Virus record (IMG/VR): IMGVR_UViG_3300032294_002877
Span: 1-64,000 of that record
DNA length: 64,000 nt
Direction: 5' to 3' (one strand)
Source of the DNA: a virus
In this document: positions 1-64,000 of the stretch, in pieces
Layout: each line of letters begins with the position of its first letter
How positions within the stretch are numbered: position 1 is the first letter of the stretch
Notes under the pieces: generated by a model
What the model saw: the letters and a program-made list of their open reading frames with translations, nothing else
Database searches by the model: none
What the model was told of the DNA's origin: nothing
Made by a program: the position numbers and the translations under genes

Positions 1-114
1 GGAGTACTTGTTGGTTCCGGAGTACTTGTATGCGTCGGGACCGGAGTACTTGTTGGTTCCGGAGTACTTGTATGCGTCGGGACCGGAGTACTTGTTGGTT
101 CCGGAGTACTTGTA
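1..114. repeat. 42-bp tandem repeat inside the Pro/Thr-rich gene
   Basis: About 2.7 copies of a 42-bp unit made of an 18-bp and a 24-bp half, each beginning GGAGTACTTGT. The unit is an exact multiple of three, so copy changes keep the minus-strand frame. It may continue beyond the window edge. Confidence 0.9.
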
Positions 115-710
115 TGCGTAGGAGCGGGAGTGCTTGTGTAAGTAGGTTGTGGGGTGCTAGTATACGTAGGTTCTGGAGTACTTGTTGCTGTTGGTTCTGG
201 CGTTGGATACGGAGTACTACTAGGTTCAGGAGTTGGCGTTGAAGTAGGATACGGAGTAGTACTCGGTTCGGGTGTTGGCGTTGAAGTAGGATACGGAGTA
301 GTACTCGGTTCGGGTGTTGGCGTTGAAGTAGGATACGGAGTAGTACTCGGTTCGGGTGTTGGTGTAGATGTTGCATACGGAGTACTGCTTGGTTGTGGCG
401 TTTCTGTAGGCGCAGGAGTGCTCGTTGGGCCGGGTGTGCTTGTTAGAGTTGGTGTTGGTGCTGGTGTGCTTGTTGGAGCCGGAGTGGGGGTTGGAGTTTC
501 GCATCCTCCTAAGCATGGTGCTGGTGGAGGACATATCGGTGCGGAACTAGATGAAAAAGCATCAACAGTATATATTCCATTACCGTATATGTATTGATTA
601 GGAGGTTCTCTTCTTGATGATGGAATTTCAAATAGGCCCGATACGCTATCAAAAAATGCTTTAACATTTTTATAAGAATTTAAGGGACCTTTGAATATTC
701 TACGACTCAT
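1..710 (-). CDS. Pro/Thr-rich repeat protein, probable virion stalk or fibre (C-terminus beyond window)
   Basis: The frame opens at ATG 710-708 behind a GGAG and runs off the left edge, so the C-terminus is missing. About 70 non-repetitive residues (beginning MSRRIFKGPLNSYKNV) and a small Cys cluster (CLGGC) precede almost pure Pro/Thr/Ser sequence. Two different 14-residue units are visible: TPTPEPSTTPYPTS, three times, and VPTHTSTPEPTSTP nearer the edge. Extended PT-rich segments are typical of stalks or linkers in surface and tail-fibre proteins, often O-glycosylated. It is first in line with two other minus-strand genes. A virion role is inferred from repeat type and neighbours; no conserved fold was recognised. 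Confidence 0.75.
   Translation of the reverse strand, partial: MSRRIFKGPLNSYKNVKAFFDSVSGLFEIPSSRREPPNQYIYGNGIYTVDAFSSSSAPICPPPAPCLGGCETPTPTPAPTSTPAPTPTLTSTPGPTSTPAPTETPQPSSTPYATSTPTPEPSTTPYPTSTPTPEPSTTPYPTSTPTPEPSTTPYPTSTPTPEPSSTPYPTPEPTATSTPEPTYTSTPQPTYTSTPAPTHTSTPEPTSTPVPTHTSTPEPTSTPVPTHTSTPEPTST
228..366. repeat. Second 42-bp tandem repeat, three near-identical copies
   Basis: Three copies of a 42-bp unit containing GGATACGGAGTAGTACTCGG, different from the repeat at the window edge but of the same length. The copies are identical over most of their length, which points to recent expansion or homogenisation. Confidence 0.9.
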
Positions 711-726
711 TTAGGATTCTCCGTTG

Positions 727-2043
727 TTATTTTTTATTAGGATCACCTAGGCATCCAGTAAGAGTAATATTGCTTTGAGTATTGGTTATAGTTGCTGGTG
801 GATTGCCCGGTAAAGTATTTGGAAGAGTGGTCGAGACTCCTCCGGTACTAAGACCTCCACTAGCGGATGAGTAAATGCATTTAGTAATATCTTGTATATT
901 AGAAATTGTTATATTAGCTGAGATATTCACGGGATACAACCAGTATGCATCAGGATCTTTGCAGTCTCCTCCGTTAGCACCCAAAGCTGCTGATATATCA
1001 GCCGGTGTTGGCTCAAGACTGAATTGACCATTATTAAATTTTATCATACTACTATTAGTAATAGGAGTTTTATTACTTACTCCCCCTCCTCCGCTACCAA
1101 AAGCTCCTGGTCCTGCTTCTGCTGTGATATTTATTGAGTATGTATACTTAGCGTTAGCAACACAAGCATTTTTAACTTTTTCTAATAGCAGAACAAGTTC
1201 GCCTTGAATCTTTTTATTTTTAGCACTATTAGGATCTTCATAAATAGCTATATCGTCAATTAATTTTTGAATTTCAGCCTCTAAAACTGCTATTCTATCA
1301 TTTATTTCTCTAATTCTCTTTTCTTTTGCCCGTCTTATAGTTCCGATAATAGCATTATAGTCTCTGACAACATTAGGGCCTGTCTTTTTTAATGTTCTTC
1401 TAAAACCACCTCCGGTTAACGCTCTTGAACCCCAATTTTTAGTAGTCTCTAATATGGTTTTCATTTCCTGCTTAGCAGCATCAGGAACACAAGGATCGTT
1501 AGATACACCGGCTGAGAGTCCTTCTTGATAACTAGCAAATGTAGGATATTGTTGAGAAGGTGGTCCCCATGCAAAATCTGCTGAATCTGTTGATATAACA
1601 GTATCTTTAGCATCTAAGCAAGCTTGCTCTTTCTCTTTTTCGGTTGTTAGTTTTGTTTTTTCTGCTATTTTTGCGTCTTTTTCTGCTTTTAGTTTTGAAG
1701 CGTCTGATACTTGAGGAGGAACCTCTATTTGTAACATATCTTTTACAGAGTTAGCTCCTGTACATCCTTGTGGTTTTCCGCAGAGATTAAAATTAGCATT
1801 AAATTTTTGTTCTGCTGCGAGTCTTGCTTTTCCGGCAGCTTCTAATTGAGCTAGTAGTGTTGCTAATTGTGCGCGTAATGCTTCTAGTGCTGCTAGTTCT
1901 GCGGCTGATGGATTATTTATAGGATTGTAATCATCTGTTCTTTTTTTTAAAGCGGCTGCTAAATCATCAACTTCGGCTTTTTTTGCGTTGTAAGCTGCTT
2001 CAGCATTTTTAACATCTTGATCTAGTTCTGCGCATGTGGCCAT
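727..2043 (-). CDS. Coiled-coil virion-type protein, unknown function
   Basis: 438 residues. The N-terminal third is Ala/Lys/Glu-rich and predicts long coiled coils (residues about 5-90 and 115-145). A second helical stretch at about 230-300 precedes a Ser/Gly/Asn-rich, probably beta C-terminus. Eight or more cysteines are scattered through it. Its ATG overlaps the TGA of the upstream gene (TGATG), so the two are probably translationally coupled. The fibre-like composition and the repeat-rich neighbour suggest a tail or baseplate-associated structural protein, but I recognise no family. Confidence 0.7.
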   Translation of the reverse strand: MATCAELDQDVKNAEAAYNAKKAEVDDLAAALKKRTDDYNPINNPSAAELAALEALRAQLATLLAQLEAAGKARLAAEQKFNANFNLCGKPQGCTGANSVKDMLQIEVPPQVSDASKLKAEKDAKIAEKTKLTTEKEKEQACLDAKDTVISTDSADFAWGPPSQQYPTFASYQEGLSAGVSNDPCVPDAAKQEMKTILETTKNWGSRALTGGGFRRTLKKTGPNVVRDYNAIIGTIRRAKEKRIREINDRIAVLEAEIQKLIDDIAIYEDPNSAKNKKIQGELVLLLEKVKNACVANAKYTYSINITAEAGPGAFGSGGGGVSNKTPITNSSMIKFNNGQFSLEPTPADISAALGANGGDCKDPDAYWLYPVNISANITISNIQDITKCIYSSASGGLSTGGVSTTLPNTLPGNPPATITNTQSNITLTGCLGDPNKK

Positions 2044-2402
2044 CAGAATACTCCTATTCTGTCTTTGCGGGGGTTAGCCGAATAAATGTATTGGTATGTT
2101 TGTTCTTTACCAAATTCATCTTGTCCGGGATATCCGCTAGGACTTAGTGTGGTATTATCCATATTAAATAAAGCATTATTATTCGTATTGGATAGTTCTG
2201 TTGAATATCTTCCTGCTACTGGTTTATCGTTGTTATATGCGAAAGTTCCACTGGGAAGAGCTTTATCGGTATCGTCTCCGTCAACTATTACCCACGGATC
2301 AAAAGGAAGTGTTCCTAGCGGTAAAGAATTACCGTTTCCATAAAAACCATAGTAACTGTTATTATTTACTATCCCGGTTGGATTAATTGCAAAAGTAGAC
2401 AT
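2043..2402 (-). CDS. Small probable virion protein
   Basis: 119 residues starting MSTFAINPTGIVNN. I chose ATG 2402 because AGGGG lies 8 nt upstream; a GTG nine bases further up is in frame but lacks spacing for that site. Rich in Asn, Gly, Tyr and Pro with little helix-forming sequence, as in small tail or decoration proteins. First gene of a three-gene minus-strand set. No family recognised. Confidence 0.65.
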   Translation of the reverse strand: MSTFAINPTGIVNNNSYYGFYGNGNSLPLGTLPFDPWVIVDGDDTDKALPSGTFAYNNDKPVAGRYSTELSNTNNNALFNMDNTTLSPSGYPGQDEFGKEQTYQYIYSANPRKDRIGVF

Positions 2403-2464
2403 AAATAGCACCCCTAATATATAGTATCTCGTTATAAAAAATACACCATATCTCTATTTGAATA

Positions 2465-2495
2465 TTGACAATAATTTTCTAAAAATTACTATATA
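2465..2495 (+). promoter_or_regulatory. Promoter for the secreted protein at 2530
   Basis: TTGACA at 2465-2470 and TACTATATA at 2487-2495, 16 or 19 bp apart depending on the -10 chosen. It lies in the divergent gap between the minus-strand virion set and the plus-strand genes. No CCGATA motif. Confidence 0.5.
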
Positions 2496-2529
2496 AGGTA
2501 TGGATACAAAAATCATCAAAGGAGACTTT

Positions 2530-2832
2530 ATGTATAAAACGTTTTTTGGTTTAGCATTAATTTTAATGTGTTGCTGTAGTGCTGCCGCTCAGGATCTTGT
2601 TCCAGTATACACTCAATATCCTGTTGTTTATCAGCAGTATGTTAATGTGGTTTCTTATGAGACCCATGTTGTTCCACGAGTAACAGCTGTTCCGGTATAT
2701 CCTGTTATATCGCCAGTATATGTATCTCCTGCTGTTCCGATATATGCTCCGATGGAATATAGAAGATACTGGTGGGGTTGGCCGAATTGTTTTGTTCCAA
2801 ATTATGCTAGGCCAACTTATATAAGATACTAA
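2530..2832 (+). CDS. Small secreted Tyr/Pro/Val-rich protein
   Basis: 100 residues. ATG 2530 is preferred over one ten codons upstream because AAAGGAGA lies just before it. A clear Sec signal peptide (MYKTFFGLALILMCCCSAAA, cleavage near AQ-DL) is followed by a mature part of alternating Val, Tyr and Pro, ending in an aromatic WWGW patch. A second protein of the same design is at 36468. I associate such secreted proteins with planctomycete genomes. Function unknown; periplasmic or cell-surface location inferred. Confidence 0.75.
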   Translation: MYKTFFGLALILMCCCSAAAQDLVPVYTQYPVVYQQYVNVVSYETHVVPRVTAVPVYPVISPVYVSPAVPIYAPMEYRRYWWGWPNCFVPNYARPTYIRY

Positions 2833-2862
2833 ATTAGCTATAAAATAATAGTCCATATAAAG

Positions 2863-2893
2863 AAGACAGGCAGAAATGCTTGTCTTTTTTTGT
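2863..2893 (+). terminator. Rho-independent terminator
   Basis: AAGACAGGCA pairs with TGCTTGTCTT around a GAAA loop, followed by a run of seven T. It separates the secreted protein from glmS. Confidence 0.85.
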
Positions 2894-2932
2894 AGATATA
2901 GTATGATAGTATACGATACTAGAGGAGATACT

Positions 2933-4759
2933 ATGTGCGGAATTATAGGATACAAAGGTAGTAAAAAATGTTTATCTATCATATTGGACGGACTAAAAAG
3001 ATTAGAGTATCGAGGATACGATAGCGCCGGAGTAGCATGTATCATTCCTCCTAAGCTCATAACTTATAAGAGCGCGGGCTGTGTTAACGAACTAATCTAT
3101 AACTGGATAGATTTTGATTTACCGTCATATATTGGTATTGGTCATACTCGATGGGCTACTCATGGTCAGCCTTCTCAAAGAAATGCTCATCCTCATACTA
3201 CCATAGATGAGAGGGTTAGTATAGTACACAATGGCATTGTGGAAAATTATGCAGCGTTGCAGAAGGAGCTTGTGGATAAGGGATACCTATTCATATCAGA
3301 AACCGATACGGAGGTGTTGCTATATTTAATATACGACTATTTAATTAATAGCGATATTAGTTTATTCGAGGCGGTTAAGCTAGCGCTAGAAAGAGTTGTG
3401 GGCGCTTATGCTATAGCAGTATTGGATAGAAAAAGTCCGGAAACTATGGTTGTGGCCAGAAGAGGTAGTCCTTTGGTTATAGGAGTGGGTGATCCTGGAG
3501 AATATTATGTTTCTAGCGATCCTTTGGGAATAATAAATTATACTAATGATATAGTTTTTGTAGAAGATAATAGTGTTATAGAAATCGCTAATGAGTTAGT
3601 ATGTTATAATACGAGAGATAAAAACGTATCAGAGTGTAATGTATCTAAATTATATAACCAGATATATAATATTGAAAAGGGCGATTATGATCACTTTATG
3701 CTGAAAGAGATATATGAACAGCCTAAGGTTGTGGCTGACTGTTTGAGCGGACGATTGGACGGATATAGAATTAAACTAGGGGGCCTTATAGGTTATGAGA
3801 ACATTTTAAGTAATGCTGATCATATTACCATACTATCTTGCGGATCGTCTTGGCATGCTGCTCTTGTGGCTAAATATTATTTTGAGGAATTCTGTAATAT
3901 AAAAACTTCTGTAGAGTATGCTAGTGAATTTAGATATCGGAAACCTGTTATTAAAGAAGATGATATTATCATAGCCATATCTCAATCGGGCGAAACTGCT
4001 GATACTATAAGCGCTGTGGAATTAGCAAAATCTAAAGCAGCTACTGTTATAGGAGTATGCAATGTTGCTGATTCTTCTTTGGCAAGATTAACAGAGTGTG
4101 GTGTCTATTGTAGAGCCGGAACAGAGATAGGAGTAGCTAGCACCAAAGGTTTCGTGTCTCAGGTTGTGGTGCTGTTATTGATAGCATTATGGATAGAACA
4201 AAACGAAAGCTCTCATATGATAAGCGAATATCGAAAAGCTATTATAGACGATCTGAGAAGTCTTCCCGTAATTTTAGAACAAACGCTAAAACTAAATAAA
4301 AGTATTCGCTCCTTGGCCTCTAAGTTTTATAGGTCTAAGAATTGTCTTTATTTGGGCAGAGAATACAACTTTCCAATAGCTCTAGAGGGGGCTTTGAAAC
4401 TAAAAGAAATTAGCTATATTCATGCTGAAGGATATCCGGCGGCAGAGATGAAACACGGGCCTATTGCTTTGATAGATAAGAATATGCCGGTGGTGGTAAT
4501 ATCAAATAATAAAAAGCAATATGAAAAAATTGTAAATAATATTAAAGAGATACAGGCGAGACAAGGAAAAGTTATAGAGATTTATAGCGAGGATAGATTT
4601 TCGGGGGATTATGGATTACAAGTTCCAATGGTTGTGGATCCCCTAAGCCCAGTAGTGTCAAGTGTGGTATTACAGTTGTTCTCTTATTATTGCGCGGTTC
4701 TTGGCGGACACAATGTGGATAAGCCTAGAAATTTGGCAAAAAGTGTGACCGTGGAGTAG
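2933..4759 (+). CDS. glmS: Glutamine--fructose-6-phosphate aminotransferase (GlmS)
   Basis: Makes glucosamine-6-phosphate from fructose-6-phosphate and glutamine, the first step to UDP-GlcNAc for wall and envelope sugars. ATG 2933 follows AGAGGAG and leaves the catalytic Cys2 (MCGIIGY), as the Ntn-hydrolase mechanism requires. The glutaminase domain shows HTRWATHG (about 71-78), HNGIVEN (99-105) and SETDTEV. Two SIS domains follow (SCGSSWHAA, SQSGETADT, then EGALKLKEISYIHAEGYPA and KHGPIALI), ending in the canonical PRNLAKSVTVE. At 608 residues it is full length with no missing key residue. A complete glmS is unusual in a phage. It may sustain envelope precursor supply or virion/host glycan synthesis (inference). 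Confidence 0.95.
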   Translation: MCGIIGYKGSKKCLSIILDGLKRLEYRGYDSAGVACIIPPKLITYKSAGCVNELIYNWIDFDLPSYIGIGHTRWATHGQPSQRNAHPHTTIDERVSIVHNGIVENYAALQKELVDKGYLFISETDTEVLLYLIYDYLINSDISLFEAVKLALERVVGAYAIAVLDRKSPETMVVARRGSPLVIGVGDPGEYYVSSDPLGIINYTNDIVFVEDNSVIEIANELVCYNTRDKNVSECNVSKLYNQIYNIEKGDYDHFMLKEIYEQPKVVADCLSGRLDGYRIKLGGLIGYENILSNADHITILSCGSSWHAALVAKYYFEEFCNIKTSVEYASEFRYRKPVIKEDDIIIAISQSGETADTISAVELAKSKAATVIGVCNVADSSLARLTECGVYCRAGTEIGVASTKGFVSQVVVLLLIALWIEQNESSHMISEYRKAIIDDLRSLPVILEQTLKLNKSIRSLASKFYRSKNCLYLGREYNFPIALEGALKLKEISYIHAEGYPAAEMKHGPIALIDKNMPVVVISNNKKQYEKIVNNIKEIQARQGKVIEIYSEDRFSGDYGLQVPMVVDPLSPVVSSVVLQLFSYYCAVLGGHNVDKPRNLAKSVTVE

Positions 4760-4762
4760 TCT

Positions 4763-4791
4763 TGATTTTTTTCCGACATGTTGTAGTATGA
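4763..4791 (+). promoter_or_regulatory. Possible promoter for the subtilase
   Basis: TTGATT about 17 bp before TAGTAT, with CCGACA in the spacer, a near match to the CCGATA motif seen in promoters further right. It lies in the 69-bp gap after glmS. Confidence 0.4.
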
Positions 4792-4828
4792 GCGAGCGTC
4801 ACCTGTCCGACCTGAATGGAATCAAAAA

Positions 4829-6394
4829 ATGCAAAAGTATGGATCGCTTAGTGTTGAAGGTTTAGAGTCTAAACGTTTATTATCAATAGCTCCTAATGAT
4901 TCTCAACTAAATAATCAGTGGGGATTAAATAGTATCTCGGCATATCAAGCATGGGATAGTTCGTCGGGATCTAAGAATGTGGTGGTGGCTATTATAGATT
5001 CTGGGGTGGATCTGGGCCATCCGGATTTAAAAGATAACCTGTGGACGAATCCTGGCGAGATTGCTAACGACGGTATCGATAACGATAACAACGGATACGT
5101 TGACGATATATACGGATGGGATTTTGCATATAACGATAACAATGTTCAAGACGGATACGGCCACGGAACTCATGTGGCTGGTATTATAGGGGCGGTTGGA
5201 AACAACTCTTTGGGTATGTCGGGGGTTAACTGGAACGTGAGTATGATGGTATTAAAGTTTATGGATGATAGTGGTGTGGGATATGGCGATTCTGTTATTA
5301 AAGCTATTGATTATATTTTAATGATGAAAAATACATATGGAATTAATATTGTGGCAGTAAATAATAGTTATGGGGGAACACCAGGATACTCGTCATTGAT
5401 GGATAATAGAATTCAATTACTCAATAATAGTAATGTAATGTTTGTGGCCGCTGCTGGTAATAGTGGGGCGGATAATGATTTGGTGCCAAGGTATCCGTCA
5501 AGTTACTCTGAAAATAATATTATTAGTGTGGGAGCACTAACTAGTACCGACTCTCTGGCAGGATTCTCTAATTATGGAATTACTAGTGTGGATCTGGCTG
5601 CTCCGGGAACTAGTATCTTATCAACATATAAGGGCGGAACTTATACTTATATGAGCGGTACTAGTATGGCCGCTCCTTTTGTAACAGGATCTGTGGCTTT
5701 ATTAAATTCTGCTAAGCCAAATACATCTATGAATGTTATTAAAGATATAATCTTGAGTACCGCTGATAAGATTGATAGTTTAGCAGGAAAGGTTCTGTGT
5801 GGCGGTAAATTGAATTTGGGGGCGGCGATGGCCAAATTAATGGGGGTGTCTTATATCGCTAATAGTATTCCTAATGGATATGTTAGTAATATTACGTTAA
5901 GAAATGTTTATGGATATGCTAGTGATCCTGATGGGGGCGGATCGGTTAGTGTGAAGTTAACTGTGGATGGAAATGATTACTGGTATAGTAACACGGATGC
6001 TAACGGAAACTTTGTTTTTAATATTGAGACCATAGGTTATGGATATCATTCTTTAAAAGTGTGGGCAAAAGATAATCAAAGCGGACAGTGGAGCGTAGTA
6101 GGAGAAGGAGCTGTGAATGTTCCGTATCCCGAAATGAGTGTGAATCGATTGAATATTAGAGGAACATCAGGACGAGCATATAGCGCGGTATGTGGTGACT
6201 CTCCGGTAATTGTTAGAGTGCTGGTCAATGGGCGTTTGGTAGCGAATAGATGGGCGAATATTAGAAACCATGAATTCAATATAGGATTCAGTAGAAGCTG
6301 GTTTCGACGAGGAACAAATGATGTAAGGTTAGAAATCTATGATCCGATTGCGAAACAGATTACCTTGATGCGAGTGACAAGACTAAGGAAATAG
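4829..6394 (+). CDS. Subtilisin-like serine protease (S8) with beta-rich C-terminal domain
   Basis: 521 residues. Catalytic triad: Asp57 in IIDSG, His112 in GHGTHVAG, Ser279 in SGTSMAAP; oxyanion Asn211 in AAGNSG. An acidic Asp/Asn-rich insert (DGIDNDNNGYVDD, about 81-93) resembles Ca-binding loops of thermitase-type subtilases. Residues from about 345 form a beta-rich, Ig-like tail. The N-terminus has no classical signal peptide but carries VEGLESKRLLS, close to the LEPR-XLL sorting-type motif of planctomycete exported proteins. The start has no obvious Shine-Dalgarno. Probably exported. It could process virion or host surface proteins; gene transfer from the host is likely (inference). Confidence 0.9.
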   Translation: MQKYGSLSVEGLESKRLLSIAPNDSQLNNQWGLNSISAYQAWDSSSGSKNVVVAIIDSGVDLGHPDLKDNLWTNPGEIANDGIDNDNNGYVDDIYGWDFAYNDNNVQDGYGHGTHVAGIIGAVGNNSLGMSGVNWNVSMMVLKFMDDSGVGYGDSVIKAIDYILMMKNTYGINIVAVNNSYGGTPGYSSLMDNRIQLLNNSNVMFVAAAGNSGADNDLVPRYPSSYSENNIISVGALTSTDSLAGFSNYGITSVDLAAPGTSILSTYKGGTYTYMSGTSMAAPFVTGSVALLNSAKPNTSMNVIKDIILSTADKIDSLAGKVLCGGKLNLGAAMAKLMGVSYIANSIPNGYVSNITLRNVYGYASDPDGGGSVSVKLTVDGNDYWYSNTDANGNFVFNIETIGYGYHSLKVWAKDNQSGQWSVVGEGAVNVPYPEMSVNRLNIRGTSGRAYSAVCGDSPVIVRVLVNGRLVANRWANIRNHEFNIGFSRSWFRRGTNDVRLEIYDPIAKQITLMRVTRLRK

Positions 6395-6499
6395 GCTAAT
6401 AAACTGGCCAATTCTATATGGGTGTGCTTATTTTTTATGGACCACCCGGCGATTTTCAGAAAAATTGCTCATATCATAAGTGAAACAAAAAAACCCCCT

Positions 6500-6580
6500 A
6501 ACTCATTACGGGGCAATAACTTATGGCATGTATCTGGCAAAAATTTGTCGTAAGTACTTGGTGCGTAAAGACTTACGGCG
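6500..6580 (+). repeat. Double-hairpin cassette, copy 1 (divergent first half)
   Basis: First of 14 copies of an ~85-bp intergenic element. The second dyad is clear: GTCGTAAGT pairs with ACTTACGGC across 15 bases. The first half is degenerate. A T-rich stretch follows. Confidence 0.65.
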
Positions 6581-6614
6581 AGTTTTTTGCGGTGTTGCAA
6601 AATGCAATGCAAAA

Positions 6615-6631
6615 TGCTACACATTGTAGGA
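6615..6631 (+). promoter_or_regulatory. Inverted-repeat operator or enhancer site
   Basis: TGCTACA-CAT-TGTAGGA, an imperfect dyad centred about 105 bp upstream of the sigma54-like -24 element at 6727. The same dyad is perfect in the second copy. Confidence 0.5.
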
Positions 6632-6726
6632 AAACGATACAGCCAATATGGCAGTGCCGATATGACAGAATATCGTAACTCTAATCGTGACAATGACTTA
6701 CAACAATTCGAGAAATTTTTTTTCTT

Positions 6727-6742
6727 TGGCACGACGTGTGCA
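6727..6742 (+). promoter_or_regulatory. Sigma54-like -24/-12 promoter
   Basis: TGGCACG-N5-TGCA with GG and GC the required 11 bp apart; the position before TGCA is G instead of the usual T. A sigma70 reading with TATATAG as -10 is also possible. Drives the gene at 6776. Confidence 0.5.
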
Positions 6743-6775
6743 TTATATAGAAACATAAGAAAGAGAGAGACGAAA

Positions 6776-7006
6776 ATGAGAAACCTGATTGTTCTGAATA
6801 CTAAGGCTGAGTTGATTGCGTTCCTGAATAAGACTTCGATGCATACGCTGGTGAATAGCGTAGCGTTTGCTAGTGATTTGTTGGAAATGGTTCGTGAGAA
6901 CGATAATATTGTGGAAATAAACGAAGATTTGGGATTCGTTGATGATGGTGGATGGATTGAGATTGACGAAATGGGTTATGTTGTGAAGGATTTCGCAATC
7001 TGCTGA
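6776..7006 (+). CDS. Small acidic protein, unknown
   Basis: 76 residues, start chosen at ATG 6776 behind the purine-rich AAGAAAGAGAGAGACGAAA tract used by several genes here. Composition is acidic (NDNIVEINEDLGFVDDGG). No domain recognised. First gene of the small-gene region and driven by the sigma54-like promoter copy 1. Confidence 0.65.
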   Translation: MRNLIVLNTKAELIAFLNKTSMHTLVNSVAFASDLLEMVRENDNIVEINEDLGFVDDGGWIEIDEMGYVVKDFAIC

Positions 7007-7023
7007 AAAACATTTGTTCAGTG

Positions 7024-7052
7024 TTGACAAGCAAAAAACCGATAAGTATACT
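7024..7052 (+). promoter_or_regulatory. CCGATA-type promoter
   Basis: TTGACA, 17-bp spacer with CCGATA near its 3' end, TATACT. Starts the gene at 7070. Confidence 0.75.
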
Positions 7053-7069
7053 AGGGAAAAGGAAAACAA

Positions 7070-7258
7070 ATGATAACTCAGGAAATGCGTGATTTGGCGA
7101 ACAATCTAGGGCTCATCGTTTCGAGCGTTTGGGATGGACTTTCCCGCAAATGGATTGTTCATGAGCGAAACGGAGCGTATCATCCTGTTTTCACCACGAA
7201 CGAATATGATAGACTTATGGATGGCTTGCGAAATGGCGGAAAGTTTCGATCCCTCTAA
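7070..7258 (+). CDS. Small unknown protein
   Basis: 62 residues, AAGGAA before the ATG. Mixed helix-strand pattern with a central SRKWIVHERNG segment and a basic C-terminus. No family recognised. Alone under its own promoter with the micro-gene at 7273. Confidence 0.6.
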   Translation: MITQEMRDLANNLGLIVSSVWDGLSRKWIVHERNGAYHPVFTTNEYDRLMDGLRNGGKFRSL

Positions 7259-7272
7259 GGTAGGGTGAATAT

Positions 7273-7332
7273 ATGTTCAGTGTATTTTTGTTCATTGTGG
7301 CAATAATTCTTATTGGAATCGCGTATCAATAA
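7273..7332 (+). CDS. 19-residue membrane microprotein
   Basis: MFSVFLFIVAIILIGIAYQ, a single hydrophobic helix, with AAGGTAGGG upstream of the ATG, 14 nt after the preceding gene. Plausible as a translated membrane peptide, but too short to be certain. Confidence 0.4.
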   Translation: MFSVFLFIVAIILIGIAYQ

Positions 7333-7336
7333 GATT

Positions 7337-7422
7337 TGACGTAAACCCTTGCGGCATAAACACTTACGACGATTTCGCGGCCAAAAATTTGACGTAACTG
7401 CTTATGCAGCAACGACTTACGC
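7337..7422 (+). repeat. Double-hairpin cassette, copy 2
   Basis: Two dyads (ACGTAAACCCTTG...CACTTACGACG and GACGTAACTGC...CGACTTACGCC) separated by a short GC-rich linker. Immediately follows the micro-gene stop codon. Confidence 0.8.
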
Positions 7423-7497
7423 CAAGTTTTGACGCAAACGGTGTGCCAAACGTGGTAACCCCCATACTGAGGGGCTGTTGCAAAATGCCGAGCAAAA

Positions 7498-7514
7498 TGC
7501 TACACATTGTAGCA
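7498..7514 (+). promoter_or_regulatory. Perfect inverted-repeat operator or enhancer site
   Basis: TGCTACA-CAT-TGTAGCA, perfect 7-bp arms, followed five bases later by another half-site GCTACA. Centre lies about 104 bp upstream of the -24 GG at 7610, a usual distance for enhancer-binding activators of sigma54. Confidence 0.55.
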
Positions 7515-7608
7515 AAACGCTACAGCCAATATGGCGGTGCCAAACTGACAGAATGACGCAACTCTAATAGCGATAACAACTTACAACAATTCGCAAAATT
7601 TTTTTCTT

Positions 7609-7624
7609 TGGCACGGTATCTGCA
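7609..7624 (+). promoter_or_regulatory. Sigma54-like -24/-12 promoter
   Basis: TGGCACGGTATCTGCA, matching TGGCACG-N4-TTGCA except for C at the first T of the -12 block. Confidence 0.55.
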
Positions 7625-7656
7625 TTATATAGAAGCATAAGAAAGAGAGAAAGAAA

Positions 7657-7800
7657 ATGAGTAAGACGATTAGCAATGCGATGAAAAGAATTCACCAAGA
7701 GGCTAGGATTGCCAAGGCATACGATATGCCGATTATGAATAAGGATATGAAAAAGAATGATGAGGGTGTGAAAAAGTTTTTTGAGAGTCTCAAGAAATAG
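7657..7800 (+). CDS. Small basic helical protein
   Basis: 47 residues, Lys-rich and probably entirely helical (MKRIHQEARIAKAYD, then KKFFESLKK). Start follows the GAAAGAGAGAAAGAAA tract. No family recognised; size and charge would suit a nucleic-acid-binding or host-takeover peptide (speculative). Confidence 0.6.
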   Translation: MSKTISNAMKRIHQEARIAKAYDMPIMNKDMKKNDEGVKKFFESLKK

Positions 7801-7803
7801 CCC

Positions 7804-7832
7804 TTGACAAGCCGAATAAACCTATATAGAAT
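7804..7832 (+). promoter_or_regulatory. CCGATA-type promoter
   Basis: TTGACA, 17-bp spacer containing GCCGAATA (one inserted A), TAGAAT. Starts the gene at 7857. Confidence 0.75.
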
Positions 7833-7856
7833 ATCACCAACACAAAGGAAAAGAAA

Positions 7857-8099
7857 ATGATTTTCGAAACGATTGACGAACTGAACGAGTATCTGGCAAA
7901 CGGTGGGGATGGTGTTTCGGTTATCGGATGCACGGTGGCTGGGGAGTTGCTGGAGAGCATGAAGAACGAAGCGGTTTTTGCTCGCAAGTGGGGATGGAAA
8001 GGGTTTGCTGTGTTGACGGAATTCTACATGGGTGAGGGTGAGGAAATCTCTTGCAATGAGGATGGCGTGATCGATTATGAGCATCTCTACTTGGGATGA
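7857..8099 (+). CDS. Small acidic unknown protein
   Basis: 80 residues with AAAGGAAAAG before the ATG. The N-terminal pattern MIFETIDELNEYLANGG resembles many small phage early proteins. Acidic overall with one Trp-rich strand (KWGWKGFAVLTEF). No domain assigned. Confidence 0.65.
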   Translation: MIFETIDELNEYLANGGDGVSVIGCTVAGELLESMKNEAVFARKWGWKGFAVLTEFYMGEGEEISCNEDGVIDYEHLYLG

Positions 8100-8113
8100 A
8101 CGATTGTATAGTA

Positions 8114-8141
8114 TTGACGCTCCAGAAATTTCTGCTAGAAT
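8114..8141 (+). promoter_or_regulatory. Promoter without CCGATA
   Basis: TTGACG, 16-bp spacer, TAGAAT (with a second overlapping TAGAAT). The spacer lacks CCGATA. Confidence 0.65.
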
Positions 8142-8168
8142 AGAATCATAAGAAAGAGAGAAAGAAAA

Positions 8169-8324
8169 ATGAAGACTTGGACACGAGACAATCGCCCGTT
8201 GGTTTGGACGGTGAACGAGAACAACCATGAGACGTACGATCTGTATGTACATGGTGTGTGCGTTGGTGAGGGTATGGATTTCGATACATTCTATGCCATG
8301 TATAAGCAGTACAGAAAGGTTTGA
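8169..8324 (+). CDS. Small unknown protein
   Basis: 51 residues starting MKTWTRDNRPLVWTV; aromatic-rich with a YDLYVHGVCVGEG strand pair. Start follows GAAAGAGAGAAAGAAA. No family recognised. Confidence 0.6.
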   Translation: MKTWTRDNRPLVWTVNENNHETYDLYVHGVCVGEGMDFDTFYAMYKQYRKV

Positions 8325-8352
8325 AGATACCACCCAAAAGGGGGATATACAT

Positions 8353-8484
8353 ATGTTCTATTGCTTCTGCTGGATTTTCTGCAAAATCGACAATTATTTC
8401 CAGGATAGGTACTGGAAGAAACTTGGGTATTCTAGGTATACTGGGCAGGATGGAAAAGAGTGGTATGTAAGCGATCTAAACTGA
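8353..8484 (+). CDS. Small aromatic, Cys-containing protein
   Basis: 43 residues, ATG behind AAAGGGGGA. N-terminus MFYCFCWIFCKI carries three closely spaced Cys and is hydrophobic; the rest is Tyr/Trp-rich and polar. Possibly membrane-associated. No family. Confidence 0.5.
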   Translation: MFYCFCWIFCKIDNYFQDRYWKKLGYSRYTGQDGKEWYVSDLN

Positions 8485-8567
8485 TCGTAAACCCTTGCTA
8501 CCAAACGACTTAGGGTGAATCGGCGGCGCCCAATTTGACGTAACTCCTTGTGCGGTAACGACTTACA
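8483..8567 (+). repeat. Double-hairpin cassette, copy 3
   Basis: Two dyads flanking GGCGGCGCC, downstream of the gene ending at 8484 and upstream of the promoter at 8650. Confidence 0.8.
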
Positions 8568-8649
8568 TGAAATGTTATCGCAACTGGTATGCCACAAATA
8601 TTTCTCCGTTTGGCATGAAATTATATTTGCTTTTTTGGAAAGATTTCTC

Positions 8650-8677
8650 TTGCAATGGCCGATAATATCTGTAGAAT
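8650..8677 (+). promoter_or_regulatory. CCGATA-type promoter
   Basis: TTGCAA, 16-bp spacer with GCCGATA, TAGAAT. Starts the pair at 8708 and 8875. Confidence 0.65.
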
Positions 8678-8707
8678 CAAAGCATCACAAGGAACGAAAG
8701 GGAAACC

Positions 8708-8878
8708 ATGAACGAATTCGAACGAATCATTGGGGATAGCATGATCGACGAGAACGGCAAGGAATGGATCGTGGACGATGCTACGGGTTGGGATCCGATC
8801 ATGGGAGACGACGAAGATTGGATCGACACGGATGATGAGTGGCTCGATGATTTCCAGGGTGAGGAGGAGTTTGCATGA
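8708..8878 (+). CDS. Very acidic small protein
   Basis: 56 residues with about 40% Asp/Glu and several Trp; no basic patch. AAGGGAAA precedes the ATG. Such DNA-mimic-like acidity is common in small phage inhibitors, but that role is only a guess. Overlaps the next gene by ATGA. Confidence 0.65.
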   Translation: MNEFERIIGDSMIDENGKEWIVDDATGWDPIMGDDEDWIDTDDEWLDDFQGEEEFA

Positions 8879-9021
8879 AAACGTACTATATTTACAATGC
8901 GGAAAATGATTTCTACTTGGGCATGGTACTTGCAAAGGATTGGGTGGACGCACGTTCAGTGTACGCCCAGCAGCATGGCGTATCATTCGGTTCAGTGTAC
9001 GCTTGTGCATCACCACTATAG
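8875..9021 (+). CDS. Small unknown protein
   Basis: 48 residues, start overlapping the preceding stop (ATGA). It holds an internal near-repeat (ARSVYAQQHG and GSVYACASP). No family. Confidence 0.55.
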   Translation: MKTYYIYNAENDFYLGMVLAKDWVDARSVYAQQHGVSFGSVYACASPL

Positions 9022-9050
9022 GGGTAATCCCCATTGTGATGGAGATCGGT

Positions 9051-9136
9051 TGACGTAAACCCTTGCGGCGTAAGCACTTAGAGCAAATCGGCGGCGCAAA
9101 ATTTGACGTAAACCCTTACGCCACAATAACTTACGA
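9051..9136 (+). repeat. Double-hairpin cassette, copy 4
   Basis: Halves GACGTAAACCCTTGCGGCG...CACTTAGAG and GACGTAAACCCTTACGCC...ACTTACGACG, closely similar to each other, separated by ATCGGCGGCGCAAAAT. Confidence 0.8.
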
Positions 9137-9206
9137 CGAGTTTTCTTAGCAAATACTGTGCCAAAAAATTGTGCTCAAATTGTGGGCATACCCTACTGTA
9201 TCAAAA

Positions 9207-9276
9207 TGCTACACATCTAGGTTATAGGCCGAAATACGCGACGCAAAATGCTACAACACTGTAGCGAAATGCTACG
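9207..9276 (+). promoter_or_regulatory. Cluster of TGCTACA operator half-sites
   Basis: TGCTACA at 9207, a dyad TGCTACA-ACAC-TGTAGC at 9249-9265 and TGCTACG at 9270. The dyad is about 92 bp upstream of the sigma54-like element at 9348, keeping the arrangement of the two other copies although the rest of the region has diverged. Confidence 0.5.
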
Positions 9277-9347
9277 CTCAAAAGTTGGGCACAAAAAATA
9301 GCATAGCGTTTTCCCCGTGAAAATCGAGGAAAAATATTTTTCGGCTT

Positions 9348-9363
9348 TGGCACGGAAGATGCA
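9348..9363 (+). promoter_or_regulatory. Sigma54-like -24/-12 promoter
   Basis: TGGCACGGAAGATGCA with GG and GC 11 bp apart; conserved with the copies at 6727 and 7609 while flanks differ. Confidence 0.55.
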
Positions 9364-9396
9364 TTTATATATGGCATAAGAAAGTGAGAGTGAGAG

Positions 9397-9558
9397 ATGA
9401 TGAATGAGAAAGTGTTCTACGTTTCCGATTGCTGCTATGTTGAGAGTAACCCGGATTATGGGGTTTGCTCCTGCTGTGGTGAGCATTGCGAGATTATCAC
9501 CGATGATAGTTTGGTTTCCGACTACATTCCGGGTTATGATGATGGTGAGGCTTGCTAG
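9397..9558 (+). CDS. Small Cys-rich (zinc-knuckle-like) protein
   Basis: 53 residues. Two adjacent ATGs; either can serve. Six Cys in the first 31 residues (SDCCYV, VCSCCGEHCEI) suggest one bound zinc ion. The C-terminus is acidic. No family named. Driven by the third sigma54-like promoter. Confidence 0.65.
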   Translation: MMNEKVFYVSDCCYVESNPDYGVCSCCGEHCEIITDDSLVSDYIPGYDDGEAC

Positions 9559-9576
9559 TCTCCCTCAGTGTGGGGG

Positions 9577-9604
9577 TTGTGGATAAGAAAAAGTTTGGTA
9601 TAAT
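9577..9604 (+). promoter_or_regulatory. Promoter
   Basis: TTGTGG, 16-bp spacer, TATAAT; no CCGATA. Starts the gene at 9631. Confidence 0.55.
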
Positions 9605-9630
9605 ACTGGAAAGAGAAAGAGAGAAAGAAA

Positions 9631-9810
9631 ATGACGTATAAAGAAAAACTGATCCGCGAAGTTCACGAAGCCTCTAAGAAAATTACCGATCTTCGTGATA
9701 TGCTGGAGGATGGCGTTCCTGCCAGTAAGCATAAGGCTATCATCAAGCATATTGACGATCTTTCAACATTTATTTTCTATACCCAAGAGACTATCAGCGA
9801 TATGGCTTGA
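9631..9810 (+). CDS. Small helical protein
   Basis: 59 residues, almost entirely amphipathic helix (KLIREVHEASKKITDLRDML), likely coiled coil. Start behind GAAAGAGAGAAAGAAA. Its TGA lies inside the TTGACA of the next promoter. Confidence 0.65.
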   Translation: MTYKEKLIREVHEASKKITDLRDMLEDGVPASKHKAIIKHIDDLSTFIFYTQETISDMA

Positions 9811-9835
9811 CACCGTATCCCTAGTCTGCTAGAAT
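9807..9835 (+). promoter_or_regulatory. Promoter overlapping a stop codon
   Basis: TTGACA (sharing the upstream gene's TGA), 17-bp spacer, TAGAAT. No CCGATA; the spacer has CCGTAT instead. Confidence 0.7.
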
Positions 9836-9860
9836 CCGTCATCCTTTGGAGAAAAAGAAA

Positions 9861-10190
9861 ATGAGCAAGTTCCCGATTGTTGAGAAGGCCAAGCGTCAAG
9901 CCCGTATGATTTTTGTTGGTATGGCTATTCCATGCCAGAAGAGTCTAGCGTCCGGTGAGTATGGCCCGATTCGTTGCGAAAAGGTTCTCAAGTTCAATCG
10001 TACCGCTCTGCGGAATATCGGTAAGCGTAAGATTGAAAAGGCCGATCCCCGCCTCGTGGGGGGTGAGGATACCATGATCGTGAAGGTAGGAACACCGGGT
10101 AGTCCGGAGCGTAAAGCGGCTCTTGCCGAACAGTATGCTGCTATTCTGGCATGCGGTGAGGAAATCAGCCCGTTTGCTTGGAAGGAATAG
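9861..10190 (+). CDS. Basic unknown protein
   Basis: 109 residues beginning MSKFPIVEKAKRQ, start chosen at ATG 9861 behind GGAGAAAAAG rather than an in-frame TTG. Basic N-terminal two thirds with an RCEKVLKFNRTALRNIGKRK patch, which may contact nucleic acid. No family recognised. Confidence 0.65.
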   Translation: MSKFPIVEKAKRQARMIFVGMAIPCQKSLASGEYGPIRCEKVLKFNRTALRNIGKRKIEKADPRLVGGEDTMIVKVGTPGSPERKAALAEQYAAILACGEEISPFAWKE

Positions 10191-10191
10191 T

Positions 10192-10341
10192 ATGAACACC
10201 CGTACACTTCAGGATATTTTGCGAGCCGAACAGGTTCGGCTACCATCCATCACTAACCCTCTCATGCGACGGATAGTGAAAAAGCGTATACAGGTGCTCG
10301 CCCGTACACTACTGTACAGGTATCGAGCTAGTCTCACCTAA
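10192..10341 (+). CDS. Small basic protein
   Basis: 49 residues, MNTRTLQDILRAEQVRLPS, basic helical second half (RRIVKKRIQVLARTLLYRY). GGAAGGAA precedes the ATG. Its stop codon lies inside TAGTCAGC element A. Confidence 0.6.
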   Translation: MNTRTLQDILRAEQVRLPSITNPLMRRIVKKRIQVLARTLLYRYRASLT

Positions 10342-10377
10342 TCCTGCGGATTTGGGATAAGGTGGTATAGTCAGCGT
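10331..10377 (+). other. TAGTCAGC element A
   Basis: GTCTCACCTAATCC, a three-base loop, GGATTTGG, a spacer and TATAGTCAGCG. CCTAATCC and GGATTTGG can form a stem. One of eight copies; this one overlaps a stop codon and runs into cassette copy 5. Confidence 0.65.
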
Positions 10378-10455
10378 AAGTCTTTAGCCAGTAAGGACTT
10401 AGAACGAATCGGCGGCGCCCAGTTTGTCGTAACTCCTTATGCAGTAAGGGTTTAT
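10374..10455 (+). repeat. Double-hairpin cassette, copy 5
   Basis: Two dyads around ATCGGCGGCGCCCAG; an ATTATTTTTC tract follows and then the promoter at 10478. Confidence 0.8.
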
Positions 10456-10477
10456 GATCAAATTATTTTTCTAAAGG

Positions 10478-10507
10478 TTGGGGCAAAATTGGTCGATAAT
10501 TTATATA
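10478..10507 (+). promoter_or_regulatory. Promoter
   Basis: TTGGGG, 18-bp spacer containing TCGATA, TATATA. Weak -35. Confidence 0.5.
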
Positions 10508-10522
10508 TAAGGAGAAAAAACC

Positions 10523-10687
10523 ATGTTGACTCTAATTCTTTGGGCTGGTATGCTGGGTTATGGTGTGGGTTATGAGGGATATTCTGATGGGAAACTGTAC
10601 GTTGGTACATATACTCCTAAGGTGGAATATGGGTGGGTTGTGACGGATAGGGGGATTTATTTGGATACGATTCTGGAAAAAAACTGA
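10523..10687 (+). CDS. Small Gly/Tyr-rich protein
   Basis: 54 residues, hydrophobic Gly/Tyr N-terminus (MLTLILWAGMLGYGVGYEGYS) then a strand-rich part. AAGGAGA precedes the ATG. Possibly exported or membrane-associated; no family. Confidence 0.6.
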   Translation: MLTLILWAGMLGYGVGYEGYSDGKLYVGTYTPKVEYGWVVTDRGIYLDTILEKN

Positions 10688-10697
10688 AATTTTTTGC

Positions 10698-10726
10698 TTG
10701 ACAGGCCGATAAGTATATTGTAGGAT
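10698..10726 (+). promoter_or_regulatory. CCGATA-type promoter
   Basis: TTGACA, 17-bp spacer with GCCGATA two bases after the -35, TAGGAT. Confidence 0.8.
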
Positions 10727-10748
10727 TGTGGTATAAGGAGAAAAGAAT

Positions 10749-11057
10749 ATGATTCACGCCGAAGCGGTTAAGATGGTTCGGGGCAAGCGTAATGCTGATC
10801 GTCGCAAGATCGGTAACAATACCTATGCGGAAATCCTATACGATAATACCGTAGCAATTAAGTTGCATAATACCTACGTTGTGAAGATTAACCCAAACGG
10901 TACATATACGTTAAATAGTGGCGGATGGCAGACCGTTACCACTAAGGATAGAATTAACCAGTACAGCCCTGTTAGGGTTTACCAGCGGGATTTTACTTGG
11001 TATGTTAAGATTAACGGCAAGGAATATCCTTTTATGGATGGGATGGTGGTGTCGTAA
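10749..11057 (+). CDS. Conserved phage protein of unknown function
   Basis: 102 residues. The block RKIGNNTYAEILYDNTVAIK, the HNTYVVKINPNGTYTLNSGG strands and WQTVTTKDRINQY belong to a pattern I recognise from many phage genomes (KLANNTYL...DTVAVRLHNTDVV...DSGGWxTxTTKxRIN), whose function is not established. All beta, probably a small sandwich. TAATG overlap with the next gene. Confidence 0.8.
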   Translation: MIHAEAVKMVRGKRNADRRKIGNNTYAEILYDNTVAIKLHNTYVVKINPNGTYTLNSGGWQTVTTKDRINQYSPVRVYQRDFTWYVKINGKEYPFMDGMVVS

Positions 11058-11161
11058 TGAGTTTTTTCGGATTGTTGATATTGACAATCATTGTGGGGAT
11101 TGGTACAATTATCGTAGGGGCTGTTTTAGCCGAAACCTTTTTATCTATTCTTGACGATTAA
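11057..11161 (+). CDS. 34-residue membrane protein
   Basis: One long hydrophobic helix (LLILTIIVGIGTIIVGAVLA) and an acidic tail; start shares a base with the preceding stop. Confidence 0.55.
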   Translation: MSFFGLLILTIIVGIGTIIVGAVLAETFLSILDD

Positions 11162-11178
11162 CATAAAGGAATCCACGG

Positions 11179-11298
11179 ATGGATCTGATAGAACCTATTA
11201 GTTTCGTTTTCGGCGTAATTAGTGGAATTACCGCGTGTTATGCGGTTAGTGATCTGGTGTTCAGCAAGGAGACTAGCAATGAACGCGACGAAATCTGA
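11179..11298 (+). CDS. 39-residue membrane protein
   Basis: MDLIEPISFVFGVISGITAC then a polar, charged tail; AAAGGA before the ATG. Overlaps the next gene by 20 bp. Confidence 0.5.
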   Translation: MDLIEPISFVFGVISGITACYAVSDLVFSKETSNERDEI

Positions 11299-11362
11299 AA
11301 AACTGTTTCTTATTGGTTCGTTTTTTGCTGGGTGTGTTTTATCGTATCTCCTTTGCCTGTAA
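11279..11362 (+). CDS. 27-residue membrane microprotein
   Basis: Short basic N-terminus then one hydrophobic helix (LFLIGSFFAGCVLSYLLCL). AAGGAGA lies 7 nt upstream. Third of three consecutive single-helix proteins, perhaps forming one membrane module. Confidence 0.5.
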   Translation: MNATKSEKLFLIGSFFAGCVLSYLLCL

Positions 11363-11425
11363 GAACTTAGGGCAAAAGGGCGGCGCCCGGCTCGCCGTAA
11401 CTCCTTACGCACCAACGACTTAGAG
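11343..11425 (+). repeat. Double-hairpin cassette, copy 6
   Basis: Two dyads around GGCGGCGCCCGG; the first overlaps the end of the gene at 11279. An A/T tract and a promoter follow. Confidence 0.8.
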
Positions 11426-11452
11426 CGAAAAAAATTTTTCTAAAGATTTTGC

Positions 11453-11481
11453 TTGACTCTTGCCGATCTATACTGTAGAAT
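11453..11481 (+). promoter_or_regulatory. CCGATA-type promoter
   Basis: TTGACT, 17-bp spacer with GCCGAT, TAGAAT. Confidence 0.75.
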
Positions 11482-11508
11482 CGAATGCAGAAGAAAGAAA
11501 GGTGAGAT

Positions 11509-11649
11509 ATGAAAACGAAGAAGCAAAACGCGTACCAAAAAGCGGTTGCTCGCATGGAAAAGGAAACAAGCCGTGCGGTTGCTCATGTGGAATTGCTCCA
11601 GAAGCTATACGCTGAAATGGTCAAAAAAAATGCTAAAGTTTCCTCTTGA
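11509..11649 (+). CDS. Small basic helical protein
   Basis: 46 residues, Lys/Ala-rich single helix (KKQNAYQKAVARMEKETS), AAAGGTGAGAT before ATG. Its TGA overlaps the TTGACA of the next promoter. Confidence 0.6.
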   Translation: MKTKKQNAYQKAVARMEKETSRAVAHVELLQKLYAEMVKKNAKVSS

Positions 11650-11674
11650 CAAGTGCCGATTATTCTGGTAGACT
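11646..11674 (+). promoter_or_regulatory. CCGATA-type promoter
   Basis: TTGACA, 17-bp spacer with GCCGAT, TAGACT; shares the upstream stop codon. Confidence 0.75.
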
Positions 11675-11701
11675 GAACCCATCACAACGGAGAAGATTAT
11701 C

Positions 11702-11854
11702 ATGTTCAATTTTGACGAAGTGAACGCGATTCTGGCCGAGATGCGAGATGGTGGTATGGTCGAGCCGATTGACGATCCGACTATCAACGTGGATTTTTGG
11801 GACTGGGCCGATGTGATCGGTGTGGTCGAAGATTTTGAGCCTTTGGAATTTTGA
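11702..11854 (+). CDS. Very acidic small protein
   Basis: 50 residues, about one third Asp/Glu, helical N-terminus MFNFDEVNAILAEMRDGG. Followed by an even more acidic protein; no family. Confidence 0.6.
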   Translation: MFNFDEVNAILAEMRDGGMVEPIDDPTINVDFWDWADVIGVVEDFEPLEF

Positions 11855-11864
11855 AGAGGAAGCC

Positions 11865-12122
11865 ATGAGTCACCCTGACCCCTTGTTCGATCCCGATAAC
11901 GTTTTGGAGGATGATATGAACTACGCTGATGATGTTGACGCGTCGAACTACGACGATTATGATGATTTTTACGGCGAGATTGATGCTGATGAATTGGAGA
12001 ACAGTTGGGATGATTCGTATGATGATAGTATGGATGGTGATTCTGAGTCTGCGTTCGGTTCATGCGGATGGGGTTTGGACGAATATTACAACCCCGATAC
12101 CGATCACGGAGATGATTGGTGA
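11865..12122 (+). CDS. Extremely acidic protein
   Basis: 85 residues, more than 40% Asp/Glu plus many Tyr and Ser and almost no Lys/Arg. GAGGAAGCC before the ATG. The composition resembles DNA-mimic or metal-binding tails, and relatives in composition occur at 8708 and 20478. Function not known. Confidence 0.65.
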   Translation: MSHPDPLFDPDNVLEDDMNYADDVDASNYDDYDDFYGEIDADELENSWDDSYDDSMDGDSESAFGSCGWGLDEYYNPDTDHGDDW

Positions 12123-12123
12123 C

Positions 12124-12151
12124 TTGACTTTTGACAATTGTGTGGTAAACT
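12124..12151 (+). promoter_or_regulatory. Promoter without CCGATA
   Basis: TTGACT, 16-bp spacer, TAAACT, beginning just after the preceding stop. Confidence 0.55.
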
Positions 12152-12189
12152 AGTTTTAGGTTTTAGGGTTTTCTAACTGAAAGGTTTTT

Positions 12190-12600
12190 ATGAACGATTG
12201 GATGATTCTTGCTGGTGTTTTTGGTATTGTTCTTGCTGGTATGGTTACGTTTGCTCTGTATCATATCTATAGTGGTGTTCACTCTACTTTGGCTAATGCC
12301 CAAGTTGGTGAGGTTTACAATTTCGAGTATCTTCAGCCGCATCATGGCGATCCGGTTAGGGTTCTCGCAAGAGTAATTGAGCCTGCGTGTACGCTGAGTG
12401 ATGAGAGTATCCGTAGGCTGAATGCGACTAGTAACTATCGTGTTCACGATCCGGAATTCAAGCGTACTCGTCACCTTGTAACGTGTGAGACTCCGAATGG
12501 TGAGGTTCGACAGTTCTATGCTGAACGTGCAAAGAACGTGCGTCGTCCTCTTCTCGCGGGACTGCTTTTCCGTACAGGTACTGCACACCTGTTCGCGTGA
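12190..12600 (+). CDS. Membrane-anchored unknown phage protein
   Basis: 136 residues. One N-terminal transmembrane helix (about 5-25), then a soluble beta-rich domain starting GEVYNFEYLQP and ending REFYAER-like QFYAERAKNVRRPLLAG. The soluble part has a conserved look, with HDPEFKRTRHLVTCETPNGE as probable core, but I cannot name the family. Confidence 0.65.
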   Translation: MNDWMILAGVFGIVLAGMVTFALYHIYSGVHSTLANAQVGEVYNFEYLQPHHGDPVRVLARVIEPACTLSDESIRRLNATSNYRVHDPEFKRTRHLVTCETPNGEVRQFYAERAKNVRRPLLAGLLFRTGTAHLFA

Positions 12601-12626
12601 ACGATTGTTCAGTTCGGTTAACCCTG

Positions 12627-12711
12627 GCCCTAAGTTGTTGCCACGCAATGACTTAGGGTTCGGGGGCGCCACCCGATTTGACGTAACTCCTTATCCTCCA
12701 ACACTTTACGT
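12627..12711 (+). repeat. Double-hairpin cassette, copy 7
   Basis: First dyad perfect: CCCTAAGT pairs with ACTTAGGG. Second dyad uses CGTAA...TTACG. Linker GGGGGCGCCACC. Confidence 0.85.
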
Positions 12712-12738
12712 CTCAATAATTTTTTCTATATTTTTCTC

Positions 12739-12766
12739 TTGACACTTGCCGATTATACTGTAGAAT
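12739..12766 (+). promoter_or_regulatory. CCGATA-type promoter giving a leaderless message
   Basis: TTGACA, 16-bp spacer with GCCGAT, TAGAAT; the ATG begins 7 nt after the -10, where transcription should start. Confidence 0.75.
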
Positions 12767-12772
12767 AATCGC

Positions 12773-12937
12773 ATGAACACTAATAACTGCTATGCCGGAT
12801 TTTCGTGGCGTGTTTTCAAAAATAATCGGTTCGCCGGTTATGTTGTGGCTCTGAGCCAGACGGATGCTATACGCAAAGCCGTCGAGAAGTATGGTCGATA
12901 TGTGTGGGTTGAACGGATTACCTATAGTCGGGTCTAG
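12773..12937 (+). CDS. Small basic unknown protein, probably leaderless
   Basis: 54 residues: MNTNNCYAGFSWRVFKNNRF, then AIRKAVEKYGRYVWVERITY. No room for a ribosome-binding site between the -10 and the ATG, so the mRNA should begin at or next to the start codon. No family. Confidence 0.6.
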   Translation: MNTNNCYAGFSWRVFKNNRFAGYVVALSQTDAIRKAVEKYGRYVWVERITYSRV

Positions 12938-12951
12938 TCAAGGGAATAAAT

Positions 12952-13413
12952 ATGTTCACGGTCAATCATATGAATCGGGTTTTGTGCGAAATCAAGGGAT
13001 TGGGTAGCAAGAGTGTGTTTTCTATTCGTAAGAGTCGCCTGACTTATAGACTTTCTTGCATGAATAGCCAACACCGTGGTGCGATTATTGAGAAGATGAT
13101 TCGGGATAGGTTCATTATGCAGGGTAAGCGGGTTAGGTATATCGGGGGAAGTAATTCGTTCGATATGCTGGTTGATGGTGAGCGTGTGGAAATCAAGTCC
13201 TCTCTGCCTATGGTGATTCCTACCAAGAAGGGTCATACTCTTTTCTATAGGTTTCAGAATATCAAAACTAAGTATTTTGATAAGATTGTACTGGTTTATG
13301 TTAGTCCGAATGGTTTGAGGGTAAAAACTTTCACTAAAAAGACTATGATGAAGATGCTGCGGAAGAGCAAGTATTATGCCAACGGCAAAATGTATGCGTG
13401 TGCGGCAAAATAA
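12952..13413 (+). CDS. PD-(D/E)XK-type nuclease-like protein
   Basis: 153 residues. The signature is GGSNSFDMLVDGERVEIKSS: Asp71, eight residues, Glu80-Ile-Lys82, the D-(x)n-E-x-K active-site pattern of restriction-type endonucleases, preceded by a helix with Glu47 (QHRGAIIEKMIRDRFI). The rest (TKKGHTLFYRFQNIKTKYFD) fits the later strands. Basic throughout. Could be a resolvase-, restriction- or repair-type nuclease. No specific subfamily claimed. Confidence 0.7.
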   Translation: MFTVNHMNRVLCEIKGLGSKSVFSIRKSRLTYRLSCMNSQHRGAIIEKMIRDRFIMQGKRVRYIGGSNSFDMLVDGERVEIKSSLPMVIPTKKGHTLFYRFQNIKTKYFDKIVLVYVSPNGLRVKTFTKKTMMKMLRKSKYYANGKMYACAAK

Positions 13414-13428
13414 TTCATGGTTGTGTGG

Positions 13429-13457
13429 TTGACAGCCGATACCGTATAGTATAGAAT
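13429..13457 (+). promoter_or_regulatory. CCGATA-type promoter
   Basis: TTGACA, 17-bp spacer with GCCGATA one base after the -35, TAGAAT. Confidence 0.85.
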
Positions 13458-13477
13458 CTAGACAAAGGGAGAGAAAA

Positions 13478-13984
13478 ATGCCTAACTGGTGCCTGAATAG
13501 ATTGGTTGTTTCTCATAGTGATTCTAGTATGCTTGACCGTTTTATAAAAGCATATAATAGGGGTACTGTTTGTAATGAGTTTCTGCCAGAGCCAAAAGAC
13601 CTTGACCAAGATGACGATATGGGGCCTAATGGTTGGTGGACTTGGAGAATTGAAAACTGGGGAACCAAATGGGACATTGGTGCTGATGAGGGGACTGATA
13701 GGGAAGAATGGCATGGTCGGAAGGCTCAAATTGTAAATAATGAAGTTGTTTGTTCGTTTGACTCTGCTTGGGCTCCTCCTATTGGTTTGTATAAGGAGTT
13801 GGTTCTGCAAGGGTTTAGGGTTGCTGCATCATACTTTGAGCCGGGTATGAGTTTCTGTGGCGAATGGATCGACGGCACTGATAACTATATCGAATACGGT
13901 AATAACAAGAATCTAATTACTAAACAGATTTGGGGGGACTACAATCTCACAGAGTTTTTTGCTGACGATGAAGTAGAAGCCTAA
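13478..13984 (+). CDS. Api92-like ferredoxin-fold protein (DUF1281 type)
   Basis: 168 residues. MPNWCLNRLVV at the N-terminus, IENWGTKWDIGADE in the middle and FDSAWAPPIGLYKEL near the C-terminus match the phage/plasmid Api92/YubB family signature (MPNWCxNxL, NWGTKWD, TxWxPP). Known in phages and conjugative plasmids, function uncertain. Own promoter, followed by cassette copy 8. Confidence 0.85.
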   Translation: MPNWCLNRLVVSHSDSSMLDRFIKAYNRGTVCNEFLPEPKDLDQDDDMGPNGWWTWRIENWGTKWDIGADEGTDREEWHGRKAQIVNNEVVCSFDSAWAPPIGLYKELVLQGFRVAASYFEPGMSFCGEWIDGTDNYIEYGNNKNLITKQIWGDYNLTEFFADDEVEA

Positions 13985-13990
13985 TAGGTT

Positions 13991-14074
13991 CGCTCTAAGT
14001 TCTTGATACCAAAGGACTTAGGGCAAACCCGCGCCGCCCGGCTCGACGTAAGTGCTTGGTAGCAAAAGAGTTGC
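13991..14074 (+). repeat. Double-hairpin cassette, copy 8
   Basis: First dyad GCTCTAAGT...ACTTAGGGC; second weaker. Followed by AAAAAAATATTTTTTC and a promoter. Confidence 0.8.
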
Positions 14075-14104
14075 ATCAAAAAAATATTTTTTCAAGAAAC
14101 CCTA

Positions 14105-14132
14105 TTGACAAGCCGATAATAGAGTGTAGAAT
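14105..14132 (+). promoter_or_regulatory. CCGATA-type promoter with no gene behind it
   Basis: TTGACA, 16-bp spacer with GCCGATA, TAGAAT. The next credible gene is 380 bp away and has its own promoter. Confidence 0.8.
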
Positions 14133-14139
14133 GATGGAG

Positions 14140-14450
14140 TAAGACAAAACAATATGCGTGGGTCCAAGCGCACGGACTAGATTGGGATAACCTGTACGAT
14201 AAACCCTTACCAGCGATTGCTGTTTGGGTTGCCTAACGGGGTTATACGTTGGGATAGTATACCAGTCTATGGGGGATCGCGTCCTCACCACGCTCCATAC
14301 AACCAGTAACCGTCACCAAGAGCCAGACTAACCGGAACATGATGCTAGCAGTTCATCCGGTTACAGGGAGGTTTCCGTGGGCGGTTTCCATCCGATCCTG
14401 ACAAGGGACAATCGTATGGTCTATAGGAATCGGGGCGTAAAAGATTCCGC
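14140..14450 (+). ncRNA. Putative structured non-coding RNA
   Basis: About 310 nt between a good promoter and the next promoter, without an open frame longer than eight codons (MRGSKRTD at 14154). It contains a perfect 8-bp stem, TAACCGGA (14329-14336) with TCCGGTTA (14356-14363), enclosing the palindrome TGCTAGCA, then two GGTTTCC repeats. No known RNA family recognised. It may be a regulatory RNA or a long leader. Confidence 0.5.
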
Positions 14451-14462
14451 TGGTTTTTCTTA

Positions 14463-14490
14463 TTGACTTGCCGATAAAGAATGGTATAAT
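14463..14490 (+). promoter_or_regulatory. CCGATA-type promoter
   Basis: TTGACT, 16-bp spacer with GCCGATA, TATAAT. Starts the run 14510-15323. Confidence 0.85.
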
Positions 14491-14509
14491 AGTGGAATAG
14501 GAGAGAAAA

Positions 14510-14740
14510 ATGACCGTTAACGAACTTATTGAGCAGTTGAAGAATTATCCGTCTGATATGCGTGTGCTTGCTCTTGGTTATGAGGGTGGGTTTGACGATA
14601 TCAATCTGAAAACGGATGATATTGTATTCAATGTGAATAATAAAGATACCTGGTATATGGGTTCTCATGAGACTGTTGATATGTGTGGAGAGTATGGTAA
14701 TAGTGGTGAGAAGTGTTTGATTGTTATAAGGGCTAAATAA
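14510..14740 (+). CDS. Conserved small phage protein
   Basis: 76 residues: MTVNELIEQLKNYPSDMRVL, then GYEGGFDDI and a C-terminal LIVIRAK strand. This pattern (TVxELIxxLxxYPxDxxV...YEGGFDD...) is widespread in phages and host genomes as a small alpha/beta domain of unknown function. TAATG overlap with the next gene. Confidence 0.8.
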   Translation: MTVNELIEQLKNYPSDMRVLALGYEGGFDDINLKTDDIVFNVNNKDTWYMGSHETVDMCGEYGNSGEKCLIVIRAK

Positions 14741-14997
14741 TGGAATGGCTTAGTTTTTTTGGTTATCGTCGCCCTATCAACGGTCAGAAAGTTTATTACT
14801 TTGGGCCATATATTGGTGTGTGGCAGGGGAGGTATGAGATTCATAGGGATGATCCTGTGAGTGAACATATTCTTATTTGTGAGGAAACTCCGGGGGTTGT
14901 AGATCGTATGGATGCTCCGTGGTGGATGCCATATGAGGGACAACCAAAGCCACAACGACCAGAAACTGACTATCCAAAGGATTACCCACATGGCTAA
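14740..14997 (+). CDS. Small Tyr/Pro-rich protein
   Basis: 85 residues, compact beta pattern in the first 50 residues (GQKVYYFGPYIGVWQGRYEI) and a Pro-rich tail. Coupled to the preceding gene. I recall similar short phage proteins but cannot name a family. Confidence 0.7.
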   Translation: MEWLSFFGYRRPINGQKVYYFGPYIGVWQGRYEIHRDDPVSEHILICEETPGVVDRMDAPWWMPYEGQPKPQRPETDYPKDYPHG

Positions 14998-15202
14998 AAA
15001 CTTCAAAGACTTGCATACCGTTGATGCAAAAGACATGACCCGTGATCAGGCTATGATCTATGTTATTAACTTTTTTAACTCTCGTATGGCAACAATGAGT
15101 AACTCTCACAGAAATAAGGTTAAAGAGGTTATTGGATTGCATGAGATTGGTACTAGCGAACTCGTTAATAAATATCTGGAGTTGGTCCTTGAAAATTCTT
15201 GA
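14990..15202 (+). CDS. Small helical protein
   Basis: 70 residues, start ATG 14990 overlapping the previous gene by 8 bp. Helical throughout (DQAMIYVINFFNSRMATM). No family. Confidence 0.65.
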   Translation: MAKNFKDLHTVDAKDMTRDQAMIYVINFFNSRMATMSNSHRNKVKEVIGLHEIGTSELVNKYLELVLENS

Positions 15203-15323
15203 TACTAGTTGCAAGTGTGGACGCTGTGATGGGTCTATCTTTCGTGTGGACAAGTATGGTATTCCATGGTACTGGTGTTCTAATTGCGAATGGTGGTACC
15301 TAAAAGACTGGGAAGATGTTTGA
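15189..15323 (+). CDS. Small zinc-ribbon protein
   Basis: 44 residues. No ATG is available; TTG 15189 fits, with GGAG 7 nt upstream. CKCGRCDG and CSNC form a four-Cys zinc knuckle separated by an aromatic strand. Overlaps the upstream gene by 14 bp. Confidence 0.55.
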   Translation: MKILDTSCKCGRCDGSIFRVDKYGIPWYWCSNCEWWYLKDWEDV

Positions 15324-15325
15324 AT

Positions 15326-15412
15326 CGTCGTAAGTGATTGGGATATAAAGACTTACGACAAAGCGGCGCCACCCGATTCGCCCTAACTCTTTATGCTGCA
15401 ACAACTTACGAC
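15326..15412 (+). repeat. Double-hairpin cassette, copy 9
   Basis: First dyad has perfect 9-bp arms, GTCGTAAGT with ACTTACGAC: the compensated alternative to CCCTAAGT/ACTTAGGG in copy 7. Linker GCGGCGCCACC; ATTATTTTTC follows. Confidence 0.85.
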
Positions 15413-15438
15413 TAAAATTATTTTTCTAAAGAATCCTC

Positions 15439-15466
15439 TTGACTATCCCGATAATAGATGTATACT
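15439..15466 (+). promoter_or_regulatory. CCGATA-type promoter
   Basis: TTGACT, 16-bp spacer with CCCGATA, TATACT. Confidence 0.8.
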
Positions 15467-15473
15467 TAGGGAG

Positions 15474-15622
15474 CAAGTAGATTAGGGCCGTTGGCAGAAT
15501 GATATCAAAGAAGCCGCGGTTAAATGCAAGGCCGAGTATGGCATAACCCAATCTATTTGTTTTTCCTAATCCTTCGGATTTGGCTGGAGTGGCTGTAGTC
15601 AGCGAGAATAAAGGAACACTTT
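15474..15622 (+). promoter_or_regulatory. Long structured leader of the gene at 15623
   Basis: About 150 nt from the predicted start to the ATG. TAGATTAGGG (15478-15487) pairs with CCCAATCTA (15547-15555) with one bulge, closing a domain with internal GC-rich helices, and TAGTCAGC element B follows. This looks like a riboswitch-sized two-domain leader; ligand or partner unknown. Confidence 0.5.
15563..15608 (+). other. TAGTCAGC element B
   Basis: CCTAATCC-TTC-GGATTTGG stem, GGCTGGAGTGGCT direct repeat, then TAGTCAGCGAG. Ends 15 nt before the ATG at 15623. Confidence 0.7.
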
Positions 15623-16018
15623 ATGCAGTGTAGGTCCATTGCTGTTGGTATGATTGAGGAAACTTATGATACATACAAGCGTGTGTGGTCTATCGATGGT
15701 AGTTTGTTTAGCGAATTAAATAAATTCGATATTCCTGTATGGAATAATATGAATAGCGACACAAAACGTGCTGCTATCGAATATGTTTATCAAAATCGCA
15801 ATACTATCGAACTACACTCTGGAGAAGTTGAGTCTTGGGTACAGGCTACGGCATATTTCATGATTATGAATTTTGCTTCTATTTTGAGCCCTGATGTTGA
15901 GCCTGAGATTGAGGTCTTTTTTGACGATATGGATTTTATGATAGACGAAGATGTTTTGACTGATAGTGATGTTCAAGAGCAGATGGGTATTGGAAAAAAT
16001 TTCACTGATAAGTTTTAA
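15623..16018 (+). CDS. Unknown protein behind a structured leader
   Basis: 131 residues; AAAGGAA precedes the ATG. Mixed helical protein with a very acidic C-terminus (EIEVFFDDMDFMIDED). No family recognised. It is the clearest example of a gene directly behind a TAGTCAGC element. Confidence 0.65.
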   Translation: MQCRSIAVGMIEETYDTYKRVWSIDGSLFSELNKFDIPVWNNMNSDTKRAAIEYVYQNRNTIELHSGEVESWVQATAYFMIMNFASILSPDVEPEIEVFFDDMDFMIDEDVLTDSDVQEQMGIGKNFTDKF

Positions 16019-16023
16019 AGGTC

Positions 16024-16052
16024 TTGACAAGAGTTAGCCGATAATGTATACT
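16024..16052 (+). promoter_or_regulatory. CCGATA-type promoter giving a leaderless message
   Basis: TTGACA, 17-bp spacer with CCGATA near its 3' end, TATACT. The ATG at 16059 is 7 nt beyond the -10. Confidence 0.8.
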
Positions 16053-16058
16053 AGAACC

Positions 16059-16484
16059 ATGAAAGCAAAACAACTACATGGCGAGGTACGATTTCATTTG
16101 AGCAGTGGCGAGCATTATATGCACTGGCAAGTGAAGGTGAAGAAGGGTGGTAAGACTGTGGATGTCTACTATTATGATCCATCTGAATACCAGTTAGAGA
16201 TGAGAGGCTGTAAACTGTGGAATAGGCCGAATAAGGCTAAACAGGTGTTTGAGGCCGGTGTGCATGATGTGAGCGGATGGGTAAGGTGCGAAGAGGTTAT
16301 GCTTCGTAAGGATTTTCATCCTACTCTGCCTATTGACAATCTTGAGAAGTTATTTTATAATCCACTTCGTGATCCTCACTGGCGACGAGAAAGCGACAGC
16401 AACGAATTCATTTGGGATGGTAGCGAGTATGCTACGCTATTAACTAACGGCAAACAAGTTTACATTTTGGAAGAAAGGGTTTAA
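16059..16484 (+). CDS. Unknown phage protein, probably leaderless
   Basis: 141 residues starting MKAKQLHGEVRFHLSSG. I moved the start to ATG 16059 because an upstream in-frame ATG lies inside the -10. The N-terminal half is beta-rich with a VYYYDPSEYQLEMRGC motif; the C-terminus ends TLLTNGKQVYILEERV. The layout resembles a small phage protein family of unknown role. Confidence 0.65.
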   Translation: MKAKQLHGEVRFHLSSGEHYMHWQVKVKKGGKTVDVYYYDPSEYQLEMRGCKLWNRPNKAKQVFEAGVHDVSGWVRCEEVMLRKDFHPTLPIDNLEKLFYNPLRDPHWRRESDSNEFIWDGSEYATLLTNGKQVYILEERV

Positions 16485-16485
16485 T

Positions 16486-16857
16486 ATGATCAAGTTGGAA
16501 CTGAGTGTTCGTGAGGCTATGAATCTGGCGACGAACTGCCACCTCGATATCTATGAGCGGATCGTAAACGCTTTCGAGGTTGCGTTGGGTGTTAACCAGA
16601 ATAAGATGGTGACGATCACCAGAGGTATGACTCTCGACAATCGTATTGGTTGCATCAAGGCCATTCGACTCCATACTGGTTGGGGATTGAAGGAGGCAAA
16701 GGAGTGGACGGATTTTCTGGTGGGTGGCTGGAAGTACGACAAGTGGAATCCTGCTCCTACTGGTAGGACGCAGAGTATCACTCTCAAGACTCCCGAAGCG
16801 GCTGAAAATCTCCTCCGCGATCTTGTTGGTTTGGGTTGCGAAGGCTATCTTTCGTAA
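16486..16857 (+). CDS. Protein with ribosomal bL12 C-terminal-like domain
   Basis: 123 residues. Residues about 52-80 read NRIGCIKAIRLHTGWGLKEA then KEW, and the tail has LKTPEAAENLLRDLVGLG. This reproduces the bL12 C-terminal domain pattern (IKxVRxxTGLGLKEAKxLV...EAExxKxxLEAxGA), which on the ribosome recruits translation factors. The bL12 N-terminal dimerisation domain is replaced by about 45 unrelated residues (LSVREAMNLATNCHLDIYER), and an insert of about 15 residues sits mid-domain. It may bind host translation GTPases or be a fold reused for another task (inference). Confidence 0.7.
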   Translation: MIKLELSVREAMNLATNCHLDIYERIVNAFEVALGVNQNKMVTITRGMTLDNRIGCIKAIRLHTGWGLKEAKEWTDFLVGGWKYDKWNPAPTGRTQSITLKTPEAAENLLRDLVGLGCEGYLS

Positions 16858-16940
16858 CCTAAAGCCTTGCAACTAAAGAACTTAGAGCGAGGCAGCGGGG
16901 CCGTGTTTGCCATAAGTCCTTATGTCACAACAACTTACAG
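16857..16940 (+). repeat. Double-hairpin cassette, copy 10
   Basis: Halves CCTAAAGCCTTGC...ACTTAGAG and CATAAGTCCTTATG...ACTTACAG around GGCAGCGGGGCCGTG. Starts on the preceding stop codon. Confidence 0.75.
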
Positions 16941-16969
16941 CCAATCAAAAAAATATTCATGTATCGACC

Positions 16970-16997
16970 TTGACTTGCCGATACTATATGGTAGAAT
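16970..16997 (+). promoter_or_regulatory. CCGATA-type promoter
   Basis: TTGACT, 16-bp spacer with GCCGATA, TAGAAT. No convincing gene follows before the next promoter. Confidence 0.75.
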
Positions 16998-17056
16998 GAT
17001 AGCATCACACGACAAGACGCTAACTGACCACAACACAAAAAAGTTCAGCCTAGCAC

Positions 17057-17085
17057 TTGACAAGTGATGTTGTCTGATGTATGAT
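17057..17085 (+). promoter_or_regulatory. Promoter without CCGATA
   Basis: TTGACA, 17-bp spacer, TATGAT; upstream of the gene at 17132. Confidence 0.65.
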
Positions 17086-17131
17086 TACTTTACTTGGTTC
17101 GATTACACTTTTGGAAAGGTTAGGTTTGACT

Positions 17132-17389
17132 ATGCGTACTTATGATTTTGCGGTTGCTGTTGCTTCTGATTCGCTGGATACCGAGGTGGTTGAGGATACG
17201 ATCAAGCAGGCTCTTGCTGACGGTCTGCCCGATGGTACGCTTGTGGTCGTGAAGGCCCAGGGTATCAAGGACTATTCCGAGCAGGGTTGGAAGGTTGCTC
17301 GTAACCGTAAGTTTGGCGTGAGTGCCAAGGAAGCGGGCGATGCCCACAAGGCGAAGTTGACGCGAATTGACGAGGCGACACCCGCCTGA
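17132..17389 (+). CDS. Small unknown protein
   Basis: 85 residues; ATG 17132 follows GGAAAGGTTAGG. Alternating helix-strand pattern: TYDFAVAVASDSLDTEVVED, then DGTLVVVKAQGIKDYS and a basic segment KVARNRKFGVSAKEAG. G+C-rich, well-biased codons suggest good expression. No family. Confidence 0.65.
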   Translation: MRTYDFAVAVASDSLDTEVVEDTIKQALADGLPDGTLVVVKAQGIKDYSEQGWKVARNRKFGVSAKEAGDAHKAKLTRIDEATPA

Positions 17390-17429
17390 CAATTCAAACT
17401 GGACTATGCCAGTATAAAGAGATTTTAGG

Positions 17430-17643
17430 CATAGTGCGGCGGGATTCGTCCCGCGTAATGAGAGTTCGTTGCAGACCTAGGTGCAGCCTAGAGAGGGATT
17501 TAACCAATCCTATAAGACGGGTGGTTCCGTCGAAAGTTGTTGCTCTCTAGAGTTTTATTACTAATATAGATGGTACAACAACGCCAGCAAACCGATAGAC
17601 GCTGACGAGCCCCGGCGGTAGCACCGTCCGGGCTATCGGTCTA
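17430..17643 (+). ncRNA. Putative novel structured RNA with pseudoknot
   Basis: No open frame. Visible pairings: GCGGGA-TTCG-TCCCGC (17439-17454); CTAGAGAG (17488-17495) with CTCTCTAG (17543-17550), enclosing hairpins GGATT/AATCC and GACGG/CCGTC; GTTGTTG (17536-17542) with CAACAAC (17576-17582), which crosses the previous helix and so forms a pseudoknot; and ACCGATAG (17591-17598) with CTATCGGT (17633-17640) enclosing a GC-rich arm. It ends directly before tRNA-Arg. I recognise no known family. Confidence 0.6.
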
Positions 17644-17644
17644 T

Positions 17645-17716
17645 GGGGCCATAGTTAAATGGATATAACACGGGATTTCTAATCCTGTATTGTAGGTTCG
17701 ATTCCTACTGGCCCTA
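17645..17716 (+). tRNA. tRNA-Arg(UCU)
   Basis: Acceptor GGGGCCA/TGGCCCT with a G-U first pair; anticodon loop TTTCTAA gives UCU, reading AGA. CCA not encoded. Confidence 0.9.
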
Positions 17717-17723
17717 CTTTTTT

Positions 17724-17797
17724 GGGGGTGTAGATCAATTGGTTAGATCGTTAGCCTGTCACGCTAAAGGTTGCGGGTTCAAGTCCCGTCACCCTCG
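17724..17797 (+). tRNA. tRNA-Asp(GUC)
   Basis: Acceptor GGGGGTG/CACCCTC, anticodon stem TTAGC/GCTAA with loop CTGTCAC. CCA not encoded. Confidence 0.9.
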
Positions 17798-17800
17798 CTA

Positions 17801-17883
17801 GGTGGATTACTCAAGTGGTCAACGAGGGCAGACTGTAAATCTGCTGGCTTTTGCCTTCGGGAGTTCGAATCTCTCATCCACCA
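17801..17883 (+). tRNA. tRNA-Tyr(GUA)
   Basis: Acceptor GGTGGAT/ATCCACC, loop CTGTAAA, long variable arm as expected for bacterial tRNA-Tyr. Separated by three bases from tRNA-Asp. Confidence 0.9.
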
Positions 17884-17884
17884 T

Positions 17885-17965
17885 AAATCCTTACGTGATA
17901 AGCACTTAGGGTAAGGACGCGGGACCGCGTTTGTCGCAAGTCGTTACTGCACAAGCACTTGCATC
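17885..17965 (+). repeat. Double-hairpin cassette, copy 11
   Basis: Begins one base after tRNA-Tyr. Two dyads around GACGCGGGACCGCG, then a TATTTTTTC tract and a promoter. Confidence 0.75.
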
Positions 17966-17992
17966 AAAAATATTTTTTCTACAGTTTTTCTC

Positions 17993-18021
17993 TTGACCAT
18001 ACCGATACCATAAGGTAGAAT
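17993..18021 (+). promoter_or_regulatory. CCGATA-type promoter
   Basis: TTGACC, 17-bp spacer with ACCGATA, TAGAAT. Confidence 0.8.
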
Positions 18022-18043
18022 CGGTAGACACACGGAGAAAGAT

Positions 18044-18748
18044 ATGAAAACTGCTGATGGTAACGATAAGTTGGGTAAGGGTTGCATTGTGGTTTCGCGT
18101 CCGGTTGGCGACACTTGCCCACCCGATTGTGATTATCTTGGTAATGGCTGCTATGCCGAGGCTACCGAGAATCAGTACAAAAATGCCCGTACTGCCGGGT
18201 TTGCTAATGTTGTTACAGAAAAGCATAAGATTCGCTCTATGATTCTTGACGCTAAAAAGCGTGAGAAAAGTATCCGTTGGCATGAGCGTGGCGATTGGTT
18301 TCTCAATGGCGAACTTGACCTAGACTATCTTGCTAATGTAACGTGGGCTTGTGAAAGTATACTTGCCGATGGCGATACTCTACCCGATATGTGGTTTTAT
18401 ACTCATATCTACGATAATCGTCTGGTAAGTCTTAGTAAGTATATGGCAGTATATGCCAGTGTCCATGACGATAAGGATATGGGCGAGGCTATGGCACAAG
18501 GTTTCAAACTGTTCGCGTGGTGCGACAGCGATATGAAGATTGCCCCAAAGCGTCCCAAGCACAAGCCGAAAGCCGAGGCTTGGCGTAAGGCGTTGCCAAA
18601 ACTTGTTGTGTTGAACGGCGAGAAGTTTGTAACGTGTCCAGAGATTCGTCGTGGTCGTGCGGTTATTACTTGTACGGGCACGAAGGATAGTATCGAGTGT
18701 AATATGTGCGTCAAGGGTTTGGCTAACGTGTTATTTCCTGCTCACTAG
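18044..18748 (+). CDS. Cys-rich phage protein resembling the Gp37/Gp68 group
   Basis: 234 residues. An N-terminal cluster GCIVVSRPVGDTCPPDCDYL...GNGCYAE and a C-terminal CTGTKDSIECNMC suggest a metal or Fe-S site. The CPPDC...GCYAE pattern recalls phage Gp37/Gp68 (DUF5131) proteins, a group with radical-SAM-like features, though the C-x3-C spacing here is not identical. A middle domain has DMWFYTHIYDNRLVSLSKYM. Function unknown. Starts an operon with two small genes (18757, 18923). Confidence 0.65.
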   Translation: MKTADGNDKLGKGCIVVSRPVGDTCPPDCDYLGNGCYAEATENQYKNARTAGFANVVTEKHKIRSMILDAKKREKSIRWHERGDWFLNGELDLDYLANVTWACESILADGDTLPDMWFYTHIYDNRLVSLSKYMAVYASVHDDKDMGEAMAQGFKLFAWCDSDMKIAPKRPKHKPKAEAWRKALPKLVVLNGEKFVTCPEIRRGRAVITCTGTKDSIECNMCVKGLANVLFPAH

Positions 18749-18756
18749 GATTTGCT

Positions 18757-18930
18757 ATGAAATATTGGGAAAAAATTGAAGACGATAAAGTTAGAAGTGT
18801 TTGGCGTTGCCCATTATGTACTGATGAAGTAAACATTGAACCTTCTTGGTATCAGTATAATGGTACTCCAATGTGTGTCGATTGTGACGAAGATATGTAC
18901 TATCTAAAAACGGAGACTAATCGTGGCTAA
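18757..18930 (+). CDS. Small zinc-ribbon protein
   Basis: 57 residues, two CxxC knuckles (CPLC at about 19-22 and CVDC at about 40-43), acidic around them. Overlaps the next gene by 8 bp. Confidence 0.7.
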   Translation: MKYWEKIEDDKVRSVWRCPLCTDEVNIEPSWYQYNGTPMCVDCDEDMYYLKTETNRG

Positions 18931-19183
18931 GTATTATATCAAATGCGGATCTTTAGAACTAATCTACAGCACAAGCGAAACTCCGTTTGAGGCGGCGTGT
19001 GCTACGCTATGGGAGTGTAACGATTTTGATATTCTGGACGAAAACTTTTATATTGACGAACGAGGATTCCGAGACTACGCATCTGCACAACCAGATACGG
19101 TGGTTATCCCCCTAAATGAAGTAGCAGACCATGAGGGATGGAGTCTTAGTAGCGATAGCGATGAAGACTGTGAAGGTAAGTAG
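18923..19183 (+). CDS. Small acidic protein with GTG start
   Basis: 86 residues, GTG 18923 preceded by CGGAGA. Starts MAKYYIKCGSLELIYSTSET, a strand-rich N-terminus followed by AACATLWECND, and ends in an acidic Ser/Asp tail. The layout is typical of a small family common in phages (exported no). Function unknown. Confidence 0.7.
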   Translation: MAKYYIKCGSLELIYSTSETPFEAACATLWECNDFDILDENFYIDERGFRDYASAQPDTVVIPLNEVADHEGWSLSSDSDEDCEGK

Positions 19184-19257
19184 TTACGGCGTAAGGACTT
19201 AGGGCAAGGGGGCGCGGCCCGGCTCGATGTAAGTCGTTACGCAGTAAGGATTTAGGA
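19176..19257 (+). repeat. Double-hairpin cassette, copy 12
   Basis: Two dyads around GGGGGCGCGGCCCGG, beginning at the preceding stop codon. Confidence 0.75.
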
Positions 19258-19273
19258 TTTTTTAAAGTTTGGT

Positions 19274-19303
19274 TTGGCGAATAGCCGATAAATGGTGTAG
19301 AAA
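19274..19303 (+). promoter_or_regulatory. CCGATA-type promoter with weak -35
   Basis: TTGGCG, 18-bp spacer with GCCGATA, TAGAAA. Only the CCGATA and -10 parts are well conserved. Confidence 0.5.
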
Positions 19304-19314
19304 GGGATTGACAG

Positions 19315-19662
19315 ATGAAACAAAATGTGGTACAACTACTTGTAGGATTGCTTGGGTTATTCGTTCTAGTGTGGGGCGAAGTCAAGCACTACAGTGAATC
19401 TCATCCAGAGATTCTCTCCAACCTACAAATAGAAGCAAGAAGGGCAGAACCTCTAGAGTATTACAACTATCAGGTCGCATATGATCCTAATAGTGGTAAA
19501 ACTTGGTATTATTACGGGGATGGATATTGGTATGACAAGCCGCCGCAAATACGAAAACGTCAAAATCAAGGTCAAGAAAAGGTGGGAACTGTCCACTGGG
19601 CATCGGGAACACCGCAACACGGTAATGGACAACCGAATCAAGCGACAGCGTACCCGAAATGA
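19315..19662 (+). CDS. Membrane-anchored small protein
   Basis: 115 residues with an N-terminal hydrophobic helix (VVQLLVGLLGLFVLVWGEV), then an aromatic NSGKTWYYYGDGYWYDKPPQ segment. From about residue 72 it overlaps the gene at 19532 in another frame and its own sequence becomes low-information, so the true end or a frameshift is worth checking. Confidence 0.6.
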   Translation: MKQNVVQLLVGLLGLFVLVWGEVKHYSESHPEILSNLQIEARRAEPLEYYNYQVAYDPNSGKTWYYYGDGYWYDKPPQIRKRQNQGQEKVGTVHWASGTPQHGNGQPNQATAYPK

Positions 19663-19699
19663 TATTGACAGGACTTGGCGTAACGACTATGATATGTAG
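19532..19699 (+). CDS. Small basic protein overlapping the previous gene
   Basis: 55 residues, MTSRRKYENVKIKVKKRW, then STGHREHRNTVMDNRIKRQR and TRNDIDR. The STGHRxHR...KRxRTR pattern is one I recognise from small basic phage proteins. A GGGGATGG lies upstream. Overlaps 19315-19662 by 131 bp. Confidence 0.55.
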   Translation: MTSRRKYENVKIKVKKRWELSTGHREHRNTVMDNRIKRQRTRNDIDRTWRNDYDM

Positions 19700-19703
19700 T
19701 CTT

Positions 19704-19776
19704 GCCGATGTAACTCAGTTGGTAGAGTAACGGTTTTGTAAACCGTCTGTCGCCGGATCGTTCCCGGCCATCGGCT
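19704..19776 (+). tRNA. tRNA-Thr(UGU)
   Basis: Acceptor GCCGATG/CATCGGC; loop TTTGTAA gives UGU. The T-loop reads ATCGTTC instead of the near-universal TTCRANN, with A at 54 and T at 58: an exchanged version of the T54-A58 pair. Confidence 0.85.
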
Positions 19777-19777
19777 C

Positions 19778-19848
19778 TCCGGGATGGTGAAACGGTATCA
19801 CAGAGGACTTTGGATCCTTTATTCTACGTTCGAATCGTAGTCCCGGAA
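19778..19848 (+). tRNA. tRNA-Gln(UUG)
   Basis: Acceptor TCCGGGA/TCCCGGA, anticodon stem GAGGA/TCCTT, loop CTTTGGA gives UUG. One base after tRNA-Thr. Confidence 0.9.
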
Positions 19849-19876
19849 TCGGAGGCTGACGTTAGAGTTACGGAGT

Positions 19877-19948
19877 TGGCGAGTAGCACAACGGTAGTGC
19901 AAGCGGCTGTTAACCGCTAGGTTACAGGTTCGAATCCTGTCTCGCCAG
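19877..19948 (+). tRNA. tRNA-Asn(GUU)
   Basis: Acceptor TGGCGAG/CTCGCCA, loop CTGTTAA gives GUU. Confidence 0.9.
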
Positions 19949-19951
19949 TTT

Positions 19952-20036
19952 GGAATCTTGGCAGAGTGGTCTAATGCAGCGGTTTACTAAACCGCCGAAG
20001 AGAAATCTTCCGGGGGTTCGAATCCCTCAGATTCCG
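19952..20036 (+). tRNA. tRNA-Ser with anticodon ACU
   Basis: Acceptor GGAATCT/AGATTCC, a long variable arm typical of Ser, anticodon stem GCGGT/ACCGC with loop TTACTAA, giving ACU for AGU. Bacterial tRNAs for these Ser codons normally carry GCU, so A at position 34 is unusual. Confidence 0.85.
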
Positions 20037-20040
20037 AATT

Positions 20041-20112
20041 GGCCCCATAGTATAATGGCTAGTATACCGGGCTTTCATCCCGGAGATCGGAGTTCGATCC
20101 TCCGTGGGGCTA
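20041..20112 (+). tRNA. tRNA-Glu(UUC)
   Basis: Acceptor GGCCCCA/TGGGGCT, anticodon stem CCGGG/CCCGG, loop CTTTCAT gives UUC. Confidence 0.9.
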
Positions 20113-20127
20113 CTAAAGTTTTGGGTC

Positions 20128-20156
20128 TTGACAGGACGATAAGAGTATGGTATGAT
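20128..20156 (+). promoter_or_regulatory. CCGATA-type promoter (variant ACGATA)
   Basis: TTGACA, 17-bp spacer with GACGATA, TATGAT. Confidence 0.75.
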
Positions 20157-20178
20157 CGAAGCAACCTCAGAGGGAAAC

Positions 20179-20346
20179 ATGAAGAAGATCAAGGTTTACA
20201 ATATCGTATTGGAAAATGGTACACAGCATTTTGGGGATATTATTCTTGAGATGGGTATGGATTTTACTTGGACTGACGTGTTCGATGAGATGGAAAAGAT
20301 TTTAGCCGAAAATGTCGATAGTTATAGTTATGAAGAAATAACTTGA
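20179..20346 (+). CDS. Small acidic protein between tRNAs
   Basis: 55 residues starting MKKIKVYNIVLENGTQHFGD; ATG 20179 follows AGAGGGAAAC. C-terminal half helical and acidic. No family. Lies between tRNA-Glu and tRNA-Lys. Confidence 0.65.
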   Translation: MKKIKVYNIVLENGTQHFGDIILEMGMDFTWTDVFDEMEKILAENVDSYSYEEIT

Positions 20347-20353
20347 CACTGTT

Positions 20354-20426
20354 GGGTTTCTAACTCAATTGGTAGAGTAGCGGCCTTTTAAGCCGTAGGT
20401 TCTGGGTTCGAGTCCCAGGGAACCCA
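20354..20426 (+). tRNA. tRNA-Lys(UUU)
   Basis: Acceptor GGGTTTC/GGAACCC, anticodon stem GCGGC/GCCGT, loop CTTTTAA gives UUU. Confidence 0.9.
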
Positions 20427-20427
20427 C

Positions 20428-20456
20428 TTGACAGTTTAGCCAGTTTGGTGTATGAT
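20428..20456 (+). promoter_or_regulatory. Promoter
   Basis: TTGACA directly after the tRNA-Lys discriminator base, 17-bp spacer with AGCCAG in the usual motif place, TATGAT. Confidence 0.7.
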
Positions 20457-20477
20457 TGGGGAAAAGGAGAAAGTATT

Positions 20478-20639
20478 ATGGGTGAATACGAATACGATTA
20501 TGATCGTTTGGTTGATGACGCTGATGATCTGATGGAAGATGAGGATTACGGCGATGAGTCGTATGATTGCGACTATGTAAATGAACGCGAGTTTGATTGC
20601 TATTATCATACATTGACAGACGAATTGGCTGACGAATAA
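20478..20639 (+). CDS. Extremely acidic small protein
   Basis: 53 residues, about half Asp/Glu, with Tyr spaced through it (MGEYEYDYDRLVDDADDLME). ATG 20478 follows AAAGGAGAAAG. Same composition class as 8708 and 11865. Confidence 0.65.
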   Translation: MGEYEYDYDRLVDDADDLMEDEDYGDESYDCDYVNEREFDCYYHTLTDELADE

Positions 20640-20650
20640 ACTTTCTCCTC

Positions 20651-20738
20651 AACGGATGCAACTTGGTGGGACAAGTATTCTATAATAAGGATTATCCTTT
20701 CTCTCTCTTCTAGTACGTTCGAATCGTACCATCCGTTA
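20651..20738 (+). tRNA. Aberrant tRNA-like element
   Basis: Acceptor AACGGAT/ATCCGTT (extendable to 8 bp), a 5-bp D-like stem ACTTG/CAAGT and a perfect T-arm GTACG-TTCGAAT-CGTAC. The middle 36 bases offer only ATTCT/AGGAT with a 6-base loop, or AAGGA-TTA-TCCTT, so no anticodon can be read. The discriminator A is also the A of the next gene's ATG. Either a decayed tRNA or a tRNA-mimic leader. Confidence 0.5.
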
Positions 20739-21247
20739 TGAGCAATATTCTGAATCAAAATGTTGAAGATGTTCGGCATACTGCTGATGGCAAATTTATC
20801 CAAGGTGCCAGCCACACTTGTCGAGTGATTAATCACAAATCACGCAATAAGATTATCATCAAGGCTATCTGCGATCTGCGTAAGATTAAAGATAGTTTCG
20901 ACACAATCTCCTGTTGCGGGGTGAGTGGTTTAATGGTGGTTCCACAAATTGCCGAGATTCTAGAAAAGAATATTCTGGTAGTTCGTAAGGATGAACGACG
21001 CTATAGTGAATTCCTAATGGAAGGGGCTGCTCCTTACCGGTATATTATAGTAGATGATCTGGTGTGTTCAGGACGAACGGTACGCTATATCAAGAATACG
21101 ATCTATGAGGATAATCCACGGGCTAAGTGTGTTGGCGTGTATTGCTATATCCCAGATGAGTGTGCGTATGTCGGGGATGAAGGGATTAAACTGTTTCATA
21201 GAGATTTTGGTACTACGCTTCTAAACCCTTACCACAAAACAACTTAG
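20738..21247 (+). CDS. Phosphoribosyltransferase-fold protein
   Basis: 169 residues. YIIVDDLVCSGRTVRYI (about 105-121) is the PRPP-binding loop of type I phosphoribosyltransferases, and ISCCGVSGLMVVPQIAE is the preceding loop-helix. Likely purine/pyrimidine salvage or a regulatory PRT. The start at 20738 shares its A with the tRNA-like element and has no Shine-Dalgarno. A second, unrelated-looking PRT is at 25014. Confidence 0.8.
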   Translation: MSNILNQNVEDVRHTADGKFIQGASHTCRVINHKSRNKIIIKAICDLRKIKDSFDTISCCGVSGLMVVPQIAEILEKNILVVRKDERRYSEFLMEGAAPYRYIIVDDLVCSGRTVRYIKNTIYEDNPRAKCVGVYCYIPDECAYVGDEGIKLFHRDFGTTLLNPYHKTT

Positions 21248-21303
21248 GACAAATCGGGGCGGCCCGGCCAGCCCTAAGTCCTTACGCCACAAACACTTAC
21301 GTC
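21220..21303 (+). repeat. Double-hairpin cassette, copy 13
   Basis: Overlaps the last codons of the phosphoribosyltransferase gene. Second dyad CCTAAGTCC...ACACTTACG; linker ATCGGGGCGGCCCGGCC. Confidence 0.8.
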
Positions 21304-21330
21304 ACGAAAATTTTTCCACAAGTTTTCCGC

Positions 21331-21358
21331 TTGACACGCCGATAAGATATGGTAGAAT
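21331..21358 (+). promoter_or_regulatory. CCGATA-type promoter
   Basis: TTGACA, 16-bp spacer with GCCGATA, TAGAAT; among the best matches to consensus. Confidence 0.85.
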
Positions 21359-21400
21359 CAGTGAAGTAGAACGAAGTACGATAACACGAAGGAGATGATG

Positions 21401-22348
21401 ATGCCTGCTGCTGTTGAAAAGATGATGTTTGTTGGTGCTACCCCGTGGCACGGTGAGGGTACGCAACTCGACGAGAATCCGTCGATCAGCGAAGCGATTA
21501 CCGCTGCTGGTCTGGATTGGGAAGTCGGGACAAAGCCGCTGTTTACGGCGGAGGGTACGGAAGTCAATGCGAAGGCCACCTATCGCAAGAGCGATAATCG
21601 GGTGCTGGGCGTTGTGGGTCCGCGTTACACTCCGTTGCAGAATCAGGATGCTTTCGATTGGTTCCAGCCGTTTCTCGACGCTGGCGAGTGCCAACTCCAT
21701 ACGGCTGGCTCGCTCTGCGAAGGTGAGAAGGTTTGGGTTCTCGCTCAACTCAATCGTGAGAACAGCGAGATTGTTCCCGGTGACGAGGTGAGCAAGTTTA
21801 TCCTGCTGTCTAACAGCCACGACGGTTCAACGTCGATCCGCGTCGGATACACTCCGATTCGCGTGGTCTGCGTCAACACGCTCGCGGCTGCTCATCGCAG
21901 CAACGATAGCCAGTTGATTCGGATTCGTCACACACGCTCCAGCAAGGTCAATCTGGAGAACGTGCGAGATATCATGGATAATATCAACGTGCAGTTTGAG
22001 GCTACTGCGGAACAGTATCGGTTCCTCGCTAGCAAGAATTTCAACCAGAACGATATCAAGCGTTATGTCAAGGTGATGCTCGGTATCGATAAGACTCCGG
22101 ACGAGGATATCAAGACTCGCACGAAGAATATCATGGACGAGATTCTCGCCCTTGTGGAAGGTCCGAAGCAAGCCGCAACCAATGTTCGCGGAACTTGGTG
22201 GGCTGCTTACAACGGGTACAACGAGTACCTCAACTACAACAAGGGTCGTAACGTGAGCAATCGACTCGATTCGCTCTGGTTCGGCCAGAATGGGGTTGAC
22301 AACCTCAAGGCACTCAACACTGCTGTGGAGTTTGCGAACGCCGTCTGA
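21401..22348 (+). CDS. DUF932 family phage/plasmid-like protein
   Basis: 315 residues. Three consecutive ATGs occur; GGAG at 21391-21394 is properly spaced only for the third (21401, MPAAVEK). The family signature is visible: TPWHGEGTQLDENPSISEAI, then VVGPRYTPLQNQDAFDWFQP, SHDGSTSIRVGYTPIRVVCVNT and WWAAYNGYNEYLNY. Members (also called TIGR03299) are common in phages and plasmids; function not established. Codons are G+C-rich and strongly biased, and it has a consensus promoter and its own terminator, so high early expression is likely. Confidence 0.9.
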   Translation: MPAAVEKMMFVGATPWHGEGTQLDENPSISEAITAAGLDWEVGTKPLFTAEGTEVNAKATYRKSDNRVLGVVGPRYTPLQNQDAFDWFQPFLDAGECQLHTAGSLCEGEKVWVLAQLNRENSEIVPGDEVSKFILLSNSHDGSTSIRVGYTPIRVVCVNTLAAAHRSNDSQLIRIRHTRSSKVNLENVRDIMDNINVQFEATAEQYRFLASKNFNQNDIKRYVKVMLGIDKTPDEDIKTRTKNIMDEILALVEGPKQAATNVRGTWWAAYNGYNEYLNYNKGRNVSNRLDSLWFGQNGVDNLKALNTAVEFANAV

Positions 22349-22369
22349 TCTTCAGTCACGATGAAGAGT

Positions 22370-22416
22370 GAAGCCGCCGTAGGGGTTGCCCAAGACCTCT
22401 GCGGCGGTTTCTTTTT
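22370..22416 (+). terminator. Rho-independent terminator
   Basis: GAAGCCGCCG pairs with CGGCGGTTTC (10 bp, one G-U) and continues into a T run. Confidence 0.9.
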
Positions 22417-22430
22417 AATCCGACGACATT

Positions 22431-22516
22431 TGACGTAAACCATTGGTATTAAAAGACTTAGGGCTCGCGGGGGCCGCAAATTTCGTCCTAAATTCAATAC
22501 TGGTAAGGACTTACGG
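22431..22516 (+). repeat. Double-hairpin cassette, copy 14 (last)
   Basis: GACGTAAACCATTGG...ACTTAGGGC and CGTCCTAAATTC...GGACTTACGG around GCGGGGGCCGC. No further copies are seen to the right. Confidence 0.75.
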
Positions 22517-22526
22517 AAAATTTTTA

Positions 22527-22555
22527 TAGACAAGCGGCCAGAGTGCCGATATAAT
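22527..22555 (+). promoter_or_regulatory. CCGATA-type promoter
   Basis: TAGACA, 17-bp spacer whose last bases GTGCCGA run into TATAAT, so CCGATA overlaps the -10. Confidence 0.65.
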
Positions 22556-22654
22556 GGAAGGGAACGGGCGTAAGGTGTTTGGTGGTAATGGGTTAGGAAG
22601 AAATAGTAAAAGAATAAAATGAAAGATATCGAAAGAATATCACTAGACTAAAAT

Positions 22655-22704
22655 GTATCACCTAATCTGGCCGGTTTGCGGTCTTGGCGATAGTCAGCGA
22701 GAAT
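22655..22704 (+). other. TAGTCAGC element C
   Basis: CACCTAATCTGGCCGGTTTG, then GCGGTCTTGGCGATAG and TCAGCGAG. Same 3' core as the other copies; GCG...GCG direct repeat. Confidence 0.7.
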
Positions 22705-22746
22705 TATAACATCTATAGTCTACCTAACTCTATGATTCTCAACACC

Positions 22747-22775
22747 TTGCGTCGAGTGTTACTATATGGTATACT
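22747..22775 (+). promoter_or_regulatory. Promoter for element D transcript
   Basis: TTGCGT, 17-bp spacer, TATACT. Confidence 0.6.
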
Positions 22776-22828
22776 GGAGGATGTGAGAGAAGAGTATAAT
22801 CTCTTGAGATTTAGTCTCAGTATTTTAC

Positions 22829-22875
22829 TGTCCCACCTAAATCATCAGGTTTGCGGTCTTGGCGATAGTCAGCCA
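22829..22875 (+). other. TAGTCAGC element D
   Basis: CCACCTAAATC-ATCA-GGTTTG stem, GCGGTCTTGGCGATAGTCAG, then CC. Identical to element C over GGTTTGCGGTCTTGGCGATA although flanks differ. Confidence 0.7.
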
Positions 22876-22925
22876 AAAAATAGGGGTCTTTTTAAATTTG
22901 TGCAGGAAAGAATGAGGATTATTAT

Positions 22926-23105
22926 ATGAATGATATTGAAGCATTTTTCTATTCTTTGCATAGGGCAAAAATTCAGGGTGACTACTATATGGATACTAAT
23001 GATAGTAAGTATCTTGATGCTGCTGGTGATTATTTAAAGGCTGCTAGTATTTTTATTAACAATTTGAAGGGAGATAATTGTGAGAATAAATTCACTAGGG
23101 TATAG
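22926..23105 (+). CDS. Small helical protein
   Basis: 59 residues MNDIEAFFYSLHRAKIQGDY..., TPR-like helical pair (KYLDAAGDYLKAASIFINNL). Follows element D by about 50 nt. Overlaps the lipoprotein gene by 26 bp. Confidence 0.6.
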   Translation: MNDIEAFFYSLHRAKIQGDYYMDTNDSKYLDAAGDYLKAASIFINNLKGDNCENKFTRV

Positions 23106-23397
23106 TCTGTTGATTCTTGCGGCCCTTTGCGGGTGCAAAAATAACAGAGAAATTTCGATCACCTTGCCAGAGGTTGAGGATATTAGTTCTTATGAGTATG
23201 ATTACTATAGCGGACAAAATGCTGCTGTATCTCAGTTTGGTGGGGATAATGATAATGATTTAATTGTCAATCTCCAGAATAAAAGAGTAATATCTTATGC
23301 GTCAGATAATAATCATCAGGGTTATGCTGACGGGTATCATAAGACTCTGGATATTCTTGATGCTCGAAACAATCCGAAATGTCCCGATCTTCATTAG
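23080..23397 (+). CDS. Small lipoprotein
   Basis: 105 residues, GTG start with AAGGGAGA upstream. Signal peptide MRINSLGYSLLILAAL and lipobox-like L-C-G-C with Cys19 as lipid attachment site, followed by charged KNNREIS. Mature part Asp/Asn/Tyr-rich. Probably lipid-anchored in the cell envelope. No family; possibly superinfection exclusion or spanin-like (speculative). Confidence 0.7.
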   Translation: MRINSLGYSLLILAALCGCKNNREISITLPEVEDISSYEYDYYSGQNAAVSQFGGDNDNDLIVNLQNKRVISYASDNNHQGYADGYHKTLDILDARNNPKCPDLH

Positions 23398-23406
23398 GAG
23401 ATTTTT

Positions 23407-23631
23407 ATGTTGTCCCCAATTAAAGCTATTATAATTTCATCTGCTCTAATTAATCCTATTGATACATCCAAGCCCATTGTTTTATCGGGCGATTATACTA
23501 TTGAGGCTAATGAGTACCTGAGAAAAGTTAGGGTGCCTAGTACTCAAAAAGAAATTATCATTGATATTATGTATCAAGAGATTCTTCAGGAACTCAGAGA
23601 AGAGTCTAAGGTTAAGTATTGGATGCCATAG
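23407..23631 (+). CDS. Small unknown protein
   Basis: 74 residues behind TTAGGAGA. N-terminal hydrophobic strand-rich half, C-terminal amphipathic helix (IIIDIMYQEILQELREESK). No family. Confidence 0.65.
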   Translation: MLSPIKAIIISSALINPIDTSKPIVLSGDYTIEANEYLRKVRVPSTQKEIIIDIMYQEILQELREESKVKYWMP

Positions 23632-23666
23632 TCGACACTTGATGTAACCCTTGTATAGTCAAGGGG

Positions 23667-23694
23667 TTGCGTCAACCGATACCTATGGTATACT
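23667..23694 (+). promoter_or_regulatory. CCGATA-type promoter
   Basis: TTGCGT, 16-bp spacer with ACCGATA, TATACT. Confidence 0.7.
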
Positions 23695-23785
23695 GATACT
23701 GACGAGTGCGGGACGCCTGGTTTTAATATTTACACAATACTCCAGTAGAATTTATCTATTGGTTTCCTTTCCAAAAGGGTTTTTA

Positions 23786-23857
23786 ATGTTTGGCACTTTC
23801 CTGACGGTTAGTTTGGTTTTCGGAATCTACAGCGGTCTTTCATGCTGTGGGAGGTGA
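23786..23857 (+). CDS. 23-residue membrane microprotein
   Basis: MFGTFLTVSLVFGIYSGLSC plus CGR, one hydrophobic segment. AAAAGGG precedes the ATG; a promoter lies about 90 bp upstream. Confidence 0.4.
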   Translation: MFGTFLTVSLVFGIYSGLSCCGR

Positions 23858-24154
23858 TTCTTAAAATCTAACTACACGCTATTATAGGTCACCAATCAAG
23901 AAAAGCAAGTGTTATGATTAAATTCATTCACCTTTTATCAAGTTAGAGATTTCTAACGAAAGACCTAGAATAGTGGTTAGAAGTATAATAGATATTGTTA
24001 GTATATAGTATATTAACCCCGGACCTGCTAAATATATAATACAATTTCATGGTAGCGTCAAGAAAAGATTTTTTTATACGATACGATAGTAGTATCTTCT
24101 AGAAGCATAATAGTCTGGACACTATCCGGAACTCTTGTTACTATAATCTTATTC
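23858..24154. other. Intergenic stretch without a gene
   Basis: About 300 A/T-rich bases. Only a ten-codon frame (MIKFIHLLSS) and an inverted repeat TTCTAAC...GTTAGAA near 23950 are visible. It may be leader sequence for tRNA-Gly. Confidence 0.5.
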
Positions 24155-24227
24155 GCAAGAGTAACTCAATTGGCAGAGTGTCAGGTTTCCAACCTGAATG
24201 TTGAGGGTTCGATTCCCTTCTCTTGCT
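24155..24227 (+). tRNA. tRNA-Gly(UCC)
   Basis: Acceptor GCAAGAG/CTCTTGC, anticodon stem TCAGG/CCTGA, loop TTTCCAA gives UCC. Confidence 0.9.
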
Positions 24228-24234
24228 TTTAATT

Positions 24235-24284
24235 GTCGCACCTTAAGCATCGGATTTGATGTCTTGATGATAGTCAGCGAGAAT
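24235..24284 (+). other. TAGTCAGC element E
   Basis: TGTCGCACCTTAAGCATCGG then ATTTGATGTCTTGATGATAG and TCAGCGAG, eight bases after tRNA-Gly. CATC-GGATTT-GATG can pair; GATG...GATG direct repeat. Confidence 0.65.
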
Positions 24285-24364
24285 GTGAGGTCCAAATGAT
24301 AGAGTGTTAAAAAAAGATTCTGCACTCGTTCGTTCATTTGGTTACTATACCATTAGCATACCAC

Positions 24365-24412
24365 TGTCTCAGGTAATGCTTCGGGTTTGGTTTTTTTGGT
24401 TGTAGTCAGCCA
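24365..24412 (+). other. TAGTCAGC element F
   Basis: CTGTCTCAGGTAATGCTTCG then GGTTTGGTTTTTTTGGTTGT and AGTCAGC; GGTT...GGTT direct repeat. Ends 20 nt before the ATG at 24432. Confidence 0.65.
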
Positions 24413-24431
24413 AGTTTAGGGAAATAATAAA

Positions 24432-24839
24432 ATGAAAGTAGAACACTCAGAATTCCAAACAGTAAATGATACTACTTCTAATAAGTATTATACTAAGTTA
24501 GGTTCTCAGGATTTTATGGATGATGAGAGTAATCCTCGTCTTAACACTGAGAGTTCACTAACGTGCGCCAAGAGTGTTAAATCACCATTTTCCAAAACGT
24601 TTACATATGGTGAAACCCCCACATACAAATACTTTATTAAAACCGATCCCAATCACAACCTGTTTAATCCTGTCACTAACTTTTCTGGTATCGCTGCCCG
24701 CCCGAATTTTATCAACAAAATTTGCAAGAGCGAACAGGTTTATACTGAAGTTAATAAGTCTGTTTTTGATAAGTATGTTAGTTTTCTTCGCACTCTTAAT
24801 GTTCAATGGTTGACTAGTGCTCAACGAGAAATGAGATGA
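24432..24839 (+). CDS. Unknown protein behind element F
   Basis: 135 residues, polar and Asn/Ser/Thr-rich, with NFSGIAARPNFINKI and a C-terminal helix VFDKYVSFLRTLNVQWL. First of three overlapping genes ending with the phosphoribosyltransferase. No family. Confidence 0.65.
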   Translation: MKVEHSEFQTVNDTTSNKYYTKLGSQDFMDDESNPRLNTESSLTCAKSVKSPFSKTFTYGETPTYKYFIKTDPNHNLFNPVTNFSGIAARPNFINKICKSEQVYTEVNKSVFDKYVSFLRTLNVQWLTSAQREMR

Positions 24840-25021
24840 GAATATCTTTTTCTCTAAGAGAAAATATAGAGTGTGAGAAAATATGCCAGGGTATACAAAT
24901 GCTAATTCAAAAGAGCATGAATAGTCTGGACCCTAGCAAGACCCTTTTAGTTATTGATTTGATTCAAATAAACCAAGAAACTAATGATCTTATGCAACGA
25001 ATAGAATACAAACATGACTAA
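24836..25021 (+). CDS. Small helical protein
   Basis: 61 residues, ATGA overlap with the previous gene; helical (ENIECEKICQGIQMLIQKSM). No family. Overlaps the next gene by 8 bp. Confidence 0.65.
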   Translation: MRISFSLRENIECEKICQGIQMLIQKSMNSLDPSKTLLVIDLIQINQETNDLMQRIEYKHD

Positions 25022-25478
25022 TAAAATAGTAACAAACGAGAAACTATTCTACTCATGGAACGACTTTGAGACTGATTGTTACTCATTAGAAAAACAAATT
25101 GACAATAGCAGATGGATTCCTGACTATATTGTAGGGATCAAGCGGGGAGGCTTGATACCAGCAGTAAAGCTTAGTCATCTTTTTGGTAAACCTTTAATCT
25201 TGGTATCGTGTCAAACACGAGACGGAAATTCTTTTGTAGATTTGTTAGAGGCAGAACGAATTCCTAAACAGAAGAATATTTTGATAGTTGATGATATTTG
25301 TGATAGTGGACTAACATTCGAAAAGATTGTTGACACTTTCATAGAAAATAACTTTCTAAGTATACGGTGCTGTGCTCTGTATTACAATACTAGTCAGCCG
25401 TTTACTATTGATTACAACGCGAGAGAGATTGATAGGTTAACGGATAGTAAATGGATAGTGTTTCCTTGGGAGATTTAA
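25014..25478 (+). CDS. Phosphoribosyltransferase (xanthine/hypoxanthine-type)
   Basis: 154 residues. VGIKRGGLIPAVKLSHLFG is the first loop-helix and ILIVDDICDSGLTFEKI the PRPP-binding motif; the C-terminus SKWIVFPWE matches bacterial xanthine-guanine PRTs. Likely salvages a purine base with PRPP in the cytoplasm. Complete for this compact subgroup. Confidence 0.85.
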   Translation: MTNKIVTNEKLFYSWNDFETDCYSLEKQIDNSRWIPDYIVGIKRGGLIPAVKLSHLFGKPLILVSCQTRDGNSFVDLLEAERIPKQKNILIVDDICDSGLTFEKIVDTFIENNFLSIRCCALYYNTSQPFTIDYNAREIDRLTDSKWIVFPWEI

Positions 25479-25493
25479 AATAAGATTTTGAGT

Positions 25494-25521
25494 TTGACCA
25501 TTCATTCACCCATGGTAAAAT
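25494..25521 (+). promoter_or_regulatory. Promoter without CCGATA
   Basis: TTGACC, 16-bp spacer, TAAAAT. Confidence 0.6.
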
Positions 25522-25527
25522 ATAAGC

Positions 25528-25623
25528 CAGTGATGGAGCCGGTAACTAACTGAATCGGAGATTCGGGGAGTTGTTGGAATCATAAGCAAATTGTTTTATA
25601 CTTTTTTGTTTATGAGGTGACTT
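25528..25623 (+). promoter_or_regulatory. Structured 5' leader
   Basis: About 95 nt before the ATG with GAATC-GGA-GATTC inside an AACT...AGTT stem, then a U-rich TTTTATACTTTTTTG stretch and TGAGGTG as ribosome-binding site. A hairpin plus U-run before the start could be an attenuator or riboswitch. Confidence 0.4.
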
Positions 25624-25878
25624 ATGAAGACTTGGGTTATTAATAGTGTTAATCGTGAGGACATTCAAAGACGTTATATTGATAGGATACTGGGCGAATT
25701 AGACTTTATGCAGATTAAAGATAGGTTAAGGGACTATCTTAGTCTAGAAAAAGATAAATCGTCTAATAAAGCACTAGAGGCTGAGATACGCCACGAAGCG
25801 CCAGATATATTGGTTGATAATTGGGAGGACTTTGATGAGCCCGCCACCTTAATTAAGGAGGAACCTCATCATGCCTAG
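25624..25878 (+). CDS. Conserved small phage protein
   Basis: 84 residues. MKTWVINSVNREDIQRRYID then RILGELDFMQIKDRLRDYLS and a C-terminal acidic tail. I recognise the REDIQRRYIDRI...QIKDRLRDYL pattern from small phage proteins; function unknown. Overlaps the next gene by 8 bp. Confidence 0.75.
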   Translation: MKTWVINSVNREDIQRRYIDRILGELDFMQIKDRLRDYLSLEKDKSSNKALEAEIRHEAPDILVDNWEDFDEPATLIKEEPHHA

Positions 25879-26116
25879 ATTATTTACAAGAGTAATAACT
25901 TTTAAGATTGAGGGTGAAATTTATGACTCATCCACAACTCCTGAGAGTATTATAAGGAATTATACATTCGCGTTTAAAGATTACGGTGATGGAAAGGATC
26001 ACTGTTTCTTGGAAATGACGCATCATGATACTAGAGGTCGAATTACTAAAATATCAAGATTACCAAATATCAAAAAGTGGAAAAAACCTGACACAGAGTT
26101 CTTCCTAAAGTTGTGA
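25871..26116 (+). CDS. Small beta-rich protein
   Basis: 81 residues, alternating strands (TRVITFKIEGEIYDS, HCFLEMTHHDTRGRITK). Coupled to 25624. AAGGAGG lies before the ATG. No family. Confidence 0.65.
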   Translation: MPRLFTRVITFKIEGEIYDSSTTPESIIRNYTFAFKDYGDGKDHCFLEMTHHDTRGRITKISRLPNIKKWKKPDTEFFLKL

Positions 26117-26127
26117 TATTGGTTAAG

Positions 26128-26160
26128 ATAGCCCCCGACATAAACGTTGGGGGTTTATCT
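26128..26160 (+). terminator. Terminator-like hairpin
   Basis: CCCCCGAC pairs with GTTGGGGG around ATAAAC, with GATA/TATC outside and a modest T-rich tail. Confidence 0.7.
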
Positions 26161-26161
26161 T

Positions 26162-26212
26162 TGTCTCAGCTTATGCTGCCGGGTTTGGTGACTTGGTGAT
26201 AGTCAGCGAGAT
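26162..26212 (+). other. TAGTCAGC element G
   Basis: TGTCTCAGCTTATGCTGCCG then GGTTTGGTGACTTGGTGATA and GTCAGCGAG, directly after the terminator hairpin. TTGGTGA occurs twice as a direct repeat. Confidence 0.65.
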
Positions 26213-26278
26213 TTTGGGATTCTATTATTAGTCTTTTGCATAGAACAATCAATACGAACAAACTAGAAAAATTTATCA

Positions 26279-26307
26279 TTGATATCCAGATCACGAACGG
26301 TTATAAT
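26279..26307 (+). promoter_or_regulatory. Promoter for the element H operon
   Basis: TTGATA, 17-bp spacer, TATAAT. Confidence 0.65.
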
Positions 26308-26325
26308 ATACTGGTGGGGCAATAT

Positions 26326-26376
26326 AGTCCCAGCTTAACCTCCGGATTTGGTTTTAATGGTTACAGTCAGCAGGGA
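26326..26376 (+). other. TAGTCAGC element H
   Basis: AGTCCCAGCTTAACCTCCGG then ATTTGGTTTTAATGGTTACA and GTCAGC. Lies about 12 nt after the predicted transcription start and 6 nt before the ATG at 26382. Confidence 0.7.
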
Positions 26377-26381
26377 ATAAT

Positions 26382-26537
26382 ATGACAAAGAAAAAGAAAA
26401 GTTGTGGCAAGAAGTGTTCTAAGAGTAAATCTTGCAAACGATCTAAAAAGATTATTTGTGATGATCCATTAGTTTATATAGAACCTCTCCAAGAATCTTG
26501 GCTCACCCGAATCTATAGAAAACTATTCGGATCATGA
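26382..26537 (+). CDS. Lys/Cys-rich small protein
   Basis: 51 residues, MTKKKKSCGKKCSKSKSCKR then a hydrophobic C-terminus. Four Cys within a poly-basic N-terminus could bind metal or nucleic acid. First of four chained genes (ATGA overlaps). Confidence 0.55.
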   Translation: MTKKKKSCGKKCSKSKSCKRSKKIICDDPLVYIEPLQESWLTRIYRKLFGS

Positions 26538-26692
26538 TAGTATCTTTATTTGGTCAATCCCCAATTATTGTCAAGAAACCATTAATGCCCGAATTGGTTC
26601 ATGATGATTTGTCCAGAATAATTATTTCAGTAGTATTAATAATCACCACACTATACATCTTATACAGAGTAGGGAAGAGTCTGAATGAGTGA
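26534..26692 (+). CDS. Single-pass membrane protein
   Basis: 52 residues with one helix (RIIISVVLIITTLYILYRVG). Second of four chained genes. Confidence 0.55.
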   Translation: MIVSLFGQSPIIVKKPLMPELVHDDLSRIIISVVLIITTLYILYRVGKSLNE

Positions 26693-26819
26693 ATATAATC
26701 TTGGCCTATTTTATTCACACCCACATGTTCTGATTCCTCTCTGCATAACTTTCTTTTTTGGGACGTATGTTTATCTATGCAATGAATACTACCCAATAGA
26801 TGAGGATTTTTACCAATGA
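26685..26819 (+). CDS. Single-pass membrane protein
   Basis: 44 residues, MSEYNLGLFYSHPHVLIPLC then FFFGTYVYL; acidic tail. Third of the chain. Confidence 0.5.
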   Translation: MSEYNLGLFYSHPHVLIPLCITFFFGTYVYLCNEYYPIDEDFYQ

Positions 26820-26986
26820 ATGAAATTCAGCGACCTTTCATCAAAAGCTTAACATTAGTTGCTATTGTTACTATAGTTTCGATGGGAGCAGTTCGATATT
26901 TTGTTCCAGGCATGATAAATTCATACATAAAATCATCCAATTATACCCTTCACCAATCCCAAGATCACCCAGAATCACGGGATTAA
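26816..26986 (+). CDS. Single-pass membrane protein with polar tail
   Basis: 56 residues: short N-terminus, one helix (LTLVAIVTIVSMGAV), then a Ser/His/Gln-rich tail. Last of the chain; the layout of three consecutive small membrane proteins could be a holin/spanin-type or exclusion module, but no motif proves it. Confidence 0.5.
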   Translation: MNEIQRPFIKSLTLVAIVTIVSMGAVRYFVPGMINSYIKSSNYTLHQSQDHPESRD

Positions 26987-27095
26987 TTTCTAATACGTTC
27001 TATTTTTCAACTAAATTGCGCGATTTTTACTTATTAAATTTCGCCGTGGTGAAAATGGGTTAAAGGCCACTATGGGAAATGACCGATAATCCCTA

Positions 27096-27124
27096 TTGAC
27101 AACCCTGTTGCCCTGTGGTATACT
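27096..27124 (+). promoter_or_regulatory. Promoter with CCGATA upstream of -35
   Basis: TTGACA, 17-bp spacer, TATACT. ACCGATAAT lies 8-16 bp upstream of the -35 instead of in the spacer. Confidence 0.8.
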
Positions 27125-27168
27125 GGTACTACTAGTAGTTGGAATAAAGTTAAGAATTTGAGGGGAAA

Positions 27169-27345
27169 ATGTATAAAAATGTATTATTGACCGATAAAGA
27201 AATCGCTATTCTCACAAGGGTCATTCGTGATACTTTGAGCGAAAAGATTGATATTCCTCATACCAATTTGACCATTATTCTGAACCGTTTAAGGGCAATC
27301 AAACCATCAATTACCAATAATCAATTCTTCAATTATGGTAAATAG
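27169..27345 (+). CDS. Small helical protein
   Basis: 58 residues behind AGGGGAAA. LTDKEIAILTRVIRDTL...LTIILNRLRAI is a typical small helical phage protein pattern (two helices). First gene of the long operon to 28921. Confidence 0.65.
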   Translation: MYKNVLLTDKEIAILTRVIRDTLSEKIDIPHTNLTIILNRLRAIKPSITNNQFFNYGK

Positions 27346-27357
27346 GGAACAAATGGT

Positions 27358-27618
27358 ATGGAAATGAAAACAATGGATACCAATATGGGCAACCAACCCA
27401 CAACTCTTAACAAACAAGATATTGACGATATTAAAACCGTATTAAATGACCAGTTTGATCTTATTCAAAGATTTGGTAAGATGCCCGTGTCTAGTTTGGA
27501 GAACTGGAAAGAATATCAGACTATTTATCAAGATATTCTAGAATGTAATAAGGTAATGATGGAGATAGTTTGTGGGCCTGTTGGCGGAATTGAGAAATTA
27601 GTGGAAAGAAACAAATGA
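27358..27618 (+). CDS. Small helical protein
   Basis: 86 residues (possibly two fewer if the next ATG is used). Helical, DIDDIKTVLNDQFDLIQRFG. No family. ATGA overlap with the next gene. Confidence 0.65.
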   Translation: MEMKTMDTNMGNQPTTLNKQDIDDIKTVLNDQFDLIQRFGKMPVSSLENWKEYQTIYQDILECNKVMMEIVCGPVGGIEKLVERNK

Positions 27619-27803
27619 CTAAAGATACTATCAGTTTTACCAAAGCGGAAATCGGCTATTTACTCCAAATTGCTTATGAGAGTAGGGATGAAGGTAGTTA
27701 TTGGGGTAATCATAAAGATTTTATTAAACGACAAAATAATGTTATCAAGAAATTAGAGAGTGCTTATGAGAAGGTTAATGGGCTTGTAGGGGAAAATAAA
27801 TGA
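27615..27803 (+). CDS. Small helical protein
   Basis: 62 residues, SFTKAEIGYLLQIAYESRDE then HKDFIKRQNNVIKKLESAYE, a helical hairpin. Coupled on both sides by overlaps. Confidence 0.65.
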   Translation: MTKDTISFTKAEIGYLLQIAYESRDEGSYWGNHKDFIKRQNNVIKKLESAYEKVNGLVGENK

Positions 27804-27991
27804 CTATAAAGTCTGGACATCATTACTTTGATAAAGATCAGAACATGAACTTTTTCATCAAGAATACTAGTAAGGGAATATTTTTCTCTATTCAGAGTAA
27901 TCAGACTCAAACTAGTCTTTTTACTCATGATTGTACAGTAGAACAACTAAAAGGTTTAGCCGATTTCATCTACAATACGATTGAAAAATAA
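27800..27991 (+). CDS. LADF-family small protein 1
   Basis: 63 residues. Antiparallel strands (MNFFIKNTSKGIFFSIQSNQ) then the C-terminal helix EQLKGLADFIYNTIEK. This helix recurs in the proteins at 28190, 28730, 31169, 32017 and 37001, so they form one paralogous family of about 60 residues. Confidence 0.7.
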   Translation: MTIKSGHHYFDKDQNMNFFIKNTSKGIFFSIQSNQTQTSLFTHDCTVEQLKGLADFIYNTIEK

Positions 27992-27992
27992 A

Positions 27993-28193
27993 ATGACCAA
28001 ATCTTGGACAGAAATACTTGGGACTCCACAGGGAAACGAGGGAGTTGTTGGTGCGGAAATTATAAGGCTAACAAATTATTTTACTCTTGGAGATTTTGGA
28101 GTAAGAAGACCGATTTTTGAAGTGATATATAGATGTCAAACTTCAGAAAGAGCAGAATCATATTTTAATGAATGGTTAGAGGAAAATAAATGA
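27993..28193 (+). CDS. Small unknown protein
   Basis: 66 residues MTKSWTEILGTPQGNEGVVG..., weak ribosome-binding site. Helix ERAESYFNEWLEENK at the C-terminus. No family. Confidence 0.6.
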   Translation: MTKSWTEILGTPQGNEGVVGAEIIRLTNYFTLGDFGVRRPIFEVIYRCQTSERAESYFNEWLEENK

Positions 28194-28348
28194 TTGAGTT
28201 TAAGATTAAATCTTATAGTGAACACAATTTTGTTCTTGTGGAAATGTATAATCATCAAACACGAACCAATACAACATTCTTTCATAATAAGAGTGAATTA
28301 GTGGGTTTGGCCGATTTTATTCTTGAGACTATTGGGGAAAAGAAATGA
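28190..28348 (+). CDS. LADF-family small protein 2
   Basis: 52 residues: EFKIKSYSEHNFVLVEMYNH strands, then ELVGLADFILETIGEKK. Overlaps at both ends (ATGA). Confidence 0.7.
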   Translation: MIEFKIKSYSEHNFVLVEMYNHQTRTNTTFFHNKSELVGLADFILETIGEKK

Positions 28349-28509
28349 AATTTATCCTAATAGTTACTGAGGAAGCGTCAGAAAAAACCCAATACTTTGG
28401 CCCATTTAATAATGGTGAAGAAGCATCACAATGGGGTTTGGAGCATTTTGATGACAATTATATTTTAATGAGTACAACTCTTTATGATACTAATGGGGAA
28501 AATAAATGA
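28345..28509 (+). CDS. Small alpha/beta protein
   Basis: 54 residues, MKFILIVTEEASEKTQYFGP then EEASQWGLEHFDDNYILMST. Possibly related to 28506 (shared GPF and D/E-W-x-F/H layout). No family. Confidence 0.6.
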   Translation: MKFILIVTEEASEKTQYFGPFNNGEEASQWGLEHFDDNYILMSTTLYDTNGENK

Positions 28510-28733
28510 ATAAACTAGTAATTATTTTTGATCCTATTGAGATTGCTAATCTTGGAAATCTTGGGCCATTTCCAGATTGTTTAATCTTTAACAATTGGGG
28601 CGATGCTGCTGATTGGTTTAAGCGTAATGATTGTACTTATGAAGAAGATTTTAAGAGTTTCGGGGTTTTTACCATTAAACGATTTGGTAAAGTGTTGAAC
28701 GGAAGATATGTATGGGGAAAGGCTTATCTATGA
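28506..28733 (+). CDS. Small alpha/beta protein
   Basis: 75 residues, MNKLVIIFDPIEIANLGNLG then GDAADWFKRNDCTYEEDF. Coupled to its neighbours by ATGA overlaps. Confidence 0.6.
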   Translation: MNKLVIIFDPIEIANLGNLGPFPDCLIFNNWGDAADWFKRNDCTYEEDFKSFGVFTIKRFGKVLNGRYVWGKAYL

Positions 28734-28921
28734 CTCAAGTAAAATTTGATACCTATCCTATTGGTAAAGAAGGTAATAGCGTTTCAGTTTCTCATGTGAA
28801 GGATGATTGGTATACCCTAGATATTAGTGACCATTATGATCAGAATACCATAGAGTTTTTTGTTCATAGGGATGATATAAAGGGTTTGGCCGATTTCCTA
28901 CAGAAGTGTTTGGAAACTTAA
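28730..28921 (+). CDS. LADF-family small protein 3
   Basis: 63 residues, start at ATG 28730 overlapping the previous stop. Strands VSVSHVKDDWYTLDISDHYD then DDIKGLADFLQKCLET. End of this operon. Confidence 0.7.
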   Translation: MTQVKFDTYPIGKEGNSVSVSHVKDDWYTLDISDHYDQNTIEFFVHRDDIKGLADFLQKCLET

Positions 28922-28940
28922 TAATTTTTCAAGATGTCTG

Positions 28941-28970
28941 TTGACTCCACCAAGAATGGTATGGTATAAT
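28941..28970 (+). promoter_or_regulatory. Promoter without CCGATA
   Basis: TTGACT, 18-bp spacer, TATAAT. Confidence 0.65.
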
Positions 28971-29018
28971 AGATGTTGTGAGGGGAATTTTACAAACCTT
29001 TAAACATTGGAGTTTATT

Positions 29019-29195
29019 ATGACACCTTTTAAGATTAGTATTTTAGTTGCGGCTTTTCTAAGTTTTGCTTTAAGTACAGGACTATGGTTTAGTGGATTAG
29101 CAAACGCTAAAGATTGTGGATTATTTGTAGGATTGTGGGTTCCTAGTTTCTTATCCCTTGGATGCTTACTGCTAAATGATAGCAGGGGAGATTAA
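29019..29195 (+). CDS. Two-helix membrane protein, paralogue of 33623
   Basis: 58 residues, GGAG upstream. Two hydrophobic helices separated by NAKDCG; the second, FVGLWVPSFLSLG, matches FVGLWAPTFFTLS at 33623. Inner-membrane location likely. Confidence 0.65.
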   Translation: MTPFKISILVAAFLSFALSTGLWFSGLANAKDCGLFVGLWVPSFLSLGCLLLNDSRGD

Positions 29196-29196
29196 C

Positions 29197-29409
29197 ATGG
29201 AAATGTACATTTTTTTTGCTGGTACAATTATGATGTTGATAGTTAGTTCTGGTCTGGCTCTTAGTATCTTATTTATGGGGGATCTAAATCCAGACTCAGC
29301 AGATAATCGTAAAGTAAATTATACCTTATCTCAACTGAAGGATAATAATACTTTGAAGAAACTTGTTAAGGAAATTAAACAGCATAAAGTTAAGATTGAT
29401 GAACAATAG
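29197..29409 (+). CDS. Single-pass membrane protein with helical tail
   Basis: 70 residues, AGGGGAG before ATG 29197. N-terminal helix IFFAGTIMMLIVSSGLALSI, then a charged cytoplasmic helix. Confidence 0.65.
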   Translation: MEMYIFFAGTIMMLIVSSGLALSILFMGDLNPDSADNRKVNYTLSQLKDNNTLKKLVKEIKQHKVKIDEQ

Positions 29410-29423
29410 AACTATTCTTAAAG

Positions 29424-29460
29424 AAGAAACGATGACACAAAAGTCATCGATTCTTTTTTA
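29424..29460 (+). terminator. Rho-independent terminator
   Basis: CGATGAC-ACAAAA-GTCATCG followed by ATTCTTTTTTAT. Confidence 0.85.
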
Positions 29461-29482
29461 TCGTAATTAGGAAATACAACCA

Positions 29483-29713
29483 ATGAATCTTATTAGATGT
29501 TTTAGTAATGTTATCGGTCACAAAGAGGCTCAAGAACTAGTTATTGATCTTAATCAGATGAAGTCTGGTTTATCTGAGGATTTTTATATCGAATATGATA
29601 GGTCTAAGGATTATTATAAGGATGATACATATATTGTTGTAGGCAATGTTACTGAACAGGATTGGGAAGAACTTAATCTTGATATGGATTTTATGCAGAC
29701 AGGTGTTATTTGA
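29483..29713 (+). CDS. Small acidic protein
   Basis: 76 residues, helix (GHKEAQELVIDLNQMK) then strands and an acidic end. The TGA overlaps the next ATG. No family. Confidence 0.65.
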   Translation: MNLIRCFSNVIGHKEAQELVIDLNQMKSGLSEDFYIEYDRSKDYYKDDTYIVVGNVTEQDWEELNLDMDFMQTGVI

Positions 29714-29988
29714 TGACCAAATCTGAATATAAACAGCGTCACTTGAGAGTAGTTGAATATATCCATAGAGAGTACGGTAAAGACTTTCATTTTAATAAGA
29801 CCAAAAGCGGATCTTTACTCATCCAATTAGCCCCTATTGATAAACATTATTTTCATTTGCTAATTACAAATTTTGCAAGTCAAACAACTGATAGTATATG
29901 TAATATTGCTCGTTTGGTGGTAAATGCTATGTATTATAGTTTGTATAATATTACTAAAGACGATTTTAATCTAAAATTCGGAGAATAA
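29713..29988 (+). CDS. Small unknown protein
   Basis: 91 residues; ATG 29713 immediately follows the previous stop. KQRHLRVVEYIHREYGKDFH then a strand-helix part. No family. Confidence 0.65.
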   Translation: MTKSEYKQRHLRVVEYIHREYGKDFHFNKTKSGSLLIQLAPIDKHYFHLLITNFASQTTDSICNIARLVVNAMYYSLYNITKDDFNLKFGE

Positions 29989-29990
29989 AT

Positions 29991-30167
29991 ATGGGTCAGT
30001 ATGAAATTGTTGTTGTATCTGAATATAGGTATGTTGTTGATGCTAACAATGAGCATGAGGCTATTAGTATTTATCTGAACGATAATGATTCCTGTATTCC
30101 TACAAATCATGGTAATTTTAGTATTTCTGCTCGTCATATTAGTCCAGAGGAAAAGGAACAAATCTAA
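29991..30167 (+). CDS. Small beta-rich protein
   Basis: 58 residues, MGQYEIVVVSEYRYVVDANN, then helix EHEAISIYLND and strands; the layout resembles a small phage ferredoxin-like domain. TAATG overlap with the next gene. Confidence 0.6.
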   Translation: MGQYEIVVVSEYRYVVDANNEHEAISIYLNDNDSCIPTNHGNFSISARHISPEEKEQI

Positions 30168-30445
30168 TGACAGAATGTGTTGCTAAATATACTTATGATG
30201 AGTCTATCAGTTTTGGATTTTATAGAGTATATGCTTGTTATGATTCTGTAGAAGATTTTGACAAGAGAAATGTGGCCTTTTATGATGTTTATGATAGTGA
30301 GGGAAATTGTATGAATGAGGGTGATCCTTTTTATACTTTTCCAACATGGGATGAAATCTATAGAATTTATTGGCTTCCTACTGTACGAGAAGCATCACAA
30401 ACTTTGTCAAGAGATTTGAAAGAGGCAACCAGTGAGGGATATTAG
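30167..30445 (+). CDS. Small Tyr/Asp-rich protein
   Basis: 92 residues, YDESISFGFYRVYACYDSVE then VAFYDVYDSEGNCMNEGDPF. Beta-rich core, helical C-terminus. I cannot name the family. Confidence 0.65.
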   Translation: MTECVAKYTYDESISFGFYRVYACYDSVEDFDKRNVAFYDVYDSEGNCMNEGDPFYTFPTWDEIYRIYWLPTVREASQTLSRDLKEATSEGY

Positions 30446-30602
30446 CACCGAAATTGATATTGTATATTCTTTTCTTAAAGATGCTAAACCGTATGGTTTA
30501 GAATCAGAAGTTGTGTTGTGGGCATTAAAATATATGCAAAAGTATCCAGACTCTAGTATCGAAAGTGCTATGGCTCATGGTTTTGACGAGTGGGTTAAGT
30601 AA
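30432..30602 (+). CDS. Conserved small helical phage protein, GTG start
   Basis: 56 residues starting at GTG 30432 inside the previous gene. LESEVVLWALKYMQKYPDSS then IESAMAHGFDEWVK matches a pattern I recognise in many phage genomes (EVVxxALxYMKxxPxxSIxEAMxxGxxEW). Function unknown. Confidence 0.65.
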   Translation: MRDISTEIDIVYSFLKDAKPYGLESEVVLWALKYMQKYPDSSIESAMAHGFDEWVK

Positions 30603-30618
30603 AAATTAAAGGTTGCTC

Positions 30619-30647
30619 TTGACGATAGCCGATAAGTGTGATATACT
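30619..30647 (+). promoter_or_regulatory. CCGATA-type promoter
   Basis: TTGACG, 17-bp spacer with GCCGATA, TATACT. Confidence 0.85.
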
Positions 30648-30671
30648 AGCAAAACACACAACGGAGACAAC

Positions 30672-30845
30672 ATGAACTATTATATTGAAAAGCATGATAT
30701 GAATATTATCTTGGACGCTTTGGAACTTCTTCATTCTACCATTAAGACTCAAGAACTTTTTGGTATCACTAAGAAGTGGTCTTATACTGAAGATGAAATT
30801 GATGGTCTTTTTCAAAGTTTTGATAATTCTTATGGGGAAAACTAA
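30672..30845 (+). CDS. Small helical protein
   Basis: 57 residues, CGGAGA upstream; MNIILDALELLHSTIKTQEL helix pair. TAATG overlap. Confidence 0.65.
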   Translation: MNYYIEKHDMNIILDALELLHSTIKTQELFGITKKWSYTEDEIDGLFQSFDNSYGEN

Positions 30846-31045
30846 TGCACTGGACTTTTATTGTTGTTCGTGATAATACTGTCGAAAAAGTTAAAACATT
30901 TACTGATTTTTGGGAAGGTGCTAAATACACCGACAATTTTATCAAAAAGATTGATCCAAACTTTCATGGCAATTTTCCCATTTATAACCGTAATGAAAAC
31001 TATCGGTCTGATAATCTCACAGTAGGATTATACAAGGATAACTAA
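30845..31045 (+). CDS. Small unknown protein
   Basis: 66 residues, MHWTFIVVRDNTVEKVKTFT then a helix and a Tyr/Asn-rich end. No family. Confidence 0.65.
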   Translation: MHWTFIVVRDNTVEKVKTFTDFWEGAKYTDNFIKKIDPNFHGNFPIYNRNENYRSDNLTVGLYKDN

Positions 31046-31046
31046 T

Positions 31047-31172
31047 ATGATTTATCTTTATCTAAACGAGACTCAAAGGTTGGTGGAAATTGTATCCGAA
31101 CTGGTTAAATTGAATATGGGAGTTGTTGCTGAACTTCATGGCGATAAGTGGCATATTGAGGTAACAAGATGA
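31047..31172 (+). CDS. 41-residue protein
   Basis: MIYLYLNETQRLVEIVSELV..., strand-helix-strand. Overlaps the next gene by ATGA. Confidence 0.55.
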   Translation: MIYLYLNETQRLVEIVSELVKLNMGVVAELHGDKWHIEVTR

Positions 31173-31354
31173 GCGAAGTTATTCAGAAAGATACTTTTAA
31201 GGCTGATGTTTTCCAATTTGATTTGGAGAGAACTAATGGTCTATTTGATCTGACTATCAATAATGCTATCTCTTGGGATTGGATGAAGATACGATTTACA
31301 AAAGATGAACTAAAGGGTCTATCGCAATTTATTAACAATTTTCTGGAGAACTAA
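31169..31354 (+). CDS. LADF-family small protein 4
   Basis: 61 residues: FKADVFQFDLERTNGLFDLT strands, then DELKGLSQFINNFLEN, the variant LSQF of the family helix. Confidence 0.7.
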   Translation: MSEVIQKDTFKADVFQFDLERTNGLFDLTINNAISWDWMKIRFTKDELKGLSQFINNFLEN

Positions 31355-31355
31355 T

Positions 31356-31628
31356 ATGAAGAAGTTTATTTGTGGAATTTTGCTGGGTCTGTCTGTTTGT
31401 GGTATTATTAATACATTTGTTATCAATCCTCCTGTGGCTATGGCGGATGATATTGATAAGATTTTGAAGGCCAAGGATATTGTTAGGCGAATGGTTAATT
31501 ATCCTGACACTCTGGTTTTCCATGATCTTTATACTAAGGTTAGAGGAAATACTGTTACTCTAAAGTTTACTTGTAAGAATGGTTTTGGAGTGCCAGAAAC
31601 CTATATTAAGGACATTGTTGTTGACTGA
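31356..31628 (+). CDS. Small exported protein
   Basis: 90 residues. Signal peptide MKKFICGILLGLSVCGIINT..., probable cleavage after AMA-DD (about residue 30). The mature part carries KAKDIVRRMVNYPDTLVFHD and strands. Periplasmic location inferred; no family. Confidence 0.65.
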   Translation: MKKFICGILLGLSVCGIINTFVINPPVAMADDIDKILKAKDIVRRMVNYPDTLVFHDLYTKVRGNTVTLKFTCKNGFGVPETYIKDIVVD

Positions 31629-31635
31629 ACAGATT

Positions 31636-32010
31636 ATGACTGGTATAAATATTCAGGCTCCTTGGTCAACTCTTTTAATAAATGGCGACAAAAGCGTTGA
31701 GACGCGATCATATGCGTTGCCTAAAAAGTATGAGGGGATTGAATTAGCACTAATTGAAACTCCGGGGAAATATAATCGATTTAAGTCTCGTATTATTGGT
31801 ACGATTACTTTTAGCCATTGTTTTAAATATCCAGACAAGCAATCTTGGAAAGATAATTACAATAGGCATAAAGTAGAAGAACAGGATGAATTTTACAGTT
31901 GGAATCCAAATAAATCTAAATATGGTTGGATTGTGAGCGATATTAACAAATTTGATGAACCAAAAATTCCTCCATCAAAAAAAGGAATAGTTTTCACAAA
32001 CAATTGTTGA
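31636..32010 (+). CDS. ASCH-domain (PUA-like) protein
   Basis: 124 residues starting MTGINIQAPWSTLLINGDKS. PW..LLINGDKSVETRSYALP is the ASCH signature loop (W-x(n)-I-x-G-x-K-x-E-x-R), with IIGTITFSHCFKY and YGWIVSDINKFDE as later strands. ASCH domains bind RNA or modified nucleosides; some are nucleases or cytidine amidohydrolases. Weak ribosome-binding site. Confidence 0.8.
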   Translation: MTGINIQAPWSTLLINGDKSVETRSYALPKKYEGIELALIETPGKYNRFKSRIIGTITFSHCFKYPDKQSWKDNYNRHKVEEQDEFYSWNPNKSKYGWIVSDINKFDEPKIPPSKKGIVFTNNC

Positions 32011-32016
32011 CCGTCT

Positions 32017-32202
32017 ATGCCTTGTGACACTATAAAATTTAGGGTCTTACAAAATCCAGATAATAAAAATGTAAATCTGGAGGTATATCGTCCATACGGA
32101 AACAATAACGAGTGGATGAGAGTTGATATTTTTAATGATATGACTCTTAAAGAACTAAAATGTTTAACAGAATATCTGATCGGTATTTTCCAAAAAAAAT
32201 AA
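32017..32202 (+). CDS. LADF-family small protein 5
   Basis: 61 residues: IKFRVLQNPDNKNVNLEVYR strands, then KELKCLTEYLIGIFQKK. The most diverged helix of the family. Most similar overall to the member at 37001 (both have a YRPY/FRPY segment). Confidence 0.65.
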   Translation: MPCDTIKFRVLQNPDNKNVNLEVYRPYGNNNEWMRVDIFNDMTLKELKCLTEYLIGIFQKK

Positions 32203-32233
32203 CATACGTTCTCCATTTTCTTTAAAGACGGTG

Positions 32234-32261
32234 TTGACAAATGCCGATTCTATGGTAAGAT
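32234..32261 (+). promoter_or_regulatory. CCGATA-type promoter
   Basis: TTGACA, 16-bp spacer with GCCGAT, TAAGAT. Confidence 0.7.
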
Positions 32262-32289
32262 GATTGTGTAAATCACACTGAGGTTACGA

Positions 32290-32529
32290 ATGAATAAACA
32301 AAACAGATACGCTGATTTCGGCCACTTTATGAATTGTGTTGCCGAATATATTGAGCAAGAATATGTTGATCTTGATCTCTCGTCTGGTTTTACGGACGAT
32401 GAGCGATATACTATCAAAAATATTGTGACCGCACATTACGAGGATGGTGACGTTGCTTGTAATGCGGCTAATAATGTTATGTGTTATCTTCGTACCTCTA
32501 GAGAATGGATGGAAAAGAATGAAAAGTAA
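32290..32529 (+). CDS. Small acidic helical protein
   Basis: 79 residues. Layout (helix, acidic loop, helix ending in AANNVMCYLRTSREWM) resembles the protein at 37395 (ending SAAGDLVDYMKSKY), so they may be distant paralogues. Confidence 0.65.
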   Translation: MNKQNRYADFGHFMNCVAEYIEQEYVDLDLSSGFTDDERYTIKNIVTAHYEDGDVACNAANNVMCYLRTSREWMEKNEK

Positions 32530-32710
32530 GTTTAGTGTTAAGGCTAAGAATAGTAAGTTTGTTGTGCTGAAGGAAAATGGCGAACCCGTTATTCTTCCGC
32601 GTAATGATGTTCCCAACATGGTGGCTGAATTTGATAGTGTTGATGACGCTAACAAGTATATTGGTATTCTTGAAGTTCTGATGAAGAAGAAGGAATATAG
32701 GAGTAAGTAA
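32519..32710 (+). CDS. Small unknown protein
   Basis: 63 residues, start at ATG 32519 overlapping the previous gene by 11 bp. Strand KFVVLKENGEPVILPRNDVP then helix DANKYIGILEVLMKKKEY. No family. Confidence 0.65.
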   Translation: MKSKFSVKAKNSKFVVLKENGEPVILPRNDVPNMVAEFDSVDDANKYIGILEVLMKKKEYRSK

Positions 32711-32712
32711 TC

Positions 32713-33195
32713 ATGGGAATGGGTAGTTATGCTGTTGGAAGTTTTGTTATTGAATATAAGGACTTGAAGAAAATTTGTCCCGACGAAATTAAATCTATTG
32801 AGAAAGCAAAGTATTTTAAGGATGTTGGTTGGAACACTATAGGAAAATGGCTTGCTTGGGATGATCCAGAAAATCTTAAAGATGAACTTTATGTTTCTGT
32901 AGAGGAAGATAAATCTAAGCCTGTAATTAGACTCGGATTGAGTGAGGATCAAATTGTAGAAGATATTTTTCAAGAGTATGAAAACCTCGTAATCTCTCTG
33001 AAAAATTCGTTCAATAAAAAGACCGGACTAACTTTGTATTTTGATATTTATGATAGTGAATGTGGCGACAGATATGATAATCCCGGCGATAAGGAAGGTT
33101 GTATTTTCTGTGTAGATGGTATGGTTCAACTTACTCCTGCCGGAAAGAAATTTAAGGATATTATCTCTGAAAGAAAGTGGACACAATTCGGATGA
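32713..33195 (+). CDS. Unknown phage protein
   Basis: 160 residues, mixed alpha/beta, with LTLYFDIYDSECGDRYDNPG and GCIFCVDGMVQLTPAGKKF near the end. The C-terminal part resembles a phage protein pattern of unknown function. ATGA overlap with the next gene. Confidence 0.65.
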   Translation: MGMGSYAVGSFVIEYKDLKKICPDEIKSIEKAKYFKDVGWNTIGKWLAWDDPENLKDELYVSVEEDKSKPVIRLGLSEDQIVEDIFQEYENLVISLKNSFNKKTGLTLYFDIYDSECGDRYDNPGDKEGCIFCVDGMVQLTPAGKKFKDIISERKWTQFG

Positions 33196-33587
33196 AAAAA
33201 GAAGTGGCTAAAAAGTGGGTCAAGGCTTTGCGTAGTGGAAAATATAAGCAAGGCCAAAGTTGGCTCAAACAATATGATAAAAAAGGACAAGAAAGACACT
33301 GTTGTCTGGGAGTTCTTTGTGAACTGTATAATGATGAGATGAAAAAGAAACATAAAAAGTCTTTGAACACAAAGATTGTTGATGGTTGGGCAGAACGAAG
33401 AATCTCGTTTAATAAACAGGATCAAGGCTTGCCAGTTGTGGTTAAAAAATGGGCAGGAATGAAAGATAGTCTTGGTTACTTTATTGCTGATACTGAATTT
33501 AGCGAATGTCTTGCTGACTTAAATGATATGGGTACTAAGTTTAAGACTATTGCAAATACTATTGAGAAAAATGTAGAGAATCTGTAA
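33192..33587 (+). CDS. Conserved phage protein (CCLGVLC type)
   Basis: 131 residues from ATG 33192. VAKKWVKALRSGKYKQGQSW then RHCCLGVLCELY, LPVVVKKWAGM and a closing LADLNDMGTKF. This combination is common to a small protein family of many phages; function unknown. Cys pair conserved in the family. Confidence 0.8.
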   Translation: MKKEVAKKWVKALRSGKYKQGQSWLKQYDKKGQERHCCLGVLCELYNDEMKKKHKKSLNTKIVDGWAERRISFNKQDQGLPVVVKKWAGMKDSLGYFIADTEFSECLADLNDMGTKFKTIANTIEKNVENL

Positions 33588-33622
33588 TTATTGTTATTTT
33601 ACTCTTTTAAAGAAAGTCAATT

Positions 33623-33799
33623 ATGAATAAGGTGCTGGAAAAGGTTTGTTTTTATGCTGGTTTTGCTAGTATCGCTGCTAGTATTGCTATTTGGTTTCTC
33701 AGTAAGGAACCAGATGTTGCTCATGGAGAGCGATTCGGTATTTTCGTTGGACTTTGGGCTCCTACTTTTTTTACTCTTAGTAATCATTTTCGTAAATAA
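33623..33799 (+). CDS. Two-helix membrane protein, paralogue of 29019
   Basis: 58 residues; second helix FGIFVGLWAPTFFTLS corresponds to LFVGLWVPSFLSLG at 29019. AAAGAAAG before the ATG. Confidence 0.65.
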   Translation: MNKVLEKVCFYAGFASIAASIAIWFLSKEPDVAHGERFGIFVGLWAPTFFTLSNHFRK

Positions 33800-33806
33800 A
33801 ATCTAA

Positions 33807-34163
33807 ATGAATCACGATTTAGAGCATGATTTATACCATAGCAATACTATAAAGTCTAAATGTAACAATAGCGAAATTTATAGTCAAAATTTATACGCTG
33901 CTCTTTGTAACAACCGTTTCTTCTATAATAATGAAGAATGGACTGTTTCGTGGAGAGGTGCTGGTGCTATAGTGAGCGAGATAAATAAAGGCGATCAATA
34001 TGATTATATGGACTACTATTGTTCTGGTATGGGAAATTGTAATGGATTTGTATGCGAAGGTTTTGTAACAGAAGAGATACGATTAGATTTAATAAAATTA
34101 GGATGGATTATTAAACCTTATGAGCCTAGATTAGAGCCAGGACTTTATAGAAACGAATGGTAA
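33807..34163 (+). CDS. Conserved phage protein (DYMDYYCSG type)
   Basis: 118 residues. EEWTVSWRGAGAIVSEINKG then DYMDYYCSGMGNCNGFVCEG and VTEEIRLDLIKLGW is a pattern shared by small phage proteins of unknown function. Confidence 0.75.
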   Translation: MNHDLEHDLYHSNTIKSKCNNSEIYSQNLYAALCNNRFFYNNEEWTVSWRGAGAIVSEINKGDQYDYMDYYCSGMGNCNGFVCEGFVTEEIRLDLIKLGWIIKPYEPRLEPGLYRNEW

Positions 34164-34166
34164 ATT

Positions 34167-34808
34167 ATGATTACTGTTATAGGAGATGTTCATGGTAAGC
34201 ATGATGCTTATCGTGATCTTATTTACAGAACTAACGGATATACTCTGCAACTAGGAGACTTTGGTTTTAAGTATGATATTCTACAAAGCGTAGATTCAAC
34301 CAAGCATTTAATTCTCCCTGGTAATCATGACAATTATGATATTTGCTACAAGTATCCTCATTTTTTAGGAGACTATGGATATACATCTCTTAATAAGGTA
34401 GAATTCTTCTATTACAGAGGGGCTTATTCTATTGATCGTAAGTATCGTACAATAGGAATAGATTGGTGGGAAAGAGAGCAAGTTAATATTGAGGGTTTCA
34501 TGAAGGCCCGCGAACTTTATCGACAGCAAAAGCCGGATATTGTTATTACTCATGATTGTCCAGAAAGTATTGCGTACCAGATGATTCCGCCGGGACAACG
34601 AGTTTATCAAAATGTTACCAATTGGGCATTACAAGAGTTGTTTAATATACACGAACCAAAACTGTGGATATTCGGCCATTACCATAAGTCTACAACAATA
34701 GATAGTGGACGAACAAAGTTTGTGTGTCTTGACGAACTAGAAACTTATGATATACTGAACGATACGGATAATGCAGAATACTACCAACAAGTATACTACA
34801 AGTATTAA
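34167..34808 (+). CDS. Calcineurin-like metallophosphoesterase
   Basis: 213 residues with all five blocks: GDVHGK (6-11), GDFG (30-33), GNHDN (49-53), THDCP (about 126) and GHYHKS (about 171). The DWWEREQVNIEGF insert is usual in the phage subgroup. Dinuclear-metal phosphatase or phosphodiesterase; substrate unknown. Confidence 0.9.
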   Translation: MITVIGDVHGKHDAYRDLIYRTNGYTLQLGDFGFKYDILQSVDSTKHLILPGNHDNYDICYKYPHFLGDYGYTSLNKVEFFYYRGAYSIDRKYRTIGIDWWEREQVNIEGFMKARELYRQQKPDIVITHDCPESIAYQMIPPGQRVYQNVTNWALQELFNIHEPKLWIFGHYHKSTTIDSGRTKFVCLDELETYDILNDTDNAEYYQQVYYKY

Positions 34809-34810
34809 TT

Positions 34811-35272
34811 ATGGATCAAGAACTACAAAACGAACTATTCCAAAAATATCCTGACCTTTTTTCTAACAAAGATAAGGGTATAAAATCCAGTTGCATGGCA
34901 TGGGGAATAGAGTGCGGGAATGGCTGGTTTGATATAATCTCCCCACTTTGCTGGATGATTAAACAGCACGAAGGTAATATACGACGGAGACAGGAATGGA
35001 AACAAAAACAGAATTCTGAAGTTCAAAAAGATTTTAATGTTAGCGTAGAAGGAGATGAACCAGAATACTTTCCTGTTAAATTCGATCAAGTTAAGGAAAA
35101 GTACGGTGGATTACGAGTTTACTTTACTGGTGGTGATGATTATGTTGAAGGTTTAGTGAGTATGGCTGAGAGTTTTAGTTACAAAATTTGTGAAGTTTGC
35201 GGAGATAGAGGAAGTCCGAATGAGGGTGGATGGATTAGTACGCTTTGTGATAAATGTAGGAATCAAGCATGA
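34811..35272 (+). CDS. Conserved phage protein with zinc knuckle
   Basis: 153 residues. KYPDLF...CMAWGIECGNGWFDIISP N-terminus, QVKEKYGGLRVYFTGGDD in the middle and CEVCGDRG...LCDKC at the end. I recognise this as a widespread protein of phages and prophages; function unknown. Two CxxC pairs should bind zinc. Confidence 0.85.
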   Translation: MDQELQNELFQKYPDLFSNKDKGIKSSCMAWGIECGNGWFDIISPLCWMIKQHEGNIRRRQEWKQKQNSEVQKDFNVSVEGDEPEYFPVKFDQVKEKYGGLRVYFTGGDDYVEGLVSMAESFSYKICEVCGDRGSPNEGGWISTLCDKCRNQA

Positions 35273-35487
35273 ATAAAACTTGGCAAGAAAAACAAAAAGA
35301 AATGGTTCAATCTGGCTATAATAGAGCCAAAGAGTTAGCAAAAGAAATATGGATAGAGGGAAATCACGAAGGAAACCCTAATGATTTCTATTACTTTGAG
35401 TGCGGATTTGTGGCCGGATTAAACTATCAAAGATTACAGGCTTTAGAAAAATTAAGCGAACTTGACCAAGAATTGGGATTAGAATGA
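35269..35487 (+). CDS. Small helical protein
   Basis: 72 residues, helical with ECGFVAGLNYQRLQALEKLS. Same tail layout (aromatic, GFxAG) as the small protein at 38524. Overlaps neighbours by 4 bp each. Confidence 0.65.
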   Translation: MNKTWQEKQKEMVQSGYNRAKELAKEIWIEGNHEGNPNDFYYFECGFVAGLNYQRLQALEKLSELDQELGLE

Positions 35488-35996
35488 AAAATAAATTTTC
35501 TATTACAGACTTGGCGATCATCCTTGTTGCTGCACTAATTTTAGTATTGCCTACATTTTTTGTACCAGAAAAGTATAATCTCTATGATTATTTGAAAGCC
35601 AAACGATTAGAATCATATAATCAGAAACACAAAGAAGTCTTCATAACTTGCATATACTGTAAAGGAACCGGCGAAAGAATTGAGGATGTTAATCGTATTA
35701 TATTCATGGCTAAAGTTCAACTTTACTTAAATAAACATTTAGCGGTTGACAAGTGCAAAAAGTGTGTTAAAATACCCGAAACTGGCATTTATATCTACTG
35801 TGACGAGGCTAATAACCAATATTCCATTTTTCTTAAAGAGTATGGTGCTGCTGGGCCGAAAATGGAAAAGACAAGTTGTGGCGAATGTTTGGGAATGGGA
35901 CAGTTTTCTTCATTTGATATAAAAACTCAAAGATATTTAACACAACAAGAATACGAAGATAGAGAACGAAAGAAACAAAATGAAAACAACAGATGA
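35484..35996 (+). CDS. Membrane protein with DnaJ-type zinc repeats
   Basis: 170 residues. N-terminal transmembrane helix (LAIILVAALILVLPTFFV), then CIYCKGTG, CKKC and CGECLGMG: the CxxCxGxG knuckle of DnaJ-type zinc fingers, in an otherwise unfamiliar protein. May bind unfolded or partner proteins at the membrane (inference). Confidence 0.7.
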   Translation: MKNKFSITDLAIILVAALILVLPTFFVPEKYNLYDYLKAKRLESYNQKHKEVFITCIYCKGTGERIEDVNRIIFMAKVQLYLNKHLAVDKCKKCVKIPETGIYIYCDEANNQYSIFLKEYGAAGPKMEKTSCGECLGMGQFSSFDIKTQRYLTQQEYEDRERKKQNENNR

Positions 35997-36165
35997 ACTT
36001 AAAGAAAGACTGAAACATCTTATAAATGAAACATTTGTTGATGAGTGGCTAGATTCTCCTAATCCGGCTTTTGATAACAAAACTCCACGACAACTTATAG
36101 TAGAACAAAATACTGATCAGATAGAAATGATGCTGTACAGATTAGGTAGCGGAGAACCAACATAA
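35980..36165 (+). CDS. DUF2384-like (MbcA/ParS antitoxin C-terminal-type) small protein
   Basis: 61 residues. DEWLDSPNPAFDNKTPRQLI then EMMLYRLGSGEPT matches the MbcA/ParS/Xre C-terminal domain (WLxxPNPxLGGxTPxELI...LLxxIxxG). The HTH part found in full antitoxins is absent. No RES-domain toxin gene is adjacent. Could be an anti-toxin decoy (speculative). Overlaps the previous gene by 17 bp. Confidence 0.7.
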   Translation: MKTTDELKERLKHLINETFVDEWLDSPNPAFDNKTPRQLIVEQNTDQIEMMLYRLGSGEPT

Positions 36166-36449
36166 TGAAAACCTTTAAGGAACAATTAAGAAGAGTTGTC
36201 GATAACGTACATTGTGATTGCTGCGGAAGAAGCACAACTCATTACAGTGAAATTGGGCCAGATTATGCAACACTTGAAAGTTGTTGGGGATATGGTTCAA
36301 TAAATGATGGAACTAAATATAATATTGATCTTTGTGAGAGTTGTTTCTTTGAGGTTTTAGGTTTTATCAAACAGAAAAGAAAAAGTGTCTTGGGGCCATT
36401 TAATTATCCGTATGATAATGATCCTTTGGATGGAGTCAAATACCTATAA
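36165..36449 (+). CDS. Conserved phage zinc-finger protein
   Basis: 94 residues: HCDCCGRS and LCESCFFEVLGF pairs around ATLESCWGYGSINDGTKYNI. This WGYGS...DG...Y...LCExCF pattern recurs in many phages. Function unknown. Confidence 0.8.
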   Translation: MKTFKEQLRRVVDNVHCDCCGRSTTHYSEIGPDYATLESCWGYGSINDGTKYNIDLCESCFFEVLGFIKQKRKSVLGPFNYPYDNDPLDGVKYL

Positions 36450-36467
36450 TTCAATAAAGGGAAAATT

Positions 36468-36761
36468 ATGATCAAATATGCACTATGTTTTGTACTATTA
36501 CTAACTGCTGGAATATGTAATGCTCAAGAGTGGATTCCATACAATCCTACTAATGTTTATCAAATTAATCAGCAGAGTATAACATCAGTCTCCACAGTAT
36601 ATCAGCAGCGATATCAACCAGTTGTTGTTTATCAATTGGTTCCTATAATTACTTATCAAAATTATGTTGTAGAAAAACAATGCTTTTTTCACAGAATACA
36701 AACTGTAACAACACAACCAGTAGTTCAATGGACTTATCAGCCAGTTTTAATCTATAGGTGA
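36468..36761 (+). CDS. Small secreted Tyr/Gln/Val-rich protein
   Basis: 97 residues. Signal peptide MIKYALCFVLLLTAGICNA then QEW; mature part built from VYQ/PVVVYQ repeats. Same design as 2530. GGGAAA before the ATG. Cell-surface or periplasmic location inferred. Confidence 0.7.
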   Translation: MIKYALCFVLLLTAGICNAQEWIPYNPTNVYQINQQSITSVSTVYQQRYQPVVVYQLVPIITYQNYVVEKQCFFHRIQTVTTQPVVQWTYQPVLIYR

Positions 36762-36764
36762 TAT

Positions 36765-37004
36765 ATGGGTTGGGAATTTAGAGTTGTAAAGAGCGAATGG
36801 AATCATAAATACTTTCACGAAATTCGTGATACTTATGCTGTCCACGAGGTTTATGTTAATGATGAGTCTAATAAGATTGTGAAAGTAGAAAACGAGCCAT
36901 ACCATTTAATGGAAACAGATTTTAATACTCTCCAAGATCATGTAGTTAAACTTAATGAGTGTTTTTCTAAACCTATGATTGATAAAAACGGACAAGAAGT
37001 ATGA
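36765..37004 (+). CDS. Small conserved phage protein
   Basis: 79 residues. TYAVHEVYVNDESNKIVKVE then LQDHVVKLNECFSKPMI resembles a small phage family (hEVYYDxxGxpxx...ALxKPvl). Function unknown. ATGA overlap. Confidence 0.7.
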   Translation: MGWEFRVVKSEWNHKYFHEIRDTYAVHEVYVNDESNKIVKVENEPYHLMETDFNTLQDHVVKLNECFSKPMIDKNGQEV

Positions 37005-37195
37005 ATCCAACAATAGAATTTCGATTAGAACCAACACTAGATAAGAAACAGTTTTATCTAGATACTTTTCGTCCATACTATGACAATGTTGACAATCGCC
37101 GTCTGGTCAGGTATGATAGCATGAAAAGCCTAACCCGCGAAGAACTCAAACAACTAGCAGATTTTATCACAAAATATCTTGAGGATAATCCATGA
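37001..37195 (+). CDS. LADF-family small protein 6
   Basis: 64 residues: IEFRLEPTLDKKQFYLDTFR strands then REELKQLADFITKYLEDNP. Flanked by 4-bp overlaps on both sides. Confidence 0.7.
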   Translation: MNPTIEFRLEPTLDKKQFYLDTFRPYYDNVDNRRLVRYDSMKSLTREELKQLADFITKYLEDNP

Positions 37196-37398
37196 ACTTG
37201 ATAGTTGATACGAAATACGATCATATACTTTCGCATGAAAGCGGACACAAATTCCTCATACAGTATATTCATGATAAAGGAACATTATTCAAGTGGAGTG
37301 ATATTGGTGGCTGGAATCATATTGTTTCAGTCTATAATAGTAATGGACGAGATAGTGTAATTGAAGAACTTAAACTTATTATTCCGGGTTTTGTATGA
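37192..37398 (+). CDS. Small unknown protein
   Basis: 68 residues, beta-rich first half, terminal helix. ATGA overlaps on both sides. No family. Confidence 0.65.
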   Translation: MNLIVDTKYDHILSHESGHKFLIQYIHDKGTLFKWSDIGGWNHIVSVYNSNGRDSVIEELKLIIPGFV

Positions 37399-37613
37399 AC
37401 AAAAAAGCAAACAAACTTGTTGCTACTTTTTTCAAAAGCGTTTCTTCGTATATGAAGCAAGAATACAAAAGCAGATACTACAGATTCTATAATGATCCTG
37501 TAATGATTGATGAGATGATTAGATTAACATCGTCCTATTATTGGGGAGGAAATAGTGTGCCTAGTGCTGCTGGTGATCTTGTTGATTATATGAAAAGCAA
37601 GTATAATGTTTAA
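37395..37613 (+). CDS. Small basic helical protein
   Basis: 72 residues; possible distant paralogue of 32290 (VATFFKSVSSYMKQEYKSRY, ending SAAGDLVDYMKSKYNV). Confidence 0.65.
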   Translation: MNKKANKLVATFFKSVSSYMKQEYKSRYYRFYNDPVMIDEMIRLTSSYYWGGNSVPSAAGDLVDYMKSKYNV

Positions 37614-37716
37614 TAACGAAGCACCAATACTGGGTTTGGAAATTAATGACGGTAAAAATGCTCCATTTGCTGATTTGTATTTAGACACTTTTCCAGAATG
37701 GTACGAGGTAGAATAA
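37606..37716 (+). CDS. 36-residue protein
   Basis: MFNNEAPILGLEINDGKNAP..., overlapping the previous gene by 8 bp. Filled space in the operon suggests it is translated; no family. Confidence 0.45.
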   Translation: MFNNEAPILGLEINDGKNAPFADLYLDTFPEWYEVE

Positions 37717-37717
37717 T

Positions 37718-37927
37718 ATGGATGTTGGAGTTGATCTTGATGATTATATCAATAAACTTCATAGACAAATAGAAGATTTGCAAAAGATTAATGCTTCACT
37801 TAGACGAGAAATAAGAACACAAAGATACGAAATTGCAGAACTAAGACAGCAGAGAGCATTTATTATAGAAGACGATATGAAACCTCCAGAATATTATAAA
37901 GGATTATGGGAAGATGCTCAGGATTAA
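37718..37927 (+). CDS. Small coiled-coil protein
   Basis: 69 residues, heptads in DDYINKLHRQIEDLQKINAS then LRREIRTQRYEIAELRQQ. ATG 2 nt after the previous stop. Overlaps the next gene by 14 bp. Confidence 0.7.
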   Translation: MDVGVDLDDYINKLHRQIEDLQKINASLRREIRTQRYEIAELRQQRAFIIEDDMKPPEYYKGLWEDAQD

Positions 37928-38531
37928 AAATCAGCCTCATAATAGCGTATGGGTTTGGGCGGATTCTCAGGAAGAACTTGGACTGACGTTTATGCGTTTC
38001 CAAGAACACTATGAGAGTCCTAATCCATTATTTAGAAACAACATATTCACGGTTGGTCAATTAAGACAGTGGTACTCTATTCAGTACGGAGGAAATACAT
38101 ATCACCATGATTGGCAAGGATTTAACTTTCCTAGTAAAGTGCTAACTCCTTTCAAGGAAGGACTATTTGATCCGTTAACTAGCGAAGAACATAATTTACT
38201 CAGTCTTTTCAGATACCGTAATGATAATTTCTATATTATCGGGGCTCAAAATAGATCGGTATTGCGACACGAATTAGCACATGCACTATATTCTCATAAT
38301 AGTACATATCAACATTGTGTAGATAAACTTTGTTTAAAATACAGAAAAGAACTCAATAAAACACGACAATATATCTTAAAAAAGGGATATGATCAATCTG
38401 TGCTTAATGATGAAATGCAGGCATATATTACAGATAATGATGACGAGTACATTATCAAACATACTCCATCGAATGTAATACAACAGTTCAATCTGCTCTA
38501 TAATAAATATAAGGAAAATACTGATGAATGA
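37914..38531 (+). CDS. HExxH metalloprotease-like protein
   Basis: 205 residues. LRHELAHALYSHNSTY has the HExxH zinc site, and NDEMQAYI downstream offers a third ligand Glu. The N-terminal half (FMRFQEHYESPNPLFRNNIF then FTVGQLRQWY) belongs to a phage protein layout I recognise without a known substrate. Proteolytic activity is predicted, not shown. Confidence 0.75.
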   Translation: MLRIKNQPHNSVWVWADSQEELGLTFMRFQEHYESPNPLFRNNIFTVGQLRQWYSIQYGGNTYHHDWQGFNFPSKVLTPFKEGLFDPLTSEEHNLLSLFRYRNDNFYIIGAQNRSVLRHELAHALYSHNSTYQHCVDKLCLKYRKELNKTRQYILKKGYDQSVLNDEMQAYITDNDDEYIIKHTPSNVIQQFNLLYNKYKENTDE

Positions 38532-38703
38532 AGAATTATCAGATGAAGAAAAGAGTTTTCACGAATGGCTTGCTGAAAATACACAGTATGTGTCTCAAAA
38601 TAAATACTCTATTAATGTAATGAAGAGATTATATTTAGCTGGTTTTTCTGCCGGGTATATGTATAAGAAAAAACACGACGCTATGGAACAATTACAAAAA
38701 TAA
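38524..38703 (+). CDS. Small helical protein
   Basis: 59 residues, SDEEKSFHEWLAENTQYVSQ then LYLAGFSAGYMYKKK. Similar tail layout to 35269. TAATG overlap with the next gene. Confidence 0.65.
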   Translation: MNEELSDEEKSFHEWLAENTQYVSQNKYSINVMKRLYLAGFSAGYMYKKKHDAMEQLQK

Positions 38704-38924
38704 TGACCAATAATCAATTAGATGTTCTGATAAATATATGTAATTTAGCACTAAGTCGCTCTTATGGTTTAACTAAGAGTCAAATTCAAGACATTGACAA
38801 TGCAAGGAAAGCGTTGTATAATGAAAGATATTCTTTGGGAGATAAAAAATGCTCTGGTCTGAAGTTAAAAAGTGGGCTAAAGAAAACGGCTACGAAGTTG
38901 TCAAAGAAAAAGATGACTCTGTAA
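38703..38924 (+). CDS. Small basic protein overlapping its neighbour
   Basis: 73 residues. First 49 residues look like a normal helical protein; the Lys-rich remainder overlaps the next gene by 76 bp, so the functional end may be earlier or a frameshift may be present. Confidence 0.55.
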   Translation: MTNNQLDVLINICNLALSRSYGLTKSQIQDIDNARKALYNERYSLGDKKCSGLKLKSGLKKTATKLSKKKMTL

Positions 38925-39103
38925 ACGGTGCTTCTTATTATTGGGCCAATATGACAAATACTTCGCTTAGTGGGGTTTCTCTTAGCGTAAGTAAACTTGC
39001 TAGAGATATTTATAATTCTATAACTAGCAATGAATGGGTGGAGCATCAAACACAATTTCAGATAAAACTATCAGAAGAAGAAAATATTAATTATGAAAGT
39101 TAG
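38849..39103 (+). CDS. Conserved small phage protein
   Basis: 84 residues. MLWSEVKKWAKENGYEVVKE, SYYWANM, SVSKLARDIYNSITSNEWVE HQ layout matches a phage family of unknown function. GGGAGA before the ATG confirms the start inside the previous gene. Confidence 0.75.
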   Translation: MLWSEVKKWAKENGYEVVKEKDDSVNGASYYWANMTNTSLSGVSLSVSKLARDIYNSITSNEWVEHQTQFQIKLSEEENINYES

Positions 39104-39737
39104 CGTTGTTAGCGTTACTCCAGATGCAGAAAAAACTATGGCCTATTGTGCCAGAGTTAGTAACCCGTCTAATCAAGATAATGAAAACTATGCTAAACTC
39201 TTAAAATATTGTATAGACCACCAGCACTGGAGTATTTTTGAGATGGCTTTTATGACTCTGCAAGTCGATACAACAAGAGGCATCGCTGCCCAAATACTAA
39301 GACATAGAAGTTTTACCTTTCAAGAATTTAGTCAAAGATATGCAGATACTACTTTACTTAGCGAAGAAATTCCACTCTTTGAATTAAGAAGACAAGATAC
39401 AAAAAATAGACAAAACAGCATTAATAATATAGATGCAGAGATTAAGAGTAAATGGAATAGTCAAATACGGCAGCATTTTTCTAAAGCAAAAGCAATTTAT
39501 GATGGCATGATCGCAGATGGCATTGCTAAAGAATGTGCGAGATTTGTTTTACCATTAGCAACTCCAACACGCATTTATATGAGTGGTAGTGTACGATCAT
39601 GGATTCATTATATTAATTTACGTTCAGCAAATGGTACGCAAAAAGAGCATATGGAAATCGCTAATTATTGTAAACAAATTTTTATTGAACAATTTCCAAC
39701 TATAAGCGAGGCTTTGTTATGGAATCATCAGTCTTAG
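39093..39737 (+). CDS. thyX: Flavin-dependent thymidylate synthase ThyX
   Basis: Makes dTMP from dUMP using FAD, NADPH and methylenetetrahydrofolate. The diagnostic motif RHRSFTFQEFSQRY spans residues 70-83 (RHRxxSxxxxSxRY with T for S at one place). LPLATPTRIYMSGSVRSWIH then RSANGTQKEHMEIA complete the substrate site. 214 residues, normal length. Overlaps the previous gene by 11 bp and the next by 19 bp. Common in phages that need independent dTTP supply. Confidence 0.93.
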   Translation: MKVSVVSVTPDAEKTMAYCARVSNPSNQDNENYAKLLKYCIDHQHWSIFEMAFMTLQVDTTRGIAAQILRHRSFTFQEFSQRYADTTLLSEEIPLFELRRQDTKNRQNSINNIDAEIKSKWNSQIRQHFSKAKAIYDGMIADGIAKECARFVLPLATPTRIYMSGSVRSWIHYINLRSANGTQKEHMEIANYCKQIFIEQFPTISEALLWNHQS

Positions 39738-39850
39738 TACAAATTATACTGTGGATGATAGCGATTTATCTCGCTTTTGGTTTGTCTTTTCTTGGTGTTG
39801 GTCTTTGTTTCTTTTTCGTATCTTTTGTTAAGACATTTTGGAGAAAATAA
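39719..39850 (+). CDS. 43-residue membrane protein
   Basis: Nearly all hydrophobic (VQIILWMIAIYLAFGLSFLG), basic C-terminus KTFWRK. Starts within thyX; one-base TAATG overlap with the next gene. Confidence 0.55.
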   Translation: MESSVLVQIILWMIAIYLAFGLSFLGVGLCFFFVSFVKTFWRK

Positions 39851-40044
39851 TGAAAGAATTTGGCATATCCGCACAAGTATTTAAAAATAATGATCTTTCT
39901 AAACAAAATTTACTGATTATTGAAGTGCATACTGGATTTTCGTCAGAAGAAGCATTGTCTAGTTTTAAACTACATTTTCCCTCTATAGAATATTCTCTAG
40001 TAAAAGTCTTATCTATAGAAGAAATACCTCAAGTCGCATCTTGA
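39850..40044 (+). CDS. Small unknown protein
   Basis: 64 residues, MKEFGISAQVFKNNDLSKQN then VHTGFSSEEALSSFKLHFPS. A ferredoxin-like small fold is possible. GGAG lies upstream. Confidence 0.65.
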   Translation: MKEFGISAQVFKNNDLSKQNLLIIEVHTGFSSEEALSSFKLHFPSIEYSLVKVLSIEEIPQVAS

Positions 40045-40068
40045 CTTTAACCGATACTGTGGTATAAT
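40041..40068 (+). promoter_or_regulatory. CCGATA-type promoter
   Basis: TTGACT, 16-bp spacer with ACCGATA, TATAAT; overlaps the previous stop codon. Confidence 0.85.
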
Positions 40069-40086
40069 ACCGCACAAGGAGTTTTT

Positions 40087-41004
40087 ATGACTAATCGGTT
40101 GGGTCTTTGTTGCATTTCTCTCAAACTTAAAGAGCAGGGTTTTGGTCATCAAACAATGACCTATAAGAGATTTAATTCGTTGCCAAGAGAAGAAGCACTA
40201 GAAATTCTTGGTAGCAGAATTCAAAACAATCTTATGGTAACAGATAAGACTATTGAATTTTGTGCAGAAAAGAACTATGTTTATCGTGTGAGTAGCGATA
40301 TTTTCCCGCTAATTACATTCGATGAGGCTAATGTCAGTCTTGAAGATTTGCCCAACCATGACGCTATTCAAGACGAGTTCGATAATATCAGCAACACCAT
40401 AAAGCGAACAGGAGTTCGCGTATCTTGTCATCCTAGCGAATTTAATAGTTTATCTAGTTTGACTCCTAAAGTAGTCGATAAAACAATTGTAGAACTAAAC
40501 TTTTATAGTAGTTTTTTTGATAGAATTGGTTTGCCAGCCGATACAAATGCTCCCATGAATCTTCATGTCCATAACAATAATGGAACACGCGAAGAAATTA
40601 GTCATAGATTTTATGAAAACTTCAAGCGTTTAGACGAAAATTGTCAGAAACGTATGACAATCGAAAACGACGACAAACTTAATTGCTGGAGTGTGAGAGA
40701 ATTGGTAGATATTTTCCATCCTATTACCAGCATACCGATTTGCTTCGACTATTTGCATCATAAGTGCCATCCTAATAATCTTACTGAATGTGAGGCTATT
40801 AATATGTGCTATGATACATGGCAAACTCGTCCTCTTTTCCATTATAGCGAAAGCAGGCCCGGAAATAATCCAAGGGCTCATGCTGATTATGCAGAAAATA
40901 AATTCGACCATTATGGTTTAGAATTTGATGTTGATATGGAACTCAAAGGTAAAGACAATGCTCTTGAAATGTACGAAGAAATTGTTAAAGGAGTAACAAT
41001 ATGA
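40087..41004 (+). CDS. uvsE: UV damage endonuclease (UvdE/UvsE)
   Basis: 305 residues. RLGLCCIS at the N-terminus, YRVSSDIFPLIT, VSCHPSEFNSL, NLHVHNNNGT, MTIENDDK and CFDYLHHKCHP are the metal-binding blocks of the UVDE TIM barrel, ending with HADY. Nicks 5' of UV photoproducts to start repair. Own promoter and AAGGAG ribosome-binding site. Suits a phage of sunlit water (inference). Confidence 0.93.
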   Translation: MTNRLGLCCISLKLKEQGFGHQTMTYKRFNSLPREEALEILGSRIQNNLMVTDKTIEFCAEKNYVYRVSSDIFPLITFDEANVSLEDLPNHDAIQDEFDNISNTIKRTGVRVSCHPSEFNSLSSLTPKVVDKTIVELNFYSSFFDRIGLPADTNAPMNLHVHNNNGTREEISHRFYENFKRLDENCQKRMTIENDDKLNCWSVRELVDIFHPITSIPICFDYLHHKCHPNNLTECEAINMCYDTWQTRPLFHYSESRPGNNPRAHADYAENKFDHYGLEFDVDMELKGKDNALEMYEEIVKGVTI

Positions 41005-41150
41005 GCGGATGGCTTATAGCATTTACAGGATGTGTGTATTTATATGTTGCACTAGAGCAATATGTCGTTCATAAAAATATTGGTATGTTTATTACTTATG
41101 TTGGTTATGCTTTTGCAAACGTCGGATTGTATATGCTGGCATCTAAATAA
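41001..41150 (+). CDS. Two-helix membrane protein
   Basis: 49 residues, WLIAFTGCVYLYVALEQYVV then FITYVGYAFANVGLYML; ATGA overlap with uvsE. The LEQY loop between two helices recalls a phage membrane protein pattern I cannot name. Confidence 0.6.
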   Translation: MSGWLIAFTGCVYLYVALEQYVVHKNIGMFITYVGYAFANVGLYMLASK

Positions 41151-41162
41151 AGGAATAGTTTT

Positions 41163-41357
41163 ATGACAAAAGAACCAAACAAAATTAAAATGAATGATAC
41201 TCCATCACCATCTAAACCTATAAAAAAAATACCGCTACCACCAATAAATCCAAATAAATATGACATTGATATGAGTGACGATACTTATATCAGACCGGAT
41301 AATGATTCTGTTTACAAGCCTATTGAAAATGAAAATAATTCAGAAAACAATTCGTAA
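41163..41357 (+). CDS. Small Pro/Asn-rich disordered protein
   Basis: 64 residues, KPIKKIPLPPINPNKYDIDM; no predicted folded core. Overlaps the deaminase-like gene by 29 bp. Confidence 0.55.
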   Translation: MTKEPNKIKMNDTPSPSKPIKKIPLPPINPNKYDIDMSDDTYIRPDNDSVYKPIENENNSENNS

Positions 41358-41793
41358 AGCGTATTCTTATTGGAATCCTTGTTGTTTAATCAGATGCTAC
41401 CACTATGCTGCCGCATTTGATGGTAACAAGATGATTTGTTTCACCAAAAACAACCCGATTAAAACCCATACTGGGGCTTATAGAATAGGCGAAGACTTTA
41501 ATTTACCTAAATATAAAGAATTTCCATTCTATCATAGCGAAAGTCGCTTGATTGATAAATTATTGAATAAATACAATTCTATTAATCCTTCTTGGAAGAT
41601 TGTGGTTATGAGAATTAATAGGTGCGGTAAAATTCTTGGAAGCAAACCCTGCATTAACTGTCATAAACTCCTTAATGCTGTAGGATTAAATCAAATATAT
41701 TACAGTACAGATAGTGGATCGTTTGTCAGTCCAAATGCTGATATAATTTATCTTAAACCTTTCAACCAGTTATCTTTTACTAATAATGCTTGA
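41329..41793 (+). CDS. Cytidine deaminase-fold protein
   Basis: 154 residues from ATG 41329. HYAAAFDGNKMICFTKNNPI then FPFYHSESRLIDKLL (H-x-E at the catalytic position) and KPCINCHKLLNAVG (P-C-x2-C) give the three zinc ligands and the catalytic Glu of the CDA superfamily. A free-standing deaminase, perhaps for dCMP, free cytidine or nucleic acid. Substrate cannot be told. The start overlaps the previous gene. Confidence 0.75.
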   Translation: MKIIQKTIRKAYSYWNPCCLIRCYHYAAAFDGNKMICFTKNNPIKTHTGAYRIGEDFNLPKYKEFPFYHSESRLIDKLLNKYNSINPSWKIVVMRINRCGKILGSKPCINCHKLLNAVGLNQIYYSTDSGSFVSPNADIIYLKPFNQLSFTNNA

Positions 41794-41825
41794 ATATTAG
41801 AATAAAAAATATTTAGGATTCCGGT

Positions 41826-42383
41826 ATGAAACCTTCCGAACGAATTTATTTGAAATATGATGAGTTAAATTCTATAGAAAAAGATATTCTTGTGAGAAGG
41901 CATATCGAGAGATATTCTATAATAAGACAATGGTGTAAGGGAGTGGTTCTTGATTTTGCTTGCGGTTGTGGCTATGGTTCCTATGTGATTTCTAAAAATC
42001 CAGATGTTTCTTTTGTTTTTGGTTTAGATATAGATAAAGACAGTATTTCTTGGGCGAATGAAAACTACAAAACAGAAAAGATTATTTTTTTTCAACAAAC
42101 ATTAGAAGATTTTAATGAAAAAGTTGATTTACTTGTTTGTTTAGAAACTATCGAACACATTAAAGATAAAAATTTCTTACCTAAACAAGTGAATAGATTA
42201 GGTATCAATAAGATACTTCTGTCTTTTCCTTCAAAAAAAACAACTCACTATAATCCTTATCATTTTCATGATTATAAAACACAAGATGTGTTGGATTTAT
42301 TTTCTGATTTTGAATTGATTGATGAAATTGATCTCAATAGAGAAGTTAAAATTTTAAATTTGCTTCGCAAATTATCTCAATGA
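41826..42383 (+). CDS. Class I SAM-dependent methyltransferase
   Basis: 185 residues. VVLDFACGCGYGSYVIS is motif I, FGLDIDKDSISWA motif II, VDLLVCLETIEHI motif IV. The C-terminal region (FHDYKTQDVLDLF) fits methyltransferase type 11/23. Target could be a sugar or small molecule; it converges on a glycosyltransferase-like gene, overlapping by 12 bp. Confidence 0.85.
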   Translation: MKPSERIYLKYDELNSIEKDILVRRHIERYSIIRQWCKGVVLDFACGCGYGSYVISKNPDVSFVFGLDIDKDSISWANENYKTEKIIFFQQTLEDFNEKVDLLVCLETIEHIKDKNFLPKQVNRLGINKILLSFPSKKTTHYNPYHFHDYKTQDVLDLFSDFELIDEIDLNREVKILNLLRKLSQ

Positions 42384-42908
42384 GTTGTATATAGATAGAA
42401 CTTTATCTATGTGTAATGGGTTTTTTGCTATTTTATAGCAATCTTTAACAAACACTCCATCACATATAAGTGAATTTTCCCACACAATACCCTTGCGTAG
42501 TTCCGATGATACAATAAAATTATGAGTGTCTATTGCATAGGGTGTCGGGTATCCTCTGCTTCTAATAGTATTATTTTTTAATGCTTGTAGAAAAGAGATG
42601 AAGTCATGATCGGTTTTATCATGTATATTTTCCCATAGTTCTTTATGTATTGTTGTGTCATCATCATTAAAATAGATATGTCCATTTTCAACTAAACCTA
42701 GGCCAAAATTTCTTTGCTGACTACCGGCCACGCTTCCACTGACTTTATGAGCATATACTTCGGCTATATTTGGAATTGGCACATCTGGTATCTCATTCTT
42801 ATCAAAAACTATTATCCATCTAAAATTTTCTCTTGGTATATTGATTGACTCTTCAATTTTATTTAAATTTTCTGGTCTAGTGCAAGGTGTGATTATGTTT
42901 AAAAACAT
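42372..42908 (-). CDS. Glycosyltransferase-like (GT-A) protein
   Basis: 178 residues, the only minus-strand gene between 2.4 kb and the right edge. MFLNIITPCTRPENLNKIEE, then GSQQRNFGL...HIYFNDDDT with a DDD nucleotide-sugar metal motif. Shorter than usual, lacking much of the acceptor half. With the neighbouring methyltransferase it suggests sugar decoration of DNA, virion or host surface (inference). Confidence 0.7.
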   Translation of the reverse strand: MFLNIITPCTRPENLNKIEESINIPRENFRWIIVFDKNEIPDVPIPNIAEVYAHKVSGSVAGSQQRNFGLGLVENGHIYFNDDDTTIHKELWENIHDKTDHDFISFLQALKNNTIRSRGYPTPYAIDTHNFIVSSELRKGIVWENSLICDGVFVKDCYKIAKNPLHIDKVLSIYNSLR

Positions 42909-42992
42909 ATATTAAGTACCTAAAATAATTTTTTCAAAGTAAAATACACCAAATAACAGCATTAACAAAGAAGAATTTTTCAAGGATTCGGG

Positions 42993-43020
42993 TTGACAGT
43001 GCCGATAACTATGGTATAAT
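42993..43020 (+). promoter_or_regulatory. CCGATA-type promoter
   Basis: TTGACA, 16-bp spacer with GCCGATA, TATAAT. Confidence 0.85.
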
Positions 43021-43040
43021 CCGCTCAACGGAGGATACCA

Positions 43041-43259
43041 ATGAACTGCATTTACTGCAAGAATAGTGTTGGCATTGATCGTTATGAGTTTCTTGTTGAA
43101 ACTGGTCGTAAAATTATCTGTAAGGAATGTAGTGTTGAGGATCGTGCCGTAGGATTTATGGACTGGGGACATAAAACTGCTCCTAGTCTTGTTATGGTTC
43201 CGGCTAATGCTACCGAAACTATTCGTAAACTGGATCGTGCAAATAGGAGAGCCAGATGA
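43041..43259 (+). CDS. Conserved phage zinc-finger protein
   Basis: 72 residues: CIYCKNSVGIDRYEFLVETG then ICKECSVEDRAVGFMDWGHK TAP. The two CxxC pairs plus GFMDWGHKTAP and C-terminal RxxRRAR are a pattern I recognise from many phages. Function unknown. AGGAGA-like GGAGGA upstream; ATGA overlap. Confidence 0.85.
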   Translation: MNCIYCKNSVGIDRYEFLVETGRKIICKECSVEDRAVGFMDWGHKTAPSLVMVPANATETIRKLDRANRRAR

Positions 43260-43447
43260 AATATCAAACAAAACTTTTTGAACTTAAAACCAAAAATGGT
43301 TCTAATGAAATTAACGAATGGTTAATGAATAATCCAGATATTACTATTATTTCGGCAGGAACTTTTGCTAACAATACTGGATGGGGATATATTATTCTTT
43401 ATACCAGTGATAAATCTCGCTCTGGTTTTTTTAACAGGAGAACATGA
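43256..43447 (+). CDS. Small alpha/beta protein
   Basis: 63 residues, EINEWLMNNPDITIISAGTF then WGYIILYTSD, ferredoxin-like layout. Coupled at both ends. Confidence 0.65.
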   Translation: MKYQTKLFELKTKNGSNEINEWLMNNPDITIISAGTFANNTGWGYIILYTSDKSRSGFFNRRT

Positions 43448-43650
43448 TGACTTGGCTTGATCTTTATAGTTATCTTAATGAACGAGCGAATGATATTAAG
43501 AATCCCGGCAGTTTCCCTTGGCAAGAAACTGTAGAAGTATGGGATTGGGAAACATTAGATTATTATCCCACAGATTTTATTCAGATGCCATCGGATGAGA
43601 AGATTTCTCTCTCAGTAGATACTTACCAACCACCGGAGATTACACAATAA
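43447..43650 (+). CDS. Conserved small phage protein
   Basis: 67 residues; the second of two ATGs is preferred because AGGAG is 6 nt upstream of it. MTWLDLYSYLNERANDI, PWQETVEVWDWET, KISLSVDT follows a pattern of small phage proteins (MTWxELxxxLxxL...VxVxDxxTGE...LxIdt). Confidence 0.7.
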   Translation: MTWLDLYSYLNERANDIKNPGSFPWQETVEVWDWETLDYYPTDFIQMPSDEKISLSVDTYQPPEITQ

Positions 43651-43895
43651 TGGACTTGGAAATTGAAAGTTTGCTTTTTAAGCAAGTAGAGAAGCCTAAA
43701 AATCATCTGATGACACGCATCATTAATGTGTTTGAGAATAGGTATCGTATCAATGTGTATATTGAAATTGAAGAAGATGGTTTGACCAAGAAAAGGATTC
43801 ATAGTAGTTATTTTGCACACTATAAGCCCGGTGAACTTAAAATTATTCCAGACTGCGATAAAGATTCTGGAGAATCGCTAAAGAAACGCTATTGA
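43650..43895 (+). CDS. Small beta-rich protein
   Basis: 81 residues, YRINVYIEIEEDGLTKKRIH then SSYFAHYKPGELKII. TAATG overlap with 43447. The stop codon lies inside the next promoter. Confidence 0.65.
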   Translation: MDLEIESLLFKQVEKPKNHLMTRIINVFENRYRINVYIEIEEDGLTKKRIHSSYFAHYKPGELKIIPDCDKDSGESLKKRY

Positions 43896-43919
43896 CAAAA
43901 CCGATTAGAGTGGTATACT
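43892..43919 (+). promoter_or_regulatory. CCGATA-type promoter
   Basis: TTGACA (overlapping the preceding stop), 16-bp spacer with ACCGAT, TATACT. Confidence 0.85.
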
Positions 43920-43950
43920 TGAGTCATATCACCAACCAAGGAGAATAACG

Positions 43951-44367
43951 ATGGCTAAAGGCAAGAAAACTTGTGAGAAGTGTGGAACGCAAACCGGCCC
44001 CCGTGCCTATATGTGCAAGAAGTGTAATACTCCTTTTATCTTCAAGGCCAAAAGTAAAGAACACAAGAACACAAAGATTATTAGAGATTTTAATTGGCGT
44101 GAACTAGTCAAGGGTGATCGCATCAGAGTTGCTGGTGGCCCGTATTATGTCAGTAAGGGGGAATTTATCCCTATGGGTTATCGCGGACGATTTGTTGTAG
44201 AAAAGATTGATGAGTTTGGTATTCATGCTTGGGGTCAAGATAAGCATACTGGTTTTGCTCATATTTGGATGGCAGGAGATATGCAAAATAAAGAGACTGG
44301 AGTATGGAAGACTAAGCACAAGATTATGAAACTCAAACCTAAAGAAGTTGTCCATGAGTCTAACTGA
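43951..44367 (+). CDS. Zinc-ribbon protein with SH3-like phage domain
   Basis: 138 residues. CEKCGTQTGPRAYMCKKC is a zinc ribbon (CxxC...CxxC, residues 8-28). From about 50, GDRIRVAGGPYYVSKGEFIP and MGYRGRFVVEKIDEFGIHAW G form a beta-barrel-like domain that I recognise from other phages. Likely nucleic-acid-binding; unproven. Confidence 0.75.
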   Translation: MAKGKKTCEKCGTQTGPRAYMCKKCNTPFIFKAKSKEHKNTKIIRDFNWRELVKGDRIRVAGGPYYVSKGEFIPMGYRGRFVVEKIDEFGIHAWGQDKHTGFAHIWMAGDMQNKETGVWKTKHKIMKLKPKEVVHESN

Positions 44368-44632
44368 AGAACAGAAGAAACAAATAGATAAACTTATTGA
44401 GCACAGGGATGCCATTGTCGATAGTCTGGCAAATATACAGCATATTCTTAAACAATATTTTCCAGAAGAATTTGATTTAGCCTATCAGCACTATATCCCA
44501 CAAATTACCACCGCTTTATACGAAGATAAAAAGTGGCTATCTAGAGGCGGATATAGTATGCAGGACACTATAAATCATTTGACAGATAAATCCAACAACA
44601 ATAAATTTTCAGGTGTAAGTAAATATATCTGA
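44354..44632 (+). CDS. Small helical protein
   Basis: 92 residues from ATG 44354, overlapping the previous gene by 14 bp. HRDAIVDSLANIQHILKQYF then QITTALYEDKKWLSRGGYSM. I recall similar phage helical proteins; no family name. Confidence 0.65.
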   Translation: MSLTEEQKKQIDKLIEHRDAIVDSLANIQHILKQYFPEEFDLAYQHYIPQITTALYEDKKWLSRGGYSMQDTINHLTDKSNNNKFSGVSKYI

Positions 44633-44643
44633 TTGGTGAAATT

Positions 44644-45039
44644 ATGAATGATAAATATGCTATTATGGATTTGGACGGTTATGTTATGGAGATGAGAAGT
44701 GCGGCGGCACTATCTATTGCTCCAGACAATACAGACAATCTAGATGACTATATCACAATATCTCAAATGAAATATTTGGTTAATTCTTGGTGCATTGGAT
44801 ACGATAATCAACAAAGACCCATTTTAGATGAAGAATCTAACCAAAACATTTTTGAAGATGCTAGAATTTGGATCAGTAATGTTGGTTTGGCTAAATTAGC
44901 AGCAGAAGGATGCCTTGAATGTGCATGGGATTCTGATGCTAATGATATGATTTTTTGGCCCCGCAATCAAACGGAGAATCATAATGACAAACCAAAACCT
45001 AAACGAAAAAATAAGAGACCTAAAAGAAAAGATACATGA
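44644..45039 (+). CDS. Unknown protein with basic tail
   Basis: 131 residues, acidic folded part then KPKPKRKNKRPKRKD tail that overlaps the next gene in another frame. No family. Confidence 0.65.
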   Translation: MNDKYAIMDLDGYVMEMRSAAALSIAPDNTDNLDDYITISQMKYLVNSWCIGYDNQQRPILDEESNQNIFEDARIWISNVGLAKLAAEGCLECAWDSDANDMIFWPRNQTENHNDKPKPKRKNKRPKRKDT

Positions 45040-45148
45040 GTGCAAAGACTACATATCGTCAGATTTTTGTAGAAACTGTGTTGATATGTACAAAAAAATT
45101 GAGCAATATGAACAAGAAATAAAAGATTTGGAAAATGAATGTACTTGA
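44984..45148 (+). CDS. Small coiled-coil protein
   Basis: 54 residues, NEKIRDLKEKIHECKDYISS then heptads around a CRNC pair. ACGGAGA 5 nt before the ATG supports the overlapping start. Overlaps both neighbours. Confidence 0.65.
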   Translation: MTNQNLNEKIRDLKEKIHECKDYISSDFCRNCVDMYKKIEQYEQEIKDLENECT

Positions 45149-45680
45149 TAGTCTGAAAAATTATAGTATTCCAGATATTACGAAATATTGCTATAGCAAT
45201 AGTATACCAGCAAGTGTTGGAATGGTTAATATTGGTGGAGATTTTAATCTTAGTACGATGGTTCGTAATGCGAACTTTTTTGGATTCAGAAGTGTGCATT
45301 ATGTAGGAAAAAAGAAATGGGATAAAAGAGGTAGTGTTGGAACACATCACTATACTCCTGTTTATCATCATAAAGATGAAGAGTCTTTTATTTTACAATG
45401 CTCTGGTAGGAGTATTATTGCTATTGAGAATAATATTCCAGAGTATGCAAATAAGACTGTTGATCTTTTTGATTACAGGTTTGATAGTAGAGTAGGTCTA
45501 ACTCAACCCATATTCCTTTTCGGAGAAGAAAATAAAGGACTATCAAATTTCATTTTGGATCGGTCTGATGTTATCCTCACTATCCCTAATTATGGCAGTG
45601 TTCGTTCTCTCAATGTTGGAACAACTAGTGGGATCGTTATGAGTATTTTTAGAAATTTTATTGAGCAAAACAAATGCTAG
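45135..45680 (+). CDS. SpoU/TrmH-type RNA 2'-O-methyltransferase
   Basis: 181 residues. NLSTMVRNANFFG is motif 1 (N-xx-xxxRxA-xxxG), FLFGEENKGLS motif 2 and IPNYGSVRSLNVGTTSGIVM motif 3 of the SPOUT knot. No N-terminal substrate-binding extension, as in TrmL/TrmH-type enzymes. It lies just upstream of tRNA-Ile and tmRNA, so a tRNA target is likely (inference). Confidence 0.88.
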   Translation: MNVLDSLKNYSIPDITKYCYSNSIPASVGMVNIGGDFNLSTMVRNANFFGFRSVHYVGKKKWDKRGSVGTHHYTPVYHHKDEESFILQCSGRSIIAIENNIPEYANKTVDLFDYRFDSRVGLTQPIFLFGEENKGLSNFILDRSDVILTIPNYGSVRSLNVGTTSGIVMSIFRNFIEQNKC

Positions 45681-46606
45681 AAAATGCAAAAAGCAAATAT
45701 TGCATCATCTCTGGTCTTGCTGGATTCAATGATTTTTTGAGCACTCTTTTAAGAGGTTGTCAACTAGTAGAATACGGAAGATCAAAAAACATAGATATTA
45801 AACTCATAACTACTTGGATGGGATTTGGAAATATATTTTGGAGTTTTTTTGATTTCACGAACATTATTGATGCGGAATTGAATAATTCGCAATATGTACT
45901 GCAAAATCTTACTTCGTATAAGCCTCATCCACAAAAATATACTTTTAAAGATACTCATATCGAAGTAAACAAAACAAATAATCCTCTTGATATACGATGG
46001 GATCATCTAAATGATTGGGATTATATCGTAGAGTTCTTTAGTGGTCAATGGGATTATCATAGTCTTTTTTTTAAATATCTGAGATTAAACAATGAGTTCA
46101 AAAAAGAACTCAAACATATTCTAGATTTTTTAGACGAATCTAACTATGTATGTGTTAATTTTAGGATGCAAGAAATGATAAAAGTTATCTATGGTAAAGA
46201 AGCAGAGACTCAGTATAGTCTCAAACTTGAAGAATATTCAAATCAAATTATACAACTAGCAGATAAACACAATACCAAAAAAATAGTAATATGTACGGAT
46301 TCAATTGATCTTGTTAACAGATTTAAAGACCATGAGAATATCTTTAGTTTCGGGTATGCAAAAAAACTAATAGATTCAGGTATTGATACTAAATCCATAG
46401 ACAGATTTAGAGGTATACATATGGACTACTATAAAAAAATAAATCTTACCTCCTATGATATTTGTAAGCATACTTTTATAGACTATTTTTTAATGATTAT
46501 GTCAGAAACTTTATATCCCGCCGAGTTTGGTCATTTTGGAAAATCAGCACTAAAATTTCAAAACCACATAAAATCAAACAAAAATATAAAATCTCTTATA
46601 TACTAA
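45674..46606 (+). CDS. Possible fucosyltransferase-like glycosyltransferase
   Basis: 310 residues. N-terminal GLAGFNDFLSTLLRGCQLVE and a central VCVNFRMQEMIKVIYG resemble the G-x-G-N opening and H/N-x-R motif of alpha-1,2/1,6-fucosyltransferase-like enzymes; KKIVICTDSIDLVNRFKDH matches the later Rossmann-type strand. Match is weak. Overlaps the methyltransferase by 7 bp. Confidence 0.5.
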   Translation: MLENAKSKYCIISGLAGFNDFLSTLLRGCQLVEYGRSKNIDIKLITTWMGFGNIFWSFFDFTNIIDAELNNSQYVLQNLTSYKPHPQKYTFKDTHIEVNKTNNPLDIRWDHLNDWDYIVEFFSGQWDYHSLFFKYLRLNNEFKKELKHILDFLDESNYVCVNFRMQEMIKVIYGKEAETQYSLKLEEYSNQIIQLADKHNTKKIVICTDSIDLVNRFKDHENIFSFGYAKKLIDSGIDTKSIDRFRGIHMDYYKKINLTSYDICKHTFIDYFLMIMSETLYPAEFGHFGKSALKFQNHIKSNKNIKSLIY

Positions 46607-46645
46607 AATAAATACAATTTAATCATTCAAATCCTCTCTCAAGTC

Positions 46646-46674
46646 TTGACAGCGACAGGTCGATATAGTAGAAT
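46646..46674 (+). promoter_or_regulatory. Promoter for tRNA-Ile/tmRNA
   Basis: TTGACA, 17-bp spacer with GTCGATA, TAGAAT; transcription should start about 10 nt before tRNA-Ile. Confidence 0.8.
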
Positions 46675-46691
46675 AGAGAAACGAACAATAC

Positions 46692-46765
46692 GGGGCGTTG
46701 CAGCCGGTAGTTGCACATACTCTTATAAGGTATTCAAAAGGTAGGTTCGACTCCTACACGCCCTA
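46692..46765 (+). tRNA. tRNA-Ile(UAU)
   Basis: Acceptor GGGGCGT/ACGCCCT, anticodon stem ATACT/GGTAT, loop CTTATAA gives UAU for AUA. Most bacteria read AUA with a lysidine-modified CAU tRNA, so UAU is uncommon and would not need TilS. Confidence 0.88.
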
Positions 46766-46785
46766 TTTTCGGTGTAATTAATTTC

Positions 46786-47139
46786 GGGGGTATAATAGAT
46801 TCGACTACATAATGGAGATTATATTAGCAAGTAGTGGTTGATCGACAGGCCACTATAAAAGTCGATTAAACGCTTTAACTGGCGAAACTCAGTTAGCCCT
46901 TGCTGCTTAATTAAATAACAGCAACAATCTTAGGAAGCGATGAAGGTAGCGTCCAAAAGATTGTCGTAAAATCCTTCGGCTCCTGTTAGTGGTGACGGTT
47001 AACAGGCTAAGATGTGTCACTAGGATTGATGACTGTTGTTCATTCTTTAATCAAATCCGAATGTTTATGAATGAACTAAACTTGTAGAAGATATTTTCAA
47101 ATTTATGCTAGGACACGGGTGCAAATCCCGTTACCTCCA
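46786..47139 (+). ncRNA. ssrA: tmRNA (transfer-messenger RNA)
   Basis: Acceptor GGGGGTA (46786-46792) pairs with TACCTCC (47132-47138), with A73 and a G3-U70 wobble, the alanine identity element. TTCGAC follows near the 5' end and a T-arm ACGGG-TGCAAAT-CCCGT near the 3' end. The resume codon is GCT at 46872 and the tag frame reads ALTGETQLALAA then TAA at 46908-46910; the LALAA end is the usual protease-recognition tail. Length 354 nt; CCA not encoded. Transcribed with tRNA-Ile, 20 nt upstream. It would rescue stalled ribosomes and tag incomplete proteins. Confidence 0.95.
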
Positions 47140-47142
47140 CTT

Positions 47143-47283
47143 ATGAGTTTCTGGAAAAAGGTATTCAAGAAGTATAAGAAAGAAAAGAAACAAGATTTAG
47201 AAAGTCTTGTAGAGGATAAGTATTTTCAAAAATTACAAAAGAAACTGAGCAAACATAACACTAAACATAAAAAGAAAAAATGA
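47143..47283 (+). CDS. Lys-rich small protein
   Basis: 46 residues, 40% Lys, helical (MSFWKKVFKKYKKEKKQDLE). Starts four bases after the tmRNA 3' end and overlaps the next gene by ATGA. Confidence 0.55.
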   Translation: MSFWKKVFKKYKKEKKQDLESLVEDKYFQKLQKKLSKHNTKHKKKK

Positions 47284-49163
47284 TAGATAAAATTAAGGCG
47301 ATATTATCTTCACAAGAGTGTGAGTATTTTAGTATTGCTTTTCTTTATCATTGTATAGTTATAGGTTTGTTAGCCTTTTGTTTTGTTGCTATTGATAGGC
47401 CAGAAAAAGTATTTAGTATTATCATTCAGAATGATGATGTTGTAATTGATACTGAGACTTTTACAGAACCGGAGATCACCAACTTCGATCCTACACAAAC
47501 ATCTTTTGAAGATTCTCCAATCGTTCCGTCTAATGAATCTTCACTATCTGTAGACAATAAAATTGACGTTCCTTCTACTGTGGAATTATCCAATTTGGAA
47601 ATTAGCGAGCCGGATTTTATAGGATCAAACTCTGGAGATATTTTAGCGGGTGTTGGGAAGTTGATCGGCAAAGGAATATCGGCAGAACAAAATACTGGTG
47701 GTGCGTTAGATAGATTAACGGCAGAAATTGTTAGCAATGCGTCCGATAAAAATTTGAATGTGTTATGGCTATTAGACGCCTCAATTAGTTTATCTCATCA
47801 ACGACAAGATATTAGAGAAAGATTCGACAAGATTCTATCCGAGATTAGTTTTAGCCAAAATACAAGTCATACCATTAACCATGGTATTTTTAGTTTTGGT
47901 CTTTCTCATAATAAGTTGTGTGATTTTACTAGCGATGCTAATGTTCTCAAGGACAGTTTTGCATCCATAGTTTTAGATACTTCTGGCACAGAGAATATCT
48001 TTCAAACTATTCTTGAATTATCTAATACTTATGGCAAAAAAGATCCACGATTGATGATCGTGGTTTTCACTGATGAAATAGGTGATGATGTAGATTATCT
48101 AGACAGAGCGGCAGTATCATCCCGTAAAAAAGGAACTATGGTTTATGTTGTAGGAAGCCCAGCACCTTTTGGCAAAAGCAAAACACAATTCAAGTACGTC
48201 GATCCCGATCCTAATTATGATCAAAGCGAAAAGTGGGTAGAGATTCAGCAGGGGCCGGAAACCTTATACCCAATGATTCTAGACATTCATGCCTTACCAA
48301 TTGACGAACAAACACTAGACAGCGGGTATGGGCCGTTTGCTTTGTGTTCATTGTGTTCAGAAACCGGAGGAATATTTTTCAGCGTTCATCCTAACAGATC
48401 GTCATCGGTTCTATCTAAGAAAGATATTAGTCCACTAGCCTCTAACATCTCTAAGTTTTTTGATACTGATGTAATGAGAAGTTACAGCCCAGATTATAGA
48501 TCATTTGCATTACAGGCCAAGGAAAATCAAACCCACAGAATAAAGAACGCTTTAGTACAAGCAGCATCTACGAAACTAGATATTCGTGGAGAACAAACGC
48601 TAAAGTTTAATGCTTTTACAGAAGGGGATTTTGTAAACGAATTAGGCAAAGCACAAAGATTCTCTGCTAAAATAGAACCTAAAATTAATCAGATACTAAC
48701 CACGCTACAGAATACAGAGAAAGAATTTGATACTCTAAAGGACAAAAGATGGAAAGCGTCATATGCTTTGGCTATGGGAAGGATATTAGCCACAAAAACA
48801 AGAATTGAATTTTATAACCAAGTATTAGCAGAAGCAAAAACTGGTCTAAAAAAGAAAGACCAAAAGAGTAATGTTTGGGTATTAAATCATACGGATAAGT
48901 TTGCTACTACTAATAGTCAACTTAATAAAAACTACAAACAAGCACGGTATTATCTAAATTATGTAATTGATACATATCCAGATACTCCTTGGGCCTATAT
49001 TGCTAACGAGGAAATAAAAACTCCTTTTGGATACGAATGGACTGAGAGTTATATTGAGCCACCAAAAATGGGTGGCGGAGGTAATAACAATCCTAATCCT
49101 CCAAAGGATGATACAATCAAAAAATTACAACCTAAACCACAAAGAAAGATAGAAAAAATATGA
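47280..49163 (+). CDS. Membrane-anchored von Willebrand factor A protein
   Basis: 627 residues. One transmembrane helix (about 20-42: FLYHCIVIGLLAFCFVAIDR), then a disordered acidic linker, then a VWA domain whose MIDAS is DASIS (NVLWLLDASISLS, about 160-172) with the later metal loop around FTDEIGDD. The C-terminal 200 residues are helical (KINQILTTLQNTEKEFDTLK) and end in a Pro/Gly/Lys-rich tail. The layout resembles VWA proteins of planctomycetes. Overlaps the DUF1501 gene by 4 bp, so they are probably made and act together. Confidence 0.8.
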   Translation: MIDKIKAILSSQECEYFSIAFLYHCIVIGLLAFCFVAIDRPEKVFSIIIQNDDVVIDTETFTEPEITNFDPTQTSFEDSPIVPSNESSLSVDNKIDVPSTVELSNLEISEPDFIGSNSGDILAGVGKLIGKGISAEQNTGGALDRLTAEIVSNASDKNLNVLWLLDASISLSHQRQDIRERFDKILSEISFSQNTSHTINHGIFSFGLSHNKLCDFTSDANVLKDSFASIVLDTSGTENIFQTILELSNTYGKKDPRLMIVVFTDEIGDDVDYLDRAAVSSRKKGTMVYVVGSPAPFGKSKTQFKYVDPDPNYDQSEKWVEIQQGPETLYPMILDIHALPIDEQTLDSGYGPFALCSLCSETGGIFFSVHPNRSSSVLSKKDISPLASNISKFFDTDVMRSYSPDYRSFALQAKENQTHRIKNALVQAASTKLDIRGEQTLKFNAFTEGDFVNELGKAQRFSAKIEPKINQILTTLQNTEKEFDTLKDKRWKASYALAMGRILATKTRIEFYNQVLAEAKTGLKKKDQKSNVWVLNHTDKFATTNSQLNKNYKQARYYLNYVIDTYPDTPWAYIANEEIKTPFGYEWTESYIEPPKMGGGGNNNPNPPKDDTIKKLQPKPQRKIEKI

Positions 49164-50404
49164 ATCGCAGACATTTCCTTAGCCATCTCGCTGGTGCTGC
49201 CGCATTATCATCTCCAGCAATCGACTTTACTAATACTATTCTAGCAAATGCTAACGATCTTAAAAAGGAACATAAGAGTGCTATTCTTTTGTGGATGGGT
49301 GGTGGCCCAAGCACAATGGATATATGGGATTTAAAGCCCGGTACTCCTACTGGTGGCCCTTTTAAACCTATTAGCACAAGTGCTGACGGTATTCAAATCT
49401 GCGAACATATGCCACTCATGGCAAAACAAATGCATCATATGAATATTGTGCGTAGTATGAGTACCAGAGAAGCAGATCATATGAGAGGTCGCTATTATAT
49501 GCACACAGGATATGTTCCAACACCAACAATTGAACATCCTAGTTATGGTGCTGTCGTTGCTCATGAATTAATTAGCGATGTTCCACAACTAGAAATTCCA
49601 CCATTTATTAGTGTTGGTGGAGGTAGTGTTGGGCCAGGATTTTTAGGTATGACTTATGCTCCTTTCGTTGTTAATTCAAATGGAAATGTTCGTGATTTAA
49701 GTATGGGTGTAGACGATGCTATTCTAAATCAAAGACTACAAATGCTTAGAACAATTGAGGATAGATTCATATCTGAAAAACGAGGATCAACATCAATAGA
49801 CCATGATAAAGTCTTAAACAAGACACTAAAACTTATGACCAGCAAACAAATGGACGCTTTAAAGGTAGCCAAAGAACCAGAAGAAGTTCGTGAGCGTTAT
49901 GGTAATACTGGTTTTGGGCGAGGTTGTCTAATGGCCCGCAGATTAGTAGAGACAGGTGTTCCATTTATCGAGGTTGATTTAGGTGGCTGGGATAATCATG
50001 CTAATATTTTTCCAACATTACAGGACACTAAACTTCCAGAATTAGACAAGGCTATGAGTGCTTTGATTAGTGATCTACATGATCGTGGATTGCTAGAAAC
50101 TACTGCTATTATATGGATGGGTGAATTTAGTCGCACACCAAATATTAATGGCAATACTGGTCGTGATCATTGGGCTAGAAGTTGGAGTGTAGTCGTTGGT
50201 GGTGCTGGTTTTAATAAGGGTATTGTTGTTGGCGAAACAAGCAGCGACGGTAAAGAAGTAATCACCGAACCATATAGTTCACAAGACTTAATGGCTAGTG
50301 TTTTAAAATCCTTAGATATTTCACTGGAAACAACATTTACCTCAAAAAATGGTCGTCCAATGAAGATAGCAAATTCCGGCAAAGTTATCAAAGAATTATT
50401 CTGA
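49160..50404 (+). CDS. DUF1501 protein, Tat-exported, copy 1
   Basis: 414 residues. Tat signal NRRHFLSHLAGAAALSS. ILLWMGGGPSTMDIWDLKPG, SMSTREADHMRGRYYMHTGY, VDLGGWDNHANIF and GEFSRTPNINGNTGRDHW are the DUF1501 blocks (alkaline-phosphatase/sulfatase-like fold), with His and Asp placed as metal ligands. DUF1501 proteins are greatly expanded in planctomycetes; biochemical role not established. Coupled to the VWA gene upstream and to the nuclease gene downstream. Confidence 0.9.
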   Translation: MNRRHFLSHLAGAAALSSPAIDFTNTILANANDLKKEHKSAILLWMGGGPSTMDIWDLKPGTPTGGPFKPISTSADGIQICEHMPLMAKQMHHMNIVRSMSTREADHMRGRYYMHTGYVPTPTIEHPSYGAVVAHELISDVPQLEIPPFISVGGGSVGPGFLGMTYAPFVVNSNGNVRDLSMGVDDAILNQRLQMLRTIEDRFISEKRGSTSIDHDKVLNKTLKLMTSKQMDALKVAKEPEEVRERYGNTGFGRGCLMARRLVETGVPFIEVDLGGWDNHANIFPTLQDTKLPELDKAMSALISDLHDRGLLETTAIIWMGEFSRTPNINGNTGRDHWARSWSVVVGGAGFNKGIVVGETSSDGKEVITEPYSSQDLMASVLKSLDISLETTFTSKNGRPMKIANSGKVIKELF

Positions 50405-50748
50405 TGAGAAAAATTTGTTCGTACTGTGGTAAAAGAAAGAATAACAAGTCTTTCCCTAAACATAGTATGTATAAAGATAATCTTGATAGCAGATGTAGGG
50501 ATTGTGTTAGACAACAATCAAGAGTAAGATTCTCTTTACATAAAAAAGCACCAGATAAACCAGAATTATGTGAATGTTGTAAAAAGAAACCATTAAAATG
50601 GTGTCTTGATCATGATCATTCTAATAATAGTTTTAGAGGATGGATTTGTGAAAGATGTAATACTGGATTAGGTAAACTGGGAGATAATTTAGAAGGTATA
50701 GTTAATGCTATGAACTACTTATTATCGAGAAAAAATGATCCTAATTAA
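50404..50748 (+). CDS. Endonuclease VII-type recombination nuclease
   Basis: 114 residues. CSYCGKRK...CRDCVRQQ zinc knuckle followed by CECCKKKPLKWCLDHDHSNN and FRGWICERCNTGLGKLGDN, the HNH/His-Me finger of T4 gp49-like endonuclease VII (LDHDH...RGLLCxxCNxxLG). Resolves branched DNA before packaging, or debranches replicating DNA. Compact form lacking a C-terminal dimerisation region. Confidence 0.88.
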   Translation: MRKICSYCGKRKNNKSFPKHSMYKDNLDSRCRDCVRQQSRVRFSLHKKAPDKPELCECCKKKPLKWCLDHDHSNNSFRGWICERCNTGLGKLGDNLEGIVNAMNYLLSRKNDPN

Positions 50749-50941
50749 AAAATGGTATAAACATTTAAAAGATAATAATATGACGTATTTAGAGCATATG
50801 GTTTTTGCCCTGTCTCATGGTTTATTGTGTCTACTTGGTGGTTTCTATCTTATAGTACATGGAATTTTACCTTGTTTTTTCCAATCTGCTGGCAGCGATC
50901 TGGTTAATAGACTGAGCGAAAAATTCAAGAACCGTCAGTAG
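50735..50941 (+). CDS. DUF6356-like small membrane protein
   Basis: 68 residues. KWYKHLKDNNMTYLEHMVFA, then LCLLGGFYLIVHGILPCFFQ and SAGSDLVNRLSEKF matches a small membrane family (DUF6356 as I recall) found in phages and bacteria. Two amphipathic/hydrophobic helices. Overlaps the nuclease by 14 bp. Confidence 0.7.
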   Translation: MILIKKWYKHLKDNNMTYLEHMVFALSHGLLCLLGGFYLIVHGILPCFFQSAGSDLVNRLSEKFKNRQ

Positions 50942-50953
50942 AATTACCGATAC

Positions 50954-50982
50954 TTGACAAGGACACTGGCGTATGATAGAAT
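50954..50982 (+). promoter_or_regulatory. Promoter with CCGATA upstream of -35
   Basis: TTGACA, 17-bp spacer, TAGAAT. ACCGATAC sits directly upstream of the -35 (50946-50953). Confidence 0.8.
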
Positions 50983-51007
50983 ACGCTAAACACAGGAGAC
51001 TATTTGG

Positions 51008-52321
51008 ATGACTCACGATTTTGATTATGTTGAGGGCATGGTTCGTGATCTTCGTGCTACCAGTAGCACTAAAGATAAAGAAGGAATTATTCTAGACTAT
51101 TGTGGACACAACAGTCCCGCAGCATCTTTTACTAAGAAAGTTCTTCTCTATACTTATCATCCGTTGTGGCAATATAATGTCACCAGCGACAATCTCAAGA
51201 AGAAGAATCATCTTGTAGCAAGAAAGAACGAGTACAAGAATTTCTTTGATTTACTTGATGCTCTAAAGAGTCGTAAAATTACGGGGCACGACGCTATTGC
51301 TGCTGTGAATAGTTTTATTGAACATTATTCTATTTACGAAGAACTCATTCATTGTATTATTGACAAGGATTTGAAAACCCGTGCTGGTGATAAAATCATT
51401 AATAAGGCTATTCCAGATCATATTCCAGAGTTTAGTGTTGCACTTGCGGATAAGTATGAGCCTAAACTCGTAGATTGGAAGGATGGGTGGTATGTTAGTA
51501 GAAAAATTGACGGGGCAAGATGTATTGCAGTGGTTGATAACTCAGGAGATGCAACTTTCTTTTCTAGGACTGGCAAAATGTTTGATACTCTTGGTGTTGT
51601 GGCTGGCGGCATCAAGTCTCTTGGAATATCTAATGTCGTGCTTGATGGAGAGTTGTGTTTGGTTGACGAAGATGGTAATGAAGATTTTCAGGGGATTATG
51701 AAACAATTGAAAAAGAAGGATCATACAATTCCTAATCCTTCATTTAAGATTTTTGATATGATTAGTCATGATGAGTTTTATAGCAAGAAAGGAGAGCATA
51801 ATCGACCATATTCTATTAGACTTGCAAATCTTAAAGAGTCTATGAAAAATAATGAATGTCCTTGTCTTACTGTGTTAGAGCAAGATAAGATTAGAGATGA
51901 CAATCATTTTGCCGAATGGACTAAACGAGGTAATGATTATGGTTGGGAGGGTGTTATGCTAAGAGCAGACGAACCGTATAAAGGCAAGCGTAGTAAAGAC
52001 CTACTCAAAGTTAAAAAGTTTTTTGACGATGAATATGAGGTTATTGATACCGAAATGGGGCCGTTTCGATATGTTAAGAATGGTGCTGAATCTGAGGAAA
52101 CAATGCTTAGTTGTGTAACCATCAAGCATAAAAACCATCTTGTGCGAGTCGGTAGCGGTTTCACTATTGAACAACGTCAAGAGTTTTATCAAAACCCCAA
52201 AAAGATTCTTGGTAAAGTAATTTTAGTGCAGTATTTTGAGGAAACTAAGAACCAAGACGGAGGTATCTCTTTAAGATTTCCTACATTTAAATATCTTTAT
52301 GGAGAACATAGGGATACTTAA
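51008..52321 (+). CDS. ATP-dependent DNA ligase
   Basis: 437 residues. Nucleotidyl site KIDGAR with Lys166 (motif I), then FSRTGK (Ia), VVLDGELCL (III), FKIFDMI, WEGVMLR (IV) and LLKVKKFFDDEYEVID (V). The first 140 residues are a helical DNA-binding region. The OB-fold follows from about 350. Seals nicks in phage replication and repair. Preceded by a consensus promoter. Confidence 0.93.
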   Translation: MTHDFDYVEGMVRDLRATSSTKDKEGIILDYCGHNSPAASFTKKVLLYTYHPLWQYNVTSDNLKKKNHLVARKNEYKNFFDLLDALKSRKITGHDAIAAVNSFIEHYSIYEELIHCIIDKDLKTRAGDKIINKAIPDHIPEFSVALADKYEPKLVDWKDGWYVSRKIDGARCIAVVDNSGDATFFSRTGKMFDTLGVVAGGIKSLGISNVVLDGELCLVDEDGNEDFQGIMKQLKKKDHTIPNPSFKIFDMISHDEFYSKKGEHNRPYSIRLANLKESMKNNECPCLTVLEQDKIRDDNHFAEWTKRGNDYGWEGVMLRADEPYKGKRSKDLLKVKKFFDDEYEVIDTEMGPFRYVKNGAESEETMLSCVTIKHKNHLVRVGSGFTIEQRQEFYQNPKKILGKVILVQYFEETKNQDGGISLRFPTFKYLYGEHRDT

Positions 52322-52374
52322 TTCTTCAAAGTATTGGTTACATTTGGTGTATCTTTAATATAAGGAGATACCGA

Positions 52375-52980
52375 ATGAAACAATATAAAATATGCGGAAA
52401 ATGCAATAAAAAACATAAAGAATGGACAAAAGGAACTCAATGTAATAATTGTAGATCCTTAATGAAACAAAAGTCTTATCAAAATAATAAACAAAAATAT
52501 CTAGACAGAGTTAAAAATTATTATCAAGAAAACAAAAAAGAAAAATTAAAATACGCTAAACAATATAGAATCAAAAATAAAGATAAATATAACGAATATT
52601 TTTCTATTAATGCTGAAAAAATCTATAAGCAAAGAGCAAAAAGAGAAAAACAAAAAAGAAATACAGATATAGGTTTTAGAATAGAGTCAAATCTACGCAA
52701 AAGATTATATAGAGCAATAACTACAAATAAAAAATATCAATCAACATTAGAATACTTGGGTTGTTCGATAGAAGAATTAAAAATACACTTAGAAAAACAA
52801 TTTAAAAAAGGAATGACTTGGAATAACTATGGAAAATGGCATATAGATCACATTAAACCTTGTGCTAGTTTTGATCTAAGTTTAGAAACTGAACAAAAAA
52901 TATGTTTTCATTATAGCAATCTACAACCTTTATGGGCTATAGAGAATATTAAAAAAAGTAATAAGATCCCTAATTTGTAA
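52375..52980 (+). CDS. HNH homing endonuclease
   Basis: 201 residues, very Lys- and A/T-rich. N-terminal CGKCNKKHKEWTKGTQCNNC zinc knuckle, long Lys/Tyr helix, then a C-terminal HNH with GKWHIDHIKPCASFDLS and NLQPLWAIENIKKSNK. Free-standing homing nucleases of this type are selfish elements in phages. Base use is more A-rich than its neighbours, in line with recent arrival. Confidence 0.88.
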   Translation: MKQYKICGKCNKKHKEWTKGTQCNNCRSLMKQKSYQNNKQKYLDRVKNYYQENKKEKLKYAKQYRIKNKDKYNEYFSINAEKIYKQRAKREKQKRNTDIGFRIESNLRKRLYRAITTNKKYQSTLEYLGCSIEELKIHLEKQFKKGMTWNNYGKWHIDHIKPCASFDLSLETEQKICFHYSNLQPLWAIENIKKSNKIPNL

Positions 52981-53013
52981 AGTCTTATATGTGCAGATAA
53001 GGAGAATATTATA

Positions 53014-53322
53014 ATGATAAGAAAAGGAAAAGGAAAGAAAACCTTTAATAGAGAAAAAAGACTATTCTCAAATACTAAAAAGGGCAGAACTCCAACAGAG
53101 ACTCTGCACTTTAAGGTTATTAGTATGCGTACCAGAGATTTAAAAAACATAGTTCAAAATCCAGATACGACGGATTTACTCACCTTATCTTTTGCTAAAG
53201 AAGAATTAGATAGACGTAATTTTAATCAAAAAAATAAGATTGACACACAATCTAAAAGACACAAACTGAACAAAAAATTTCCAGAACATAAACATTTATT
53301 GCGTCGATCCGGCAAACGATGA
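53014..53322 (+). CDS. Small very basic protein
   Basis: 102 residues, strongly Lys/Arg-rich throughout with a central helix SMRTRDLKNIVQNPDTTDLL. AAGGAGA upstream. Could bind DNA or RNA; no family. Confidence 0.6.
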   Translation: MIRKGKGKKTFNREKRLFSNTKKGRTPTETLHFKVISMRTRDLKNIVQNPDTTDLLTLSFAKEELDRRNFNQKNKIDTQSKRHKLNKKFPEHKHLLRRSGKR

Positions 53323-53337
53323 TTCAAGAAACAGGTC

Positions 53338-53366
53338 TTGACAAGCCGATACCAGTAGTGTAGAAT
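53338..53366 (+). promoter_or_regulatory. CCGATA-type promoter
   Basis: TTGACA, 17-bp spacer with GCCGATA, TAGAAT; matches consensus fully. Confidence 0.88.
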
Positions 53367-53388
53367 TGTAGCACACTTGGAGGAAAAA

Positions 53389-54096
53389 ATGATTATTGAG
53401 AATACCGTGTCTGTTGAGCCTAAGAATACCACAATGAATAAGAGTAAGGCGGATCAGTTTTTTGAAACCTTTCCGCGTGATAAAGTTATTACATATAAGG
53501 AGTATTGGGAAAGTGTACGACCACAGAATACCGACGATATTTTCAGGCGTTATTTGTTTGCTTACTGCTCTGTACACACTACTTTTCAAGGTAATGTTAA
53601 GGGTTATCAAGCAATCAAGGATTTTAGTCAGTGGATTGATAACAAAGAAACCCTGAGAGAAAAACTACATAAGAGCGGCGTTGGCTTGCATAATAATCGC
53701 ACAAATTATATTTGGGATTTCAAGGATAAGTTTTGGGCTAATCCTAAAGATTTTTATCTTACCACCAAAAAGTATCATATCAAGAAACGTGATTCTATTG
53801 TAAATAAAATTAGCGGTATTGGTTTAGCAAAAGTTAGTTTCGCACTTGAGATGATTCATCCTAATGAGGCACGGGTATTGTGTGGTGATGTTCATCAACT
53901 TCGACTTTACGATATGGAACATCTGAAGTATAATAAATCACGCTCTGGTACAGATACTTATAAAAAGATGGAGCGTCATTGGGTGGTCAATTGTGCTAAA
54001 AATGGAGTACCATGTTATATTGCACGATGTATTTACTGGGACGCTTTGCAAGAAAAAGAAGATAGCCGATATTGGAGTTTTGTTCTAGAGAATTGA
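53389..54096 (+). CDS. Helix-hairpin-helix DNA glycosylase-like protein
   Basis: 235 residues; start at ATG 53389 behind TTGGAGGAA. All helical; NKISGIGLAKVSFALEMIHP then CGDVHQLRLYD looks like a helix-hairpin-helix with a downstream Asp as in the HhH base-excision glycosylases. The catalytic Lys is not clear. A repair or base-recognition role is likely but unproven. Confidence 0.6.
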   Translation: MIIENTVSVEPKNTTMNKSKADQFFETFPRDKVITYKEYWESVRPQNTDDIFRRYLFAYCSVHTTFQGNVKGYQAIKDFSQWIDNKETLREKLHKSGVGLHNNRTNYIWDFKDKFWANPKDFYLTTKKYHIKKRDSIVNKISGIGLAKVSFALEMIHPNEARVLCGDVHQLRLYDMEHLKYNKSRSGTDTYKKMERHWVVNCAKNGVPCYIARCIYWDALQEKEDSRYWSFVLEN

Positions 54097-54145
54097 CCAT
54101 ATTCGGTGTATATTAATTGGTTACAATAAAATAAAGGAAGTAATC

Positions 54146-55387
54146 ATGAAACATTCACGCCGAAAATTTACTCTAGGACTAACATCATTAGGTCTTACCG
54201 CTTTTTCTTCTAATATTGCTTTTAGTGTTGAAGAAAATATTCCCAAATGCGATCACAATAACAATAGCGTTATTTACTTGTTTTTAAGTGGTGGCCCAAC
54301 ACATATAGAAACTTTTAATCCAATCCCAAACGCTACATCAGATAGAAAATCTGTTATTGGCGACAGAGCAACAAAAACTCCGGGGTTTGGTATAGGTGGA
54401 TTATGGGAAAAAATATCAACAGTTTCGGATAAATTTTGTGTTGTGAATAGTTTTCATCATAGTGATCCTAACCATGAGAGTGCTGTTCATTGGATGATGA
54501 CCGGAGAAAGAAACGTACCAAATGCTGCACAGAAGTGGCCCAGTTTTGGTAGTGTAGTAGTTGGGCAGTATGGTACGAATATTGATTCTGGTTTGCCGAC
54601 ATACGTTAAACTAAATCCAATACAGCATGACGGTGCATCATGGATGGGTAGTAAATACATGGGTTATGGTGCTTCTGGAGAAGGCGTCAAAGATTTGATG
54701 CTGAAACAAAAAGATCGTTTTGAAAACAGAGCAAATATTCTAAAAACTCTGGATCATTCTCCGGTATTTAAAAGCAACGACACTGCTAGTAAAAACTGGA
54801 TAGAATTACGAAATCAAGCCATTAATGTTCTCTTGGGAACCGCCAACGAGGCTTTTCTAGTAGACAAAGATCCAGAATACGATACTTATAAAAAGGATCA
54901 ATTAGGTAAAGACTTACTAACAGCAATACGATTAGTCGAGCGTGGAGTAAAGTTTGTTACCATAAATTATGGTGGTTGGGATATGCATCAAAATATTAAT
55001 CAGGGCTTGAACAAACTAATTCCTCCATTAGATAATTATCTATATCATTATTTTAATTCAGCACAAAGAAGGGAGATAAATAAGAGGAATATGCTAGTGA
55101 TGACCGGGGATTTTGGACGAACCCCAAAGGTTAATAAAGATGCTGGCAGGGATCATTGGCCTCATCTGGTTCCCTTATTCATCGCCAGCGACAGTTATGA
55201 AATGGGAAGGGTGATCGGTAAGTCTGATTTAAACGCGGAGCGTCCAGACGTTGATCCATATGAACCAGAAGATTTAAAGTGGACTATCTTGAATCATATG
55301 GGAGTCAATAAAAACGCTAACTGGACTAGTATTGAGCAAAGACCTATGATATTTGTGAAAGACACTGCAAAAAATATCCTAGTCTAA
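54146..55387 (+). CDS. DUF1501 protein, Tat-exported, copy 2
   Basis: 413 residues. Tat motif SRRKFTLGLTSLGL. Core blocks VIYLFLSGGPTHIETFNPIP, NHESAVHWMMTG, VTINYGGWDMHQNI and GDFGRTPKVNKDAGRDHWP match DUF1501. Only moderately similar to the copy at 49160, so not a recent duplication. Stands alone behind AAAGGAAG. Confidence 0.9.
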   Translation: MKHSRRKFTLGLTSLGLTAFSSNIAFSVEENIPKCDHNNNSVIYLFLSGGPTHIETFNPIPNATSDRKSVIGDRATKTPGFGIGGLWEKISTVSDKFCVVNSFHHSDPNHESAVHWMMTGERNVPNAAQKWPSFGSVVVGQYGTNIDSGLPTYVKLNPIQHDGASWMGSKYMGYGASGEGVKDLMLKQKDRFENRANILKTLDHSPVFKSNDTASKNWIELRNQAINVLLGTANEAFLVDKDPEYDTYKKDQLGKDLLTAIRLVERGVKFVTINYGGWDMHQNINQGLNKLIPPLDNYLYHYFNSAQRREINKRNMLVMTGDFGRTPKVNKDAGRDHWPHLVPLFIASDSYEMGRVIGKSDLNAERPDVDPYEPEDLKWTILNHMGVNKNANWTSIEQRPMIFVKDTAKNILV

Positions 55388-55395
55388 AAAATAAT

Positions 55396-55512
55396 ATGAG
55401 TCAAAACGGAAAAGGTAGTAGACCAAGACCCAAAAGTGTTAGTGAAAAAACTTGGTCTAAAAATTGGGGAAAAATTTTTGGCAAAAAATTAAGTAAGTCA
55501 AACAAACATTAG
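55396..55512 (+). CDS. 38-residue basic protein
   Basis: MSQNGKGSRPRPKSVSEKTW, then SKNWGKIFGKKLSK. The GKGSRPRPxS opening is frequent among tiny phage proteins. No known function. Confidence 0.55.
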   Translation: MSQNGKGSRPRPKSVSEKTWSKNWGKIFGKKLSKSNKH

Positions 55513-55558
55513 TGTATAATTAACTGTCAAATTTTGTCCTTTTAGAAAAGGATACACA

Positions 55559-55756
55559 ATGAAAAAATCGCTAAATAGTTATGTTGGTGATGAGTTAGCA
55601 AATAAAGTAAAGGTTTTGAGTAAAGCCTTAAATCAAGCAGAACTTATCATACTCAAACTAGAGGAACAAAATAAATTCCTCACAGATACTCTTAATAGTC
55701 TAGTATCTCACGAAAATCAAGACTGTGACCACAAAGCAGAAAGAATTTGTGCCTAG
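55559..55756 (+). CDS. Small coiled-coil protein
   Basis: 65 residues with heptads ELANKVKVLSKALNQAELII then LKLEEQNKFL; Cys-x-His end. Overlaps the next gene by 32 bp. Confidence 0.6.
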   Translation: MKKSLNSYVGDELANKVKVLSKALNQAELIILKLEEQNKFLTDTLNSLVSHENQDCDHKAERICA

Positions 55757-56018
55757 TCAAGATTCTAAAAAGTCCAATAAAATAACTATAACTCAGATTA
55801 AAGACAATCAATTTTTAATTGAGGGTTATTGCAATAAGATAAAAATATGTGGAGAAAATGAGTATTCTGTTTCCTCTATAGAATACGAATACGGCCCTCA
55901 TATACATATTGGTCATGATTTTATGGGTAGAGGTACAGTCACAGGAATACATATAATCGAAACCGATACTCCTGAATATATAATGGTTAAAATAATTGTA
56001 TCCTTAGATAAGGAATAA
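55725..56018 (+). CDS. Small beta-rich protein, GTG start
   Basis: 97 residues; GTG 55725 within the previous gene and weak ribosome-binding site. Strands around ITITQIKDNQFLIEGYCNKI. No family. Confidence 0.6.
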   Translation: MTTKQKEFVPSQDSKKSNKITITQIKDNQFLIEGYCNKIKICGENEYSVSSIEYEYGPHIHIGHDFMGRGTVTGIHIIETDTPEYIMVKIIVSLDKE

Positions 56019-56020
56019 AG

Positions 56021-56212
56021 ATGAGTAAAAAACTAACAAAATCTGACAATAAAATTTTATTCGGTGTTTGCGGAGGTTTGTCAGAATATCTTGATATTGA
56101 CGTATCCCTAATAAGAATCTTATTTGCTTTAGGAGTTATCTTTTCTGGAAGTATTTTATTCTGGATATATTTAGTTCTTGCTATTATTTTACCAAAAAAT
56201 ATTGACCAATAA
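56021..56212 (+). CDS. PspC-domain small membrane protein
   Basis: 63 residues, almost exactly one PspC domain: KLTKSDNKILFGVCGGLSEY then LDIDVSLIRILFALGV and ILFWIYLVLAIILP. PspC senses envelope stress with PspA/PspB in bacteria. As a lone domain it may stabilise or interfere with the host membrane stress response (inference). Confidence 0.85.
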   Translation: MSKKLTKSDNKILFGVCGGLSEYLDIDVSLIRILFALGVIFSGSILFWIYLVLAIILPKNIDQ

Positions 56213-56236
56213 GAAAAAAAATTCAAGCGTCACCCA

Positions 56237-56264
56237 TTGACAGGACGATACTAGGTTGTAGAAT
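56237..56264 (+). promoter_or_regulatory. CCGATA-type promoter (variant ACGATA)
   Basis: TTGACA, 16-bp spacer with GACGATA, TAGAAT. Leader contains a CGGTC-ATGT-GACCG hairpin. Confidence 0.8.
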
Positions 56265-56339
56265 AGGAGAGTCTGACAGGAAATCGGTCATGTGACCGAC
56301 TTGTGAGACAAAAACTTGGTAAAGATTTGGAGGTCGATT

Positions 56340-56621
56340 ATGGCAGAGGTTAACACGGTTGAGAAGCAGACTCGCGTTCGTTGCAGTGACGAGCAGTTCC
56401 TTGAGGCGGTTTTTTCCAGCAAGACTTATGCTGAAATTGCCAGCAAGACTGGTCAGAAGGTTGCTAGTACGATGGCTCGTTATGCTCGTACAAAGGCCGC
56501 TCTGGCTAAGAAGGGCATTGAACTGCCTGCGATGGAACGTGCGAAGCCAACTAAGACGGTTGATAACGTCGAGGCTATGGCAGAGGTTGTTCGTCGCATC
56601 AAGGCCCATACGAATGGTTGA
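56340..56621 (+). CDS. Putative HTH DNA-binding protein
   Basis: 93 residues from ATG 56340 (GGAGG upstream). SDEQFLEAVFSSKTYAEIAS then KTGQKVASTMARYARTKAAL reads as a winged/HTH recognition unit, with Arg/Lys-rich flanks and a C-terminal helix AMAEVVRRIKAH. Codons are G+C-rich and strongly biased, and it has a consensus promoter and ideal ribosome-binding site, so abundant expression is likely. A candidate regulator for the repeated promoter motif (speculative). Confidence 0.65.
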   Translation: MAEVNTVEKQTRVRCSDEQFLEAVFSSKTYAEIASKTGQKVASTMARYARTKAALAKKGIELPAMERAKPTKTVDNVEAMAEVVRRIKAHTNG

Positions 56622-56627
56622 TGTTTC

Positions 56628-56708
56628 ATAATGGTCGCTGACTATTATAATGGAAAAGAGACAGCATTAATGATAAAATCTTATCCTAATAGTAGTCAGC
56701 GACTTTAT
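56628..56708 (+). ncRNA. Long hairpin carrying TAGTCAGCGAC and its complement
   Basis: GTCGCTGACTA (56634-56644) pairs perfectly with TAGTCAGCGAC further on (ending near 56703), with CATAA/TTATG outside. The right arm matches the core of elements A-H; the left arm is its antisense. It lies between the HTH gene and tRNA-Leu. Confidence 0.55.
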
Positions 56709-57000
56709 GGTCTTTTGGCGGAATAGGCAGACGCAACGGACTTTAGTTAATAAAATTGGAGTGCTTAAAGGGAAACTTTTAAAGTAGAACCTGTCAAAGT
56801 CGGTGAAACCTGTAAAATGGCAATACCGAACCAAACCTAATTATTAGGAAGGCGTAGAGACTTGACGGCAGGAGCCTGTGATATAAAATATTATGGCTAA
56901 GGTAAAGTCCAGACCACAAACCGAAAGGGTAACGAAAGTTATAGTGGTAAGAAAATCCGTTGGGAGTAATCCCGTGTGGGTTCAAGTCCCACAAAGACCA
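56709..57000 (+). tRNA. tRNA-Leu(UAA) interrupted by a group I intron
   Basis: Exon 1 56709-56743 and exon 2 56952-57000. Acceptor GGTCTTT/AAAGACC, anticodon stem ACGGA/TCCGT; spliced loop CTTAAAA gives UAA, and the variable arm is long as in Leu. The intron splits the anticodon after U34, the site used by cyanobacterial and plastid tRNA-Leu(UAA) introns. Confidence 0.92.
56744..56951 (+). other. Group I intron
   Basis: 208 nt, ending in G. Exon end ACTT pairs with internal GAGT (near 56759) giving the U-G pair at the 5' splice site. AAGGTAAAGTCC at 56899-56910 corresponds to the conserved S element, and GACTTGACGGCAGG to the P7 region. Small and free of an open frame; self-splicing expected. 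Confidence 0.88.
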
Positions 57001-57073
57001 CTGTAGTTAAATAAGTAGAGAAATAAATTCTTATGGTGTATTCTAATTAGACTACATCATAGGAATTTAAATC

Positions 57074-57538
57074 ATGAAAAAATGTCGTAAATGTCAAAAA
57101 GAATTTCCAAATAGAGTTAAAATTAACGGGGCAATTAAGGTTATCAATAGGAGAAAATATTGTTTAGAATGTTCTCCTTTTGGAGAAAGGAATACCAGAA
57201 AACTTCACTTGCCTCAGAGAGATAAAAATACTACCAAAAATTGTCCTCAATGCGGTAAAGATTTTAAGTGGAATAAGAACAATATTTGTTGGACTTGCAG
57301 ATCATTTAATAGAAGACAACTAAATAGAGGAAAAGGTATCAAATATCTAGGATCAAAATGTAAGAAATGCAAAACTAAGGATACTGAGGTTTTAACATTT
57401 CATCATTTAGATAGAAATAATAAATACGATAATCTATCCAGCCTTTGGCATCGTGAGTGGGATATAATTAAATCAGAATTAGATAAGTGCGAATTGCTTT
57501 GTGCTAATTGTCATATGAAACTTCATAAAAGGAAATAA
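57074..57538 (+). CDS. HNH endonuclease
   Basis: 154 residues with two N-terminal zinc knuckles (CRKCQKEF...CLEC; CPQCGKDF...CWTC) and C-terminal CKKCKTKDTEVLTFHHLD then CELLCANCHMKLH, the HNH core. Located 74 bp after the intron-bearing tRNA; may be the mobility enzyme of that intron or simply a free-standing homing nuclease. Confidence 0.88.
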   Translation: MKKCRKCQKEFPNRVKINGAIKVINRRKYCLECSPFGERNTRKLHLPQRDKNTTKNCPQCGKDFKWNKNNICWTCRSFNRRQLNRGKGIKYLGSKCKKCKTKDTEVLTFHHLDRNNKYDNLSSLWHREWDIIKSELDKCELLCANCHMKLHKRK

Positions 57539-57539
57539 A

Positions 57540-57758
57540 ATGAGCAAAAATTCTCTTGAACTTTATAAGATCGGCAGTAAGGTTAAACTCACGGATGATC
57601 TGTATGGTAATATCAGTGCAATTTGTTTGAGGGGTAATAACTATGTGACCTATGAATGTTCTTGGTGGAACGGTTCTTCTCATGATTCTAAATGGTTTTA
57701 TGAATCAGAAATAGAGGTTAGTTCTGATGCCGAGAAACATCGTATAGGATTTGCTTGA
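57540..57758 (+). CDS. Conserved small phage protein (WWNG type)
   Basis: 72 residues, YKIGSKVKLTDDLYGNISAI then VTYECSWWNGSSHDSKWFYE. SH3-like small barrel pattern (GxxVxxxxxxxGxIxAI...VxYxCxWW) common in phages. Function unknown. Confidence 0.75.
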   Translation: MSKNSLELYKIGSKVKLTDDLYGNISAICLRGNNYVTYECSWWNGSSHDSKWFYESEIEVSSDAEKHRIGFA

Positions 57759-57760
57759 TA

Positions 57761-57997
57761 ATGAGAGCGATGTTAAAAATTGGTCCGGTGAAACAAAATG
57801 ATGTTTATGTTCCACAAAGAGGCGAAGTGGTTCAATACGATAGACTTGGAGATGGGTCTTGGTTAACACTTCATGTTGGAGATGGTAAAAATACAGTACC
57901 AAATTTACCCACAGTAGTTGACTATGATCTACATGACAGAGTTCTAAAACTAGAAACAGAAATAGCAAAACTTAAACAGATTAAAAATGAGTTGTAA
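57761..57997 (+). CDS. Small protein with tail-fibre N-terminal-like motif
   Basis: 78 residues from ATG 57761. PQRGEVVQYDRLGDGSWLTL then HVGDGKNTVPNLP resembles the repeated RGxxxx...xxKVGDGxTxxxxLP motif at the start of phage tail-fibre and Mtd-like proteins; a coiled coil follows. Perhaps a detached fibre module. Confidence 0.65.
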   Translation: MRAMLKIGPVKQNDVYVPQRGEVVQYDRLGDGSWLTLHVGDGKNTVPNLPTVVDYDLHDRVLKLETEIAKLKQIKNEL

Positions 57998-58160
57998 AAA
58001 TCAGTGCGTTAAATATAAAGTTGTGGCTTGGGCCAGAATAAATGACAAAGGGGATTTATATGATCTTCGCACCCAACTCAATCCTTATGTTGATCCTAAG
58101 ACAGTAGTTCCTTTGTACAGAATAATTAAGGATGAATCTGATGGCGTCAACACCAAATAG
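57987..58160 (+). CDS. Small basic unknown protein
   Basis: 57 residues, MSCKNQCVKYKVVAWARIND then DLYDLRTQLNPYVD. Overlaps both neighbours (11 bp and about 20-29 bp). Confidence 0.6.
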   Translation: MSCKNQCVKYKVVAWARINDKGDLYDLRTQLNPYVDPKTVVPLYRIIKDESDGVNTK

Positions 58161-58470
58161 ATTTTATAGAGGATGGTGTTCTAATGAAGGCAATTCACGT
58201 TCTAACATTCTTCATTATCACATATGCACTATTAGGGACTTACCTGACTATGAAGGGTCTATTATACCAGAAGAAGTGAAATCTATTGAAGAGTATTTTA
58301 ATCTGGATGAACAAAGTCTAGGGGAACCTTATTATGCTGTTTATGCTACATTTAAGTTTGATTTTCCTAGAGGTCCGATAAAAATATTTACAACAGAAGA
58401 ACTGCGGGAAGCAATATTTCTTGTGGAAAGTTTAACAGGGAATAAGGTCGTAGAAAAAGATGATCTATAA
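58132..58470 (+). CDS. Unknown protein
   Basis: 112 residues (109 if ATG 58141 is used, which sits 9 nt after AAGG). NRFYRGWCSNEGNSRSNILH then ICTIRDLPDYEGS. No family. Overlaps the next gene by 11 bp. Confidence 0.65.
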   Translation: MNLMASTPNRFYRGWCSNEGNSRSNILHYHICTIRDLPDYEGSIIPEEVKSIEEYFNLDEQSLGEPYYAVYATFKFDFPRGPIKIFTTEELREAIFLVESLTGNKVVEKDDL

Positions 58471-58975
58471 AATAGACTATAGCGACTGGTTTGATGAGGG
58501 TGGATATTGTCAATTCTATCCCATAAAAGATCACCCCTCTTTGGGATTCAAGGAATTCTACTCTAAGAAAAAAGCACTCAAGGCATATTCTGCACAAAAG
58601 AAACTGAGCAAATTTGATCTTGCCCCTAAAGTTTTCACAGACGTTTGTAAATTAGAGATGATAGACGATCAAGACAGAGATTTTACTACTATTAGTGATT
58701 GGGGATATGTAACAGAACTCGCCAAAACTCAAAATAAGTTTGCATTAAAAGATATTCAGAAATTAGTTGGGCAAATTTATGAAAAAACTAAGTTGAAATT
58801 TTGGGATTGTCATTATCATAATATGGGATGGATCAGACGCGGGAAAAATAAAAAACTTGTCTGTATTGATACTGGACTAGAGAGTTTTGATGGTCTAGCA
58901 AATGCTTGGGGTAATGCTGATCCTGGCCCGAAATGCGGCTACTGTAAAAAATATAACTGTAAATGTGAGGAATAA
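58460..58975 (+). CDS. Protein-kinase-fold-like protein
   Basis: 171 residues. FWDCHYHNMGWIRRGKNKKL then VCIDTGLESF looks like the catalytic loop (DxHxxN) and the DFG-equivalent (ID-T-G) of phosphotransferase/kinase folds; the N-lobe is truncated. C-terminal CGYCKKYNCKC may bind zinc. Could be a degenerate kinase acting on host proteins. Moderate match only. Confidence 0.55.
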   Translation: MIYKIDYSDWFDEGGYCQFYPIKDHPSLGFKEFYSKKKALKAYSAQKKLSKFDLAPKVFTDVCKLEMIDDQDRDFTTISDWGYVTELAKTQNKFALKDIQKLVGQIYEKTKLKFWDCHYHNMGWIRRGKNKKLVCIDTGLESFDGLANAWGNADPGPKCGYCKKYNCKCEE

Positions 58976-58979
58976 AATC

Positions 58980-59312
58980 ATGCCTTATGTGGATGAAAAA
59001 TCAAGAAAACAATTAGACCAAAATATCTCGTCAATGGTAGTTGCTCTAAAAACCACTGTTATAGATACTGAAAATCTTTCCGAAGTTGACCAGTTATCAA
59101 ATGAACAACTATTAGCAATTGCTGGCAACATTAATTATGTAGTAAGCAGAATGTGTGGATCGCTGATGGGGAAAATAACATATCCCAAAATAGCCATTAT
59201 AACTGGTGTATTAGAAAATATCAAGCAAGAATTTTATAGAAGGGCTGCTGCTCCTTACGAAGATAAAAAAATAATTCAAAATGGAGATATTAAAGAATAT
59301 AAAGGAATGTGA
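58980..59312 (+). CDS. Conserved phage protein (DUF6899 type)
   Basis: 110 residues. MPYVDEKSRKQLDQNI, LLAIAGNINYVVSRM and EFYRRAAAPYEDKKIIQNGD fit the phage family I know as DUF6899 (MPYI...GxLNYxIxxxxxxY...EFYRRvvapYEdxKxxxNGDv). Function unknown. Confidence 0.85.
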   Translation: MPYVDEKSRKQLDQNISSMVVALKTTVIDTENLSEVDQLSNEQLLAIAGNINYVVSRMCGSLMGKITYPKIAIITGVLENIKQEFYRRAAAPYEDKKIIQNGDIKEYKGM

Positions 59313-59315
59313 TAT

Positions 59316-59651
59316 ATGTCAAGAGAAATAGAGAATATTTTAAAGCAAATAGAGAAAACCAATAAAGAACTCCATAGTGTAGATACGCACTTTAAAAAAG
59401 ATATTAGTTCCTTAGAAAAAGATATTGCGAATATGCGCAAAGAAATATCTTTCATTAAAAATCAGACAGAACAAATATCCATCAAAATAGATATGATCCT
59501 AGACATATTGCAAAATTTAAGCGTTATGTCATTAGATGATCTTGAAGAGGGGGATTATGACTCCTATGATTCTGACCAGACATGGGTTCCAGAAGAAGAA
59601 GAAGATGAAGACGAAGATGATGATTGGTCAAATCATGAGGATGAAAGTTGA
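59316..59651 (+). CDS. Coiled-coil protein with acidic tail
   Basis: 111 residues. Heptads through residue 70 (KDISSLEKDIANMRKEISFI), then almost pure Glu/Asp to the end. AGGTGA-like sequence weak. TGATG overlap with the next gene. Confidence 0.65.
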   Translation: MSREIENILKQIEKTNKELHSVDTHFKKDISSLEKDIANMRKEISFIKNQTEQISIKIDMILDILQNLSVMSLDDLEEGDYDSYDSDQTWVPEEEEDEDEDDDWSNHEDES

Positions 59652-59902
59652 TGGCAAGTTTAGCACTAATGGTATCACTGATACTTTTTTGTGTTATATT
59701 TTCCGGCCCAATTGTTTTATTGTTAAGTAAATGTAGTTTTATTCCGAATTATATCGTTTATGTACTATCAATTATTACTATATTTTTTGGTGTTTGGTTT
59801 TTTCTTTTACCTATCGCGGGAATAAGATATTTTGGGGTAATATCTTCTTTGTTAGCATGGTTTGCTATTCAGAATAGGAGATCGGAAACCATTAAAGGTT
59901 GA
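59651..59902 (+). CDS. Three-helix membrane protein
   Basis: 83 residues with helices at about 4-25, 34-57 and 62-75; basic C-terminus. Ends inside the promoter of the rIIA-like gene. Confidence 0.65.
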   Translation: MASLALMVSLILFCVIFSGPIVLLLSKCSFIPNYIVYVLSIITIFFGVWFFLLPIAGIRYFGVISSLLAWFAIQNRRSETIKG

Positions 59903-59927
59903 CAAGATGGTTTGCCGATGGTATACT
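59899..59927 (+). promoter_or_regulatory. CCGATA-type promoter for rIIA-like gene
   Basis: TTGACA, 17-bp spacer with GCCGAT next to the -10, TATACT. Confidence 0.82.
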
Positions 59928-59971
59928 TTGGAGATCACAGGAACGATTCACAGACTTTTTGGAGAAAAACG

Positions 59972-62662
59972 ATGAAGTTGGCAGACAGGACAATTGAGAC
60001 TCACAGTGCTGGTGTTGCTAGTACGAACCAGTTTAGCATTGCTCAAACCAGCAAAATGTTTAAGATTTTGTCGGATTCTTTGTATTCCGATAAGGTTATG
60101 GCGGTCATTCGTGAACTGTCTACTAATGCTTATGACAGTCACGTTAGTGCTGGCAATAAGAATCCTTTTAAGGTAACTCTGCCCACAACGGGCAATCCAA
60201 ATTTCTGCGTAAGAGATTACGGTACTGGTCTTAGTCAGGCAGATATGGAGGAACTGTATACAACATACGGTGCAAGCAATAAGAATGATAGCAATGATTT
60301 TGTAGGTTGCTTGGGTCTTGGCAGCAAGAGTCCGTTTGCCTATACCAAGAGTTTTACTACTGCATCTTATTTTAACGGCAAAAAGTATACCTACATTGCC
60401 GCTATTGATGATAACGGTGTTCCCACTCTGAACCTGTTTAGCACAACAGATACAAATGAGCCTAATGGTCTTGAGATTAGTTTTGCTGTTAAGCAACACG
60501 ATTTTCATGAGTTTAGCAACAAGGCTATGCGTATCTTCCACTATTTTAGAATGAAGCCGATTCTCGAAGGAGGAATCCACAACCACCTGCAAGACCATAA
60601 GTATAGCAATAGCAATATTGTTATTAGTGGAGACGGTTGGAGAGTTTGCAGACTGAATAATGGATATGAATTGTTTCCGAATCATAGTCACAAGATTGAG
60701 AGTGGTATTGTGGCTATCATGGGCAATATCGCTTATCCTGTTCAGTCTAACCAACTTGTTGGTGAAGAGAAACAGGAGCAAACAAACGATGCTATTCAAC
60801 GATGGAATCGTGCTTTCCAAAAAGCCGATATTGATTCGTGGAAAACTTTCGTTAGCGAAATTCTTAATCAAGGCTTGTATCTTGAACTTGAATTTGGCAT
60901 CGGTGAATTGGAGATGGATGTTAGCCGCGAAGGTTTGCAGTATACCAAACAGGTCAAGAGAACTCTGCGTGAAAAGACTCAGGAAATTTTCTTGGAGTTG
61001 AAGAGTACATTTAGTGAGAAAATTGCTGCTGCTAAAACCAAGGTAGAGGCTATCACAACATATTATACTCTTAATGATCTTGCTGGAGGTTGGGGCGTTG
61101 GTGCTTCATGGACAGATTCTAATGGTAAGAGTCATCCTATTAATTCTGGCGAGGACTTGGATTATAAGATTCCTGCCGGTAAGAGTCTGTATGTTTTTAA
61201 TTATAAGAGTGCCGGATACCGATCAAGGCGACTTGTTGCGTTGACCGATAAGATTCATCACGAAACTCTTACGGGTAAGGGTACATACTACTGGAATAAT
61301 ACCAAGAAGTCTGGCGGTATAAAATTCTTCCTGTGCGATGTTAAGGGCGAAGAAAGTGCCAAGAAGATCGTAACACGATTCTGTAATCAGAATGATTGTT
61401 TTGCTTATCTTTTGATGGATACTAAGGATCACACAAAGTGCGACGAGGGTTTTGATAAACTGATTGAGGATGTTGGACAGTCAAATCTACTCAAGGTTTC
61501 AGACTACAAGCATCTTACACAGAGTACCGGACCTCGTAAAACGTACACTCGTAATGCCAAAGGCAGCGTTAGCGACCAAGATGTATTCTATATCTATGGC
61601 GCATCTAAAGATGCCAAGGCAATCAGTAACCAATATAATGATGCTGAGTATCTTAGTATGCTGTCTGAAGATGAACTAGAAGATTTTTTGGAGCAGGATG
61701 AGATAGTGTATGTTCCAATGCTGCGATATGCTAGTGCATCTCTTGAGTACCCGAGCATTAATAGTATTGCTGGTGTGATCAAACAAGAAGCATACAAGGG
61801 ATTAGTCAAGCAACTTTTCGGGTCCAATAAGATTTATGCTATCAAAACTGCGTTCGCTGACAAGTTGAAGAAGGATGGATATAATCTTGTTGATTTTAAT
61901 ACTTTCTTGAAGAATCAACTCAAGAAGATTAATAGTAAAAAGTTTGAGCCTATGGAAACATTTAATTCCGTAGTCAAATACTGCAAGTCTGAATGGGAGA
62001 AGGAAGAAAACCGTAAGAACGGCAGCAATTATTACTATAACAGACTCCCGTCAACAGATAAACAGTTTTTGTTTCACGCTTTAAACCTGTTTGGACTCAA
62101 GTATGCCGATTACATTAAAAACGATAAGTTGGTCAAGGCTCTTGACGATACTATGCTGATTGAGTTCTTTGCCGAGACTGTTCATTGTTCAGTGTTTAAT
62201 ATTCGCAAGTTCTCAGAGTCAGACTACTTTGATCACATGAATAAGATATTCCAGGCTAACGGTATGTCTAGTATTAATAGCAAAGATATTAGAGACACTA
62301 CCGTGGCGTATGGACATCTGATTGGTATCTGTAATAACTTGTATAAAACATCCGATACCGATAATGCTAAGGAGTATATCTCTCTTATCAAGCCATCAAT
62401 TGATACGAAGTATACTCTGCCTAAGATCAGTGAGATTCGTGATAGTATTCGCAATGAACTAGATAAGAATCCTATGCTGAAGTTTATCATATCCACAAAT
62501 CTTAGAGCATCAAGTATTAGGGATCTTGTTGTATCCAATCCTATTAGCCAACTTCATAGTGATGGATATTGGGGGAATAGATCGGAGGATAAATGGTATA
62601 CTGCTATGGATAACAATATGGTCGATTTGTTCAGGGTTCAATTGAGTAGTTTGATCAAGTGA
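59972..62662 (+). CDS. rIIA: rIIA-like GHKL ATPase
   Basis: 896 residues from ATG 59972 (GGAG upstream). GHKL/Bergerat ATPase site: RELSTNAYDS with Glu48 and Asn52, VRDYGTGLS with Asp82, and LGLGSKSPFAYT as the glycine lid (about 114-125). The transducer domain has ELEFGIGELEMDVSREGLQY. T4 rIIA is a membrane-associated protein of exclusion (RexAB) and lysis-inhibition fame; molecular role unclear. The rIIB-like gene follows. Strong codon bias suggests abundant early expression. Confidence 0.9.
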   Translation: MKLADRTIETHSAGVASTNQFSIAQTSKMFKILSDSLYSDKVMAVIRELSTNAYDSHVSAGNKNPFKVTLPTTGNPNFCVRDYGTGLSQADMEELYTTYGASNKNDSNDFVGCLGLGSKSPFAYTKSFTTASYFNGKKYTYIAAIDDNGVPTLNLFSTTDTNEPNGLEISFAVKQHDFHEFSNKAMRIFHYFRMKPILEGGIHNHLQDHKYSNSNIVISGDGWRVCRLNNGYELFPNHSHKIESGIVAIMGNIAYPVQSNQLVGEEKQEQTNDAIQRWNRAFQKADIDSWKTFVSEILNQGLYLELEFGIGELEMDVSREGLQYTKQVKRTLREKTQEIFLELKSTFSEKIAAAKTKVEAITTYYTLNDLAGGWGVGASWTDSNGKSHPINSGEDLDYKIPAGKSLYVFNYKSAGYRSRRLVALTDKIHHETLTGKGTYYWNNTKKSGGIKFFLCDVKGEESAKKIVTRFCNQNDCFAYLLMDTKDHTKCDEGFDKLIEDVGQSNLLKVSDYKHLTQSTGPRKTYTRNAKGSVSDQDVFYIYGASKDAKAISNQYNDAEYLSMLSEDELEDFLEQDEIVYVPMLRYASASLEYPSINSIAGVIKQEAYKGLVKQLFGSNKIYAIKTAFADKLKKDGYNLVDFNTFLKNQLKKINSKKFEPMETFNSVVKYCKSEWEKEENRKNGSNYYYNRLPSTDKQFLFHALNLFGLKYADYIKNDKLVKALDDTMLIEFFAETVHCSVFNIRKFSESDYFDHMNKIFQANGMSSINSKDIRDTTVAYGHLIGICNNLYKTSDTDNAKEYISLIKPSIDTKYTLPKISEIRDSIRNELDKNPMLKFIISTNLRASSIRDLVVSNPISQLHSDGYWGNRSEDKWYTAMDNNMVDLFRVQLSSLIK

Positions 62663-62666
62663 GAAC

Positions 62667-62694
62667 TTGACAAGTCTGCTGGTTGTTGTAGAAT
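62667..62694 (+). promoter_or_regulatory. Promoter for rIIB-like gene
   Basis: TTGACA, 16-bp spacer without CCGATA, TAGAAT. Confidence 0.75.
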
Positions 62695-62736
62695 ATGCTA
62701 ATCACAGGTATCGAAATCACACTAAGGAGATGAAAA

Positions 62737-63621
62737 ATGGCCGTTCCGTTTATGTTTGTTGATGGTAATTTGACTCTGGTTCTTAATAATAGAACCTATC
62801 AGGTTTTGCCGGATCATATTAATTATAAGATGATTCTGCAAGTGCTTCCGACTGCAACTTCAGAAGAGTTGCTGGAAATTGTGGATATTGAAAAGGCTGT
62901 TTCGGTTTATTCCGATGGTCAGGTAGAAATTAAGAATGGTCAGGTTATGTATGCTGGCGAAGTTGTTCATGGCAGCATCAGCAAGCGTATTCTGGAGTTT
63001 ATGAGTAAGGGTCTGCCTTTCCAGCCCCTCGTTAACTTCCTCAATAATCTGATGGAGAATCCTAGTATGCAAAGCCAGAAGGAACTATATGATTTCCTTG
63101 AGCATGAGAATCTGCCTATTACTGAGGATGGACATTTCTTGGCATACAAGGCTGTTCGCGGTGACTATAAAGACAAGTATCGCGGAGTATTTGATAATAG
63201 GGTTGGTCAAGTTGTTACCATGCAACGTGCAAAGGTTGATGATAATCGTAGCGTAGGATGTTCTCAGGGTCTTCATGCTGGGGCATTAAACTATGTTGCT
63301 GGTTACGGTAGCGTTGAGCATGGTGATCGTATTGTGATCGTCAAGATTAATCCGCGTGATGTTGTGAGTGTTCCTAGCGATTGTAATTGCGAGAAACTTC
63401 GCACCTGTCGTTATGAAGTTGTTGGCGAGTACCAAGGTGAACTAAAAAAGCCATTGTACTCGTCTAACTTTAATGAGGACTCGTATGAGGACGATGAGGA
63501 CGATTATGATCGTGAATACGATTGGGGATGGAATGAAGATGAGGATGAAGAAGATGAGAATTTTGATGCGTATGCCGATGAAGATGAAGACGATTATGAC
63601 CCAGATGGATTTTACAACTAA
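62737..63621 (+). CDS. rIIB: rIIB-like protein
   Basis: 294 residues. Signature regions: GSISKRILEFMSKGLPFQPL, NFLNNLMENPSMQSQKELYD, LPITEDGHFLAYKAVRGDYK, CSQGLHAGALNYVAGYG and KINPRDVVSVPSD. These match the rIIB family of T4-like and many other phages. The last 50 residues form a long Asp/Glu/Tyr tail not seen in T4 rIIB. Follows rIIA under its own promoter with AAGGAGA. Confidence 0.92.
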   Translation: MAVPFMFVDGNLTLVLNNRTYQVLPDHINYKMILQVLPTATSEELLEIVDIEKAVSVYSDGQVEIKNGQVMYAGEVVHGSISKRILEFMSKGLPFQPLVNFLNNLMENPSMQSQKELYDFLEHENLPITEDGHFLAYKAVRGDYKDKYRGVFDNRVGQVVTMQRAKVDDNRSVGCSQGLHAGALNYVAGYGSVEHGDRIVIVKINPRDVVSVPSDCNCEKLRTCRYEVVGEYQGELKKPLYSSNFNEDSYEDDEDDYDREYDWGWNEDEDEEDENFDAYADEDEDDYDPDGFYN

Positions 63622-63630
63622 ATAAACTTT

Positions 63631-63685
63631 GGGGTAGTCTGGTGACTGGAGCGATCCGGTGGTTCGATTCCGCCGCCTCTTTTTG
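63631..63685 (+). other. tRNA T-arm-like remnant or terminator
   Basis: GGTGG-TTCGATT-CCGCC is a perfect T-arm, followed by GCCTCTT and a T run, but no matching acceptor 5' strand or anticodon arm is present upstream. Either the 3' end of a decayed tRNA or a hairpin terminator after the rIIB-like gene. Confidence 0.45.
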
Positions 63686-63750
63686 ATGCCGATTATGATG
63701 ATAATGTTTATTGTCCCGGTATCTTCATAGGAAAGATGAAGGAAGTAGTT

Positions 63751-64000
63751 ATGTTTAATGATGTTTTGGACTTTAATCCCTTCGATAAGAATAACGATGT
63801 CTATAATAGAAGATATGCTAATAGAAGATGTGATTTTCTAAACGCTTTCAAACAAAGCCATATTTATTGCTATAATGGTAATCCTCGCAAGAAGATCAGC
63901 AGTATGAATCATACTAATGATGCTAATGAGGCTATTGATGCGAATAGAGATAAGGGTGCTGACGTTTATTTTTATGTAAATGGTGGTCGCAAACTGTACG
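63751..64000 (+). CDS. Unknown protein (C-terminus beyond window)
   Basis: Frame open from ATG 63751 to the edge (83 codons), GGAAG upstream. Starts MFNDVLDFNPFDKNNDVYNR; Asn/Asp/Arg-rich, no family. Confidence 0.6.
   Translation, partial: MFNDVLDFNPFDKNNDVYNRRYANRRCDFLNAFKQSHIYCYNGNPRKKISSMNHTNDANEAIDANRDKGADVYFYVNGGRKLY

What the first reader, a model, noticed from the sequence alone, without database searches (positions are those of the whole stretch)
10331..26376. Eight-copy leader element ending in TAGTCAGC with a co-varying internal direct repeat
Elements A-H (10331, 15563, 22655, 22829, 24235, 24365, 26162, 26326) share about 47 nt: (T)GTCYCASCTTAAYC, short loop, CGGATTTGG, variable part, TAGTCAGCGAG. 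The variable part is a direct repeat that changes in step: GGCT...GGCT, GCG...GCG, GATG...GATG, GGTG...GGTG, GGTT...GGTT. Simple hairpins do not produce co-varying direct repeats; alternative pairing of both copies with one partner, or a two-site protein contact, could. At least four copies lie between a promoter and a start codon 6-50 nt away, so they act as RNA leaders. I know no riboswitch or sRNA family with this consensus.
Basis: partly seen in the sequence, partly recalled or inferred. Interest (0 to 1): 0.8.

Follow-up and report, generated by a model that had tools for sequence, protein, structure and literature searches.

The report
Phage RNA element with matched twin motif
A short RNA element of about 49 letters recurs eight times in this uncultured large phage and hundreds of times in its relatives, and it contains a tiny sequence written twice whose two copies change together, a pattern I know from no described RNA family and whose job is still unknown.

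Summary
All eight copies exist, all on one strand, and the window's whole 180-kb phage record shows none outside 10.3-26.4 kb. Pattern scans of IMG/VR plus an HMM gave 316 distinct related places in large uncultured phages. The odd feature is confirmed on this large set: two copies of UGNNN, normally 9 nt apart, are identical to each other while the NNN 'code' is free. 72 of 148 distinct cassettes match at all three code positions (11 +/- 3 expected).

The sense RNA is folded: a 5-bp hairpin precedes copy 1, and linker base 29 pairs with the third code base of copy 2, with G-U allowed. No cis partner for the code exists within 110 nt. At orthologous loci with near-identical flanks both copies change together and nothing else compensates. 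Codes are not shared within a genome, so a single genome-encoded partner is unlikely.

The 'leader' label is only half right: relatives also sit at tRNA and ncRNA 3' ends and just upstream of promoters. No Rfam match, reading frame or phage reverse transcriptase was found. I read it as a new cis-acting structured RNA family with a self-matching twin motif. The mechanism is inferred, not shown.

The parts
10330..10378 (+). Element A, code GGA/GGT, follows an ORF end; no ORF start close behind
   Evidence: sequence; HMM and alignment
15558..15606 (+). Element B, code GCT/GCT; follows a conserved ncRNA-like segment (about 15474-15557), ATG of the 131-aa ORF at 15623
22654..22701 (+). Element C, short cassette TTGCGGTCTTGGCG, in the 5' part of a transcript (promoter-like site 22527-22555)
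22829..22876 (+). Element D, same cassette as C, about 50 nt before the ORF at 22926
24234..24281 (+). Element E, TGATG/TGATG with spacing 8, directly behind tRNA-Gly (24155-24227)
24365..24413 (+). Element F, code GTT/GTT, ORF start at 24432
26162..26210 (+). Element G, TGGTG/TGGTG with spacing 8, just behind a terminator-like hairpin (26130-26155)
26326..26374 (+). Element H, code GTT/GTT, between a promoter-like site (26279-26307) and the ATG at 26382
15568..15580 (+). Hairpin P1 of element B (AATCC TTC GGATT), representative of P1 in all copies
   Evidence: P1 plus 29-36: 88.8% of cells paired against 83.2% in shuffles and 62.5% or less when slid
15580..15596 (+). Twin motif of element B: TTG-GCT-GGAG-TG-GCT-GT

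Best explanation
It is a family of small (about 49 nt) cis-acting structured RNA elements that an uncultured clade of large phages uses as modular intercistronic parts in its tRNA and small-gene region. The fold (shown by covariation) is: a conserved 5' arm GUYYCASCU, a 5-bp hairpin P1 (AAUCC/GGAUU), then U-G-N-N-N, a 3-5 nt linker, a second U-G-N-N-N whose third code base pairs with the second linker base, and an invariant RUAGUCAGC tail. The two UGNNN copies must equal each other, but their content is free and nothing else in cis follows them (shown). I infer that inside the compact fold the two copies recognise each other, or occupy two equivalent places, so that the matched pair is a folding requirement like a stem but with identity instead of complementarity. 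I also infer that the folded RNA acts on the transcript that carries it, as a docking site for RNA polymerase or an RNA-processing factor at 5' leaders and at tRNA/ncRNA 3' ends. The factor and the effect are not shown.
For: Large independent family and consensus. Identity of columns 25/34, 26/35, 27/36 with z = 9, 16 and 10; 72/148 distinct cassettes match fully against 11 +/- 3; identity is strongest for A and G codes, which cannot pair with the conserved tail (counts). Column 29 pairs with 36 using all six standard pair types (115/148 against 72 +/- 6), kept in 41 of 49 cases where 27 differs from 36; G-U counts as pairing and A-C does not, so the sense strand folds. P1 covaries. No cis partner; concerted change at loci with near-identical flanks (59 pairs with both copies changed, 10 with one; alignments). 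Code sharing within a locus 11.0%, between loci 10.5%, so no genome-wide partner. Length is rigid: no one-copy or three-copy version. Always the same strand within a genome.
Against: RNAalifold predicts no consensus fold and single-sequence energies are unremarkable, so the fold rests on covariation alone. Direct like-with-like contact between RNA strands is rare and no structure shows it here. Contexts are mixed (before ATGs, after tRNAs, after a terminator), which leaves the acting factor open. In one relative (L165) the 5' arm lies inside a tRNA acceptor stem, so it need not be free in every RNA.
Confidence: 0.38

Rival explanations
1. Both copies pair, in turn or together, with one partner RNA supplied in trans (a phage or host small RNA); C/U and A/G differences between copies are tolerated because the partner base is G or U.
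For: Identity plus C/T differences is what a shared partner predicts; C/T and A/G mismatches are less depleted than complementary combinations at 26/35.
Against: Codes in one genome are as different as between genomes, so each element would need its own partner; codes switch at loci whose surroundings are 97-99% identical.
Confidence: 0.15
2. The partner is the DNA template itself: the copies lie 8-10 nt apart, the length of the RNA-DNA hybrid in RNA polymerase, so the newly made copy 2 can re-pair with the template of copy 1, giving a programmed pause or slip just behind hairpin P1.
For: Offset 9 in 137.5 of 153 scored repeats, otherwise mostly 8 or 10; explains identity with a free code and no RNA partner; mismatches lean the way RNA copy 2 on template copy 1 would allow (CT over TC and AG over GA, clear only at 27/36).
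Against: Does not explain the 29-36 RNA pair, which also biases column 36; a 9-nt register shift by RNA polymerase has no precedent that I know; no element with an extra or missing repeat.
Confidence: 0.13
3. It is an RNA-processing site or a self-cleaving ribozyme that frees tRNA 3' ends and mRNA 5' ends.
For: 43 of 283 contexts lie against a tRNA 3' end; size and compactness fit; a Pistol ribozyme lies in the same region here and in a relative.
Against: The distance to the tRNA end is not fixed and the tRNA can overlap the first ten bases; no Rfam ribozyme match.
Confidence: 0.12
4. Two-site contact: a dimeric RNA-binding protein (for example a translational repressor) grips one UGNNN with each subunit.
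For: Direct repeat of constant geometry; about half of the contexts lie before open frames.
Against: A protein reads the bases, yet NNN is almost free and changes without change of neighbouring genes.
Confidence: 0.1
5. A DNA-level joint or promoter-like site that marks module borders and promotes shuffling of tRNA and small-gene cassettes.
For: The same upstream module is followed by different downstream modules behind the element; the elements lie at unit borders near promoters.
Against: Sense-strand G-U pairing at 29/36 and the lack of A-C at 12/20 point to folding of one strand; shuffling by ordinary homology between repeats would look the same.
Confidence: 0.08
6. Translation: identical codons 9 nt apart (bypassing) or a leader peptide.
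For: Offset 9 keeps frame; column 31 is almost never C, so 31-33 reads ATG/GTG/TTG.
Against: Offsets of 8 and 10 break the frame; stop codons in the three downstream frames are alike; second-position mismatches are frequent; several elements end just before a promoter.
Confidence: 0.03

Closest known systems
HK022 put RNA (PMC9378689, abstract listed)
   Same: A nascent phage RNA with hairpin structure acting in cis on its own transcription is the kind of role I would test first.
   Different: put is not repeated in many contexts, has no matched twin motif, and Rfam shows no relation; action on RNA polymerase is untested here.
T-box riboswitch (antiterminator bulge UGGN; from general knowledge)
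   Same: The repeated UGGN resembles the bulge that pairs with a tRNA NCCA end, and tRNA genes are neighbours.
   Different: No stem I or specifier loop, no Rfam match; far smaller; a minority of copies have C or A at the third base, which would not pair with CCA.
Mobile promoter and stem-loop cassettes between genes of T4-type phages (recalled, not read here)
   Same: Modular intercistronic units in the small-gene region, next to early promoters.
   Different: Those are a promoter plus a terminator-like stem; this element is neither and has the twin motif.
Telomerase or DRT2-type RNA templates (from general knowledge)
   Same: A short direct repeat that lets a product re-align is the best known reason for identical repeats with free content.
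   Different: No reverse transcriptase family match in 14 genomes carrying the element.
Pistol ribozyme (RF02679)
   Same: A structured phage RNA found in the same region of the same genome.
   Different: Unrelated sequence and fold; the elements do not match it.

Membership tests
Any Rfam 15 family | Covariance-model score above gathering | tested here: not met
   No hit over any element at gathering in the window or in 8 related loci; no convincing hit near an element up to E=10 for C/D and up to E=5 for E-H
T-box riboswitch | UGGN bulge complementary to tRNA NCCA, N following one tRNA | tested here: inconclusive
   UGG in most elements, but C or A at the third base in a minority, and loci behind the same tRNA carry different codes
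T-box riboswitch | Stem I with specifier loop and terminator/antiterminator | tested here: not met
   Element is about 49 nt with one 5-bp hairpin; no Rfam T-box hit
HK022 put-like antitermination RNA | Acts in cis on RNA polymerase from the nascent RNA | not testable with these tools
   needs in vitro transcription
HK022 put-like antitermination RNA | Two stem-loops | tested here: not met
   one hairpin P1 plus a single covarying pair 29-36
Self-cleaving ribozyme | Site-specific self-cleavage | not testable with these tools
   no bench; no fixed distance to tRNA ends
Reverse-transcriptase template RNA | Phage encodes a reverse transcriptase | tested here: not met
   PF00078 absent from 14 carrier records, control rings; records may be incomplete
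Translational bypassing element | Lies inside an ORF with take-off and landing codon in frame | tested here: not met
   no reading-frame signal downstream; spacing 8-10
Intrinsic terminator | GC-rich hairpin followed by a T run | tested here: not met
   P1 is 5 bp and followed by TTTG; the scan reports no terminator at the elements themselves

The most novel reading that the evidence does not exclude
The element contains an RNA module in which two short segments recognise each other like-with-like, so that identity, not complementarity, is what evolution conserves: a new rule of RNA structure or of RNA-template interaction, read out by hundreds of natural variants.
Probability: 0.25. Interest if true: 0.88.

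Novelty: categorically new. Interest (0 to 1): 0.64.

Why it matters
RNA structure is normally recognised by complementary changes. Here the strongest coupling in a widespread element is identity between two segments, with no partner in cis, so either a new kind of intramolecular RNA recognition or an unusual coupling of a nascent RNA with its template is at work. The element is also a compact, frequent part of a large uncultured phage clade and marks its tRNA and small-gene region. Hundreds of natural variants, including matched and mismatched ones at otherwise near-identical loci, make the rule directly testable.

Tried and rejected
Cis partner for the code: complement searches in 100 nt on each side gave only family effects from one conserved ncRNA; column-by-column covariation to +/-110 nt gave nothing. 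A 5'/3' closing stem: no covariation. Reading frame: none. Linker as the partner of both copies: only 29-36 is direct. Pseudoknot of the P1 loop (CUAC) with GUAG: examined by eye only, not supported because column 16 is free and 37 is mostly A. Constant tail (CAGC) as common partner: fails because A and G codes are kept identical too. Genome-wide code or orthogonal bar codes: neither. Reverse transcriptase: none. Named phage relatives: no element found in the INPHARED collection by blastn, and proteins have only distant matches, so the host is unknown. Terminase and capsid family searches in the own record found nothing (the capsid control also rang nowhere). Bacterial genomes: 4 of 67 pattern hits also match the HMM, three of them MAG contigs under 8 kb; the rest look like chance. 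One IMG/VR scan was largely wasted on a mis-spaced pattern. An element complementary to the tail (CGGAGGCTGACG, one per genome) exists but is not paired with the elements one to one.
Full report
What is there. The window is the first 64 kb of a 180,460-base virus record. Reading the sequence and an unsupervised repeat search show eight copies of the element at 10330, 15558, 22654, 22829, 24234, 24365, 26162 and 26326, all on the + strand. A pattern search of the whole record finds no further copy. The region holds 10 of the window's 11 tRNA genes, a Pistol ribozyme (17398-17460), many small ORFs and an excess of promoter-like sites (75 against 40 in shuffles). No Rfam family matches any element.

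Relatives. An HMM of the clear copies finds 316 distinct places at E<1e-3 in the fetched DNA. In 14 long contigs a strict pattern finds 1-7 elements per record, all on one strand, and in most records within a single stretch of roughly 10-20 kb. The INPHARED phages hold no blastn match, so this is an uncultured clade of unknown host. Search bias to keep in mind: the patterns fixed TTTG, TG and TAGTCAGC, and two of the three viral patterns fixed G at columns 25 and 34. Columns 26, 27, 35 and 36 were free in all patterns. Many elements are second hits in the same loci and were found by the HMM only.

Anatomy. In 75 diverged members the consensus is TGTCTCACCTAATCCTNCGGATTTGGNNNNNNTGGNNATAGTCAGCGAA. 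Fully invariant are G1, T2, A11, G19, T21, T22, G24 and AGTCAG (columns numbered from 0 throughout). A hairpin P1 (columns 10-14 with 18-22) and the pair 29-36 are kept in 88.8% of cells, against 83.2% in shuffles (0 of 500 as high) and 62.5% or less when slid by one to three columns; 37 cells change on both sides against 20 expected. RNAalifold and single-sequence folding do not see a fold, which is understandable for a five-pair stem with a tiny loop but leaves the fold resting on covariation.

The twin motif. In the ungapped majority class, columns 25/34, 26/35 and 27/36 are identical in 92, 81 and 71% of 224 distinct cores. On 148 distinct cassettes, 72 match at all three positions against 11 +/- 3 after permutation, and 80 match at NN against 14 +/- 3. 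The z-scores for identity are 9, 16 and 10, the three strongest identity couplings in the part of the element that was scored, and complementary combinations are depleted. The offset is 9 in 137.5 of 153 scored repeats, 8 in 8 and 10 in 4, and in elements such as E and G it follows the linker length. No element with one or three copies was seen. The code takes many different values.

One base of structure inside the twin motif. Column 29, the second linker base, pairs with column 36, the third code base of copy 2: 115 of 148 against 72 +/- 6, with G-U, U-G, A-U, U-A, C-G and G-C all present. Where 27 differs from 36, the 29-36 pair is kept in 41 of 49 while 27-29 is kept in 19. So 29-36 is a true pair and does not explain why 27 equals 36. 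Because G-U counts as pairing and A-C does not, the strand that folds is the sense strand, hence most likely RNA.

No partner elsewhere in cis. Complement searches upstream and downstream and a column scan over 110 nt on each side give nothing beyond a family effect of one conserved ncRNA. Orthologous loci make the point: at a tRNA-Glu locus and an ncRNA locus many phages share flanks and differ in the cassette. In L009 against L235 more than 200 bases around the element are identical but for one other substitution, while the cassette goes from GTA-GTCT-TG-GCG to CCG-GTCG-TG-CTG. In L021 against L195 GGA/GGA becomes GAA/GAA inside an identical linker, with no compensating change close by. Over all pairs with at least 70% flank identity, 59 differ in both copies and 10 in one; some switches may be transfers of whole cassettes between elements, since some cassettes recur at different loci. 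Codes are shared no more within a locus than between loci (11.0 and 10.5%), which argues against one genome-encoded partner and against bar codes.

Where it sits. Of 283 contexts, 43 lie against a tRNA 3' end, 136 have a promoter-like site within 45 nt downstream and 166 an open frame starting within 60 nt (the last number includes chance). In some relatives the tRNA overlaps the first bases of the element, and element G follows a terminator-like hairpin. The element is thus a modular part at borders of transcription units, sometimes a leader and sometimes a trailer. The same upstream module can be followed by different downstream modules behind the element. Stop codons show no reading frame. 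The neighbouring ORFs are mostly without family.

How it may work. Shown: a sense-strand fold, a hairpin, one covarying pair, an invariant tail, and a pair of segments kept identical with no partner in cis. Inferred: the copies contact each other or two equivalent places in a compact fold that acts on its own transcript, perhaps on RNA polymerase (like HK022 put RNA in kind of role, PMC9378689, abstract listed) or on a processing factor. The main alternatives are a partner in trans, the DNA template as partner (the spacing equals the RNA-DNA hybrid length), a ribozyme or processing site, a dimeric protein, and a DNA joint. None of these is excluded by sequence alone; a nearby partner in cis, translation and a phage reverse transcriptase are disfavoured by direct tests.

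Comparison. It matches no Rfam family; it lacks the stem I and specifier of a T-box, the two stems of put, and any reverse transcriptase for a template RNA. I know of no RNA family whose strongest coupling is identity of two segments with free content.

Verdict. Real, widespread, unassigned, with an unusual evolutionary signature and an open mechanism.

Noticed in passing
window 17398-17460: Pistol self-cleaving ribozyme (52.5 bits, gathering 34.5) between an ORF and a tRNA cluster; another in relative L007 9010-9072.
   Followed up: partly
window 19849-19875; L008, L014, L031 and others: Second short conserved element CGGAGGCTGACG-n-GAGTT(G/A)CG, one per locus, wedged between tRNA genes or at the start of tRNA transcripts; its GGCTGAC is complementary to the GTCAGCC form of the twin-motif element's tail.
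   Followed up: partly
window 10393-10478, 11361-11446, 12647-12732, 14012-14097, 15347-15432 and four more to 21323: Nine-copy 86-nt repeat with AAGGACTTAG and TAAGTCCTT arms, most copies just upstream of promoter-like sites; possibly an operator or terminator family.
   Followed up: no
window 14140-14440: About 300 nt without a convincing ORF behind a strong promoter-like site, with the look of a structured non-coding RNA; no Rfam match.
   Followed up: no
window 15474-15557; L009, L053, L139, L163, L235: Conserved ncRNA-like segment GGGCCGTTGGCAGAATGATATCAAAGAAGCC...GAGTATGGC...AACCCAA directly before element B and its orthologues, nearly identical between phages.
   Followed up: partly
window 46786-47142: Phage-encoded tmRNA (101.5 bits) next to tRNA-Ile.
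   Followed up: no
L165 6813-6937: The first ten bases of an element form the 3' acceptor strand of a tRNA-Ser gene, so tRNA and element overlap.
   Followed up: partly
window 2876-4759: Glutamine-fructose-6-phosphate transaminase (glmS-like) gene in a phage genome, about 43% identical to copies in other phage records.
   Followed up: no

What the first reader, a model, noticed from the sequence alone, without database searches (positions are those of the whole stretch)
56709..57000. Group I intron in the anticodon of a phage tRNA-Leu(UAA)
The intron interrupts the anticodon after U34, the position of the ancient cyanobacterial/plastid tRNA-Leu intron, with P1, S-element and terminal G visible. 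Its presence in a probable planctomycete phage suggests either convergence or virus-mediated spread. An HNH endonuclease gene begins 74 bp downstream.
Basis: partly seen in the sequence, partly recalled or inferred. Interest (0 to 1): 0.75.

Follow-up and report, generated by a model that had tools for sequence, protein, structure and literature searches.

The report
Self-splicing intron in phage tRNA-Leu gene
A bacterial virus carries a leucine tRNA gene split in its anticodon by a small self-splicing RNA of the kind known from cyanobacteria and chloroplasts, and the same kind of intron turns up in tRNA genes of many other phages, forming a mostly viral branch of the family rather than a recent loan from cyanobacteria.

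Summary
Window 56709-57000 is a tRNA-Leu(UAA) gene interrupted after U34 by a 208-nt group I intron (56744-56951). The splice sites are fixed by an intronless allele of the same locus (L011). Rfam Intron_gpI gives 44.1 bits, E=3.7e-10 (below the 50-bit gathering cut-off). P1-P9 with the P3/P7 pseudoknot are supported by 36 sequences: 96.7% of cells paired, 32 pairs changed on both sides. It aligns with bacterial tRNA anticodon (IC3-type) introns. A capped scan plus neighbours gave 102 intron-bearing tRNA calls in viral sequence, mostly Leu(UAA); one 251-kb virus has four, in four different tRNA genes. The window intron lies in a mostly viral clade (85-97% identity to its nearest phage relatives; 72% or less to bacterial introns sampled). 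Cyanobacterial Leu introns form their own clade; recent capture from a cyanobacterium is excluded in the sample, deep common origin is not. The HNH gene 74 bp downstream is tied to the tRNA, not the intron: close homologues sit 68-77 bp behind tRNA(UAA) with and without intron. The planctomycete host is untested. A 2014 review knew phage introns only in protein genes; I found no later report in the open-access library held.

The parts
56709..56743 (+). 5' exon of tRNA-Leu(UAA), ending CTT (C32 U33 U34)
   Evidence: ARAGORN with introns; empty-site comparison with L011
56744..56951 (+). group I (IC3-type) intron, 208 nt, ending in G
   Evidence: Rfam RF00028 44.1 bits; precise absence in L011; covariation
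56741..56761 (+). P1: exon CUU (56741-56743) with internal guide GAG (56759-56761), U.G at the 5' splice site
   Evidence: invariant in 36 aligned introns
56765..56782 (+). P2 hairpin, 7 bp with GAAA loop
   Evidence: all 7 pairs show changes on both sides
56790..56872 (+). P3 (56790-56795 with 56867-56872), pseudoknotted with P7
   Evidence: 5 of 6 pairs change on both sides, 100% of cells paired
56800..56829 (+). P4 (56800-56804/56825-56829) and P5 (56809-56810/56819-56820)
   Evidence: 99.4% and 98.6% of cells paired
56831..56852 (+). P6 and P6a
   Evidence: P6 invariant; all 5 P6a pairs change on both sides
56859..56909 (+). P7 (56859-56862 with 56906-56909), guanosine-binding helix; S element 56899-56910
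   Evidence: invariant in 36 sequences; role by homology to group I introns
56873..56898 (+). P8 (56873-56876 with 56895-56898)
   Evidence: 3 of 4 pairs change on both sides
56913..56948 (+). P9 with P9a/P9b hairpins
   Evidence: P9 95.6% and P9b 100% of cells paired; P9a weaker (88.9% and 73.5%)
56952..57000 (+). 3' exon of tRNA-Leu(UAA), starting AAAATCC; no CCA encoded
57074..57538 (+). HNH endonuclease ORF, 154 aa; linked to the tRNA gene, not specifically to the intron
   Evidence: PHROG 2255 E 1.7e-30; position conserved with and without intron

Best explanation
A phage tRNA-Leu(UAA) gene carries a minimal, ORF-less group I intron of the IC3 kind. After transcription the RNA most likely folds (P1-P9), binds a guanosine in P7, cleaves after U34 at the U.G pair of P1, and joins U34 to A35, giving a normal tRNA-Leu that reads UUA. 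Shown: gene, exact boundaries, conserved covarying fold, intronless alleles. Inferred: splicing activity, charging, use of the tRNA. The intron belongs to a mostly phage lineage found in several tRNA genes (Leu, Arg, Gln, CAU, Lys and others). Because it has no ORF, its movement is inferred to rely on recombination between co-infecting phages, perhaps helped by endonucleases cutting near tRNA genes, or on reverse splicing. The HNH neighbour is a free-standing, tRNA-linked endonuclease that probably favours inheritance of the tRNA locus, carrying the intron along when present.
For: Boundaries and fold. Same splice site CTT|...G|AAAATC in dozens of viral and bacterial introns. Phage lineage: best bacterial identity 71.6%; 64-row clade, 61 viral, SH-aLRT 97; 24 viral Leu introns with 5 bacterial ones, 99/99. 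No close cyanobacterial match in 292 genomes (best 70% over about 140 nt). Mobility: four introns in four tRNA genes of one virus, three of them 81-86% identical to each other; intron-bearing contig L061 against isolate S-TIM5, which carries the uninterrupted tRNA-Leu; at least 3 changes of intron state on the HNH tree.
Against: No splicing data. The Rfam score is below the gathering threshold. The alignment has only about 200 columns; the AU test does not reject a window+cyanobacteria clade (p 0.138) nor a single viral Leu clade (p 0.221). A few bacterial introns fall inside the viral clade.
Confidence: 0.9

Rival explanations
1. Recent capture of a cyanobacterial tRNA-Leu gene with its intron by the phage.
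For: Same tRNA, same insertion point, same IC3-type core; AU test does not reject a window+cyanobacteria clade (p 0.138).
Against: Cyanobacterial Leu introns form their own clade (100/100) on a long stem with no phage inside; best match in 292 cyanobacterial genomes 70% over about 140 nt against 97% and 85% for phage introns. L061-type contigs, whose exons match cyanophage tRNA-Leu, carry introns of the viral clade.
Confidence: 0.03
2. A mobile intron whose own homing endonuclease is the HNH protein 74 bp downstream (intron and HNH travelling as one unit).
For: Tight adjacency in the window and close relatives; the tRNA-Leu intron of a 595-kb phage does contain an HNH-like ORF.
Against: The same HNH sits at the same place behind intronless tRNA-Leu in 10 relatives; distant homologues sit beside other tRNA genes; only 19 of 101 viral intron-bearing tRNA calls have an HNH of this family within 1.5 kb, several of them fetched through the HNH search itself.
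Confidence: 0.12
3. A degenerate intron that no longer splices, leaving a dead tRNA gene.
For: Score below Rfam gathering cut-off.
Against: All core helices intact, catalytic-core positions invariant, exons still pair into a regular tRNA.
Confidence: 0.05
4. Independent origin (convergence) of an intron at the same tRNA position.
For: IC3-type introns at several other tRNA sites show that anticodon loops are repeated targets.
Against: Full-length homology with other tRNA-Leu(UAA) introns at the same site. Separate re-insertions of one intron family into tRNA-Leu in different lineages remain possible.
Confidence: 0.05

Closest known systems
Cyanobacterial/plastid tRNA-Leu(UAA) group IC3 intron
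   Same: Same gene, same insertion after U34, same P1-P9 layout and terminal G
   Different: Separate clade; the phage intron is closest to other phage introns
Proteobacterial IC3 introns in tRNA-Ile(CAU) and tRNA-Arg(CCU) (Azoarcus and Agrobacterium types, named from general knowledge)
   Same: Alignable core, similar length, anticodon-loop insertion
   Different: Other tRNA, other exon/guide pairing, cellular genome
Phage group I introns in protein genes (T4 td, SPO1, Twort types)
   Same: Group I intron in a phage
   Different: Those lie in coding genes and often carry homing endonucleases; this one is in a tRNA gene and carries none
T4 SegB free-standing homing endonuclease
   Same: Endonuclease gene tied to a phage tRNA region (title of the 2008 paper in the reference list read)
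   Different: SegB is known as a GIY-YIG enzyme (general knowledge); this one is HNH, and its target is unknown

Membership tests
Group I introns | Conserved P3-P8 core with P3/P7 pseudoknot | tested here: met
Group I introns | U.G pair at the 5' splice site and terminal G | tested here: met
Group I introns | Guanosine-initiated self-splicing | not testable with these tools
   needs in vitro transcription
Subgroup IC3 tRNA introns | Insertion in a tRNA anticodon loop | tested here: met
   after U34 of tRNA-Leu(UAA)
Subgroup IC3 tRNA introns | Sequence homology over the core with known bacterial tRNA introns | tested here: met
   alignment and tree with cyanobacterial Leu and proteobacterial Arg and CAU introns
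Subgroup IC3 tRNA introns | Formal subgroup call with a subgroup model | not tested
   only the general Rfam RF00028 model was used
Cyanobacterial tRNA-Leu intron lineage | Placement inside the cyanobacterial clade | tested here: not met
   cyanobacterial rows alone form the clade, 100/100; a sister relation is not excluded (AU p 0.138)
Intron-encoded homing system | Endonuclease ORF inside the intron | tested here: not met
   the intron is 208 nt of structured RNA; the HNH ORF lies outside it
Phage HNH endonucleases | Match to an HNH family model | tested here: met
   PHROG 2255 E 1.7e-30; no Pfam match at E 0.01

The most novel reading that the evidence does not exclude
Phages are a main mobile reservoir of tRNA-type group I introns: one mostly viral lineage spreads among anticodon loops of different phage tRNA genes, several per genome, and has passed introns to bacterial tRNA genes, so part of the patchy bacterial distribution is virus-borne.
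Probability: 0.3. Interest if true: 0.75.

Novelty: new member of a known kind. Interest (0 to 1): 0.55.

Why it matters
A 2014 review states that all phage group I introns known then lay in protein-coding genes despite the many phage tRNA genes (PMC3984707). Here they sit in tRNA anticodons of many phages, including the cultured Agrobacterium phage Atu_ph07, where the fetched annotation shows no tRNA at the place. Default tRNA searches pass over such genes, so phage tRNA repertoires are undercounted. Natural intron-bearing and intronless pairs make the old question of how tRNA introns spread directly testable.

Tried and rejected
HNH as the intron's own endonuclease: rejected, it stays put beside intronless alleles. 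Cyanobacterial capture: disfavoured. Synechococcus phage S-SKS1 as an isolate with the intron: discarded, my query used wrong coordinates for L146 and the hit was in a tail-fibre gene. ARAGORN's 'Tyr(ata)', 'Phe(gaa)' and some 'Ser' labels are misplacements of the intron; by their exons most are Leu(UAA) or another UAA tRNA. AU tests were not decisive. Literature on phage tRNA introns: 10 searches, none found beyond the 2014 statement.

Full report
What is there. Window 56709-57000 is a tRNA-Leu(UAA) gene split by a 208-nt intron at 56744-56951. ARAGORN without introns misses it; with introns allowed it is called exactly, and the spliced product is a regular 85-nt tRNA-Leu. Rfam's Intron_gpI model scores 44.1 bits, E 3.7e-10, just under its 50-bit cut-off; it is the only match in the 180,460-base virus record. 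The boundaries are not a guess: L011, a related viral contig, has the same tRNA and the same HNH gene without the intron, and the two exon halves abut at precisely these positions.

Structure. An alignment of 36 tRNA-Leu introns (viral, proteobacterial, cyanobacterial and others) supports P1-P9 with the P3/P7 pseudoknot: 96.7% of cells paired against 77% in shuffles and at most 48% when slid, 32 pairs with changes on both sides. P1 (CUU with GAG, U.G at the splice site), P6 and P7 are invariant; P2, P3, P6a, P8 and P9b covary; P9a is weaker. The intron has no ORF.

Relatives. With the loci fetched otherwise it gave 138 viral core matches, 102 of them inside an intron-bearing tRNA call, 71 of these with a Leu(UAA)-like signature; the counts include duplicates and are not a census. 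Others are Arg(UCU), Lys(UUU), Asn(GUU), Thr and CAU tRNAs. One 251-kb virus has four introns, in Gln(UUG), CAU, Leu(UAA) and Arg(UCU) genes (the Gln assignment is my reading of the exons, ARAGORN calls it SeC); the Gln, Leu and Arg copies are 81-86% identical over the aligned stretch. Atu_ph07 (cultured) and 735-kb and 595-kb phage genomes have it in tRNA-Leu. In the Atu_ph07 records no tRNA is annotated at the place.

Origin. The window intron is 97% and 85% identical to its nearest phage relatives and at most 71.6% to the bacterial introns sampled. In the 225-row tree it sits in a clade of 64 with 61 viral rows. In a reduced tree the 24 viral Leu introns sit with 5 bacterial ones (99/99) and cyanobacterial introns form their own clade (100/100), but the AU test rejects neither a window+cyanobacteria clade (p 0.138) nor a single viral Leu clade (p 0.221). 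Searches of 292 cyanobacterial genomes and 289 of the class of the Magnetovibrio MAG found no full-length match above 72%. So recent capture is out within this sample; deep relationships and direction of transfer stay open. Cyanophage isolate S-TIM5 carries the uninterrupted form of a tRNA-Leu that is intron-bearing in L061.

The HNH gene. It matches PHROG 2255. In the 16 loci that hold a close homologue with its upstream flank, a tRNA with UAA anticodon lies 68-77 bp upstream, six with intron and ten without; L008/L009, L015/L016 and L012/L013 look like duplicate pairs. More distant homologues mostly sit next to other tRNA genes. Intron state changes at least three times on the HNH tree. It is therefore a tRNA-linked free-standing endonuclease; a role in homing of the tRNA locus is inferred, by analogy with T4 SegB.

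Host. The window has rIIA, DNA ligase, an endonuclease VII-like gene and thymidylate synthase. Two DUF1501 proteins fit a planctomycete link only by general knowledge; the host was not tested.

Literature. The 2014 review (PMC3984707) states that all phage introns then known were in protein genes. Ten searches of the open-access library found no report of phage tRNA group I introns; subscription papers and most preprints are outside it.

Noticed in passing
window 17398-17460: Pistol ribozyme (Rfam RF02679, 52.5 bits) about 185 bp upstream of the tRNA-Arg/Asp/Tyr cluster.
   Followed up: no
window 46786-47142: Phage-encoded tmRNA (101.5 bits), next to a tRNA-Ile.
   Followed up: no
window 49160-50404 and 54146-55387: Two DUF1501 proteins, and a protein with a weak, sub-cut-off VWA-like match (47280-49163), in a phage.
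   Followed up: no
L026-L047: Distant homologues of the HNH protein lie beside many different phage tRNA genes, a general tRNA-linked endonuclease family.
   Followed up: partly
L004 2403-3102: 595-kb phage tRNA-Leu intron of 700 nt containing a 189-aa HNH-like ORF.
   Followed up: partly
L307-L310 (G009): One 251-kb virus with four group I introns in four different tRNA genes.
   Followed up: partly
L005 3001-3078, L006 3001-3078: Related intron core between two annotated capsid-protein ORFs in marine phages (HTVC120P and KM23-C739), suggesting a split capsid gene.
   Followed up: no
L010, L014, L019, L023: Short (74-77 nt) tRNAs with UAA anticodon lacking the long variable arm typical of tRNA-Leu.
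   Followed up: no
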